Shown here: positions 1-39,966 of the stretch, piece by piece
Position numbering within the stretch: position 1 is the first letter of the stretch
How the letters are laid out: each line of letters begins with the position of its first letter
Source of the DNA: Ignavibacteria bacterium
Lineage (GTDB): Bacteria; Bacteroidota; Ignavibacteria; Kapaibacteriales; UBA4661
Assembly: GCA_013298775.1 (NCBI GenBank)
Contig: JAAFIV010000041.1
Coordinates: forward strand, 1-39,966
Length of the DNA stretch: 39,966 nucleotides
Direction of reading: 5' to 3'
Position numbers and translations under genes: made by a program
Notes under the pieces: generated by a model
Seen by the model: the letters and a program-made list of their open reading frames with translations, nothing else
What the model was told of the DNA's origin: nothing
The model's database searches: none

Positions 1-129
1 CAGAGACGGGAAATAGACTTAATCGGCTTGCCTTTGGTCTTGTCGATTGGACAATAATCTAGGAATTATTCAGAATCTATCACTTTTTTCTGTCTTTTGG
101 GACAATACAAACCTAATAGACGGGGAGAC

Positions 130-145
130 ACCTGACCAGTTACAA
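130..145 (+). repeat. Family B repeat arm (solo copy)
   Basis: The 16-bp string acctgaccagttacaa occurs here and again at 25032-25047. A one-mismatch version (acctgacgagttacaa) is at 36275-36290. At the other two places an inverted partner lies 150-180 bp to the left. Here the partner would fall outside the window or is missing. The arm ends at the first ATG (145) of the following reading frame, which argues that this ATG is not the real start of the oxidoreductase. Confidence 0.7.
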
Positions 146-189
146 TGCTGGTACAAATCAACCAAATTTCTCATTTGCACAATCGCACT

Positions 190-1185
190 ATGTACGCTAT
201 ACGCCATCACACCTTTGGCAATGCCGCAACGCTCCAATTCGACGAAGTATCCACACCCGAACCACGCGAAAACGAAGTATTGGTGCGGGTTTCGGCGGCG
301 GCAGTGAATCACTTCGATATTCTCTCACGCGGCGGAATTATTCCAGAGATGCCGCTTCCGCGCATTGTTGGCATTGATTGTAGCGGTGTTGTGGAGCGGT
401 ATTCAGGCATTCGCACGGATATTCAGGAAGGTACGCCCGTTGTGATTTTGGGCGAGCGCATGGGTAATGGGCGCGGCGAACACCGCCCAGGCGCATATGC
501 CACGCACGTGTGCATCCACGAAGAAGAGGTTTTTCCTGTGCCAGAGGGAATTGACATGACGGCAGTGGCGTGTTTAGGCATTTCCTACCTTACGGCGTGG
601 TACGCTCTCACGCGGCGGTACAAGTTGCAAGCGGGAGAAACACTGCTTATTCAAGGTATTGGCGGGGGCGTGGCAAGTGCGGCGTTTCAGATTGCCCGCG
701 CTTTAGGAGCGGACGTGATTGCCACAACGAGCAATGAAAGCAAGCGTTTACGGGCTTTAGAGCTTGGTGCAACAGCAACCTTTAATTACCGCAATGAAGA
801 TATTCCCACCGCCGTCCGCGCAACCACTGGCGGCAACGGCGTGGATGCGGTGCTGAATGCTGTTGGCGGAACAACGATTCAAGAAGGGCTTCGCTGCTTG
901 CGCAATGACGGTACGCTGCTCAGTATCGGCACGGCGTATGGACGGGAGTTTACCTTCGATGGTTTCGATTTTTTACTACGCGAATTGAACTTGGTTGGCG
1001 TAGATATTTCACCCCACAGCCCGCATGAACGCTACGCTTATTTGCTAGAACTCATGCAGCTTATTCGGCAAAATAAGCTGACGGTGCTTGTTGATAAAGA
1101 ATATGCTTTGAAAGATGCCGCCGAAGCCCACCGTTACGTGGAATCGCATGAGCAGTTTGGGAAAGTTGTGCTGTTTCCTTCGTAG
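190..1185 (+). CDS. Zinc-free MDR-family NAD(P)H quinone oxidoreductase / alcohol dehydrogenase-like protein
   Basis: This 331-residue protein has the medium-chain dehydrogenase/reductase layout. An N-terminal GroES-like domain (about residues 1-120, with the NHFD and GIDCSGVVE stretches) is followed by a Rossmann domain starting at the glycine-rich GIGGGVASAAFQIA motif near residue 155. The four-cysteine structural zinc lobe of classical alcohol dehydrogenases is not visible, which favours the quinone oxidoreductase branch reducing quinones or enones with NADPH; the substrate cannot be told. I chose the ATG at 190 because MYAIRHHTFG is the usual family beginning. The in-frame ATG at 145 adds 15 unrelated residues and abuts a repeat arm. 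The gene seems monocistronic and converges on the VOC gene. Confidence 0.85.
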   Translation: MYAIRHHTFGNAATLQFDEVSTPEPRENEVLVRVSAAAVNHFDILSRGGIIPEMPLPRIVGIDCSGVVERYSGIRTDIQEGTPVVILGERMGNGRGEHRPGAYATHVCIHEEEVFPVPEGIDMTAVACLGISYLTAWYALTRRYKLQAGETLLIQGIGGGVASAAFQIARALGADVIATTSNESKRLRALELGATATFNYRNEDIPTAVRATTGGNGVDAVLNAVGGTTIQEGLRCLRNDGTLLSIGTAYGREFTFDGFDFLLRELNLVGVDISPHSPHERYAYLLELMQLIRQNKLTVLVDKEYALKDAAEAHRYVESHEQFGKVVLFPS

Positions 1186-1201
1186 AGAAAGGGCAGCTCA
1201 A

Positions 1202-1567
1202 TTACCCCACAGGCAGGGAAAAATCTGGGTTCTCAATAATTCCCAGCACATTACCAAATGGGTCGGTGAGCGTTGCCACAAAGACACTCCCGCCAACATT
1301 CTGAACGGGGCTATGTTCCACCGCGCCATGCTCCAGAAGCCGCGCAAATGCTTGTTGGATGTTTTCCACGCCCCAATACAGCGTTACGCCGCCTTCGCCT
1401 TTTGGCGGTGCGTCGGGGTCGAGACCAAGCTCGTAGCCACCAACATTGAAGCCCACATAAAATGGCTCATCAAAATAGGGTGGGAAACCCAAAATATCGG
1501 TGTACCATTTCTTTGCAGCATCAAGATTTGGTGCGGCATAGATGGTAGTTCGCAAGCCTAAAAACAT
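1202..1567 (-). CDS. VOC (glyoxalase/bleomycin-resistance/dioxygenase) family protein
   Basis: This 121-residue protein fits one vicinal-oxygen-chelate domain made of two beta-alpha-beta-beta-beta modules. It begins with LRTTIYAAPNLDAAKKWYTDILG and ends with the typical DPFGNVLGIIENP strand. Members are metal-dependent lyases, dioxygenases, or antibiotic- or toxin-binding proteins; the substrate here is unknown. The ATG at 1567 is preceded by an AGGAAAA ribosome site and starts the first beta strand, so upstream in-frame codons are left out. A good Bacteroidota-type promoter lies just upstream (1591-1621). The gene is convergent with the oxidoreductase, with only 16 bp between stops. Confidence 0.85.
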   Translation of the reverse strand: MFLGLRTTIYAAPNLDAAKKWYTDILGFPPYFDEPFYVGFNVGGYELGLDPDAPPKGEGGVTLYWGVENIQQAFARLLEHGAVEHSPVQNVGGSVFVATLTDPFGNVLGIIENPDFSLPVG

Positions 1568-1590
1568 ACGTTTTCCTGTGAAAGTATTGG

Positions 1591-1621
1591 CAAAAATATT
1601 TGTTGGAATATCGGTAGCAAA
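1591..1621 (-). promoter_or_regulatory. Bacteroidota-type promoter of the VOC gene
   Basis: Read on the minus strand, a TTTG (1618-1621) is followed after 19 nt by TATTTTTG (1591-1598). This matches the TTTG-N19-21-TAnnTTTG consensus of Bacteroidota primary-sigma promoters. The -7 box sits 23 nt before the start codon at 1567. Confidence 0.6.
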
Positions 1622-1648
1622 ATACAAAACTTGCGGTAATTGCACTCA

Positions 1649-1765
1649 TTCGCCCCCTTGAAAAAGGGGGGAACGGGGGATTTGTCGCTTGAAACGATTG
1701 ATTTGAAGCGGTGTTGAAGTGTTTAATCCCCCGTTCCCCCTTTATCAAGGGGGCGAATTCGACAA
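1649..1765. repeat. Family A palindromic element, copy A1
   Basis: Two inverted arms of about 35-40 bp (1649-1683 and 1725-1765) carry cgcccccttg..aaggggg..aacgggggatt and its complement. Each arm can fold on itself, C5TT pairing with AAAG5. The 40-bp core around 1684-1724 is similar to the reverse complement of the core of A2 (24906-25021), so the two copies lie in opposite orientation. The element fills the gap between the divergent VOC and epimerase genes. Confidence 0.85.
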
Positions 1766-1804
1766 CGTTCCGTACTTTTCTTATTTTCACCATCACCACT
1801 CACC

Positions 1805-2743
1805 ATGAACATCATTCTCACAGGCGGCACAGGATTGATTGGAAAGCGCGTCATTGCTCATCTTTTGGGCAATGGTCATAGCGTGGTCGCGCTCACGCGG
1901 CAGCGCACGACGGCGGCGTTTACAGCATTTGAAAAGAAGCCTTTTCGGGCGGTGCAATGGGATGCTCGCACGCTTGGAAGCGGTGATAGCGCGTGGAGCA
2001 AGGAAATATCGGGCGCGGAGGCAATTATCCATCTGGCGGGCGAAGGCATTTTCGATAAACGCTGGACGGCAGAGATAAAGCACCGCCTCGTCGAAAGCCG
2101 CCTCGCCACTACGCGCTTATTTGTCGAAGCCATTGCGCAAGCAGATACGAAGCCGCGCGTGTTTATTTCCGCGTCCGCCGTTGGCTATTACGGTGACCGC
2201 CACGATGCCCCAACCGATGAATCCACGCCGCCCGCGAGCGATTTCCTTGCGGATTTATGTGTACGCTGGGAACAAGAAGCGCAGGAAGCAAGGAAATACG
2301 GGGTTCGCGTGGCACATCCGCGCTTGGGAATTGTACTGGCAGAATCGGGCGGTGCGCTGGGGCGCATGCTGCCTGTCTTCAAGGCATTTCTGGGAATGCC
2401 GCTTGGCTCGGGAAAGCAGTGGTTTCCGTGGGTGCATATTGATGATGTGGTGCGAGGAATATGTTTTCCGCTTGAGAATACTACGCTGGAAGGCGCGTAT
2501 AATCTTGCTGCACCCGAGCCAGTACGCATGGAAGAATTTTGTATGGAATTAGGAAACGTACTCCACCGTCCATCATGGTCGCCGATGAGAGTGCCAGAAT
2601 TTGCACTAAAACTGGCATTAGGCGAAGCGGCTTTATCACTCATTGGCGGGGTAAAAATTATTCCAAAAAAACTTCTTGACCTTAATTTTGAATTTCGCTA
2701 TAATAAGGTCGCACCAGCACTAGACCAACTTTTACGACCCTAA
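1805..2743 (+). CDS. TIGR01777-type NAD(P)-dependent epimerase (SDR family)
   Basis: This 312-residue extended short-chain dehydrogenase opens with the nucleotide-binding motif GGTGLIGKRV (residues 6-15). It keeps the IIHLAGEGI and SASAVGYYGD segments (active-site tyrosine in YYGD) and ends in the C-terminal DUF1731-like region (PEPVRMEEF onwards). This matches the family containing E. coli YfcH and cell-division-associated SulA homologues of cyanobacteria and plants. The substrate is not known for most members. The stop is 14 bp before the PhoH start, so the two are probably co-transcribed. Confidence 0.88.
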   Translation: MNIILTGGTGLIGKRVIAHLLGNGHSVVALTRQRTTAAFTAFEKKPFRAVQWDARTLGSGDSAWSKEISGAEAIIHLAGEGIFDKRWTAEIKHRLVESRLATTRLFVEAIAQADTKPRVFISASAVGYYGDRHDAPTDESTPPASDFLADLCVRWEQEAQEARKYGVRVAHPRLGIVLAESGGALGRMLPVFKAFLGMPLGSGKQWFPWVHIDDVVRGICFPLENTTLEGAYNLAAPEPVRMEEFCMELGNVLHRPSWSPMRVPEFALKLALGEAALSLIGGVKIIPKKLLDLNFEFRYNKVAPALDQLLRP

Positions 2744-2757
2744 TCTTTGCGTTGTTC

Positions 2758-3951
2758 ATGGATATTACTGAGAAAAAAGTACGGCTCGAAACCAACGATA
2801 CCCTCTCGCTTTTTGGCTACAATGACAGCAATTTGCGCATCCTCGAAAGCAACTTCGACGCAAGTATTACCGTGCGCGGAAATACGGTCGTTCTGAAAGG
2901 CGATATGGCGGAAGTGCGCGTGATTGAAAAAGTTCTGAATGAGCTTCAATACATCATCCGCCGCACAGGAACGCTCTCGACCAATGATGTTTTGACGGTT
3001 GTAGATTTGGTCAATCCCCATAAATCAGGCATCAAAGAGATTTCTCATCCATTGAACGTGAGTAATGATGCGGTTTCTGGGCATGGTGGCGAACAAACGC
3101 CCTTGCCGCTTTCTACGCCGCTTGTGGATGCAAAGTCTGGCGAGCCTGTTATTTACTTGGCGCAGGGCGAAACGATTAAAGCGCGGACACCCACACAAAA
3201 AATTTATTTTGAGAAAGTTCGCACGAATGATATTGTCTTTGCGATTGGTCCAGCAGGAACAGGCAAAACGTATCTCGCTGTGGCAATGGCACTCGCGCTC
3301 TTGCGCAACCGCGAAGTAAGCCGCCTCATTTTATCGCGTCCGGCGGTGGACGCTGGAGAATCGCTCGGCTTCTTGCCAGGCGACTACATGGAAAAAGTAG
3401 ATCCCTACTTGCGCCCCTTGCTCGACGCGCTTTCCGACATGGTTACGCCCGACAAGCTGAAAAGTATGATGGAAAAACGCATCGTGGAAATCATCCCGCT
3501 CGCGTACATGCGCGGTCGGACGTTCAACAATTCCGCAATTATTTTGGATGAAGCACAAAATGCGACGGGAACGCAAATGAAGATGTTCCTGACGCGCATG
3601 GGCAAAAACTCGAAGTTGATTGTCACCGGCGACATCACGCAAATAGACCTCCCACGCCGCTCCGAATCTGGCTTAATTCAAATTCAAGATGTTTTAAAAG
3701 GTATTCAGGGAATTGAATTTGTGTATTTCGATAAAGGCGATGTTGTGCGCCATCGCTTAGTGGCGGAAATTATTGATGCGTACGAAAAATACTCCGTGCG
3801 ACAAGAACATCTCCGCGAAGCAAGTAATAATGCCTTCAAAGGTGAATCACGCAAACAAGGTTTTTCCGAAAAAAGTATTTCTGAAAAACACCCATCCGAC
3901 AAAGCCACCGCCGAAAAAGCACCATTTGACGAGCCTTTACAGGCAAATTGA
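2758..3951 (+). CDS. phoH: PhoH-family ATPase
   Basis: This 397-residue protein has the YbeZ/PhoH layout. A small N-terminal KH-like domain (about 1-110) is followed by a P-loop ATPase with Walker A GPAGTGKT (164-171) and Walker B IILDEAQN (Asp264-Glu265). PhoH proteins are linked to RNA metabolism, and the partner endonuclease gene ybeY often follows, but it does not here. The C-terminal 50 residues are a charged, low-complexity tail with repeated SEK-like words and look disordered. The ATG at 2758 is taken as start; a TTG two codons earlier would be possible. It is likely in an operon with the epimerase. Confidence 0.9.
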   Translation: MDITEKKVRLETNDTLSLFGYNDSNLRILESNFDASITVRGNTVVLKGDMAEVRVIEKVLNELQYIIRRTGTLSTNDVLTVVDLVNPHKSGIKEISHPLNVSNDAVSGHGGEQTPLPLSTPLVDAKSGEPVIYLAQGETIKARTPTQKIYFEKVRTNDIVFAIGPAGTGKTYLAVAMALALLRNREVSRLILSRPAVDAGESLGFLPGDYMEKVDPYLRPLLDALSDMVTPDKLKSMMEKRIVEIIPLAYMRGRTFNNSAIILDEAQNATGTQMKMFLTRMGKNSKLIVTGDITQIDLPRRSESGLIQIQDVLKGIQGIEFVYFDKGDVVRHRLVAEIIDAYEKYSVRQEHLREASNNAFKGESRKQGFSEKSISEKHPSDKATAEKAPFDEPLQAN

Positions 3952-4331
3952 CCGAACAAGGTATCACACGGCAGTTAGGTCTCACTGCCCTTGATGAAGA
4001 AAACGCTCACACGCTAGACTACATCTTCTCTCTAGGCGAAAGAGCATATAAGTGCAGTTATTAAAAAACTACCCTCAAGCCTAGACTATATCAGGTATTG
4101 AGGCGTATCAAAAAGAAAAAATCTAATTCATTCTTTTTCTTCAGCAATCTGTTCCACCACTACCTTTATTGTGTATTGCTCGGCGTATATTGAATTATGC
4201 TTGTACTGATTTGTACTGAAGTATTTGCTTCGTGTGTGTTTCATGTTGTGTGCAAATATTCAAAAGAGTTTTGTGATTGTTGAAGAAGTGTTCCTTTTAT
4301 TTCATTGTTTTTTGTTTTCTCGGAGGGTATT
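3952..4331. other. Gene-free 380-bp leader region before the TonB receptor
   Basis: I see no convincing reading frame here. Small direct repeats are present: ctagactAcatc at 4014-4025 against ctagactAtatc at 4081-4092, and a doubled ttgtactga near 4200-4218. An A-rich/T-rich hairpin sits around 4110-4142. The region probably carries the promoter of the receptor gene, but I could not find a clean TAnnTTTG box. Confidence 0.4.
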
Positions 4332-6671
4332 ATGAACAAGGTTACTACGCCACCACGGCGCGATGTTTGGGCAAAATATCTGCGCAAAAGTATGTCGGAC
4401 AATGTACTCAAAAATATGGTGAGTGCAGCATTTGTACTGGCATGTGCTATGCCACTAGCAACACCGCTTGCAATGGCACAAGAAGCACCAAAAGAAGTTG
4501 CCAAAGGCGATAATAAATTGGAGGAATTATCGCTGGAGGATTTGCTGAACGTCGAAATTTCTGTTGCATCCAACGTCATTTCCGACAAGGATAAACAGCC
4601 CGTTTCGATTACAACAATCACCCGCAAACAGCTTGAACTGAGCGGCGCACGGACACTCGCCGACGCGCTTATGCTCTACGTTCCAGGCTTTTTCGTTACC
4701 GAAGACCAAGACGACGTTATTATGGCGTTTCGCGGTCTCGCACCCGACAACAACTCAAAAGTGATGCTGCTCATCAATGGGCAGAACATGAACACTGAGT
4801 TTTTCTGGGGACCTCCCTACGCAATTTTGACCAGCTCGAATTATTCCTACATTGAGCGCGTTGAGGTTATTCGCGGTCCCGGCTCGGTGACGTTGGGACA
4901 AGGTGCGCTTTTGGGCGTGATTAACATCGTAACGCGCAAAGGCTCGGACATGAAGGAAGACGGCATCAGTGTTGATGCGGCATTGTCGGCTGGTGCAGAT
5001 AACTTCTGGCTTGCAAACGTTGGCGCACAGGCGAAAATTGGCGATGTAAAAACGTCGTTCTCGGTTTCGCGCAATATCTACGGCGGTCAGCAATATCGCG
5101 ATGAAGGCAACGCAAAACGTAGCAACGACGGCATCAAAGGCGGTACTGTTTTTGGTGCAGGACACCGCTTGAAGCGCAATGACAACTTGGTTGCACAAGG
5201 AACAATCGAGTATAAAGGTCTTGAAGTGAACGCGATGTATGCAGATTCGCAGCAGGATTTGTACAATTTCTACCGCGACCGTGAGGTATTCGGACAAGCA
5301 CTCGCCTCGCTTTCAGCCTCGTACCGCTTTGATATTAGCAAAGATGTGAAATTGAAAACCAGTGCGTCGTTTATCCAAGACGATATTCGCCTTCTGTCGC
5401 TTACGGGAACAAGCATGGGCGGCACACGCGAAGACCGCTACGGCGCATCGGCAGTAATGACCGTTGATAATCTCTGGAAAGGCAATAAACTCGCTGTTGG
5501 CGTGGAATATCGCTTGTTCCAAATGGGGAAAGAAAATCGTAATGGCAGTAATTTCATTGCCAATAAAATCGGTACATTCGACCCCTTGACGGCAAATCAA
5601 CGCCTCACCATGGGCTATCGCAATGATATTCAGGTGATTTCCGCATTTGTGGAGGACTTCTTCTCGGTCAGCGACCAACTCGACATCTTCGCTGCAGCCC
5701 GCTTCGACAGCCACACTGGTTGGGGAACGAACATTTCCCCACGCGTTGGTGCGCTCTTTGCGGTAAACAAAGATTTACGTTTTCGTGCGAGCTATCAAAT
5801 GGGCTTTCGTGGGGGCGTAGGCTTGACGTATAGCGGTGGCTATCGCACGGACGGCTACTTGCGCAGTTTGAATTTGCCAAACATTGAATCAGCACGTATT
5901 CCGGGCGAGCAGAGCCGCTCCATTGTACGTCCTGAAATTATGAATAGCATCGAAGTTGCGGCAACGGCAAACATTACACCAGACTTGAAATTTGATGTGG
6001 TTGGATTTTACAATATCGTGAATGGTGTTTTGGACGTAGGCGTAATCTATAAAGACCCCGTAAACCGCATGAGTCCTAATCCTTCGCAGTTCAACATGGT
6101 TCCCGTTGGTGCAGGCGCAACACAAGACGTTCCAGGCGATTGGAACGGTTTCTGGTTCTTCAAAAACGCGCTCGGCAGCATCAATCAATGGGGCGCAGAA
6201 GCAACGCTTTCCTACAACACGCAATTCATTAACGTTTCTCTCAGCCACTCGCTCGTGAAAATTGCAAGCGTTACGGCGGAACAAGAAAAAGATGCTCGCG
6301 ACGGCAACAGCATGTATCTCACCTTCGACAAAACCAGCAATTCCATTCGCCACAAAGTATATCCCGAAAACGTAACGCGCTTGAACGTGCTTGTTACACC
6401 GCTCAAAGGCTTTGATATTGTTGTCAATGGTATGCTGTATTCGGATTGGCTCGCGCCAGACGGTTCGACAGGCAAAGGCGCATTTTTGCTCAATGGTGGC
6501 GCGAGTGTTGATATTACCCAGAATATCGAGCTTTCAGTAAACGTAACAAACTGGCTTAATCAAACTCCATTGTACCCGATGAACGCTAATGCAGGTGGTC
6601 CGGGATTGCAAGCAGGTGCGCCAGCACTGGAAAGCACGTCGCTCTGGGCGCGTTTGAAAGTACGTTTTTAA
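4332..6671 (+). CDS. TonB-dependent outer-membrane receptor
   Basis: This 779-residue protein begins with a long signal peptide (basic start, hydrophobic AAFVLACAMPLATPLAMA, cleavage likely near AQEA). A short LEELSLEDLLNVEISVAS segment follows, which in this receptor class precedes the plug. The plug spans roughly residues 65-205 (PVSITTITRKQLELSGARTL, then VEVIRGPGSVTLGQGALLGVINIVTRKG). A beta barrel with alternating aromatic strands ends in a terminal phenylalanine (LWARLKVRF). It imports a ligand across the outer membrane using TonB energy. The ligand is unknown: no SusD-like or periplasmic binding gene lies beside it. The ATG at 4332 has a strong GGAGGG ribosome site at 4322. Confidence 0.92.
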   Translation: MNKVTTPPRRDVWAKYLRKSMSDNVLKNMVSAAFVLACAMPLATPLAMAQEAPKEVAKGDNKLEELSLEDLLNVEISVASNVISDKDKQPVSITTITRKQLELSGARTLADALMLYVPGFFVTEDQDDVIMAFRGLAPDNNSKVMLLINGQNMNTEFFWGPPYAILTSSNYSYIERVEVIRGPGSVTLGQGALLGVINIVTRKGSDMKEDGISVDAALSAGADNFWLANVGAQAKIGDVKTSFSVSRNIYGGQQYRDEGNAKRSNDGIKGGTVFGAGHRLKRNDNLVAQGTIEYKGLEVNAMYADSQQDLYNFYRDREVFGQALASLSASYRFDISKDVKLKTSASFIQDDIRLLSLTGTSMGGTREDRYGASAVMTVDNLWKGNKLAVGVEYRLFQMGKENRNGSNFIANKIGTFDPLTANQRLTMGYRNDIQVISAFVEDFFSVSDQLDIFAAARFDSHTGWGTNISPRVGALFAVNKDLRFRASYQMGFRGGVGLTYSGGYRTDGYLRSLNLPNIESARIPGEQSRSIVRPEIMNSIEVAATANITPDLKFDVVGFYNIVNGVLDVGVIYKDPVNRMSPNPSQFNMVPVGAGATQDVPGDWNGFWFFKNALGSINQWGAEATLSYNTQFINVSLSHSLVKIASVTAEQEKDARDGNSMYLTFDKTSNSIRHKVYPENVTRLNVLVTPLKGFDIVVNGMLYSDWLAPDGSTGKGAFLLNGGASVDITQNIELSVNVTNWLNQTPLYPMNANAGGPGLQAGAPALESTSLWARLKVRF

Positions 6672-6710
6672 GCGTTGTTTGAGGATAATTTGAACATCAA
6701 TAATCAGCAA

Positions 6711-6748
6711 AAAGGCTGCTTTCCACGTTTGGAAAGCAGCCTTTTTTG
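6711..6748. terminator. Bidirectional rho-independent terminator
   Basis: A perfect 13-bp stem (6712-6724 with 6731-6743) around a 6-nt loop is followed by a T-run and preceded by an A-run, so it can work on both strands. It sits between the convergent TonB receptor and Gfo/Idh/MocA genes. Confidence 0.9.
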
Positions 6749-6809
6749 TTGAGTCGCTTATCAATTTGCCCAGAAGGAAAACGCAAAAAACGTTCTTGTC
6801 GTGGAACAT

Positions 6810-7814
6810 TTACAACAAAATCTCTGTGCGTTCCCGCGCCGAAACGTAGAGGGAATCAATGATGCGCATACGATGAACAGCCTCGCCTGCGGTTGATGCA
6901 ATCGGCACAATTCCTTGCACGGCGTTGATAAAATGCTGCAATTCGTTTTGATACGATTTCTGGTACAACGTAGCTTTGGAGCGGGTTGCGTCGGGTGTTT
7001 CTGTGCTGATAAATTCATTTCCTTGACGGCGAATGATTTTCAGTGGATTCACATACGCACTGCCCTTTTCACCAAAGAAATTGCAGTAATACAGCTCTTC
7101 GGGGCGTTGGAGCGTCCAGCTTGTTTCAAAAATTGCAACCGTATCATCAGCAAAATTGAGGAAGCCTGTTACGAAATCTTCCACATTTTTTGTTTGATGC
7201 TTTTGCATCACAGCCCGCACAGAATGGACTTTCGGAAAGCCCGTTAGCCAGAGCATGAGGTCAATCAGCACAATACCCAAATCCAGCATCACGCCACCAC
7301 CAGAAATATCTGCCTGCGCAAGCCACTTCTGCTCGCTGGAGCGTTGCTTGAGCCAGCCAGATTTGATATAGTGAAACTTGCCCAATTCCCCACGCTCAAT
7401 AATACTTTTCAGCGTGATGGTATCGGGGCGGAAGCGGTGATTCATTGCCACCATGACCTTTCGCCCAAGCCGTGTTGCGGTCTCGTCAATCATTGCCGCT
7501 TCTTGCCACGAGCGAGCGAGCGGCTTCTCGATGAGTGCGTCTTTCCCTGCTTCCAAGCATTGTACCGCCACTTCGTAGTGAGAATCGGTGCTAGTGCAAA
7601 TATCAACGGCATCAATGCCATCAATCTTGAGAAGCTCGTTCACATCCTTACATACGTGCTTAATGCCGTATTTTTCTCCGAGCATTTTCGCCGTTGTTTT
7701 GTTGCGGTCGCAGAGAGCGACAATCTCAACATTTGGAAGTTTCGACAAAATTGGCAAATGAATACTTTGCCCGATATTTCCTGCACCAATAAGCGCAATG
7801 CCTGTTTTTTTCAT
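6810..7814 (-). CDS. Gfo/Idh/MocA-family oxidoreductase
   Basis: This 334-residue protein has an N-terminal Rossmann domain with GAGNIGQ (residues 10-16). The family EKP motif follows at Glu96-Lys97-Pro98, where the lysine takes part in catalysis and cofactor binding. Then comes the C-terminal alpha/beta sheet domain (MNHRFRPD onwards, with DLGIVLIDLMLWL). Members oxidise or reduce sugars, inositols or related polyols with NAD(P). The substrate here is not shown by context, as it stands alone on its strand. The start codon begins the first Rossmann strand directly. It diverges from the Hpt gene over a 266-bp gap. Confidence 0.88.
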   Translation of the reverse strand: MKKTGIALIGAGNIGQSIHLPILSKLPNVEIVALCDRNKTTAKMLGEKYGIKHVCKDVNELLKIDGIDAVDICTSTDSHYEVAVQCLEAGKDALIEKPLARSWQEAAMIDETATRLGRKVMVAMNHRFRPDTITLKSIIERGELGKFHYIKSGWLKQRSSEQKWLAQADISGGGVMLDLGIVLIDLMLWLTGFPKVHSVRAVMQKHQTKNVEDFVTGFLNFADDTVAIFETSWTLQRPEELYYCNFFGEKGSAYVNPLKIIRRQGNEFISTETPDATRSKATLYQKSYQNELQHFINAVQGIVPIASTAGEAVHRMRIIDSLYVSARERTEILL

Positions 7815-8080
7815 ACTGCTTTTTCTAAAAAATCCTCAAAATGATGCTGCAAAATTTCTGCTTCCGCGCCTCATCAATGCTCGCTTTGGTGCATTGTACA
7901 TTCCTGATAGGGGGAACGATATACACAAACAAAAATTTTACAAAAATAGAGAAAAATACGGGAGAGAAAAATACTTGTTTGCACGAGGCGAAACAGTTAG
8001 ATTGCGGGGCGAAAAATCGTACGAACAATCGCATTTAACTCATTTTTTTCATGTTCTTGTTTGAGAGCGCAGGGCTTGTT

Positions 8081-8389
8081 ATGACCTTACCAAACGACGA
8101 CATTATCCTTGAACTTTTGCCAGAATTTGTATTGGACTGGCAACGACAATTAGAAGCAGAATTTCACGAAATCCTTGACAAAAAAGATGAACTGCGGCTC
8201 TACCGCTTGGGTCATACTTTGAAAGGTTCGTGCTTGCAATTCGGCTTGGAAGAACCTGCAAAACTAGGAATTACGCTCATGGAGCATTCCAAAGTGCAGA
8301 ACTGGGACGCGGCGCGTGCCATGTACGACCCCATTCGTGGCTACTTTGAAGAAGCAAAAACCTTGCTCAAAGCAAAAGGCTTAATGTAA
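8081..8389 (+). CDS. Stand-alone Hpt (histidine phosphotransfer) domain protein
   Basis: This 102-residue, largely helical protein carries the phosphotransfer signature LGHTLKGSCLQFGLEEPAKLG, with phospho-accepting His45 (counted from the ATG at 8081). Hpt proteins shuttle phosphoryl groups between receiver domains in multistep relays. No hybrid kinase or receiver lies next to it. The ATG at 8081 is preferred because an upstream in-frame ATG (8051) adds only MFLFESAGLV; the longer form cannot be excluded. The gene seems to be its own unit ahead of the sugar-modification genes. Confidence 0.82.
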   Translation: MTLPNDDIILELLPEFVLDWQRQLEAEFHEILDKKDELRLYRLGHTLKGSCLQFGLEEPAKLGITLMEHSKVQNWDAARAMYDPIRGYFEEAKTLLKAKGLM

Positions 8390-8515
8390 AGGATGAAGTC
8401 TGAAATATGAAGTATGAAGCTGGAAAAGTTCATGCTCGAAAAGCTGATGAATAGAGGCTTGTACTTCATTCGCATCTGTATTTACAATGACCCAATGTAT
8501 TACCATTGAACGAAT

Positions 8516-9238
8516 ATGATTTCTTCTCATGCCGTTGTCGAAAGCTCTGAAATAGGCGCGAATACTCGCATTCAGGAGTTTGCTGTTATTCGTGCTGGGG
8601 CAAAAATTGGCGCGAATGTCGTCATTCATCCGCACGTCGTCATTGGCGATGGTGTGGAAATTGGCGATGGCGTAGAAATTTTTCCGGGCGCGGTCATTGG
8701 CAAAGAACCAAAAGGAGCGGGCGCACTGTCTCGCACACCAGTCTTTGAGCGGCTTGTACGGATTGGCAATAATTCGTCCATTGGTCCTCATGCCGTGATT
8801 TATTACGATGTCCGCATTGGTGAAAACTCCCTCATTGGCGACGGCGCGTCTATTCGCGAGCAATGCACCATTGGTAATAAAACTGTGATTGGACGGCAAG
8901 TTACGATAAACTACAACGTCCGCATCGGTAATAGCGTAAAAATTATGGATAACTCCTGGATGGCAGGAAATATGGACATCCGCGACGGTGCGTTTATTTC
9001 GGGCGGCGTGTTTACCTCGAATGATAATGAAATCGGCAAACACGGATATAGCGATGCTCACGTGCTGGGACCGATTATCGAAGAAGGCGCGATGATTGGC
9101 GTTGGCGCGAAACTCTTGCCGAATATTGTGATTGGCAAAAACGCCGTTGTTGGCGCGGGTTCGGTTGTTACGAAGAGCGTGGAAGCGGAGACGGTTGTTA
9201 TGGGCGTTCCGGCGAAGTTTGTTCGCAAAATCTCGTAA
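8516..9238 (+). CDS. Left-handed beta-helix (hexapeptide repeat) acyltransferase
   Basis: This 240-residue protein is made nearly wholly of [IV]G-x4 hexapeptide turns (for example VVIGDGVEIGDGVEIF, GVGAKLLPNIVIGKNAVVGAGSVVTKSV). It ends with the GVPAKFVRKIS cap seen in LbH sugar acetyltransferases. Such enzymes form trimers and use acetyl-CoA or acyl-ACP. Directly downstream are two nucleotide-sugar ketoisomerase genes, so acylation of the amino group of a dTDP-linked deoxy-aminosugar (FdtC-like) is a reasonable inference. The aminotransferase that would be needed is not in this window. The long opposite-strand frame is only a shadow of the repeats. Confidence 0.85.
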   Translation: MISSHAVVESSEIGANTRIQEFAVIRAGAKIGANVVIHPHVVIGDGVEIGDGVEIFPGAVIGKEPKGAGALSRTPVFERLVRIGNNSSIGPHAVIYYDVRIGENSLIGDGASIREQCTIGNKTVIGRQVTINYNVRIGNSVKIMDNSWMAGNMDIRDGAFISGGVFTSNDNEIGKHGYSDAHVLGPIIEEGAMIGVGAKLLPNIVIGKNAVVGAGSVVTKSVEAETVVMGVPAKFVRKIS

Positions 9239-9302
9239 AATCTCGTAAAACCTTCGACACTTTCAAGAATTATCCTTTCCTGAATTCCTCATTTTCCCTA
9301 CC

Positions 9303-9728
9303 ATGAAAACGTCTCTCGCCGATTGCCGCATTATTGACCTTCCAAAAATCTCCGACCCCAGAGGAAATCTCACCTTCATCGAAGGCGAAGGGCGGCATAT
9401 TCCCTTTGCTATCAAGCGGGCGTATTGGATTTACGACGTGCCAGGTGGCGAAAAGCGTGGCGGTCATGCGTACAAAGAACTGCACGAGTTTATCATTGCG
9501 CTTTCGGGCAGTTTCGATGTGGTTTTAGACGATGGCAATGAGCGCAAAGTTTTTTCGCTGAATCGCTCATATTTCGGGCTGTACGTGCCGAATATGGTCT
9601 GGCGGCAGTTAGAGAATTTTTCGACCAATGGCGTTACGCTTATTCTCGCTTCAACGGCGTACAACCCTGATGATTACATCCGCGACTACGAGCAGTTTAC
9701 CAAAGAAAAAGGCTGGCACAACCGATAA
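9303..9728 (+). CDS. FdtA/QdtA-like sugar 3,4-ketoisomerase (WxcM-like cupin), copy 1
   Basis: This 141-residue single-cupin protein matches the family of dTDP-4-keto-6-deoxy-hexose 3,4-ketoisomerases: SDPRGNLTFIEG, KRAYWIYDVPGG, LSGSFDVVLDDG, YVPNMVWRQ and DDYIRDYEQF. In the family motif R-G-x-H-A-H two histidines are conserved (His49/His51 in FdtA). Here the motif reads RGGHAYK, so His55 is kept and the second position is Tyr57. The protein may therefore be catalytically changed or work together with the next gene. It lies 64 bp after the acyltransferase and 42 bp before copy 2, in one likely operon. Assignment to the family is firm; activity is not. Confidence 0.85.
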   Translation: MKTSLADCRIIDLPKISDPRGNLTFIEGEGRHIPFAIKRAYWIYDVPGGEKRGGHAYKELHEFIIALSGSFDVVLDDGNERKVFSLNRSYFGLYVPNMVWRQLENFSTNGVTLILASTAYNPDDYIRDYEQFTKEKGWHNR

Positions 9729-9770
9729 AACCTGCCTTCTGACTCTCCATTGAACAATGAATGACACACA

Positions 9771-10202
9771 ATGAGCTATCGCAAATCCACCATTCGTGAT
9801 TGTAAAATCTTCGACTTGCCGCGTATTTACTACCGCGAGGGCAATCTTACCCCTATTGAAGGTGCGGCAGACATTCCCTTCGACATCAAGCGCACGTTCT
9901 ACATTTACGATATTCCAGGCGGCGAAAACAGAGGCGCACACGCGCATATCGAATGCGAGCAGTTTGTGGTGTGCATTATGGGCAGTTTCGATGTGGCTGT
10001 TGATGACGGCTACAGCCGCGATACCATTCACCTAAACCGCTCCTACAAGGGTTTGTACATCCCGCCTATGATTTGGGCATCAGAAATTAACTTTTCCTCT
10101 GGCTCAATTTGCCTCGTCTTTGCCTCCGACACCTACAAAGAAAGCGACTACTTCCGCGATTATGCTAAGTTTTCCGCCGCAGTCAAAGAACGTGATTTGT
10201 AA
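9771..10202 (+). CDS. FdtA/QdtA-like sugar 3,4-ketoisomerase (WxcM-like cupin), copy 2
   Basis: This 143-residue paralogue of the preceding gene keeps the full RGAHAH motif (His57 and His59). The rest of the cupin core is also kept: REGNLTPIEG, KRTFYIYDIPGG, MGSFDVAVDDG, YIPPMIWASE and SDYFRDYAKF. It should isomerise a dTDP-4-keto-6-deoxy sugar to the 3-keto form, ahead of transamination at C3. The rml-type genes for the starting dTDP-sugar are not in the window. It is the last gene of the small operon; its stop lies only a few bases before a separate promoter for the next gene. Confidence 0.88.
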   Translation: MSYRKSTIRDCKIFDLPRIYYREGNLTPIEGAADIPFDIKRTFYIYDIPGGENRGAHAHIECEQFVVCIMGSFDVAVDDGYSRDTIHLNRSYKGLYIPPMIWASEINFSSGSICLVFASDTYKESDYFRDYAKFSAAVKERDL

Positions 10203-10234
10203 TTTGTAAAATGCGTGTTCTTTTTTTATCTTTG
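10203..10234 (+). promoter_or_regulatory. Bacteroidota-type promoter of the DUF3127 gene
   Basis: TTTG (10203-10206), a 20-nt spacer and TATCTTTG (10227-10234) match the TTTG/TAnnTTTG consensus. The leader to the start at 10297 would be about 55 nt. Confidence 0.7.
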
Positions 10235-10296
10235 CACCTTCACAGTGAATTTTACTCTTTTCTCTCTTAACGTATTTATTCAAAAAGGATTAGTCC

Positions 10297-10683
10297 ATGT
10301 TGTACGAAGCGTTTGGCAAGCTCCACGCAATTTTTCCGGAGATGCAAGTAACCGAGAAATTCCGTAAGCGTGAATTTGTGTTGGAAATCGAAGATGGTAA
10401 TTACCCGCAGCACGTAAAATTTCAGTTTACCCAAGACAAATGCTCTGCGCTGGAATCCTTCAGCAAAGGCGATAAAGTAAAGCTCGTCTTTGGCTTGTCG
10501 GGACGTGAATCTACAAACCGCGACGGAAATTTGGTGTATTACACCAATCTCTCAGCATGGAAATTGGAACGCATTGATGAAGGTGGAGGCTCTGCACCCC
10601 AGCAATCACGCCGCACTGCCACCCCGCAATCTGCTCCTGCTGGAGGCAATAATGCTGCTGAAGATGATGATATTCCGTTCTAA
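10297..10683 (+). CDS. DUF3127 protein (SSB-like OB-fold)
   Basis: This 128-residue protein matches DUF3127, a family mostly found in Bacteroidota: GKLHAIFPEMQVTEKFRKREFVLE, then YPQHVKFQFTQDKC and LSAWKLERI. The body looks like a small OB-fold. A glutamine/alanine-rich linker leads to an acidic tail ending DDDIPF, the same kind of ending used by single-stranded DNA-binding proteins to recruit partners. Binding of nucleic acid is inferred from this and not proven. It has its own promoter upstream and a strong terminator downstream, so it is expressed alone. Confidence 0.85.
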   Translation: MLYEAFGKLHAIFPEMQVTEKFRKREFVLEIEDGNYPQHVKFQFTQDKCSALESFSKGDKVKLVFGLSGRESTNRDGNLVYYTNLSAWKLERIDEGGGSAPQQSRRTATPQSAPAGGNNAAEDDDIPF

Positions 10684-10702
10684 GTGAATACTGAAACATT
10701 GC

Positions 10703-10747
10703 AAGGAAGCCCTACAAACAAGATTTTGTGCGGCTTCCTTTTTTTAT
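10703..10747 (+). terminator. Rho-independent terminator after the DUF3127 gene
   Basis: The stem aaggaagcc (10703-10711) pairs with ggcttcctt (10732-10740) and is followed by a run of T. Confidence 0.85.
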
Positions 10748-10778
10748 TGACCTCTTGTCGCTGCTCAGACATGCTCTT

Positions 10779-10809
10779 CCCGTCCCACCGTTTCTGAACG
10801 GTAGAAGGG
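10779..10809. repeat. Family D hairpin, copy D1
   Basis: The sequence cccgtcccaccgtt (10779-10792) pairs imperfectly with aacggtagaaggg (10797-10809). Like D2 and D4 it is joined to a ctcttc/gaagag word. It lies between the DUF3127 terminator and murB. Confidence 0.5.
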
Positions 10810-10836
10810 ATTTCAAGGAATACCTCTTTATACACT

Positions 10837-11871
10837 ATGATTCTCCAGCACAACTATCCCCTAAAACCGCATAATACCTTTGCTTTGGACGTATTTGCCG
10901 AGCAGTTCGTGAGCATTTCGAGTGAGGAAGAATTGCGCGAGGTATTTCGCTCAGAACAGGGCGCAAGACCAGTATTTGTGCTAGGTGGCGGCAGCAATGT
11001 ATTGTTCACGCAAAATGTGCAGGGGCTTGTTTGCAAGATTGCGCTCACAGGCATCCGCATTGTCCGTGAGACCGCAGAAACACTGGATGTAGAATGTGCG
11101 GCAGGTGAAGGTTGGGATGATGTTGTGCGCACCGCAGTCCAGCAGAACTGGGGCGGCATTGAGAATTTATCGCTTATTCCGGGCAGTATTGGTGCGGCTC
11201 CCGTGCAGAATATCGGTGCGTATGGCGTGGAACTCAAGGACGTGTTGGTTTCTGTGCAAGGAATGATGCGGGATACAGGCGAAATGCGGACATTAACGCA
11301 GGAAGAATGCAAATTTGGCTACCGCGATAGTATTTTCAAACGCGACCTCAGAAACAAATTTGTTATTACCTCAGTAATGATGCGCCTTCGGAAGAATCCG
11401 ACTGCAAACAACCTGCACACAAGCTACGGCGCAATTCGAGAAGAACTCACAAAACTTTTCCCCGAAACACCGCATGAATCCTACACAGTCCACCACGTAA
11501 GCGAGGCAGTGCGCAGCATTCGACGCTCCAAATTACCCGACCCCGCCGTTTTAGGAAATGCGGGGAGCTTTTTCAAAAACCCCGAAGTTTCGCGCAATGT
11601 GTATGAGCGGCTTCATGCAGAACATCCTGCAATGCCAGTATTTGTGCTGGATTCAGGCAAGGTAAAAATTCCTGCTGCTTGGCTTATCGAACAAACAGGC
11701 TGGAAAGGGCGCAAAGACGGCGATGCAGGAATGCACGCGCAACAAGCACTCGTGCTGGTGAACTATGGCAATGCTACGGGGCAAGATTTGGTGAGGCTTT
11801 CAGAGCGTGTTCGTGCAGATGTGTTTGCCAAATTTGCTCTTCAGCTTGAAACGGAAGTGAATATTGTTTAA
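10837..11871 (+). CDS. murB: UDP-N-acetylenolpyruvoylglucosamine reductase (MurB, type I)
   Basis: This 344-residue FAD enzyme reduces UDP-GlcNAc-enolpyruvate to UDP-MurNAc with NADPH in the cytoplasm, the second committed step of peptidoglycan synthesis. The FAD domain shows FVLGGGSNVLF and LSLIPGSIGAAPVQNIGAYG. The C-terminal substrate domain is of the type I (E. coli) form. Catalytic residues are in place: Arg163 in GYRDSIF, the proton-donating Ser244 in NAGSFFKNP, and Glu340 in the C-terminal ETEVNIV. It starts with N-H/HNTF-type residues as usual for the family. It stands apart from other cell-wall genes. Confidence 0.95.
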   Translation: MILQHNYPLKPHNTFALDVFAEQFVSISSEEELREVFRSEQGARPVFVLGGGSNVLFTQNVQGLVCKIALTGIRIVRETAETLDVECAAGEGWDDVVRTAVQQNWGGIENLSLIPGSIGAAPVQNIGAYGVELKDVLVSVQGMMRDTGEMRTLTQEECKFGYRDSIFKRDLRNKFVITSVMMRLRKNPTANNLHTSYGAIREELTKLFPETPHESYTVHHVSEAVRSIRRSKLPDPAVLGNAGSFFKNPEVSRNVYERLHAEHPAMPVFVLDSGKVKIPAAWLIEQTGWKGRKDGDAGMHAQQALVLVNYGNATGQDLVRLSERVRADVFAKFALQLETEVNIV

Positions 11872-11874
11872 AGT

Positions 11875-12021
11875 ACAATGTCGTTAAGTTAAGCCCTCAC
11901 CCCGCTCTGCGAGCGACCCTCTCCCAAAGGGCGAGGGTAAAGAATTGGCTCTGTATCTTGCCCCTCTACCTCTGGGAGAGGGGTTGGGGTGAGGGGAAAA
12001 CGCTTAACGTAATGACATTGT
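11875..12021. repeat. 147-bp imperfect palindrome between murB and the purD-linked gene
   Basis: The outer arms begin acaatgtc..gttaag..ccctcacccc and return as ggggtgagggg..cttaac..gacattgt. The inner arms hold smaller hairpins (ccctctcccaaagggcgaggg and cccctctacctctgggagagg). It fills the space between two convergent genes, where it might also act as a bidirectional terminator. It does not match families A-D. Confidence 0.75.
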
Positions 12022-12052
12022 GTTTGAAGTATTATTTGAACCTTCTTGCTCT

Positions 12053-12736
12053 TTACTGTGTCCGCACAAAGAAAAACAATGCCACCATTATTCCAGCCGC
12101 AGCAATCACCAAAGCTGGCTCTATGACTTGCTTCCAGAAGTTTGGCGGCGCGTCCGGCACATTTGCTTGCGTGAAGGCGTACTGCTTGTTTTCAAGGTTT
12201 GCAACGATGCGGCGTGAAATGGTGTCGCGTGAGATTTCGCTCATGCTTTGGAGTTCTTGAATTGTGCCGTATTTCGTTTCCAAATGTGCGTGAACGGTGC
12301 AGGAAATCTCACGTTGCAGCACATCAACATTATTCTGGCAAGCTGTGTAGCGCGTGGCGGCATCCTCCATGCGCAAATGCAAGCAATAATGCGGCGTAGC
12401 GGAGTCGCTCGTGCGATACCGCTTTTTGCGGGGAAGTTGTGAGAATAAGGCTTGTTCTAGCATCCATGCGGCTTCATGGCTATTGGAACGTAAGCGAAGT
12501 GTATCGCGGAAGGCGGAGGAATCCGATACTTGCTGGGTGAGATAGGCAGGAAAAAGCGGCGAGCGCAGTTGCTTGATGATATTTGGCGCAATATTTTTGC
12601 TGATGAGACTATCCAAAACTTCCAGATTGCGCTTCGGCAGGGCTGTTACGGTGCGGTCTTGCGGGAATAGAGGTATGCTGCACAGAAGAAGTATTGCGCA
12701 AAAAATGACCGTCCGTTTCCATGTTTCAGCCATCAT
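12053..12736 (-). CDS. Unknown secreted protein with C-terminal membrane anchor
   Basis: I do not recognise this 227-residue protein. It has an N-terminal signal-like helix (VIFCAILLLCSIPLFPQ), a mainly helical soluble part with two or three cysteines, and one hydrophobic helix at the very C-terminus (VIEPALVIAAAGIMVALFFFV) followed by RTQ. The expected topology is a periplasmic domain tied to the inner membrane by its tail. Its start lies 20 bp after the purD stop, so the two are probably co-transcribed; this need not mean a shared function. The first two codons are both ATG. Confidence 0.65.
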   Translation of the reverse strand: MMAETWKRTVIFCAILLLCSIPLFPQDRTVTALPKRNLEVLDSLISKNIAPNIIKQLRSPLFPAYLTQQVSDSSAFRDTLRLRSNSHEAAWMLEQALFSQLPRKKRYRTSDSATPHYCLHLRMEDAATRYTACQNNVDVLQREISCTVHAHLETKYGTIQELQSMSEISRDTISRRIVANLENKQYAFTQANVPDAPPNFWKQVIEPALVIAAAGIMVALFFFVRTQ

Positions 12737-12756
12737 ATTTCAGCCCTCAACCTTTC

Positions 12757-14064
12757 TTATTTACTGGTGTCCAAGCCTTTTTGACCAATATCAGTGCGAT
12801 AGGTTTTTCCGCGAAAATGTATCTTGGAAACCGCTTCATAGCTTGCCTTGATAGCTTCTTGCAAATTCTCACCCCGCGCTGTTACGCCGAGAACACGCCC
12901 GCCGTTGGTGGTGAGTTTTTTGTTGCCATGTTCTTCGTGCAATGCCGTTCCTGCGTGGAAAACAAATGCACCTGTGGCTTCTGCCTCCGCTATACCCGTG
13001 ATTTCATCGCCCTTGCGGACTTCGCCCGGATAGCCACCCGCCGCCAGCACCACGCAACACGCCACGCCACTTGCCACATTCCGCACCGCGCTTGGGTCGA
13101 GATTGCCCAATGCCGCGCTGTGCAGGAGTTTCGTAAGGTCGCCATCAAGCACGCTGCAAATAACCTGTGTTTCGGGGTCGCCAAAGCGGGCGTTAAATTC
13201 CACCACGCGCGGATTTCCTTCCGCATCAATCATCAAGCCCGCATATAAACATCCCACAAACGGCATCCCTTCTTGTTTCATTGCCGCCAGCACGGGCGCA
13301 ATGACGCGCTCTTCAGTGCGGTGCAAAATTTCTGGCGTTACAAGCGGTGCAGGTGCATACGCGCCCATTCCACCTGTGTTTTCGCCCGTGTCGCCGTCGC
13401 CGATGCGCTTGTGGTCTTGCGCGGAGGCGAGTGTGAGAAAGCGTTCTCCGTCCGAAATGGCGAAAAGAGAGGCTTCTTCGCCCTGCATAAATTCTTCCAC
13501 CACGATACTATGCCCCGCCGCGCCAAATTTTCCATCAAACATCGCATCCAGCGCGGTGAGTGCCTCGCGGTGGCTTGTGGCAACGCTTACGCCCTTGCCA
13601 GCCGCTAAACCGTCCGCTTTTATCACCACAGGAAGCGGATGATTGGCAACGTATTCACGCGCTTCGGCGTGCTGTTGCACGGAAAAACTGCGGTACTGCG
13701 CTGTCGGAATGCCATGCTTTTGCATAAAATCTTTCGCAAATTTCTTGGACGATTCCAACTGTGCCGCCAAACGCGACGGTCCAAACACCGCGATATTCCG
13801 TGCGCGGAGGTCATCTGCCAAGCCAGAGGCGAGCGGAGCTTCGGGACCAATTATCACCAAATCAATCGCGGCAATTTCACAAAACTCGACGACTTCCGCA
13901 TGATGGCTCGCATTCAAGACTTTCTCGCCAAGATGTGCTGCGTGGGCAAATTGCAAAATACCCGGATTACCGGGAGCCGCATAGATTCTAGTGTCTGGGC
14001 TGTCTGCGCATTTGCGAGCAAGTGCGTGTTCGCGTCCGCCGGAGCCGATAAGGAGAATGTTCAT
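12757..14064 (-). CDS. purD: Phosphoribosylamine-glycine ligase (GAR synthetase)
   Basis: This 435-residue ATP-grasp enzyme joins glycine to 5-phosphoribosylamine in purine synthesis. It begins with the signature MNILLIGSGGREHALARKCADSP. It carries the GPEAPLASGLADDL segment and the ATP-grasp core (VVIKADGLAAGKGVSVA, then IVVEEFMQGEEASLFAISDG). The metal-binding region VVEFNARFGDPETQ and the C-terminal domain with AAGGYPGEVRKGDEI complete it. Length and order are normal. Other purine genes are not nearby. It is the first gene of a two-gene minus-strand unit. Confidence 0.96.
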   Translation of the reverse strand: MNILLIGSGGREHALARKCADSPDTRIYAAPGNPGILQFAHAAHLGEKVLNASHHAEVVEFCEIAAIDLVIIGPEAPLASGLADDLRARNIAVFGPSRLAAQLESSKKFAKDFMQKHGIPTAQYRSFSVQQHAEAREYVANHPLPVVIKADGLAAGKGVSVATSHREALTALDAMFDGKFGAAGHSIVVEEFMQGEEASLFAISDGERFLTLASAQDHKRIGDGDTGENTGGMGAYAPAPLVTPEILHRTEERVIAPVLAAMKQEGMPFVGCLYAGLMIDAEGNPRVVEFNARFGDPETQVICSVLDGDLTKLLHSAALGNLDPSAVRNVASGVACCVVLAAGGYPGEVRKGDEITGIAEAEATGAFVFHAGTALHEEHGNKKLTTNGGRVLGVTARGENLQEAIKASYEAVSKIHFRGKTYRTDIGQKGLDTSK

Positions 14065-14094
14065 GGAAGAATGACGGAGGGTGTTTTCGGGAAA

Positions 14095-14126
14095 CCCGTT
14101 CTACCGCGAAGAAGCGGCAGGACGGG
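14095..14126. repeat. Family D hairpin, copy D2
   Basis: The sequence cccgttctaccgc pairs with gcggcaggacggg (11 of 13 positions) and is followed by aagag, as in D4. It lies upstream of purD next to element C1. Confidence 0.55.
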
Positions 14127-14190
14127 AAGAGTGCGTTTATACTTTTAGTACACGGTGAAATCTGTGCAGGGTATGAAAAATAAGGCTTCC

Positions 14191-14266
14191 GTGGCACAGA
14201 CATTCTTATCTGTGTTTTCCACTTGAACACCGCACTAACACTCACAGACAGGAATGTCTGTGCCAC
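14191..14266. repeat. Family C element (REPIN-like), copy C1
   Basis: Two inverted 24-bp arms (14191-14214 and 14243-14266) begin or end with gtggcacagaca. The right arm is itself a small hairpin, cacagaca-ggaa-tgtctgtg; the left arm is a slightly degraded one. A 28-bp core separates them. It sits between purD and the chemotaxis receptor gene. Confidence 0.85.
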
Positions 14267-14298
14267 TATTGCAGAGATTTTGTTGTGTACTGAGGCAT

Positions 14299-16515
14299 TT
14301 ACAAATCAATCGTGAATGGCTCATTCATTACTGGTACTTTTGGCTGCTCGCGCACGTGAACGCCGTTGCTATTGTCTGCAAGGGTGATAAAATCTGCATC
14401 GGTGAAGCCTATAAACGGTTGATGACCATTCGTCGCGGCTTGCATGAGGTCGGTTTCATCTAATTTGAAGAAGTTCAACAAGCCTTGCAAATTATTGGTC
14501 AATTTGCCCAAACGCTGTACACTTTGGCGTATTTGCTGGATGGACGCACCCGATTCTGCTGAAATTTTCTGCACCGTTTGAATTGTTCTTACAATATTTC
14601 CGCTCATGGCGGCTTGCTGCTCGCTTGCTGCCGCGATATTTTCTACCACTTTGGCAACATTTTCGGTGCGGTCAATGATACGATGCAGCGCAGAGCCAGC
14701 GTCCTGTGTGATGCTCTGCCCACGCTCTACGCGGTCTTTGCCAGCTTTCATGGCTTTAATCGCGCTACCTGTATCGGATTGAATACGGTCAATCATAATC
14801 GTAATTTGCTTGGTGGCTTGCTGTGTGCGCTCTGCCAAGCTCCGCACTTCGTCCGCAACAACCGCAAAGCCGCGTCCTTGCTCGCCTGCGCGGGCTGCTT
14901 CGATAGCAGCGTTCAGCGCAAGCAGGTTTGTTTGGTCAGCAATTTCTTCAATCACTTGCGCAATTTTTCCAATTTCCTTGCTGCTTTTGCCAAGCTCGGA
15001 AATTACGCCAGCAGAATTCGAGACCGCCTCGCCAATCACACTCATTTCGCGTATCATTTCCTCCACAATTGTTTCGCTCTGTGCCGCATCATTGCTTGCA
15101 CCTGAGGCATCGTGCGCTGCCATCACGGTTTTGCGGGAATTGTCGTGGATGGTGCTGTTGATTTCACCAACGGTCAGCGTTGCAGCCTCCATTTCATCGG
15201 CTTGCTGAGACAATCCTTGAATGAGTTGCTGTACTTGTTTGGTAATTTCCGTGTTCGCCGTAGCAGTATTTTCGGCAGCATCGGCGACCTTATCCACCAT
15301 GAGGCGAATGTTGCTCACGGCAGAATTGAAGCCGTCGTAGAGCTTGCCAATGTCGTCGTTGCTCGTTACGGGAAGCTGCACAGTGAGGTTGCCATTGGAA
15401 AATTCGTCCATGCTGTGCAAAATGGTTTCAATGCTTGCCGACAAGCGTTGTTTTTCCTCGCTAATTTGCCGCACAGCCGCATCCACCTTTGCTTGAACAC
15501 TTGCTTTCTCTGTTCGTAACTCCGAAACATACGCCTGAATATGCGCAGTCATTTGCCGAAACGAAACCGCTAAATCCTCAATTTCATCATTGCTGCGCAC
15601 ATCGTCCAAACGCACAGCATAATCCCCTTCAGCAATGGCGCGGGCTGCACGGCGCAGCGTATTAAGCGGCTTTGTGATAATGCGTGCCAGAAGAAGCGCA
15701 ATACCAATGCTCAAGATAATTGTTAGCAAAACGGCAATGCCAGAAAAAGCGAGGTACGACGAGGCTTTGGAGGATTTCTCTCGTGCCATTTCTTTCAAAA
15801 TTGGTCGCACTGCTTTGACATGTTCTTTGAAATCTGCTCGATTTTTTTCGACGACTTTTGCCAACAGCGCAAGCTGTTCCGATTGCAAACGGCATTCCTC
15901 TACTAAGCGGATAAACTCTTGCTGCGAAGCGGGGTCGGTGCTGACAAGATTTGCTTTTGTTTCTACAAAATTCAAGGTTGCATCAAACTCTTTTTGAGCT
16001 TTTTGAATTTTCCGTCCCATAAATGCCGCCTCAGCATATTCGCGGAGCTTGCTGCGGCTTAATTGCATGGTGAAAATAAGTTCGTCGGCTTCTACGCCAA
16101 GAGTGAGTTTTTCCGCGCCTCTCAAGCGAGAATTGATTTGCCCTAAAATTCCTACGGTATCATTCAAGCCAATAGTACGCGAAAGAAGTACCGTAGAATC
16201 AAAATTTTGTTTGTAGTTTGCAAGTGCGACCGCCAGACGCTCGGCGGTTGCTTCGCCGCGAAAAAGATTAACAAGCGAATCGCAAGTAGTAACGGCAGAA
16301 TCTACGCGGGCGGCGTACTTCATCTGACGAAACGTGATGAAATCTAAATCGCTTTGGCGCGATTGCAAAAAGCTAATTTCAATCAATCGTACATTCTCTC
16401 GTTCATCCAATGCACGATTTGAGAGAAGTGCGAACAGACTAAGAAGCATCGTGAATGACAGCAACACAGCCGCCATTCCAATAAGTTTTCGAGAAAGTGT
16501 CCAGCGAAATTTCAT
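14299..16515 (-). CDS. Methyl-accepting chemotaxis protein
   Basis: This 738-residue receptor has a first membrane helix (about 11-31) and a periplasmic helical sensor region to about 250 of the four-helix-bundle type. A second membrane helix follows (about 255-280, [24 protein letters not shown]), then HAMP (about 280-332). The long cytoplasmic signalling rod contains the conserved hairpin tip ([21 protein letters not shown], then [18 protein letters not shown]). It signals to CheA/CheW. The C-terminal end (residues after FKLDETDL) is not a CheR-docking pentapeptide. The ligand is unknown. No other che gene lies in the window. A TAAGTTTG box on the minus strand (16617-16624) may be its -7 element. 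Confidence 0.92.
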
Positions 16516-16616
16516 AACGATACCTTGTCAGCTTCGGTAAGGAAATCAGTAAAGAAAGCGTGTATAACAACATAACAACGGCATAAAAGAGCTTTTTAGA
16601 ACGTTCACAAATGGCG

Positions 16617-16624
16617 CAAACTTA
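16617..16624 (-). promoter_or_regulatory. Possible -7 promoter box of the chemotaxis receptor gene
   Basis: The minus-strand sequence TAAGTTTG fits TAnnTTTG and lies about 100 bp before the start at 16515. I found no good upstream TTTG partner, so the call is weak. Confidence 0.3.
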
Positions 16625-16667
16625 GACTGTTACGCGTACCATTCGATTCAGTTTTTACGCGCCTTCG

Positions 16668-16694
16668 GTAGCACAGACACTCTTGTCTGTGCCG
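16668..16694. repeat. Family C single arm, copy C2
   Basis: A lone family C hairpin: gcacagaca pairs with tgtctgtgc around a ctct loop, preceded by gta so that the 5' end reads GTAG. The partner arm seen in C1 and C4 is missing. Confidence 0.7.
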
Positions 16695-16786
16695 CAAAAT
16701 GAGTATTTTGCGAAAGTCCTACTTTTGCCATTATCGTGAAAACATCGTGAAATAACTACACCTTGAATAACCACCAGTAAATTACA

Positions 16787-17515
16787 ATGAAAACAGTTCA
16801 ATTTCAAGCATTTATGCGCATATTCCATCAAACATTAGCTTTATCATTGCTCTTTATGCTTGTACACGGTGCGAGCATAAATCTCGACGCACAAACCATG
16901 CCAAACCATTTGGATTCGCTCCATTCTACGCGCCTTTCCATCAATAAAACAGCAATGCTTACGCTCGGAGCGTGGGCGGTCGGGAACATGGCAATAAATG
17001 GTGCGCTCATGCTACAATCTTCACAAAACCTTGCTTCGGGGAATGAAGCCGCTAAAGTACCATTTTATTTTCAGCAAATGAATGTCTTTTGGAATGTGAT
17101 AAATCTTGGCTTGGCAGCAGGTGGTTACTGGGGTTCGCTCTCCGAGCCAGCGCACGCAGCTTCGCTTATGGACGCGCTGGAAAAACAAGCCTCCATTGAG
17201 CGCATTCTCCTTTTCAATGCCGGACTTGACTGCGCATATCTCGCAGCCGCCGCATGGATGCTGGAGCGTAGCAAAACCGACAGTGAGCGGCAAGGATTAT
17301 GGCAAGGCTACGGGCAATCACTTCTGCTACAAGGCGCATTCCTGCTGGTCTTCGACGTTGCCGTCTTTGCGATACAGCACACTTCCACCGAGCCGCTTGT
17401 GCGGAAAGTATTGGAGAGTGTGCAGCTTGCACCAGTGAGTATTGGTGCGGCTTCGGGGATGAATCAAGGAATGCAAACGGGATTTCAGCTAGGTGTGCGT
17501 GTGAAAATTGAGTAA
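16787..17515 (+). CDS. Unknown membrane protein of a small Bacteroidota-type family
   Basis: This 242-residue protein has an N-terminal signal-like helix (TLALSLLFMLVHGASI) and three or four further hydrophobic helices. The first of them, MLTLGAWAVGNMAINGALML, carries the LGxWAxxN pattern seen in a group of uncharacterised Bacteroidota membrane proteins (I think DUF6992, not verified). Later segments are FWNVINLGLAAGGYWG, ILLFNAGLDCAYLAAAAWML and LLLQGAFLLVFDVAVFAI. The end after residue 225 looks like a short polar tail. Function is unknown. It seems to be a single-gene unit, with palindromic repeats on both sides. Confidence 0.7.
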   Translation: MKTVQFQAFMRIFHQTLALSLLFMLVHGASINLDAQTMPNHLDSLHSTRLSINKTAMLTLGAWAVGNMAINGALMLQSSQNLASGNEAAKVPFYFQQMNVFWNVINLGLAAGGYWGSLSEPAHAASLMDALEKQASIERILLFNAGLDCAYLAAAAWMLERSKTDSERQGLWQGYGQSLLLQGAFLLVFDVAVFAIQHTSTEPLVRKVLESVQLAPVSIGAASGMNQGMQTGFQLGVRVKIE

Positions 17516-17555
17516 ATTTGGCGTAATGATTCAAGTCATTTCAAGTCATTCGTCA

Positions 17556-17664
17556 GGGAACGCGGATTTGGAGGACTTTTGATGACTGGTCAGGACTCTA
17601 CCATATTTTTTCACAATTTTTATGTCCTCTAAAGTCCTCTTCAGTCCTCAAAATCCGCGTTCCC
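17556..17664. repeat. 109-bp imperfect palindrome before the SRAP gene
   Basis: The left arm gggaacgcggattt..ggaggact (17556-17577) returns as agtcctc..aaaatccgcgttccc (17643-17664). Several gaggact/agtcctc words in both orientations lie in between. Two direct copies of tcaagtcatt (17531-17550) precede it. It does not match families A-D. Confidence 0.75.
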
Positions 17665-17710
17665 CAATCACGATAGAAGCAGATAATTCCCATTCCCCAA
17701 AAGGCAGACT

Positions 17711-18478
17711 ATGTGCGGTCGCTACACCATGTTCATGAAGCCAGAGGAGATAAAAAGCCGCTTCAAAGCGCAAATTTCTCCCGACGTTCTGGAAAAACTC
17801 CGCCAAGCGCGATACAATCTTGCTCCCACGCAAGATATTCCTACCATTACCAAAAGTCTGAATGCAAGTATTGATGAGGCAATGATGCAGGAATGTACGA
17901 TGATGCGCTGGGGGCTCATTCCCTCGTGGGCGAAAGACACACGTATCGGCGCAAAACTCATCAATGCTCGTGCAGAGACGCTCTTGGAAAAACCTTCCTT
18001 CCGAAATGCCGTGCAATCCCGCCGATGCTTGATTCTGGCAAATGGTTTTTATGAATGGCACAGCATTTCCCCAAAGCGCAAACAACCAATGTACGTGCGC
18101 CTACGCTCACACGCGCCCTTCGCGCTGGCTGGACTTTGGGATGAATGGAGAAACCCCGAAACACAAGCATCTGTGCGGTCGTGTAGCATTATCACCACAA
18201 CGCCAAATGCCGTTGTAGCGCAGTTTCACCATCGCATGGCAGTTATCCTTTCGCCCGACCATGAACAAGCATGGCTGGATGAATCTTTACCAAGCGAAGA
18301 TGTGATGCGGCTTTTGCGTCCTTATCCCGCAGAAGAAATGGAAGCCTTTCCCGTGTCCGAGCGCGTGAACAGTTTCCACGACGACGATGCCAGCCTTATT
18401 GAACCTGTTGAAATCATGCAAACGATTCAGCCTTCCGCAGCAAAAAATGCTACAAACGAGCAACAAAGCCTCTTTTGA
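17711..18478 (+). CDS. SRAP-domain protein (YedK/HMCES family)
   Basis: This 255-residue protein matches the SOS-response-associated peptidase family, which caps abasic sites in single-stranded DNA by a thiazolidine link to its N-terminal cysteine. The active-site set is present: Cys2 right after the initiator methionine (MCGRYT), Asn85 in LINARAET, Glu115 in NGFYEWH, and His173 in the H-x-R-M motif. The last motif reads HHRMAVIL, with Ala where Pro is usual. A low-complexity tail (AAKNATNEQQSLF) may be a docking end. It is probably cytoplasmic and damage-related. The MscS gene follows after 76 bp. Confidence 0.93.
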   Translation: MCGRYTMFMKPEEIKSRFKAQISPDVLEKLRQARYNLAPTQDIPTITKSLNASIDEAMMQECTMMRWGLIPSWAKDTRIGAKLINARAETLLEKPSFRNAVQSRRCLILANGFYEWHSISPKRKQPMYVRLRSHAPFALAGLWDEWRNPETQASVRSCSIITTTPNAVVAQFHHRMAVILSPDHEQAWLDESLPSEDVMRLLRPYPAEEMEAFPVSERVNSFHDDDASLIEPVEIMQTIQPSAAKNATNEQQSLF

Positions 18479-18554
18479 AGGATGAGGTTTAAGGGCTGAG
18501 GGCTGAACATTTGACACTCCTTTCCAATACCACATTTCATTTCACCACTCAGCT

Positions 18555-19721
18555 ATGATTGACGAACTGTACAACCGCTTCATTCTTCCCTATCTCGCAA
18601 ACCCGTATTTCCCTTCGATTGTCATTAGCATTGGTGCGCTCGTGCTAGGGATTGTGCTGCGGTGGCTGACGGGAAAATGGCTGGTGCGCATGGCGGCACA
18701 AAGCGAGAACAAATACGACGATATTTTGGTGGACGCGCTGCGCCGTAGTATTCTCTACATTATTCTGCTTACAGGCTTGAACATTGCTCTTCGAGAGCTG
18801 CCGCGTGCAAAAATTATCATGCCCTACGCCCGACCATTCCTGACAGCGAGCTTTATTGTGCTGCTTTCGTATATTCTTACCAAAGTTTTGAAAATGCTCG
18901 TTCGCATTCGTGCCGAACACGACCATAACCGCATGGCTGCTGTCTCGCTGACACGCCGAAGCATTGAGATTGTGGTGTACACGATTGCCTGCGTGATGGT
19001 ATTGCGGGCGTTTGGGGTGGATATTGCGCCGATTATCACTGCGCTTGGTGTGGGTGGTTTGGCGGTCGCTCTCGCGCTTCAGGACACGCTTTCCAACTTC
19101 TTTGCGGGAATTTACCTGACGTTGGCAAATCAAATCCGCGTCGGCGATTACATCCGCATCAGCGATGGGAATTTTGAAGGCTACGTGCGCGACATCGGTT
19201 GGCGCAATACAACAATTGAAATGCAGGAAATGAACAGCGTTTTGATTCCTAACAACAAGCTCTCCCAAGCGATTGTTACGAATTTTCACCTGCCGACCGA
19301 AATCCAGTATTTGCTGCTTACCTTTGGTGTGCATCACAACACCGACCCGCAACTTGTCGAGGACGTACTGACCGCAATGACGCTGGAATACGGCTCGGCA
19401 ACGTGCGAGGAGGCACAAGAATTACGTGAGGGAAAAATACGCGGTCTCTTGCATACGCCAGAGCCAGTGATACGCTTTCGGGAGTTTGGTGAGTTTACGT
19501 TGAACTTTCGCTTTTTTATTGCGATAAGCCACTTCGATTGGCAATTTGAAGCCCGAAGCAATGTAATGAAGCAGATTTATTACACTTTCAAAAAGCATGG
19601 AATCATTGTTCCGATGCCAATACGCGCATTGCAAATCGGTGCGCATCCTGAATCCAACGCAGAGGCAAGTATTAGTGCGGCAGAAATGGCATTGTTTATG
19701 AAGGAAATGCGAGGAAAATAA
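18555..19721 (+). CDS. MscS-family small-conductance mechanosensitive channel
   Basis: This 388-residue protein has four to five membrane helices. The last is the pore-lining TM3 (GVGGLAVALALQDTLSNFFAGIYL, about residue 165 on). A beta domain (VGDYIRISDGNFEGYVRDIGWRNTTIEM) and the C-terminal alpha/beta domain follow, with NSVLIPNNKLSQAIVTNF at the junction. The channel opens on membrane tension and releases solutes in hypo-osmotic shock. It is larger than E. coli MscS (286 residues) because of extra N-terminal helices. It converges on the small minus-strand gene with 20 bp between stops. Confidence 0.92.
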   Translation: MIDELYNRFILPYLANPYFPSIVISIGALVLGIVLRWLTGKWLVRMAAQSENKYDDILVDALRRSILYIILLTGLNIALRELPRAKIIMPYARPFLTASFIVLLSYILTKVLKMLVRIRAEHDHNRMAAVSLTRRSIEIVVYTIACVMVLRAFGVDIAPIITALGVGGLAVALALQDTLSNFFAGIYLTLANQIRVGDYIRISDGNFEGYVRDIGWRNTTIEMQEMNSVLIPNNKLSQAIVTNFHLPTEIQYLLLTFGVHHNTDPQLVEDVLTAMTLEYGSATCEEAQELREGKIRGLLHTPEPVIRFREFGEFTLNFRFFIAISHFDWQFEARSNVMKQIYYTFKKHGIIVPMPIRALQIGAHPESNAEASISAAEMALFMKEMRGK

Positions 19722-19741
19722 GACCGTTAGGGGAGGCGAAA

Positions 19742-20011
19742 TCAATGCGCTTGCTCTAAAATAGTAACACGACGCTTCAAGTCGGAAATATCATCCGCCT
19801 GACGCTGTGCGGGTTCGATGACCGTTTTTTGCAACATGGCGGTCAAGGCGAGAATAGCTTGGGTGTTGCGCTCGCTTGCCGCACCAAACTCTTTGCGCAT
19901 GGCGATTTGTTCTTCAACAACAGTGTCCAGTTTAACAGCCATGTTATCTAGTTTATCAAGTTTAATGACCATATCGGCAAGCAGTTCGATGATGCGTGTA
20001 TCGGTACTCAT
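19742..20011 (-). CDS. Small unknown coiled-coil protein
   Basis: This 89-residue protein is predicted to be almost wholly helical, with heptad-like spacing of Leu, Ile, Met and Val (LADMVIKLDKLDNMAVKLDTVVEEQ, and ISDLKRRVTILEQ at the end). It has no membrane helix or catalytic motif. I do not recognise a family. Small proteins of this kind often oligomerise. The frame is open from ATG to stop with normal codon use, and no better frame covers the gap between the channel and the kinase. Confidence 0.6.
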   Translation of the reverse strand: MSTDTRIIELLADMVIKLDKLDNMAVKLDTVVEEQIAMRKEFGAASERNTQAILALTAMLQKTVIEPAQRQADDISDLKRRVTILEQAH

Positions 20012-20152
20012 GGCGGTTTCTTAAAAAGTATGGATGCAAGATTGCATAGCGGTTTAGAGTTATTGATTGCCTTTCAACATACTGCTTTTTTCAAGAAAAT
20101 CAAACCTCGTACGCGTGGGGGCAAAAGCCTAGCATCACCATAGGAAATACCA

Positions 20153-20182
20153 TTGCTCAACAACGATATTTCCCTATATTTG
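20153..20182 (+). promoter_or_regulatory. Bacteroidota-type promoter of the sensor kinase gene
   Basis: TTG (20153-20155), a 19-nt spacer and TATATTTG (20175-20182) fit the consensus. Transcription would start near 20190, giving a leader of about 130 nt that includes the whole 11-bp tandem repeat. Confidence 0.6.
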
Positions 20183-20233
20183 GGGTTCGTCGAATTGCCT
20201 TTCACAGGCTTTTGCAACACCTTCATTTTGCGA

Positions 20234-20322
20234 AGAATCTCAAAAAAAATCTCAGTAGAATCTCGGTAGAATCTTAGCAGAATCTTAGAAAAATCTCAGA
20301 AGAATCTTAGAAAAATCTCATG
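20234..20322 (+). repeat. 11-bp tandem repeat ending in the kinase start codon
   Basis: Eight units of an 11-bp word (one of 12 bp) with consensus aRaatctYagN run without gaps from 20234. The last unit is aaaatctcatg, so its final ATG (20320-20322) is the start codon. The array replaces the usual ribosome-binding site. Confidence 0.9.
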
Positions 20323-23300
20323 GAACTACGAACTTGGAATGCAGTATTGATGCGCTTTCTGGTAAGCATTGCTCTTGTGGTATTGCTCTCCAGTGTGTTG
20401 GCAATATACCCCAACACCTCATCAATCCTTCACGCGCAGCCAACGATGAATTTCAGTCGCTATTCGATTGAGCAAGGCTTGTCGCAAAGCAATCCGTTTT
20501 GCATTATGCAAGACAAGCGAGGTTTTATCTGGGTTGGAACGCAAGATGGCTTGAATAAATTTGATGGGTACAACTTTACGATTTATCGCCCCAGTGCGAA
20601 ATGCGCCTTGTCCGATGCACATGTTCTTGCGCTTCACGAGGACAAACAGGGTAAAATCTGGATTGGCACACGCAATGGCGGCGTGAGTATGTTCGATTAC
20701 AGTAGCGAGAAATTTTCCTCGTACACAGCACCAAAACAAGCTACTGAGCTGGGTTTAGTCTCAAATCATATCCGCAGCATTTGTGAGGATAGTACAGGGT
20801 TGCTCTATTTTGCTACGCCCGAAGGCATGAGTATTTTCAATCCAAGAACAAAAGCATGGCAAACCATCAAAGAATGTACCGATGCAAACGGTAAAGAAAA
20901 ACCTTCTGGAGCGAATATCTACACGGTTGTTTCTGATACAAAAGGAATGATTTGGATTGGCACAAATGATGGCATTGTTGGGTATAATTCTATTTCACAG
21001 CAAACGCAGGTTTTCCGTAAAGGCTTTGCTATTTCGGAAATACGCTCTTTGCTTGTAAGCCGCACAAATCCTGATATTCTCTGGGTGGGAACCTACGGCG
21101 GCGGCTTGCACAAGTTCAATATGAAAACCTATGAAATAGAGGTTTTTCGCCGTTCAACGACCGAGCTGAAAATTTTCTCGCAAGATAACATCCTTGCCAT
21201 AGTGGAAGAGCCGACAACAGGCGCACTCTGGCTCGGTACATACGGCGGCGGCTTGCAGCATTTCAACCCCAAAACCCGCACATTTACTGGTATCTTGCAA
21301 GATGAATTACGTTCAAATTCGCTCGTCAATAATTTTATTTACTCGCTCCACCTCGACCGCTCTGGTATTTTATGGGTTGGAACTTATGGTGGCGGTGTAA
21401 ATAAATACGACCCTGCCGAAGCAAAATTTGTCAGCTATCACCGCGACCCCCGTATTTCCAAGACCCTGAGCCATAATTATATTTATGCCATCTATGAAGA
21501 CCGCTCAGGTACGGTCTGGGCTGGCACAAACGGCGGCGGCTTGAATAAACTCCTGAACCCACAAACAGGCGAGTTTACGAATTATTGGCTAGATAACAAC
21601 ACGCCGTCGTCGAATCCTCGCAACAACATTCGCGCAATTTACGAAGCCGATGATGGCTTTTTTTGGCTTACAAGCGGCGATGCGCTGTACAAATTCAATC
21701 CCAAAAATGGCGCAGTAACACGCTTTCGTCCGAAAGACATGCCTGAAATTTCTACACCAGAAACAGCATTTTCGTTTTCGATTTGCGTTGATGCAGAAGG
21801 AATATTTTGGGTAGGAACATGGGGCTATGGCTTGTACCGCTTCAATCCCAAAACAGGCGAGTTTATCACGCATTTCAAACACGACCCTACCAATCTCTCC
21901 TCATTGCCCGCAAATGGTCTCTACTATGGGCTGTGCGATAGTAAAAAACGCCTTTGGTTCGGCACCAATGGTGGAAGTTTATGTCAATTCGACACCAAAA
22001 CACAAGGTTTTATCAGCTATCAGCAACTTCTTACCGAGAAAAACGGCATTAGTAGCAATATCATTCGCACGATTCATGAAGATGCAAACGGTACCTTATG
22101 GCTTGGCACAGCAGGTGGTTTGAATAAATTTAATCCCGAAACGCAAGAATCCACGCTCTTCCGCGAGCAAGATGGCTTACCGAATAATGTGATTTACGGC
22201 ATTCTCGGCGACCGCTCAGGCAAACTCTGGTGCAGTACCAATCGTGGTATTTTTTCGTATAATCCGCTTGCAAAAAAGGGCGAGAAAGCCTTTCAAAGCT
22301 ATGATGTTTCCGATGGTCTGCAAAGCAATGAATTCAATGCTGGAGCGTATCATTTAGGGCGGTCAGGGCGCATGTATTTTGGCGGCATCAATGGTTTTAG
22401 CACATTCTTCCCCGATAGTGTGCGCCGCAATGATTACCTTCCACCCGTGATAATTACTGGCTTCAAGACGTTTAATGAACCGTTTGAAACGGAACAAGCT
22501 ATCAGTGCGACGGAAGAATTAGAAATTCCAGAAGATAAAAACGTTCTCACGTTTGAATTTACCGCGCTCAATTACACGCTTTCCGGCAAAAACGTCTATG
22601 CCTACAAACTCGAAAATTTTGATAAAAACTGGATTTACGTCGGCAATAAGCGCGAGGCAACCTACACGAACTTAGGCGGCGGAACCTACACCTTCCACGT
22701 AAAAGCCGCCAACAACGACGGCGTGTGGAATGAAGACGGAGCGCAAATTCGTGTGGTAATTTTACCGCACTGGTGGAAACGCTGGTGGGCAAATTTGATG
22801 TGGGTGAGCATTATTGGTTTGGGTATTTTTGCTGTCTATAAGTGGCGTGTTCGCTCGTTTCAAGAGCAAAATAAAGTTTTGGAACAGACCGTTGCCGAGC
22901 GTACCCAAGAGGTGCAGCGTCAGGTAACAATTTTGAACGATTTGGCACAAGAAATTGAGCTGGCAAATACGGAATTGCAAGACCGCAATCATCAGGTAGA
23001 AGCAAAAAATATGCAGCTTGCCGAAATGAACGGGCAGCTTGCGAAAAACAACACTCTGCTCGACCAAACGCTCGATGAATTGCACAGTTTGAACCAAGAC
23101 CTTGAAAGCCGCATCCAAGTTCGCACGGTGGAACTTCGCGCTGCGAAAGACGCGCTGGAAAAATCGCTCGTGCAAGAAAAGGAAATCAACAACCTTCGCG
23201 CACGGCTTATTGCCTCGATTTCGCATGAATTTCGCACGCCGATTACCGTTATTCAATCCTCATGCGGCATTCTCCAACGCTACATCGGCAAAATGAACGA

Positions 23301-23892
23301 CGACCAGCGCAGCAAGCAGTTTACGCACATTGAGGAAAGCTCGAAGCGATTGGTAAACATCTTGGATTCGGTGATTATGATGAGTACCATCGAAAACCGC
23401 CCGCTTCGCCTCATGCCTGCCGATGTTGTCAAGCGTACCGAAGAATTGGTGCGGGATTTCAGCCTCGCACAAGAGCAAGAATTAGGCGAGGAAGCGCGAA
23501 AAATTGAGCTTGTTAGTAACGTTAGTATGTCGGTTGTAAACATTGATGAAGAATCCTTACGGCAAATTATTTCGCATTTACTCTCCAACGCCGTGAAGTT
23601 TTCCGCACCGCAAAGCCTTATCCACGTTGATTTTACCCAAAAAGACGACACCATTCTTTGGATTGTGAAAGACGAAGGTATGGGCATTGGCGATGAAGAT
23701 AAACCGTATATTTTCGACCTTTTTTATCGCTCAGAAAAGAACGAATCCAGCACCATTCAAGGCGTTGGCTTGGGTCTTTCGATTGTGAAAAAACTCGTCG
23801 AAACGTTGCGCGGAAAAGTATGGTTCGAGACCGAAGAAGGCAAAGGCTCGACCTTCTTTGTGGAATTGCCTATCCTTCAGCAAGGCGCGTAA
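20320..23892 (+). CDS. Large two-component-regulator-propeller sensor histidine kinase
   Basis: This 1190-residue inner-membrane sensor has a signal helix (about 11-33). A periplasmic double beta-propeller made of Reg_prop repeats follows (recurring G.iWvGT.gGGl.kFnp words, residues about 50-700). Then come a Y_Y_Y domain (about 750-812) and one membrane helix (about 822-842). The rest is a coiled coil, HisKA with phospho-accepting His969 in SHEFRTP, and a HATPase with Asn1090 (N box), DEGMGIG (1118 on) and GVGLGLSIVKKL (1148 on). Many relatives are hybrids with a receiver and AraC domain; this one ends after the ATPase. Its ligand and partner regulator are unknown. The stop precedes a 110-bp palindrome. 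Confidence 0.93.
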   Translation: MELRTWNAVLMRFLVSIALVVLLSSVLAIYPNTSSILHAQPTMNFSRYSIEQGLSQSNPFCIMQDKRGFIWVGTQDGLNKFDGYNFTIYRPSAKCALSDAHVLALHEDKQGKIWIGTRNGGVSMFDYSSEKFSSYTAPKQATELGLVSNHIRSICEDSTGLLYFATPEGMSIFNPRTKAWQTIKECTDANGKEKPSGANIYTVVSDTKGMIWIGTNDGIVGYNSISQQTQVFRKGFAISEIRSLLVSRTNPDILWVGTYGGGLHKFNMKTYEIEVFRRSTTELKIFSQDNILAIVEEPTTGALWLGTYGGGLQHFNPKTRTFTGILQDELRSNSLVNNFIYSLHLDRSGILWVGTYGGGVNKYDPAEAKFVSYHRDPRISKTLSHNYIYAIYEDRSGTVWAGTNGGGLNKLLNPQTGEFTNYWLDNNTPSSNPRNNIRAIYEADDGFFWLTSGDALYKFNPKNGAVTRFRPKDMPEISTPETAFSFSICVDAEGIFWVGTWGYGLYRFNPKTGEFITHFKHDPTNLSSLPANGLYYGLCDSKKRLWFGTNGGSLCQFDTKTQGFISYQQLLTEKNGISSNIIRTIHEDANGTLWLGTAGGLNKFNPETQESTLFREQDGLPNNVIYGILGDRSGKLWCSTNRGIFSYNPLAKKGEKAFQSYDVSDGLQSNEFNAGAYHLGRSGRMYFGGINGFSTFFPDSVRRNDYLPPVIITGFKTFNEPFETEQAISATEELEIPEDKNVLTFEFTALNYTLSGKNVYAYKLENFDKNWIYVGNKREATYTNLGGGTYTFHVKAANNDGVWNEDGAQIRVVILPHWWKRWWANLMWVSIIGLGIFAVYKWRVRSFQEQNKVLEQTVAERTQEVQRQVTILNDLAQEIELANTELQDRNHQVEAKNMQLAEMNGQLAKNNTLLDQTLDELHSLNQDLESRIQVRTVELRAAKDALEKSLVQEKEINNLRARLIASISHEFRTPITVIQSSCGILQRYIGKMNDDQRSKQFTHIEESSKRLVNILDSVIMMSTIENRPLRLMPADVVKRTEELVRDFSLAQEQELGEEARKIELVSNVSMSVVNIDEESLRQIISHLLSNAVKFSAPQSLIHVDFTQKDDTILWIVKDEGMGIGDEDKPYIFDLFYRSEKNESSTIQGVGLGLSIVKKLVETLRGKVWFETEEGKGSTFFVELPILQQGA

Positions 23893-23903
23893 ATACTAGC
23901 TTT

Positions 23904-24013
23904 GCGTGAAGCTCTCAATTCTTATTGAGGGTCTCACTCTCACACGAAAAGAAGTGAGAAAAAAGTGAGTGAGAAAAAAGTGAGACCCTCGCCAAGAAGC
24001 GAGAGCCTCACGC
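23904..24013. repeat. 110-bp nested palindrome after the sensor kinase gene
   Basis: Outer arms gcgtgaagctctc (23904-23916) and gagagcctcacgc (24001-24013) match at 12 of 13 positions. Inside them gagggtctcact (23927-23938) pairs perfectly with agtgagaccctc (23979-23990). The loop holds direct copies of agtgagaaaaa. It may act as a transcript end or processing signal. Confidence 0.8.
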
Positions 24014-24065
24014 TGAATACATCCTTACAACCTTACAATATTTGGCTCTTAAAACACCATCAAAT

Positions 24066-24860
24066 ATGACCCCAGACCTCAACGCACTCCTCGAAACCGC
24101 CCGTGCAACCGCCCTCGAAGCAGGACATTTGCTCAAAGACGGCTTTGGTACATCCTTTCGCGTGGACAATAAAGAAGGGCGGCACAACCTCGTCACCGAA
24201 TTCGACCACAAGGCGGAAAAGCTCATCATTGCTCGCATCAAAGAGCGTTTTCCTGACCATATTTTTCTTGCCGAAGAAAGCGGCGCGAGCGGCACACCAG
24301 CAAATACGGTACGTTGGATTATTGACCCTCTGGACGGCACGGTAAACTTTGCGCATTCCATTCCGATTTTCTGTGTCAGTATTGGCGCGGAAATGAATGG
24401 CGAACTGCTTTGCGGCGTAATTTACGCACCCATGACCAATGAACTTTTCACCGCAAGCAAAGGCGGCGGCGCGTTTCTGGACGGGCGGCAAATACACGTT
24501 TCCGCGACGGAAAAGCTCTACGATTCTATTCTCGTAACGGGTTTTCCCTATAATGCCGCCTCAAACCCGCATGGTTGCTTGGAACATTTCACACGCTTTA
24601 TTTCAATGGGTCTTCCAGTGCGGCGTTTGGGTTCTGCCGCGATTGATTTGGCATATCTCGCGGCGGGACGCTTCGATGGCTATTGGGAAGTGAGCTTACA
24701 AGCGTGGGACGTGGCGGCAGGAAAGCTCATTTTGCAGGAAGCTGGCGGCACAATGACGCAATACGACGGCACAACCGAACACAGCTTATTTCAAGGCACA
24801 ATGCTTGCCACAAATGGGCGCATTCATGCAGAAATGTCGTCGGTATTGATGCAAAGATAA
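24066..24860 (+). CDS. Inositol monophosphatase family phosphatase
   Basis: This 264-residue lithium-sensitive-type phosphatase keeps the metal-site motifs. These are the AEESG glutamates near residue 73, IDPLDGTVNF with Asp87 and Asp90, and the C-terminal WDVAAGKLILQEAGG with Asp215. GSAAIDLAYLAAGR lies between them. Members hydrolyse inositol phosphates, other sugar phosphates, histidinol phosphate or PAP; the sequence alone does not decide. The ATG at 24066 is taken as start over a TTG at 24042. The gene stands alone, with long palindromes on both sides. Confidence 0.92.
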   Translation: MTPDLNALLETARATALEAGHLLKDGFGTSFRVDNKEGRHNLVTEFDHKAEKLIIARIKERFPDHIFLAEESGASGTPANTVRWIIDPLDGTVNFAHSIPIFCVSIGAEMNGELLCGVIYAPMTNELFTASKGGGAFLDGRQIHVSATEKLYDSILVTGFPYNAASNPHGCLEHFTRFISMGLPVRRLGSAAIDLAYLAAGRFDGYWEVSLQAWDVAAGKLILQEAGGTMTQYDGTTEHSLFQGTMLATNGRIHAEMSSVLMQR

Positions 24861-24870
24861 TGTGCAAAAA

Positions 24871-25047
24871 TGGTAATTAGTCAGGTCTTGTGGGCATTGC
24901 ACTCGTTCGCCCCCTTGATAAAGGGGGAACGGGGGATTAGACGGTTAAACACCGCTTGAAATCACTCGTTTCGCATGGTAAATCCCCCGTTCCCCCTTTA
25001 TCAAGGGGTCGAATTCGACAATATTCTGCATACCTGACCAGTTACAA
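24871..25047. repeat. Family B element, copy B2, with nested A2
   Basis: The left arm tggtaattagtcaggt (24871-24886) is an imperfect inverse of acctgaccagttacaa (25032-25047). Between the arms lies a complete family A element. Confidence 0.75.
24906..25021. repeat. Family A palindromic element, copy A2
   Basis: The arms ttcgcccccttgataaag.. and ..ctttatcaaggggtcgaattcgacaa are nearly the same as in A1. The core, read in reverse complement, resembles the A1 core around aaacgattgatttgaagcgg, so A2 lies in the opposite orientation. It is nested in B2 and fills the gap before the YdjM-like gene. Confidence 0.85.
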
Positions 25048-25062
25048 AAAATGTGAACAACA

Positions 25063-25704
25063 ATGGGAAATTTTGTCCATCATTTAAGCGGCGGCATAGC
25101 TGCTGGAGCATTGTGTGGTGCGGTTTCGTACTACCAACTCCACACGCCCGCAACCGATGCCACTGCTTTTGCAATCATTTCCTGCGTGGGAAGTTTACTG
25201 CCCGATATTGACAGCCCAAACAGTAAGCCAAACGACATGGCATTTGGCTTGGCAAGCGTGATTGCGCCTATCTTCGTGCTGCAAGGAATAGGAATGGCGC
25301 GACTTGGAGCATCGAATGTGATTTTAACCGCGCTGTTGGTCTATGTGCTGGTCAAGTACGCCGCTCGCTCGCTCATGCAGCAATTTTCTGTGCATCGAGG
25401 AATGTTTCACAGTATTCCGATGGCGATTGTCTGGGGCGCACTCGTGTATCAGGCGTTTCGCTTATCGCCGCAGCTTATCAAAAATGCCGCCGCCGCAAGT
25501 GCGCTTGTGGGCTTTATGACGCACCTTATCATTGATGAATTATTCTCGTTTGTGAATTTTGAAGGCACCCGCATTTCGCCGAAAAAATCCTTTGGAACGG
25601 CATTGAAATTTTATTCCTCGTCGCTGCTCGCTACCACCGCTACCTACGCCGTTCTTGGGCTGATGCTCTATGCGTGTATGCGGGATATGCGGCTGTTTCG
25701 CTAG
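25063..25704 (+). CDS. YdjM-like membrane-bound metal-dependent hydrolase
   Basis: This 213-residue integral membrane protein has about four helices. It carries the family's histidine/aspartate motifs: HHLSGG at the N-terminus, SLLPDIDSPNS near residue 48, HRGMFHSIPMA near 110, and THLIIDELFS near 158. These fit the YdjM/PF04307 family of predicted metal-dependent hydrolases; the E. coli member is a LexA-regulated inner-membrane protein. The substrate is unknown. The gene follows repeat B2/A2, which ends 15 bp before its start and so must form part of its leader or promoter region. Confidence 0.85.
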   Translation: MGNFVHHLSGGIAAGALCGAVSYYQLHTPATDATAFAIISCVGSLLPDIDSPNSKPNDMAFGLASVIAPIFVLQGIGMARLGASNVILTALLVYVLVKYAARSLMQQFSVHRGMFHSIPMAIVWGALVYQAFRLSPQLIKNAAAASALVGFMTHLIIDELFSFVNFEGTRISPKKSFGTALKFYSSSLLATTATYAVLGLMLYACMRDMRLFR

Positions 25705-25743
25705 GTTTTGTGGAAAAATCTTTGTTCCGTATAAAAGTTAAGC

Positions 25744-26125
25744 AGTGGCACAGACATTCTTGTTATCTGCATTGGAGTAGACGGTAGTATGGTCTTTGAC
25801 AACGAAAGTTTTGGTAGGGTGGTTTTTTGCTCACAATGCCGTGAAAGCCGCACCAATCCTTCGCCCCCTTGATAAAGGGGGAACGGGGGATTTGGTCGTC
25901 TGCGTGTGAGCTAGGGGAGCGGGAGACCGCACAAAACAATAATCCCCCGTTCCCCCTTTATCAAGGGGGCGAATGCGACAAGCTGCAAAGCCATTTTCCA
26001 TGAACTATCAAAACTCTCATTGTCAAAGAACTCTATGACTTCTACTCCACTACAGGTAACATTCTTGTCTGTGTCTGTCGTCTAAATCCCTCACCAATAC
26101 TCACAGACAAGAATTTCTGTGCCAC
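25744..26125. repeat. Composite palindrome: family C arms around a second inverted repeat around A3
   Basis: The outermost left arm gtggcacagacattcttg (25744-25761) is inverse to the end of 26102-26125. A complete C element (C3) is visible at 26058-26125. Inside, the stretch near 25792-25820 (ggtctttgacaacgaaagttttgg) is inverse, with few changes, to the stretch near 26003-26031 ending attgtcaaagaact. Element A3 lies in the middle. The whole 507-bp gap between the YdjM-like gene and the dipeptidase is taken up by this structure and short flanks, with no gene. Confidence 0.8.
25860..25980. repeat. Family A palindromic element, copy A3
   Basis: The arms at 25860-25893 and 25941-25980 carry the same gcccccttgataaaggggg and aatcccccgttcccc words as A1 and A2. 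The core (25894-25940) is different from theirs. Confidence 0.85.
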
Positions 26126-26211
26126 TATTTGGTTGTGAATGCTTCCAATGACAATTATTGAAACCATAATCTTTCTCTCTATTTAATTTTTGAATCGCAA
26201 GGAATTGTGCT

Positions 26212-27579
26212 ATGAGCAATCTCGTTCAGTTTATCGAAAGCAAACACGCGCTGTATCTTGAGCAATTGCAAGATTTTCTGCGGATTCCCAGCATCAGCAC
26301 CGACCCTGAGCGCAAGGGCGATGTTCTGCGCTGCGCGGAATGGGTTGTGGCGCACTGCAAGGATATTGGCTTAGAAAATGTGCAGATTTTCCCAACAAAA
26401 GGGCATCCTGTCGTGTACGCGGAGCATCTCCACGCGGGTAAGGACGCGCCAACGGTGCTGTTTTACGGGCATTACGACGTGCAGCCTGTGGACCCGCTTC
26501 ATCTCTGGACAAATCCGCCCTTCGAGCCAACTGTGCGTGATGGCAAGGTTTATGCACGTGGCGCGGTGGACGACAAAGGACAAGTATTCATGCAGTTGAA
26601 GAGCCTTGAGGCGCATTTGAAAACGCATGGAAAATTGCCCGTAAACGTGAAAGTCTTGATTGAAGGCGAAGAAGAAATTGGCAGTGTAAATTTAGAAGAA
26701 TTCCTCCGCACCAACGCAAGAATGCTGGCGGCAGACACGGTGCTTATTTCCGATACTGCTATGTTTGCTGACGAAGTTCCGTCGCTCTGTTACGGTTTGC
26801 GCGGCATGGCGTATATGGAAATGACGGTAACGGGACCCAACCGCGACCTGCATTCTGGCGTGTTTGGCGGCGCAGTGGCAAATCCCGCAAACGCGCTTGC
26901 ATCCATCATTGCGAAGCTGACTGACGATTACGGACGCATTACCATTCCAGGCTTTTACGACGATGTGAAGGCACTTTCCGCCGAAGAACGCGCCGAATAC
27001 GCCCGCCTTCCCTTCGACGAAGCCGCGTACTGCAAGGAATTGAACATTCCCGCAACGGACGGGGAATTTGGCTACAATACGCTCGAAAAGACCTCTGCCC
27101 GTCCAACGCTTGATGTGAACGGCATTTGGGGCGGTTTTACGGGCGAAGGCGCGAAAACGGTGCTGCCCGGAAAGGCTTCGGCGAAAGTATCCATGCGCCT
27201 TGTGCCGAATCAAGACCCCGTCGATATTGCGAAAAAATTTGAAGCACACGTGCGCCGCATCGCGCCGCCAACGGTGACGGTAGAAGTTACCTATTTGCAT
27301 GGTGGAAAGCCCGCCGTTACTGCGATTGACAGTAAAGGCGTAAAAGCTGCTCTTCGTGCAATGGAAACTGCTTTCGGCAAAAAACCGTTTCTAACCCGCG
27401 AAGGCGGCTCTATTCCTATTGTTCTGCTCTTTCAAAATATTTTGAATGCTCCCGTCGTCCTGATGGGCATGGGCTTGAACACGGAAAACCTCCACTCGCC
27501 CGATGAACACTTCACGTTGAAGAATTTCTATCGTGGCATTGTTGCTTCTGCGCTGTTTTATGAAGAGCTTTTGAAGTAA
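26212..27579 (+). CDS. M20-family dipeptidase (ArgE/DapE/CNDP-like)
   Basis: This 455-residue co-catalytic metallopeptidase keeps all zinc-site motifs. These are His87 and Asp89 in YGHYDVQP, bridging Asp120 in RGAVDDKGQ, the glutamates of EGEEEIGS (153-155), Asp in the SDTAMF segment, and His428 in NLHSPDEHF. The lid or dimerisation domain lies about residues 195-365 (DLHSGVFGGAVANPANAL). This form (dipeptidase, M20 subgroup with the long GGYRT-like insert) cleaves dipeptides or N-acyl amino acids; exact substrate is open. An AAGGA ribosome site precedes the ATG. It has no signal peptide, so it is cytoplasmic. Confidence 0.92.
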   Translation: MSNLVQFIESKHALYLEQLQDFLRIPSISTDPERKGDVLRCAEWVVAHCKDIGLENVQIFPTKGHPVVYAEHLHAGKDAPTVLFYGHYDVQPVDPLHLWTNPPFEPTVRDGKVYARGAVDDKGQVFMQLKSLEAHLKTHGKLPVNVKVLIEGEEEIGSVNLEEFLRTNARMLAADTVLISDTAMFADEVPSLCYGLRGMAYMEMTVTGPNRDLHSGVFGGAVANPANALASIIAKLTDDYGRITIPGFYDDVKALSAEERAEYARLPFDEAAYCKELNIPATDGEFGYNTLEKTSARPTLDVNGIWGGFTGEGAKTVLPGKASAKVSMRLVPNQDPVDIAKKFEAHVRRIAPPTVTVEVTYLHGGKPAVTAIDSKGVKAALRAMETAFGKKPFLTREGGSIPIVLLFQNILNAPVVLMGMGLNTENLHSPDEHFTLKNFYRGIVASALFYEELLK

Positions 27580-27601
27580 GCCAGTAGCGCACAGTCACTA
27601 C

Positions 27602-27634
27602 CCCGCCCAAACGGTTTCTTCACCGTCCGGCGGG
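27602..27634. repeat. Family D hairpin, copy D3
   Basis: The sequence cccgcccaaacggt pairs with accgtccggcggg between the dipeptidase and PAP2 genes. It is similar in arm sequence to D4. Confidence 0.55.
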
Positions 27635-27665
27635 TTCCTCACGCACGTTTCACTTTTCATTTCCA

Positions 27666-28223
27666 ATGGACACTCTTCTCGCCCTCGACCGTGCAATTTT
27701 CCACGTTCTGAACAGCACCGTCGCTAATCCCGTCTTCGATGTTATTATGCCCTTTATCACGGATATTGGCAATATCGTTCCCGTGATGATTGCGATTATG
27801 CTTATTATTCTCTGGCAAGGAAGCCGTGAAGACATAGTTTTTATGCTGCTTGCGTGTTGTTCGCTCATTCTCGCTGACCCCGCCGCCAGCTATTTGAAGC
27901 AAACCTTCCAGCGTTCTCGTCCCTGTCAGGAATTGCCAGACGCACGTGCGCTTGGCGGCTGCGGAAAAAGCAAGTCCTTTCCCTCTGGACACGGCACAAA
28001 TAATGGCGCGGTGGCAATGGCGGCAGTCATGGTCTTTGGATGGCGAGCTTCGCGCTCATGGTGGCTTGCGGCAGGAATTATTTCGTATTCCCGTGTGTAT
28101 ATGGGCGTGCATTATGTAAGCGACGTTGTAGCAGGAATGGTGCTTGGTGCGGCGATAAGTTTTTGTCTGGGTGCGCTCTGGCGGCGTATCTTTGCTCGAA
28201 ATGCTTATTTGCGGATTGCTTAA
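27666..28223 (+). CDS. PAP2-family membrane phosphatase
   Basis: This 185-residue integral membrane enzyme carries the three PAP2 phosphatase motifs: KQTFQRSRP (K-x6-RP), SFPSGHGTNNG (PSGH) and SRVYMGVHYVSDV (SR-x5-H-x3-D). It has five or six hydrophobic helices. The active site faces the periplasm in relatives, which dephosphorylate undecaprenyl pyrophosphate or phosphatidate-type lipids, or transfer phosphate to lipid A. The substrate here is not known. A start at 27666 gives a complete first helix. The next gene has its own promoter. Confidence 0.9.
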   Translation: MDTLLALDRAIFHVLNSTVANPVFDVIMPFITDIGNIVPVMIAIMLIILWQGSREDIVFMLLACCSLILADPAASYLKQTFQRSRPCQELPDARALGGCGKSKSFPSGHGTNNGAVAMAAVMVFGWRASRSWWLAAGIISYSRVYMGVHYVSDVVAGMVLGAAISFCLGALWRRIFARNAYLRIA

Positions 28224-28245
28224 ACGTATCTTGCCGAAAAGCGTC

Positions 28246-28277
28246 TTTGAAAATGCTGCGTAGAAGAGTATCTTTGC
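28246..28277 (+). promoter_or_regulatory. Bacteroidota-type promoter of the GH2-like gene
   Basis: TTTG (28246-28249), 19 nt, then TATCTTTGC (28269-28277): the same -7 word as at the DUF3127 promoter. It lies 46 bp before the start at 28324. Confidence 0.75.
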
Positions 28278-28323
28278 ATACTTTTCTTGAAAAACCTCTC
28301 TTGAGAAACTTCTTTCACTTTCT

Positions 28324-31014
28324 ATGAAATTTTTTGTGAAATCTTTTGTGTCAACCCCCGTACTTTCTTTGCGGACACGCGTATTTTCTTTGCTTCTTGC
28401 AAGCATGGTTGCTGGAGCAATAGGCTTTGTTCTTTCAAATGCTCTCGCTTCATACGCTTTAGCACAATCACCCCGCTATACGGTGCTTACGCCCGACCAA
28501 TACAAGTTGCTGACGCATTCCACGATGCGCTTCGTGCAACCGCTTGCTGGCGAGTGGCAACGGACATCAACGCTTGATGGAGACTGGCAGCGCGTAACCT
28601 TGCCGTATTCCGAATCGACGCAAGGTGAGTTTCGGTATCGTCGGACGTTTGTGATTGATGAAGCACTCATCAAACGCTACGAATGGCAGATTCTCTCACT
28701 TGGCAGCTATTACCGCACAGAAATTTACATCAACGGGCAATACCTTTTAAGCCATGTGGGCGGTACGGTGCCGTTTCAAGTCCGCATTCCCGATTCGTAC
28801 TTGGCAAATGGCAATAACACGCTGGAAATTGTTGTGAATAATCAATTGGACGCAAATAGCACGATTCCACTCCGCGCAACGCCGTATGAATCCAAAGGCT
28901 TTGGAGGAATTGTTCGAGAATTATTTCTTGTCGGAACGCCTGATGTGTCGCTAGGAAGCGTGGACGTGAAAACGCAATTTCCAAACAACGACCTAAATAC
29001 CGCAAATACGCTCGTTACGGCATCGCTGGTATCGGGGAATTTATACCAATTTATTCGTGAAGATTCCTCGCAAGCTGGACGAATGATGCAAATCCAAAAA
29101 GCAAATGTGGAAGTAAGTGCGGAATTGCGCCTCGCCGATGATTCCAATACTGTCGTGGCTCGTGCAACGCCGACCACACTTGAAGTGCAGGCAAATCGGA
29201 ATGCGCAAGTAAAATTGAATTTTGTCGTGAGTGCGCCGCGTCTCTGGTCGCCAGCAACGCCGAATTTGTACACACTTGTTGTCACGCTCCGTAAAAACGG
29301 CGAAGTCGTGGATGATTATGTTTCAAATATCGGTTTGTACAATTTCCAAGAAGCTCCCATCGAGGATAAAATGGGCTTTTTGATGAATGGGCAGCCAATG
29401 AGCATCAAAGCGGTTGATTATATTGAAGACAGCGAAAATGGTGGTATGACAATAAATATGAGCGAATACGAAAAAGACGTGATTGCCTTGAAAACTCTTG
29501 GTGCAAACGTCATTCGCGTTCGCTATTCTGCGCCGCATCCATATTTGGTGTACTTGTGCGATAAGTATGGAATAATGATGATGATTGACATTCCTGCACG
29601 CGGCATCCCTACTTCTATTCTGGGTATTGACAATTATATCGTTACAGCACAAACCATTGCCAAAGACCTCATTCAAAGCTATGAAAATAGCCCTTCCACT
29701 ATTGCTTGGGGGCTTGTGGAAGAAACTGCCGAAGAAACCCTCGAACTTGCGGAATACTCACAAAAAGTCCGCGAAACCATTCGCCCGCTCTCGGCAAAAT
29801 TACTCTACAAAACCGTGCGAAGTCAAGCTCCAAGCCTGAATGTAGATGGCTACAATTTTGTTGTCTTCGCAATGAAAAGCGAGGACGGTCAAGCCTTTCG
29901 TGCAGAAGCAGAACGTTTAGTTGCGCTCAACCGCAAGAAACCAAGCGTTTTCAGCTTTGAGAATTTTATCCAGCCCGCAAACCACCGTGGATATTCCGAC
30001 CCGCTCTCGGTCGAGGCGCAAGCACGCTACATTCGCTTACGTTTTCGCCTTTTGCAGGAATATAAAATTTCAAGCAATGTCGTCATTGGCTCTTTCAACG
30101 ATTACGAAACCGAGCGACCAATTCTCATTACCAATAACGACGCACAATACATAGCGACAAGCGGCTTAATTGCTCGCAACCGAGACCTCCGCTTGCCCTA
30201 CCAAATGGTAAAAGCACTCTTCAACGACGAAAAAGAACCCGTACTCGAAGCAGGCAACTACAAGCCTGAAATACCGCCATTTTACACGATTGTCAGCATC
30301 GTTCTGGTATTGATATTTTTTGTGATGATGAATACCTCGCGCCGCTTCCGCGAGGATGTACTGCGGTCATTATTTCGTCCGTACAATTTTTACTCCGACA
30401 TCCGCGACCAGCGTATTTTGTCGAATGCAGGAACCTTCACGCTCGCACTGTTACTTTCGGCTACAATGGGCTTGATTGTGTCTTCCGTGCTGTATTTCCT
30501 CCGCTTTAGCTACTTGCTGGACTACGTTCTCACGCATCTTGTTCTGTCCAATACTATCAAGGAATTTTTAAATCAAATCGTTTGGATTCCTTGGGCATCG
30601 TTTGTTGCAGCAACACTCGCTTTTTTGGTGGTGATGTTTGTTCTGACCTTGCTTTTACGCGTCGGCTCGTTGCTGGTGAAATCTCGCATTTTCATTGGCG
30701 ATGCCTTTGTCATTGCGGTATGGGCATTTTTACCGCTTGTATTCTTGCTTGTGATGACTTCGGGCTTATACCGACTGCTCACAACCGATACCTACACCGT
30801 TATTTCGCTGTTGCTCATTGTCTATGTGTTGCTGTGGTGTTTTTATCGGATGCTGCGGGGTACATCGGTGATTTACGATGTGCGAGCCTTATACATCTAC
30901 GTCATTGGAATCGTTGTTTTGGCGATATGTATTGGCGGCGTGGTCTTTTACTACGATACAACGCGCTCCACCATTGCCTTTACAAAGTATTTCTTCACGG
31001 TATTGTACCGATAA
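28324..31014 (+). CDS. Glycoside-hydrolase-family-2-like protein with six C-terminal membrane helices
   Basis: This 896-residue protein has a signal peptide (about 18-48), then a GH2 sugar-binding jelly roll (about 100-205; YINGQYLLSHVGGTVPFQV), an Ig-like domain (about 215-340) and a TIM-barrel region (about 345-620). The acid/base motif WSLGNE of GH2 reads WGLVEE (462-467): Glu467 is kept but the near-invariant Asn is Glu466. A candidate nucleophile Glu546 (SFENF) lies 79 residues later, close to the 76 of E. coli LacZ. From residue 652 on, six hydrophobic helices form a membrane domain of Yip1-like look (LFRPYNFYSDIRDQR before it). So a periplasmic GH2 fold sits on an integral membrane part. 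Activity is uncertain. The barrel gene follows after 25 bp. Confidence 0.8.
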   Translation: MKFFVKSFVSTPVLSLRTRVFSLLLASMVAGAIGFVLSNALASYALAQSPRYTVLTPDQYKLLTHSTMRFVQPLAGEWQRTSTLDGDWQRVTLPYSESTQGEFRYRRTFVIDEALIKRYEWQILSLGSYYRTEIYINGQYLLSHVGGTVPFQVRIPDSYLANGNNTLEIVVNNQLDANSTIPLRATPYESKGFGGIVRELFLVGTPDVSLGSVDVKTQFPNNDLNTANTLVTASLVSGNLYQFIREDSSQAGRMMQIQKANVEVSAELRLADDSNTVVARATPTTLEVQANRNAQVKLNFVVSAPRLWSPATPNLYTLVVTLRKNGEVVDDYVSNIGLYNFQEAPIEDKMGFLMNGQPMSIKAVDYIEDSENGGMTINMSEYEKDVIALKTLGANVIRVRYSAPHPYLVYLCDKYGIMMMIDIPARGIPTSILGIDNYIVTAQTIAKDLIQSYENSPSTIAWGLVEETAEETLELAEYSQKVRETIRPLSAKLLYKTVRSQAPSLNVDGYNFVVFAMKSEDGQAFRAEAERLVALNRKKPSVFSFENFIQPANHRGYSDPLSVEAQARYIRLRFRLLQEYKISSNVVIGSFNDYETERPILITNNDAQYIATSGLIARNRDLRLPYQMVKALFNDEKEPVLEAGNYKPEIPPFYTIVSIVLVLIFFVMMNTSRRFREDVLRSLFRPYNFYSDIRDQRILSNAGTFTLALLLSATMGLIVSSVLYFLRFSYLLDYVLTHLVLSNTIKEFLNQIVWIPWASFVAATLAFLVVMFVLTLLLRVGSLLVKSRIFIGDAFVIAVWAFLPLVFLLVMTSGLYRLLTTDTYTVISLLLIVYVLLWCFYRMLRGTSVIYDVRALYIYVIGIVVLAICIGGVVFYYDTTRSTIAFTKYFFTVLYR

Positions 31015-31039
31015 AATTTTGATACGTTTTCAAGGTATT

Positions 31040-32893
31040 ATGGCTTTTTTCGCTCATCATTACCATTGCACATTTCTTGATTTTATGCACTCTGTGGCTG
31101 TTTTTCTTCGTGGAAGAACAGCCACTGTGCTTTTTACCGTTTGCCTATTTTGTAGCTCTTTCCAATACAAAAGCTCGGCGCAAACAAATGAGAAGCCCGC
31201 AGAAAAACCGAGCAATAAACCAGAAAAAGCAAAAGTAGAACAGCCGTTGGAATTGCCAGAATTTGTGATAACAGGCGTAGAATCGCTCGACGTGCCAGGC
31301 GGAACAAAGCAAGCACCCAAGCCGCCGCGCAAGCTCTCCGCACAACAATTACAAACCTTCAACCCGCTTGACAAACTTTCTTTCGGGCTTTTGCCCTTTG
31401 CAAGCGCACCAACACTGGTGTTGCCGTCCCAAGAGCGCAATGGATTTCTGAAAGCCGAGTTTGGAATGTTTCTCACGCCAAGCCTCGAAGCGGGTTACAG
31501 AGCCGTTCTTGGCAATTTCGACATCAACGCCGCTCTGGGCGGCACTCTCAGCAATGGACACCTCCCGAATGCTGATTTCTCCGACCTTTTTGCACGAATC
31601 CACTCTAGCTATCTTGCCGGAGAGCAGTTCCTCTTTTTTGCGGGAAGCCGCACCGATACATATCTGCGAGCGCGGCGGCGTGAATACTCGTTCTTTGGAG
31701 CAAGTAATCTGAGCGCGGAAGCAATTCGCCGTGCGCAACTCGGCATAGATGCTGGTGTTCAGACCTCTGGCGTGTTCGAGGGCTGGGGCTATGAAATGGG
31801 CGTACATGGAGAATTTGCCAATATCCGCACACAGGAAATCACCAATCTTCCCACAACGGCGGATAATCTTGCTGCAAAAGGCAATCTTCTAGCAAAAAAA
31901 CTCATGGGTGAATGGGCAATCGGCGGGCAGATACAAGCAGAATCGGTCTTCATCAGTAGTCGGCAGGATAGCGTGGAAGCCGCACCGCAGCAGCCCTTTT
32001 TGCTGACACCAAATTTGGTGGTAGAATTTCGCAGCGAACAAAAAACCTTTGAAATGCAGGTGCGTGGCGGGGCGCATATTTGGAACGATGCTTCCTTTCG
32101 CGCTAACCCTGCCGCCCGCATCACGCCTCACGTTTCGCTGAATGCCGCTCTGCATCCTGCCTACGGCGTATCGGTGATGCTGGAAGCCTTCTCTGGTGTG
32201 CGTTTGCAGACGCTGGGGCGCATTGTGAAAGAAAATCCCTACGCGCCGTTTTTAGATGGCTTTTCCCGTCCGCGCATTGTGCCAAACTACACGCTTTTTC
32301 CCAATCCTCTCGCCACACAAACCTTATACGATGCGCAGCTTTCGGTGCGTCTGCAACCAAGCAAACACCTCAGTTTTACGCTCGGCGGACGCTCGGAAAT
32401 GAATACCAACGCGCTGCTTTTTGGTCGAAATGAGTCCAACATTGGCGAAATTGCTGTTGTTTTCGGGAACACCAGTATTCATCGGGTGTTTGGGGAATGT
32501 TCGTTTTTACCCGATAGTAACAACGCGCTTTCTGTTCGCGCAAATGCTGTCCTCAGCGCAAGTGGATTTGTGCTGAGTAGCTCCCGACCAATCGGCGTGG
32601 TGCCGTATCTCGCGCCTATTGAAGCGGCGGTGGAATATCGGCGGACGTGGTTTTCGGGCTTTTCTACGAATCTGAGTGCCGTTCTGCTTGGTGAGCGCAA
32701 AGCGAGTATCTATGAGCCTTCTGCGACATTACCACTTTTTGTGGATGTGCGCTTTGGGGTGGAATACCGCTTCACGCCTCAGTTCAGCGTGTATGCGCGA
32801 GGGACAAATCTGCTGAATCAAGCAATCTTTTTGTGGGATGGGTATCAGGAACGCGGCATATTTGCTGCTGTGGGCGTGGTTTTGACGTTTTGA
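31040..32893 (+). CDS. Plug-less TonB-receptor-like outer-membrane barrel
   Basis: This protein of about 617 residues ends exactly like a TonB-dependent receptor: FTPQFSVYARGTNLLNQAIFLWDGYQERG, then a last strand with terminal Phe. The preceding 500 residues show alternating beta strands. No plug domain is seen: after the signal peptide there is a Lys/Pro-rich linker (KPAEKPSNKPEKAKVEQP) and a short LPEFVITGVESLDVPGG segment, then strands begin. The start is uncertain: ATG 31040 has AAGG nearby, while ATG 31085 gives a neater signal peptide (cleavage near SSA-QT). It lies 25 bp after the GH2-like gene, so both are likely made together. Its substrate and function are unknown. Confidence 0.78.
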   Translation: MAFFAHHYHCTFLDFMHSVAVFLRGRTATVLFTVCLFCSSFQYKSSAQTNEKPAEKPSNKPEKAKVEQPLELPEFVITGVESLDVPGGTKQAPKPPRKLSAQQLQTFNPLDKLSFGLLPFASAPTLVLPSQERNGFLKAEFGMFLTPSLEAGYRAVLGNFDINAALGGTLSNGHLPNADFSDLFARIHSSYLAGEQFLFFAGSRTDTYLRARRREYSFFGASNLSAEAIRRAQLGIDAGVQTSGVFEGWGYEMGVHGEFANIRTQEITNLPTTADNLAAKGNLLAKKLMGEWAIGGQIQAESVFISSRQDSVEAAPQQPFLLTPNLVVEFRSEQKTFEMQVRGGAHIWNDASFRANPAARITPHVSLNAALHPAYGVSVMLEAFSGVRLQTLGRIVKENPYAPFLDGFSRPRIVPNYTLFPNPLATQTLYDAQLSVRLQPSKHLSFTLGGRSEMNTNALLFGRNESNIGEIAVVFGNTSIHRVFGECSFLPDSNNALSVRANAVLSASGFVLSSSRPIGVVPYLAPIEAAVEYRRTWFSGFSTNLSAVLLGERKASIYEPSATLPLFVDVRFGVEYRFTPQFSVYARGTNLLNQAIFLWDGYQERGIFAAVGVVLTF

Positions 32894-32905
32894 ACTTTGT
32901 TAAGA

Positions 32906-33160
32906 CTAGGAAAGCCTCTTCTGCTCAAGAGCCTGAATATCGAATGCAAGCCGCTTGTTTTCTATCTCCACTTCTTTTTCGCGGAGGTCGGCATTGCGAG
33001 CAGCGATTTCGAGTTCAAACTTTTTCAAGTCAAGTTCATTTCTATCGCGTTGCTTCAGAATGCCTAAATATCGCGCTCCGAGCAGCATCGAACCGATAAC
33101 GCTCGGCACTCCAAGAACGCCGAGGAGGACAAAAAGGTCGTGTAGATTTTCGTAGCCCAT
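32906..33160 (-). CDS. Small membrane-anchored coiled-coil protein
   Basis: This 84-residue protein has one N-terminal hydrophobic helix (LFVLLGVLGVPSVIGSMLLGARYLGIL) and then a charged helix rich in Lys, Glu and Arg (KKFELEIAARNADLREKEVEIENKRLAF). It resembles phage-shock or cell-division accessory proteins in shape only; no family is recognised. I start it at 33160 because the upstream in-frame residues (QTTRKTP) look non-coding. Its 3' end lies 12 bp from the convergent barrel gene. Confidence 0.6.
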   Translation of the reverse strand: MGYENLHDLFVLLGVLGVPSVIGSMLLGARYLGILKQRDRNELDLKKFELEIAARNADLREKEVEIENKRLAFDIQALEQKRLS

Positions 33161-33234
33161 AGGGGTTTTGCGTGTTGTTTGGTCGTTACGTTTTTTAACT
33201 ATACTGATAACGGGTAGAAATTGCACAAGGCAAA

Positions 33235-33279
33235 CCCGCCCGACGGCAGTGTTCTTGCACTCTTCAGCCGCCGGACGGG
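33235..33279. repeat. Family D hairpin, copy D4
   Basis: The sequence cccgcccgacggc pairs with gccgccggacggg and is followed by aagag. Its right half, gcactcttcagccgcc, is also found inside B3 at 36247-36262, linking families B and D. Confidence 0.65.
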
Positions 33280-33334
33280 AAGAGCGTCCTACTCTTGTTG
33301 AGTATATCTCTTGGCAATAACAATCTCTTCAATA

Positions 33335-33410
33335 GTGGCACAGACATTCCTGTCTGTGAGTATTGGAGAGGGGTTCGGGCGGAGAACACAGACAGGAATG
33401 TCTGTGCCAC
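33335..33410. repeat. Family C element (REPIN-like), copy C4
   Basis: This is the most perfect copy. The arms 33335-33358 and 33387-33410 are exact inverses of 24 bp. Each folds into an 8-bp stem (cacagaca with tgtctgtg) with a 4-nt loop. The core agtattgg.. matches the reverse complement of the C3 core (..ccaatact), so C3 and C4 lie in opposite orientation. Confidence 0.9.
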
Positions 33411-33457
33411 TACGAGACAATAACTATTTATCTCAAGATTTTTTGTGCTTTATAGCA

Positions 33458-36010
33458 TCAAAAAAACATCGGAAACGCCGCCGGACGCGCTTCGTGCATG
33501 ATTTCATACGCAGCCATAAAAACGTGTTCTACGTCGGGTTTGCACCAATAGTTTCCGTCCGTGCCGTAGGCGGGGCGATTTTCCTTGCCCGTCAGTGTGC
33601 GCGGCGCGGCATCAAGCCACTTGTAGCCGCCTTGATTCTCCAAAACGTGCTGCATCATATACGCGGTGCAGCCGCCCGGAACGTCCTCATCCACAAATAA
33701 AATGCGATTTGTTTTTTGCAAAGATTTTCCAATCATACCAAAACGGTCGAACGGAAGGAGCGATTGCACGTCAATTACTTCGGCGCGAATGCCCGCATCG
33801 GCAAGCATTTCTGCGGCTTTCATGGCAAGGCGTAAGGTTGCGCCGTAGCTCACAATCGTAATATCGTCGCCCTCGCGCAGAATTTCTGGCACACCGAGCG
33901 GAAGCGTGTATTCATCAATGTTTGAAGGCATTTTTTCTTTTAAGCGATACCCGTTCAGCACCTCAATCACTAAGGCTGGGTCGCCTTCCGAGCGCAAGAG
34001 CGTGTTGTAAAAGCCAGCCGCTTGCACCATATTTCGCGGCACAAGCACGTGAATCCCACGCACAAAGCTCACAATGCCCGACATCGGCGAACCCGAATGC
34101 CACACGCCTTCCAAGCGGTGTCCGCGTGTGCGGATAATCACGGGGGCTTTCTGCCCGCCTTTGGTGCGGTATTGCAAGCACGCAAGGTCGTCGGACATGA
34201 TTTGAAGCGCGTACAGCAAATAATCCAAATACTGAATTTCTGCAATCGGACGCAAACCCCGCATTGCCAAGCCAATTCCCTGCCCTAAAATTGTTGCCTC
34301 GCGTATGCCAGTGTCGCTCACACGCAACTCGCCGAATTTCTTCTGCAACCCCGAAAATGCTTGATTCACATCGCCCAAATAGCCAACGTCTTCGCCAAAC
34401 GCCACAATACGCGCATCACGCTTGAATGCCGCATCAAAACACGTATTCAAGATTTCAAAACCGCTTTTCATTGGTGCATCCTCGGCATAGACCGCAGGAA
34501 TGACGGGGGCTTTGAGCGGAGAATCGTCGGTGTCGTTGTATAAATTGCTGTTGTAGCGGTTCGTGTTGAGGTCTTCGTGTTTGTATCGCCAGTCGAGCAG
34601 AGCTTGTTTTGCGGGAATATTTTCATTGCGCACGGTGAACAAAACCCACGACACGGCGGACATCACGTCTTTGCGCTCAGGCATTTTAATTGCGCGGAGG
34701 TCGGTAATAATTTTGCGAATGGCTTCAGCATTGACCGAAACTGACTGCGCAGCGATTTGTTCAAAAAATGCGCAGGCTTCTTCCACATCAGCAAAAATGG
34801 GCGACAAATACGCATCGAACGCCAGTTTGCGGGCTTCTTCGGCAGATTGTTTTGTCCGCGCTTCAATCTCATCTAATTCCTGTGCCGTCGCAATGCCGCT
34901 TTCCATCAACCATTCGCGCATTGCCAGCAAGCAATCATGCTCGCGCTCCCATTCCAAGCGTTCTTTGGACTTGTAGCGTTCATGGCTGCCCGACGTGGAA
35001 TGTCCTTGCGGCTGCGTGAGTTCGACAACGTGAATAAGCGCGGGAATGTGATGTTTCCTTGTTTCGCTGACTGCTTTGCGATACGTTTCGATAAGCGCGG
35101 GATAATCCCAGCCTTTTACTTGATAGACATTATAGCCCGTTTCGTCGCCGTCCTTGCGCTGGAAGCCGCTTAAAAGCTCGAACATATTCTCTTTGGTCAT
35201 TTGGAATTTGTTCGGTACGGAAATGCCGTAGCCGTCGTCCCAAATGGAAATCACTGCCGGAGCTTTCAGAACGCCAATCGCATTCACCGCTTCCCAAAAC
35301 ACGCCTTCGGCGCAGCTTCCATTGCCGATTGTTCCGAAGGCAACTTCATTTCCTTTGCGGGAAAATTGCGTCATTGCGTGAAGGTCGCCGATTTCGCGGT
35401 ACAAGCGCGAAGCATATGCAAGCCCCACCAAACGCGGCATCTGTGCTGCGGTTGGGGAAATATCGGCTGAGGAATTTTTCATTTCCGTGAGATTTTTCCA
35501 CTTGCCGTTTTTATCCAAGCTGCGCGTTGCAAAGTGAGCATTCATCGTGCGTCCAGCCGTTGCGGGTTCGTGGTCGAGGTCGGTGTGCGCGTAGAGTTGG
35601 GCGAACATTTGGCGGACGGTCGTGCCGCCGATTGCCATCATAAAGGTTTGGTCGCGGTAGTAGCCAGAGCGAAAATCGCCATTCTCGAAAAACCGCGCCA
35701 TTGCGAGCTGCGGCACTTCTTTTCCATCGCCAAAAATCCCAAATTTTGCATTGCCCGACAATGCTTCGCGCCGTCCCATAAGGCTCGCAGCGCGGCTTTC
35801 CCAGCCAATGGCGTAATCGTGCAAAACGTCTTCACGCGACAAGCCAAGTGCCTTCAATGCGGCATCGCTACTGCCTGCGTGGGCTGCTGCTTTCGTGCCA
35901 TTTTGCAAAGATTGCTTGTGCGGAGCATTCCCGTTAGCGTGTGATTTCGCGCCATTTGGAGCGTTTTTAGATGCGGCGGATGGTGAAGTTTTGGAAGAAG
36001 AAGTTTTCAT
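33458..36010 (-). CDS. Fused alpha-beta E1 component of a 2-oxoacid dehydrogenase
   Basis: This 850-residue thiamine-diphosphate enzyme joins both E1 subunits in one chain. The alpha part (about 80-430) carries the ThDP-binding stretch GTIGNGSCAEGVFWEAVNA (from about 227) and WDDGYGIS (about 255). The beta part (about 510-850) has FGEDVGYLGDVNQAF, GQGIGLAMRGLRPIAEIQY and the transketolase C-terminal domain (EVIDVQSLLPFD). It decarboxylates branched-chain 2-oxoacids or pyruvate and hands the acyl group to an E2. GNG for GDG and DD for NN are usual in the Bacteroidota form as I recall it. The first 50 residues are Ser/Asn/Ala/Lys-rich and probably disordered. No E2 or E3 gene is nearby. Confidence 0.92.
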   Translation of the reverse strand: MKTSSSKTSPSAASKNAPNGAKSHANGNAPHKQSLQNGTKAAAHAGSSDAALKALGLSREDVLHDYAIGWESRAASLMGRREALSGNAKFGIFGDGKEVPQLAMARFFENGDFRSGYYRDQTFMMAIGGTTVRQMFAQLYAHTDLDHEPATAGRTMNAHFATRSLDKNGKWKNLTEMKNSSADISPTAAQMPRLVGLAYASRLYREIGDLHAMTQFSRKGNEVAFGTIGNGSCAEGVFWEAVNAIGVLKAPAVISIWDDGYGISVPNKFQMTKENMFELLSGFQRKDGDETGYNVYQVKGWDYPALIETYRKAVSETRKHHIPALIHVVELTQPQGHSTSGSHERYKSKERLEWEREHDCLLAMREWLMESGIATAQELDEIEARTKQSAEEARKLAFDAYLSPIFADVEEACAFFEQIAAQSVSVNAEAIRKIITDLRAIKMPERKDVMSAVSWVLFTVRNENIPAKQALLDWRYKHEDLNTNRYNSNLYNDTDDSPLKAPVIPAVYAEDAPMKSGFEILNTCFDAAFKRDARIVAFGEDVGYLGDVNQAFSGLQKKFGELRVSDTGIREATILGQGIGLAMRGLRPIAEIQYLDYLLYALQIMSDDLACLQYRTKGGQKAPVIIRTRGHRLEGVWHSGSPMSGIVSFVRGIHVLVPRNMVQAAGFYNTLLRSEGDPALVIEVLNGYRLKEKMPSNIDEYTLPLGVPEILREGDDITIVSYGATLRLAMKAAEMLADAGIRAEVIDVQSLLPFDRFGMIGKSLQKTNRILFVDEDVPGGCTAYMMQHVLENQGGYKWLDAAPRTLTGKENRPAYGTDGNYWCKPDVEHVFMAAYEIMHEARPAAFPMFF

Positions 36011-36140
36011 GGCAACAGCAGCGAAACCAATACAATGAAAAAAAATGTGAATTGCGACAAGTACAGTCTCGCAAACTACAATCTTCCCCAGATATAGCCA
36101 ACATCTTCGTTCTTTACGAGAAAAAATTTGGTCTAATAAA

Positions 36141-36290
36141 AGGTAACTGGTCAGGTACTATCTCGTCGGGCGGCTGTTATCACAAGTGTAGTAGCCTTAC
36201 GGCGAGTGGTGTGCAAGCGACGCACCCGCCGTAAGGCAGCGTTTACGCACTCTTCAGCCGCCTGACGGGGATATACCTGACGAGTTACAA
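36141..36290. repeat. Family B element, copy B3, with three nested stems
   Basis: The outer arms are ggtaactggtcaggta (36142-36157) and tacctgacgagttacaa (36274-36290). Inside, cgtcgggcggctg (36164-36176) pairs with cagccgcctgacg (36255-36267). Innermost, gccttacggcg (36194-36204) pairs perfectly with cgccgtaaggc (36227-36237). It lies between the dehydrogenase and LytTR genes. Confidence 0.85.
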
Positions 36291-36357
36291 TAATAGATTC
36301 TTTTTCAGGATAAATACTTGCTTTTCTTACACTTCGGCGTACTAGCGCAAGCACGAA

Positions 36358-37149
36358 CTACCGCTCCATCCACGCACGGAACACACTTGCCCGCTCTTGG
36401 CTCACCAGCACGATTTCATCAGGCTTCGGGGCAAGTTCAACGACGATTTTCCCTTTTGATTCAGGCTTGAAGGACTGAATTGCCTGAACATGGCATAAAT
36501 ACTTGCGATTAAGCCGAAAGAATGTTTTCGGGTCGAGGTCTGTTTCAAGGTCGGCAATATTTTTCTCGGTGAAAAATCGCTCGCTACGCTGCGTGATGAC
36601 TGAAACGATACGGCTTTCCGTGTAGCAATACGCAATCTCACTTACCTCCAAAGGCACGTATTCCCGCCCTTTCTGCACGACGATTCGCTCTTTGTTTATT
36701 CGCTCCTTACGTGCAGAGTTATTTCCCTGCAAATGCTTCAAGAGCGCGTCAATACTTGCTTCCTGACCATGCGAGAAATGCTGCTTGAGTTTGGAATATT
36801 TGTCGAAAGCGCGGTAGAGTTTTTCGCGCTGAATCGGCTTCAGTACATAATCAATGCCATTGTGCGAAAACGCCTCCGTCAAGTATTCATCAAATGCTGT
36901 GGTGAAGATGACTGGTGCTTCCACGCGGCATTCTTCAAAAATTTCAAACGCAACACCGTCGGAAAGCTGAATATCCATCAAAATCACATCTGGCTCTGTT
37001 TCAGGAATGAGTCGCACTGCATCCCGCACCGAACCTGCCTCGCCGACGATTCGTATTTCCGCGCCAAACTTTTCCGCGCCGTATTCTTCCGCCAAACGGC
37101 GTAGTTTCTCGCGTGCGGGTGTTTCGTCTTCGATGATGAGGATGTTCAT
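36358..37149 (-). CDS. LytTR-family response regulator
   Basis: This 263-residue two-component regulator has a receiver domain (1-125) with acidic pocket Glu7-Asp8, phospho-accepting Asp59 (LMDIQLSDG) and the conserved Lys in VLKPI. A LytTR DNA-binding domain (about 160-263) follows, with RIVVQKGREYVPLEVSEIAYC, TFFRLNRKYLCHVQAI and FKPESKGKIVVEL. It probably dimerises on paired direct repeats in promoters. The ATG at 37149 begins the first receiver strand; upstream in-frame residues are repeat-derived. A LytS/His_kinase partner is usually adjacent but is not seen here. Six copies of a 7-bp repeat lie just upstream. Confidence 0.92.
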   Translation of the reverse strand: MNILIIEDETPAREKLRRLAEEYGAEKFGAEIRIVGEAGSVRDAVRLIPETEPDVILMDIQLSDGVAFEIFEECRVEAPVIFTTAFDEYLTEAFSHNGIDYVLKPIQREKLYRAFDKYSKLKQHFSHGQEASIDALLKHLQGNNSARKERINKERIVVQKGREYVPLEVSEIAYCYTESRIVSVITQRSERFFTEKNIADLETDLDPKTFFRLNRKYLCHVQAIQSFKPESKGKIVVELAPKPDEIVLVSQERASVFRAWMER

Positions 37150-37173
37150 GGTTGCTTGGAGCTTGGTTACTTG

Positions 37174-37215
37174 GTCATTCGTCATTCGTCATTCGTCATT
37201 CGTCATTCGTCATTG
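37174..37215. repeat. 7-bp tandem repeat upstream of the LytTR gene
   Basis: Five perfect copies of gtcattc and one gtcattg run without gaps from 37174 to 37215, starting 25 bp before the LytTR start codon. Being seven bases long, a change in copy number would shift spacing in its promoter or leader. Confidence 0.9.
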
Positions 37216-37312
37216 GTGCAGTAAGCTACTGCTTTGCGACTGATATTGCGAGAGAATTTTGTAGATTAGAAAATGTAGATTACGGAAAATGAATTGTTGA
37301 GCAAACACTGCA

Positions 37313-38143
37313 ATGAAACCACAAATTTTTGAGCCATCACACGAATTGAAAGAATTTGTCTGGTGCTATTGGAATTTGGAAGCCGACAAAGACACAACAC
37401 CTGTAAAAAACACCATTGTTCCCGATGGAACGATGAAGCTGATATTTCACTATGGCGACGCATACAGGCATCATCCGAAAAGCGGTGAAAGCATTGTTTT
37501 GCCAAAATGCTTTTTGATTGGGCAACTGACGCAACCGTATGTAGTAGAACCACTTGGCGTTACAGGCTCATTCATTGTACGCTTTCACCCGAACGGATTT
37601 TTGCCCTTTACGACGAAACCCATCAAGGACATGGAAAATACCGCCGTTCCCATAGCTGCACTCTTTGGAAATGAAGGTACAGAAATCGGTGAAAAGATTC
37701 TCCATGCAAACAATACCGCCGAGCGAATACGCCTCATAGAAGCATTTTTACTACAACGCTTGACGGATACCAAGACCATAGATTTTGTCGTGCAATCAAC
37801 CGTTGAAACGATTTTGACAGCGAACGGAACATTTGCAGTGAATGAGCTGTCTAAGCGAAACAATATCAACCGCAGACAATTAGTGCGTAAGTTTTCGTCT
37901 GCTATTGGTTTAAGCCCAAAGCAACTTTCAAAAACGATACGAATTCAAGCGACCTTAAAAACACTTTTGACGAAAGAAATTAGAACGCTTACCGATGTGG
38001 CATACGAAAACGAATATTTTGACCAAGCGCATTTTATCAAAGAATTCAAGGAATTTACGGGGCTGACACCGAAAGAGTTTTATGGCGACGACCTGAAAAT
38101 GTCGCTCATTTTTGACAACAAAGATTTTGAAAAAGAAGAATAG
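37313..38143 (+). CDS. AraC-family transcription regulator with DUF6597-type sensor domain
   Basis: This 276-residue protein has an N-terminal domain of the kind often found before AraC helices in Bacteroidota (EFVWCYWNLEAD, IVPDGTMKLIFHYGD, GSFIVRFHPNGFLPF). A double helix-turn-helix AraC domain follows (about 170-262; FAVNELSKRNNINRRQLVRKF, then LTDVAYENEYFDQAHFIKEFKEFTGLTPKEF). It likely binds a small ligand and controls nearby genes. The closest downstream gene is a VOC protein, 88 bp away, a plausible target. It is divergent from the LytTR gene. AT content seems higher than in the core genes to the left. Confidence 0.88.
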   Translation: MKPQIFEPSHELKEFVWCYWNLEADKDTTPVKNTIVPDGTMKLIFHYGDAYRHHPKSGESIVLPKCFLIGQLTQPYVVEPLGVTGSFIVRFHPNGFLPFTTKPIKDMENTAVPIAALFGNEGTEIGEKILHANNTAERIRLIEAFLLQRLTDTKTIDFVVQSTVETILTANGTFAVNELSKRNNINRRQLVRKFSSAIGLSPKQLSKTIRIQATLKTLLTKEIRTLTDVAYENEYFDQAHFIKEFKEFTGLTPKEFYGDDLKMSLIFDNKDFEKEE

Positions 38144-38231
38144 CTGTGTCCCAATTTTACAATTTTAGGTGTGTGATGTGGTGCATTTTTGTAGCACAAT
38201 TTTTCACCATTCACCTCAAATTTTTACCACA

Positions 38232-38612
38232 ATGAACAGCTTCACTTCAAACCCAGTCGGTTGGTTCGATATTCACGTGTCCGACATTGACCGCGCAAAA
38301 AAATTCTACGGAACGGTCTTCAACGCCAAATTTGTTGATTTGCCCATAGAATGGGGCAAACAATCGTTTTTCCCTTTTAGCCCTGAAAGCCCGAATATAT
38401 CAGGCGCGTTGGTCGAAAAAAAGGATATGCAGCCGAACGCAAGCAGCACCGTTGTCTATTTTGAAACGGAAGATTGCACCGCCGAAGAACAGCGCATCCA
38501 GCAAGCAGGCGGCAAAGTTGTACAACCCAAAATGCACATTGGCGAATTTGGGTATGTGTCAATCTTCATTGACAGCGAGGGCAATACTGTTGGGCTTCAT
38601 TCACGAAAATAG
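38232..38612 (+). CDS. VOC-family protein (glyoxalase-like)
   Basis: This 126-residue single VOC domain protein shows VGWFDIHVSDIDRAKKFYGTVF at the start and FGYVSIFIDSEGNTVGLHS at the end, the pattern of the glyoxalase-like YdcJ/CarA-type proteins with a VGWFEIpV-like beginning. The metal-binding His in FDIHV is present. A function in detoxification or ligand binding is possible but not shown. The ATG at 38232 is chosen because the upstream GTG frame gives unrelated residues. Only 9 bp separate it from the TfoX-N gene, and with the AraC gene it may form one unit. Confidence 0.87.
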   Translation: MNSFTSNPVGWFDIHVSDIDRAKKFYGTVFNAKFVDLPIEWGKQSFFPFSPESPNISGALVEKKDMQPNASSTVVYFETEDCTAEEQRIQQAGGKVVQPKMHIGEFGYVSIFIDSEGNTVGLHSRK

Positions 38613-38621
38613 TGCGCTATT

Positions 38622-38978
38622 ATGACCTACGACATCAATCTTGTAAACCGAGTGCGGGATCTTCTTGCCGAAGTACCGAACATCGACGTTGAAGAAAAAG
38701 AAATGTTTGCCGTTCTCAATTTTATGGTGAACGGAAAGACCTGTGTTTGTGTGCGTGGCGAGGATTTGATGTTGCGTTTCGACCCAAAGCTGCAAGAAGA
38801 ACTTTCCGAACGCAAGGGCTACGAAACAATGCTGATGAAAGGCAAAGAGTACAAAGGCTATTGCTACATCAATGCGGAGGGGTTGAAGAGCAAAACAGAC
38901 TTTGAGTATTTCATCAGTCTTTGCCTTGACTACAACAAGGTTTCCAAAAAGTCGAAGAAGAAGGCAACGAGCCGCTAA
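38622..38978 (+). CDS. TfoX N-terminal domain protein
   Basis: This 118-residue protein matches the TfoX/Sxy N-terminal domain: VEEKEMFAVLNFMVNGKTCVCVRGEDLMLRF and EYKGYCYINAEGLKSKTDFEYFISLCLDY. The usual MFGGxxF word reads MFAVLNF. The family is named for competence regulators of gammaproteobacteria, but single-domain members in other groups have no known role. A basic tail (SKKSKKKATSR) could bind nucleic acid. It is the last gene before a strong terminator and probably in one operon with the VOC gene. Confidence 0.85.
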   Translation: MTYDINLVNRVRDLLAEVPNIDVEEKEMFAVLNFMVNGKTCVCVRGEDLMLRFDPKLQEELSERKGYETMLMKGKEYKGYCYINAEGLKSKTDFEYFISLCLDYNKVSKKSKKKATSR

Positions 38979-38995
38979 TACACACGTCTTTGCAC

Positions 38996-39044
38996 AAAAA
39001 AGACCTGAACACAAGACGAAACCTTATGTTCAGGTCTTTTTTTT
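38996..39044 (+). terminator. Rho-independent terminator after the TfoX-N gene
   Basis: The stem aaaaagacctgaac (from 38996) pairs with gttcaggtctttttt (39028 on), followed by more T. It may work in both directions and would also end the toxin-antitoxin transcript from the right. Confidence 0.88.
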
Positions 39045-39139
39045 ATTTGAGAACAATGTACGAAAAAATGCCGATGAAGTCTGGTGTAGTATGTGATTGA
39101 GGATATTGATTCAGTCCTCATTACCCCACCTTCCAGACT

Positions 39140-39307
39140 TTATTTTGATGCCGATGGCTTTATTGTTAGGCTTTGTCGCTGCTCAAAATAAGCGATAATT
39201 TCTTCTTTGGTCATTGCAGAGAGTTCCATGCTGATTTTTGTGCGTTGTTCTCGCATAAATTGCACAGCATCGAACTCTTTCGTTAATGGATTATTCTTCG
39301 TTTTCAT
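39140..39307 (-). CDS. Short antitoxin-like protein downstream of the PIN toxin
   Basis: This 55-residue reading frame starts at the ATG at 39307, overlapping the last 17 nt of the PIN gene, and ends at 39140. The protein contains KEFDAVQFMREQRTKIS and MELSAMTKEEIIAYFEQRQ. This pattern (FDAVxxMRxxRDKIS followed by a short amphipathic helix) is what I recall from small proteins encoded next to PIN-domain genes of this type. The overlap points to translational coupling. It would bind and hold the PIN nuclease inactive. The gene is easily missed because of its length. Confidence 0.72.
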   Translation of the reverse strand: MKTKNNPLTKEFDAVQFMREQRTKISMELSAMTKEEIIAYFEQRQSLTIKPSASK

Positions 39308-39761
39308 AGTATTCAAATTCTCTTGGTGAACGAATTTCTAGTTCTTTGTAGCCATTTTTGATATTGATGGAGTTATAGCCTCGAATACGCTGCATATTGA
39401 CAATGTGTTTGAAATTCCAGCTCACCAGAAAGTCTGCATGGTGAATAGTTGAGAGCGCAATGTGCAAACAATCGGCATAGCTGGTTTTCCCGACAACTTT
39501 TTCAGCAATATAAGCATTTGCAAGGTCAATAGCTTCTTCTGAAACCGATAAAAATTCAACCCATTCAGTTCTGAGTGCAATGACAAGTTCTTGAATATAC
39601 GAAGGTGCTGGAGCAAGTTCTTCTTGGGTCAAGGTCGAAAACAGTATGATAAATTCTCCATCATTTACTCTTTCAAAAAGAGGTTTTGTGTGATTGGCAA
39701 ACTCTTCGTCGAAGTATCCGCCAAATACGGATGTATCAAGGTATAGGCGTTGTCGGGGCAT
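39291..39761 (-). CDS. PIN-domain toxin (VapC-like ribonuclease)
   Basis: This 156-residue PIN domain carries the acidic metal site: Asp9 in LYLDTSVFGG, Glu47/Glu48 in LTQEELAPAP, Asp97 in SYADCLHIAL and Asp110 in HADFLVSWNFKHI. PIN toxins cut RNA, often tRNA or rRNA, with magnesium. This subgroup starts with YLDTSVFGGYFDEEF and is common in Bacteroidota and cyanobacteria. The partner gene lies downstream and overlapping, which is the reverse of the usual antitoxin-first order of vapBC. The region to the right (39762-39966) is AT-rich and has no clear gene; it should contain the promoter. Confidence 0.88.
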   Translation of the reverse strand: MPRQRLYLDTSVFGGYFDEEFANHTKPLFERVNDGEFIILFSTLTQEELAPAPSYIQELVIALRTEWVEFLSVSEEAIDLANAYIAEKVVGKTSYADCLHIALSTIHHADFLVSWNFKHIVNMQRIRGYNSINIKNGYKELEIRSPREFEYYENEE

Positions 39762-39966
39762 TTGGAGTAATCAGTTTCATTAAATAAATTTTTATGAGTG
39801 CGAGGTTTCTTTTTTGCATTCGTTTTTCTAATTCTTCCGATATAAGTACATAATGAAAAGTTTTTCGGCAATTGTTTGGAAATACGGGTTAAAAATGGCA
39901 GATTCCTGAAAAGAACATGAATATACGCCATTTTTCGCCACTATTGCCTTTCCTCAGCTATGTTGT

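Follow-up and report, generated by a model that had tools for sequence, protein, structure and literature searches.

This study makes it highly probable that the paired inverted hairpins in the window, by which we mean the whole analysed stretch of 39,966 nucleotides, are REPINs, most likely copied or moved in trans by a RAYT transposase. The initial annotation had read them as non-autonomous mobile REPINs, and this reading is supported by the genomic copy number, by sites that are not conserved and by RAYT genes in sister genomes; a cognate RAYT was not found in the draft of the genome itself. REPINs are already known, and the in-frame, homing-like lodging of their RAYT in host genes would be a new variant.

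Structure of the Repeats in the Window

The arm is 24 nt long and has the form GT(G/A)G-CACAGACA-NNNN-TGTCTGTG, and in the window copies two arms stand head to head with a 28-nt core between them. Scanning the window for CACAGACANNNNTGTCTGTG with at most three mismatches gave six matches against 0.08 expected, a number reached in none of 100 shuffles. The features are as follows, G002 being the closest relative.

14191..14266, no strand: REPIN with head-to-head arms and a 28-nt core, between purD-like (GARS domains) and methyl-accepting chemotaxis genes
16668..16691, + strand: lone arm with a GTAG foot and a CTCT loop, found by pattern scan; without a counterpart at the orthologous place in G002
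25745..25763, + strand: REPIN, left portion of the left arm, ending in the first 10-base copy of ACATTCTTGT
25764..26058, no strand: MITE-like element of 295 bp that interrupts the REP arm in its loop region; its terminal inverted repeats are imperfect
26059..26073, + strand: right portion of the split left arm, opening with the second 10-base copy of ACATTCTTGT
26074..26125, no strand: rest of the split REPIN, with core 26074-26101 and right arm 26102-26125, upstream of an M20 peptidase gene
33335..33410, no strand: REPIN with perfect 24-nt arms in opposite orientation and a 28-nt core, adjoining a dehydrogenase E1-type gene; inverted repeat I19

The paired inverted hairpins across a 28-bp core that had been described from the letters are complete at 14191-14266 and 33335-33410, each a 76-nt unit of arm, 28-nt core and reversed arm. 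As single-stranded DNA, positions 33333-33412 fold at -29.8 kcal/mol (z -10.6). Each good arm had been described as an 8- or 9-bp hairpin of its own, and a single arm folds into an 8-bp stem with a 4-nt loop and an unpaired GTGG foot (z -3.9, equalled by two of 200 shuffles). The single arm proposed at 16668 was recovered as the lone arm 16668-16691, with GTAG at its foot, a tetranucleotide that had been noticed 5' to one arm. The opposite orientation reported for the matching cores of the 26058 and 33335 copies was also borne out (inverted repeat I3, 71 nt, 83%).

One element was misread initially. The supposed separate single arm at 25744-25761 really belongs to the 26058-26125 pair and is the left portion of its left arm, which a MITE has split: segments 25745-25763 and 26059-26073 make up one left arm, parted by the 295-bp insert 25764-26058, and the insert is flanked by a 10-bp direct repeat, ACATTCTTGT, at 25754-25763 and 26059-26068. 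At this place G002 carries an unsplit pair (L275 231-306) and lacks the MITE. The genome contains at least seven full-length copies of the MITE at 92-100% identity, counts being lower bounds because 40 of 122 candidates were scored; of the 20 best matches, 16 had an end that could be read, and each of these 16 adjoins halves of this arm. With the MITE in its loop, the hairpin is shown to serve a second mobile element as a landing site.

Repeat Population and Comparison of Sites

Where the initial annotation had expected a mobile family to exceed about ten copies, the 5.19-Mb genome contains 622 arms with at most three mismatches (326 forward, 296 reverse), and the reversed control gave none. 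In a 400-kb sample, the 5' foot of the 72 arms was GTGG in 50 and GTAG in 18, head-to-head pairs were spaced 52 nt start to start in 16 of 24 cases, and the cores were alike by eye in most of these pairs. Together with the window, the sample comprised 26 head-to-head pairs, nine tail-to-tail pairs, one group of four and 14 singles; elsewhere in the genome, the GTAG foot and CTCT loop of the lone arm recur in arms that form tail-to-tail pairs. By a crude, stop-to-stop set of ORFs, one of the 45 sampled clusters lay inside an ORF of at least 200 aa with 30 aa on each side, and such ORFs make up 84% of the sample. The repeats have inverted arms with a spacer, a GT[AG]G foot, a high copy number and a mostly intergenic position, and these are the characters of REPINs.

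Counting pairs against singles, as had been suggested, showed pairs to be commoner; a greater divergence of the singles was not significant once MITE-split arms were set aside. The 14 single arms had a mean of 1.86 mismatches against 1.09 for the 74 grouped arms (P 0.037), three of the singles being halves or partners of MITE-split arms. Without the three clusters that adjoin a MITE, the values were 1.36 for 11 singles and 1.09 for 74 grouped arms (P 0.21, not significant), and the idea that singles are decayed pairs was not supported.

The sites are not conserved in all relatives, another property that the initial annotation had predicted. At three loci, arms were present in none of 17 stretches from six more distant congeners and at one of the three in G002. 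At 14191, the flanks in G002 join without a REPIN (L274 1-236 corresponds to 13910-14144, and L274 225-2469 to 14295-16545), and about 150 bp are missing there (14145-14294), which is more than the 76-nt unit. The lone arm 16668-16691 is missing from the orthologous place in G002, where more than the repeat differs, and the G002 flank at 33335 is not alignable; base-exact empty sites were obtained at none of these positions (14191, 16668 and 33335) in the G002 comparison. For three of 42 clusters of the genome, both flanks could be placed in the available G002 sequence, and all three sites are empty in G002. Presence does differ between species; neither excision nor fresh insertion of a REPIN was observed.

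RAYT Genes between the Same Arms

Three of the seven other genomes of the genus (G002, G004 and G007) have a RAYT embedded in frame in recG, enclosed by the same arms at a distance of no more than about 50 bp on either side. Its site in RecG is the loop between helicase motifs II and III. In G007 the recG-RAYT gene is split over two contigs, with the locus at an assembly break. Being in frame, the unit would be translated within a RecG-RAYT protein.

Judged by its sequence, the gene between the arms is a RAYT (TnpA_REP), flanked by the REP that it presumably moves. NCBIfam NF047646 matches six of six members, the G004 RecG member exactly at the 80-bit cut-off; PF01797 matches as well, and the top hit in the PDB is 4er8, TnpA_REP of E. 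coli (E 6.8e-10). The HxH and Tyr-x3-NP motifs (H64, H66, Y125, N129 and P130) are invariant in the six RAYTs of alignment A1. Since six of the seven best embedded cases went into this alignment, their top ranking follows from the way it was made; L162 is independent of the alignment. In recG and Eco57I-type genes the RAYT is not free-standing; a free-standing gene is usual for the family and not definitional.

The exact 24-nt arm occurs in genomes of at least five phyla (NCBI's names), also in Planctomycetota, Verrucomicrobiota and Acidobacteriota among the matches listed, and in several of them a RAYT lies beside such arms. Among 18 genomes outside the genus, chosen for carrying the exact arm, RAYTs with such arms are either free-standing (L297 and L300 with arms within about 50 bp on both sides, L299 and L302 within about 200 bp) or in frame inside Eco57I-type methylase genes; at most ten candidates were scored per genome, so the counts are lower bounds. 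In three Eco57I-type methylases, the RAYT is less diverged than the host gene at synonymous sites, as if it had arrived after the hosts split, whereas in the RecG pair the RAYT is not less diverged than its host. The predicted structure of a 601-aa piece of one methylase-RAYT chimera was uninformative (mean pLDDT 32.8, 3 sequences).

In a 73-row tree, which came from a fast search and has long branches and many weak forks, arm-flanked RAYTs did not form a single clade, and therefore arm and RAYT lineage do not seem to be linked one to one. A single origin of arm-flanked RAYTs was not supported by this tree, 'embedded with arms' needing two changes and 'free with arms' five, with an arm-free label set that includes L304, whose one arm matches poorly.

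Proposed Mechanism and Alternatives

In our reading, each REPIN here is a pair of REP arms facing each other across the 28-nt core. As single-stranded DNA, every arm folds into a small hairpin whose 5' foot is an unpaired guide, GTGG or GTAG. Most likely, the RAYT, a Y1 HUH single-strand nuclease (TnpA_REP), recognises foot and stem and copies or moves the pair in trans. Its action on these arms is what we infer, and it would presumably work on single-stranded DNA as TnpA_REP of E. coli does. The genome under study may have lost its RAYT recently, or may carry it in an assembly gap.

The gene flanked by the same hairpin, which the initial annotation had proposed to look for, turned up in three sisters and in other phyla; in the genome itself, no cognate RAYT was found in the draft assembly (95 contigs, 99.2% complete). 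The best match to the RAYT profile in this assembly (E 1.2e-6) is a distant free-standing gene with no arms within 1.5 kb, and the recG loop contains another dispersed repeat where the sisters have the RAYT unit. G006 carries 211 arms, yet no cognate RAYT was found there.

The lack of a cognate RAYT in this assembly and the other repeat in its recG loop give some weight to a relict population, in which the spreading RAYT has since been lost, copies only decay and the window copies are immobile today, and the at least 16 arms broken by the MITE point in the same direction; we regard this as a serious possibility that stops short of being probable. Against it, 375 of the 622 arms are exact to GTRGCACAGACATTCYTGTCTGTG, which is near the share in G007 (157 of 265), where a RAYT is present, and above that in G006 (53 of 211), and the draft consists of 95 contigs when even the G007 RAYT locus falls at an assembly break. 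With G002 (418 of 584) and G004 (55 of 103) included, exact fractions do not separate genomes with a RAYT from those without, and arm decay was rejected as a clock of RAYT loss.

It is quite unlikely that another enzyme mobilises the pairs, for example the transposase behind the arm-targeting MITE or one of the distant Y1 genes. The MITE is tied to the arm, and C1:198447 (with a stop) and C8:8052 are the only two Y1 genes found in the assembly; however, the MITE interrupts arms and has no whole arms at its ends, and both Y1 genes, rejected also as the cognate RAYT, lie in a remote clade of the tree with no arms within 1.5 kb. Least credible of all are fixed intergenic terminators or mRNA 3'-end hairpins that are alike by chance and not mobile. 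In their favour, the pairs fold strongly, and 44 of the 45 sampled clusters do not lie deep within long ORFs. This reading was rejected, since against it stand the 24-nt sequence itself, repeated hundreds of times in congeners and found unchanged in other phyla, the similar 28-nt cores, the sites missing in relatives and the RAYT between such arms; by eye, no T-run directly follows the three window copies. REPINs moved in trans by a RAYT remain the preferred reading.

For the RAYT itself, we tentatively suggest, as a possibility somewhat less likely than not, that the REP-flanked gene is a homing-like element residing in frame in host proteins. The unit of arm, RAYT and arm, stop-free in the frame used, would enter fixed permissive loops of DNA-metabolism genes, namely recG and Eco57I-type methylases and, with other RAYTs, HsdR, DUF1156-type methylases and others. 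The RAYT would be kept as an extra domain, may spread between species into the same site, and would feed the REPIN population in trans. Inteins and homing elements likewise reside in frame at fixed sites in conserved DNA-metabolism genes. The embedded RAYT resembles them in being in frame and at a fixed site, and in the methylase set also in seeming younger than the gene around it. Unlike inteins, the chimeras show no intein (Hint) domain in the Pfam matches at E 0.001 of the 14 scanned, and there is thus no sign that splicing removes the guest.

RAYTs have been described as single-copy and vertically inherited, with the benefit that keeps them little understood, at least in the accessible part of that report (PMC8049555). 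A RAYT in frame inside recG or a restriction-modification gene suggests an answer to what keeps them, since a RAYT riding in a useful gene would be hard for the host to delete and would be expressed along with that gene. A readable RAYT amid a DNA-repair gene would be an unusual lifestyle for such an element. The same exact arm in at least five phyla also allows one to test how far REP specificity persists across lineages. Our literature search, with subscription papers and figures outside its reach, returned no report of in-frame or fused RAYTs or of the arm string.

Comparison with Known Systems

The window elements resemble the REPINs of Pseudomonas fluorescens SBW25 (Bertels and Rainey 2011, PMC3116915), as far as the available text describes them, in their inverted, hairpin-forming REP arms with a spacer, extragenic position, high copy number and a RAYT as presumed mover; the likeness is one of architecture. 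They differ in that the cognate RAYT is missing from the draft of the genome itself and lies inside a host gene in the sisters. SBW25 singlets were reported to be more diverged, and here the difference was not significant.

The GTAG repeats and REPtrons of Di Nocera et al. (2013, PMC3733652), in the portion available, are also similar: GTAG- or GTGG-footed palindromes of 20-40 bp, head-to-head and tail-to-tail dimers, REPs inside repair genes and REP-flanked RAYTs. Most GTAG-20 elements of Opitutus terrae have a GTGG foot, and REPtrons may be missing through deletion according to the same pages. RAYT genes inside host genes are not described in that portion, unlike the RAYTs inside recG and methylases in this study.

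The 295-bp MITE resembles the REP-targeting insertion sequences ISPpu9, ISPpu10, ISPa11 and ISRm22, which in the excerpt available lie inside REPs (Tobes and Pareja 2006, PMC1525189); here the element is short and occupies the hairpin loop region of the copies examined.

Finally, the RAYTs share with the TnpA_REP/RAYT subclasses of Quentin et al. (2018, PMC6006769), judging from the accessible sections, the HUH and Tyr-x3-NP motifs, GT[AG]G-footed REPs around the gene and a patchy spread among phyla. In subclass 2.4, REPs lie inside the transposase gene with the frame unbroken; the present arrangement is the reverse, with the whole REP-flanked transposase in frame inside a host gene. Since that survey, in the same sections, dropped unexpectedly long proteins as gene fusions or annotation errors, embedded RAYTs could have been hidden among them.

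Repeat copies in the window

The paired copies and the named arms that the initial annotation had assigned to a REPIN-like family were all found in the window sequence, although one supposed single arm proved to be part of the left arm of a REPIN split by a MITE.

14191-14266: REPIN, complete 76-nt unit (24-nt arm, 28-nt core, reversed arm)
16668-16691: lone arm with a GTAG foot, from direct reading and a pattern match
25764-26058: MITE insert of 295 bp, splitting the left arm of a REPIN, with the 10-bp direct repeat ACATTCTTGT at both sides
33335-33410: REPIN, complete 76-nt unit (24-nt arm, 28-nt core, reversed arm)

The arms of the two complete units are close to the 24-nt sequence GTGGCACAGACATTCYTGTCTGTG, and the window held six core-pattern matches at up to three mismatches against 0.08 expected, a number reached in none of 100 shuffles. 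When folded as single-stranded DNA, one arm forms a 4-nt loop on an 8-bp stem with the GTGG foot unpaired, and the whole unit forms a long hairpin (z -10.6 for 33333-33412; z -6.5 for 14189-14268). Other repeats were also observed: a family ACCCGCC...GACGGG at 33234-33279 and 36224-36269 (83% identity), and a tandem 11-bp repeat (AATCTCAGTAG-like) at 20248-20324, immediately upstream of a 1190-aa sensor-like ORF, whose start it overlaps.

The stretch at 25744-25761 had been described as a separate single arm. Comparison with G002, the closest relative, showed that it forms one REPIN with the copy at 26058-26125, and the G002 counterpart is unsplit (L275 231-306). Imperfect inverted repeats form the ends of the insert, of which its own genome contains at least seven full-length copies; the target repeat of these seven was an exact 10 bp in five and had one mismatch in two. 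Among the best 20 of 117 genome matches, two were internal pieces only and the other 18 represented 16 copies with a readable end; because halves of a REP arm adjoin the MITE in all 16 of these copies (some halves being degenerate, that of L338 most), the landing site of the MITE is the loop region of the window's REP arm. The palindromic repeat TTCGCCCCCTTGATAAAGGGGGAACGGGGGATT occurs in pairs, also within the MITE (1630-1770, 24887-25026 and 25860-25973), and many of the 117 matches span this part only.

Arm population and site turnover

The window repeats belong to a genome-wide population, not to a handful of copies, since the genome (5,194,308 bases, 95 contigs) contains 622 arms at up to three mismatches, with none for the reversed control; the initial annotation would have doubted a mobile family at fewer than about ten. 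In a 400-kb sample of 20 stretches (15 contiguous and unselected, five picked near known arms), which held 72 arms at up to four mismatches, the head-to-head pair was the commonest arrangement (24 clusters), with a start-to-start spacing of 52 in 16 of the 24 and with most cores similar, by eye, to one sequence in either orientation. The proposed count of singles against pairs, made with a looser pattern over the sample and the window, gave 26 head-to-head and nine tail-to-tail pairs versus 14 singles, besides one group of four; neither arm carried a GTGG foot in seven of the nine tail-to-tail pairs. Only one of 45 clusters lay inside an ORF of at least 200 aa with 30 aa on each side, such ORFs, from a crude stop-to-stop set, making up 84% of the sample. 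The extra divergence of singles over grouped arms was not significant without the MITE-split arms (P 0.21; 0.037 with them).

Arm number varies widely among congeners, with 584 in G002, 265 in G007, 211 in G006, 103 in G004, two in G003 and none in G005 or G008; two family members outside the genus, G001 and G009, have two and none.

REPIN sites turn over between species. When three window loci were compared with the seven congeners (G002-G008) in 20 stretches beside neighbouring genes (two of the three loci in G006, some stretches being ended by contig ends), arms were found in one of the 20 orthologous stretches, the G002 peptidase locus, so that not every site is conserved in relatives, as fixed terminators might have been. 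At 14191 and 16668, the flanks are present in G002 and the repeat is absent, the missing DNA exceeding the repeat. In a wider test, both flanks could be placed in the compared G002 sequence for three of 42 own clusters, and all three sites were empty, two of them being those at 14191 and 16668; in the reverse test of 39 G002 clusters, the one pair with both flanks placed was missing from the own genome.

A RAYT within recG

A Y1 transposase search of the own genome returned only two genes, both distant and one interrupted by a stop, and no arms lay within 1.5 kb of either. The broken one of the two, L031 (C1:198447-198791), a distant RAYT relative without these arms, lies amid a repeat translated, by eye, as GLAPEGRGGK. 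The expected RAYT gene flanked by the same hairpin was thus not found in the own draft genome, but it was found in G002, G004 and G007, between inward-facing arms of the window's family. Profile A1, built from six embedded cases that rank at its top by construction, matches these three RAYTs at E about 1e-74; its best match in the own genome was 1.2e-6, nothing comparable, and the same held for the other six family genomes. On sequence grounds, the arm-flanked proteins are RAYTs, since all six are hit by NCBIfam NF047646 (with a score equal to the curated cut-off for the RecG member from G004), E. coli TnpA_REP (4er8) is the top PDB match, and neither the HUH histidines nor the Tyr-x3-NP motif vary in the alignment. 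The window's lineage may have lost its RAYT, or the gene may lie in an assembly gap.

In the sister species, the candidate mover of the REPINs is encoded within the RecG reading frame. The arm-RAYT-arm unit lies in frame within a single recG ORF of 997 codons in G004 and 1060 codons in G002 (stop to stop), in which the RecG wedge, DEAD, Helicase_C and RecG C-terminal domains of Pfam score above their cut-offs with Y1_Tnp in the middle. In G007, recG is broken over two contigs at the unit's place, so that only the second half can be read in one frame with the unit, up to the contig end. The arms are translated within the ORF (VAQTFLSV ... QTRMSVP); over six frames, a GTGG-footed arm has no stops and a GTAG-footed arm has them in one frame. 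The unit occupies the loop that joins the DEQH motif to the SAT motif, where RecG homology stops at 513 and resumes at 519 (1gm5 residues). This loop is empty in G001, G003, G005, G006 and G008, the two conserved motifs being 33-47 residues apart, and in the own recG (L192, contig C78) it is filled by a different dispersed translated repeat, PTLLPEGEGQ...PSPSGRGLGEGL, which is matched at E under 1e-6 in no fewer than 11 of 20 sampled stretches and occurs also at window 11916-11995. As the first RecG part is 95% shared by G004 and G006, yet only G004 carries the unit, its presence is patchy.

Other RAYTs lodged in frame

Judging from the reading frames, in-frame lodging recurs with other RAYTs. 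At least 69 profile matches were obtained in 296 genomes of the phylum, with an open frame over 400 aa in six and a shorter one in 63 (mostly 160-280 aa).

Host genes of other in-frame RAYTs (Pfam)
L248: HsdR domains on both sides of the Y1 domain
L160: host domains on both sides of Y1; presumably a DinG-like helicase
L244: Eco57I-type domain and Y1 in one frame
L154: MmeI-like domain and Y1 in one frame
L165: AlaS-like piece and Y1 in one frame
L158: DUF1156 and Y1 in one frame
L164: FabA-like protein and Y1 in one frame, the Y1 match just below cut-off

L247 gave only a weak methyltransferase match; the similarity of L246 to L247, and of L245 to L248, was judged by eye only. No arm of the window's family was observed at a distance of up to 600 bases from these RAYTs.

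An exact-arm scan found the arm, among the matches listed, in Kapaibacterium (Bacteroidota in NCBI naming), Ignavibacteria (Ignavibacteriota) and Chlorobi, and in at least 11 Planctomycetota, at least three Verrucomicrobiota and at least one Solibacteraceae (Acidobacteriota) genomes. Exact arms numbered 1 to 230 per genome in a set of 18 from outside the genus, selected from these matches as carriers of the arm.

RAYTs with such arms outside the genus
L297, Planctomycetaceae: free-standing, between or beside arms
L299, Ignavibacteria: free-standing, between or beside arms
L300, Chlorobi (OLB5): free-standing, between or beside arms
L302, Gemmataceae: free-standing, between or beside arms
L310, Solibacteraceae: less clear
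L312, another Ignavibacteria genome: broken
L161, L157, L159, L162, Planctomycetota in three cases and Verrucomicrobiota in one: within the reading frame of Eco57I-type methylase genes

In L161, L157 and L162, the Eco57I domain is C-terminal to Y1 (Pfam); the L159 frame reaches the contig end before it, its N part sharing 77% aa identity with that of L161. Variants are frequent among the arms of this methylase group, with CACAGGC as the stem or GTGA as the foot, and exact arms adjoin them in the three Planctomycetota; in L162, the exact arm is several hundred bases away. In the Gemmataceae genome G012, GTGGCACAGACATTCCTGTCTGTG arms surround one of the sister RAYTs L302 and L309 and GTGGCACAGGCTTCCAGCCTGTG arms the other, a pair that offers an opportunity to follow arm and RAYT changing together.

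On the RAYT tree, the arm-flanked RAYTs do not all fall together. A supported clade comprises the four methylase RAYTs, separate from the RecG trio, which groups weakly with L297, L299, L300 and four others that lack such arms. The split suggests that at least two RAYT lineages accompany a nearly identical arm.

The embedded RAYTs of the three Planctomycetota methylases are under purifying selection (dN/dS 0.15-0.21), and a single profile match at E 1e-10 was found in each of these genomes. Over the three pairs, the proportion of synonymous differences was 0.25, 0.30 and 0.39 for the RAYT versus 0.66, 0.69 and 0.53 for the N-terminal host part, and 0.69 for the C-terminal part in the one readable pair; the bootstrap 95% ranges of host minus RAYT (0.31-0.52, 0.27-0.50 and 0.03-0.26) exclude zero in all three. 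These RAYTs are less diverged at synonymous sites than their hosts, the pattern that would be expected from between-species spread into the same site. The RecG pair of G004 and G002 counts against this, as the RAYT shares 53% aa identity versus 83% for RecG, with synonymous sites near-saturated, and lends no support there to recent RAYT spread.

Comparison with known systems

On the model of E. coli TnpA_REP and of Pseudomonas REPINs (PMC3116915), the RAYT would bind the hairpin, GT[AG]G foot included, where the DNA is single-stranded, for example behind the replication fork, and might then cut and join the arm pair, new copies resulting. No report of a REP-flanked RAYT in frame within a host gene was found in the literature searched, and the main RAYT survey excluded long proteins, treating them as fusions or as annotation errors (PMC6006769). 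Previous reports describe REPINs, GTAG/GTGG-footed repeats and RAYTs flanked by such repeats (PMC3116915, PMC3733652, PMC6006769), as well as REPs within repair genes (PMC3733652). The window MITE is comparable with certain IS elements that target other REPs (PMC1525189), in that a REP is used as a landing site. The window REPINs themselves are of a known kind; the in-frame housing of a RAYT, if confirmed, is new.
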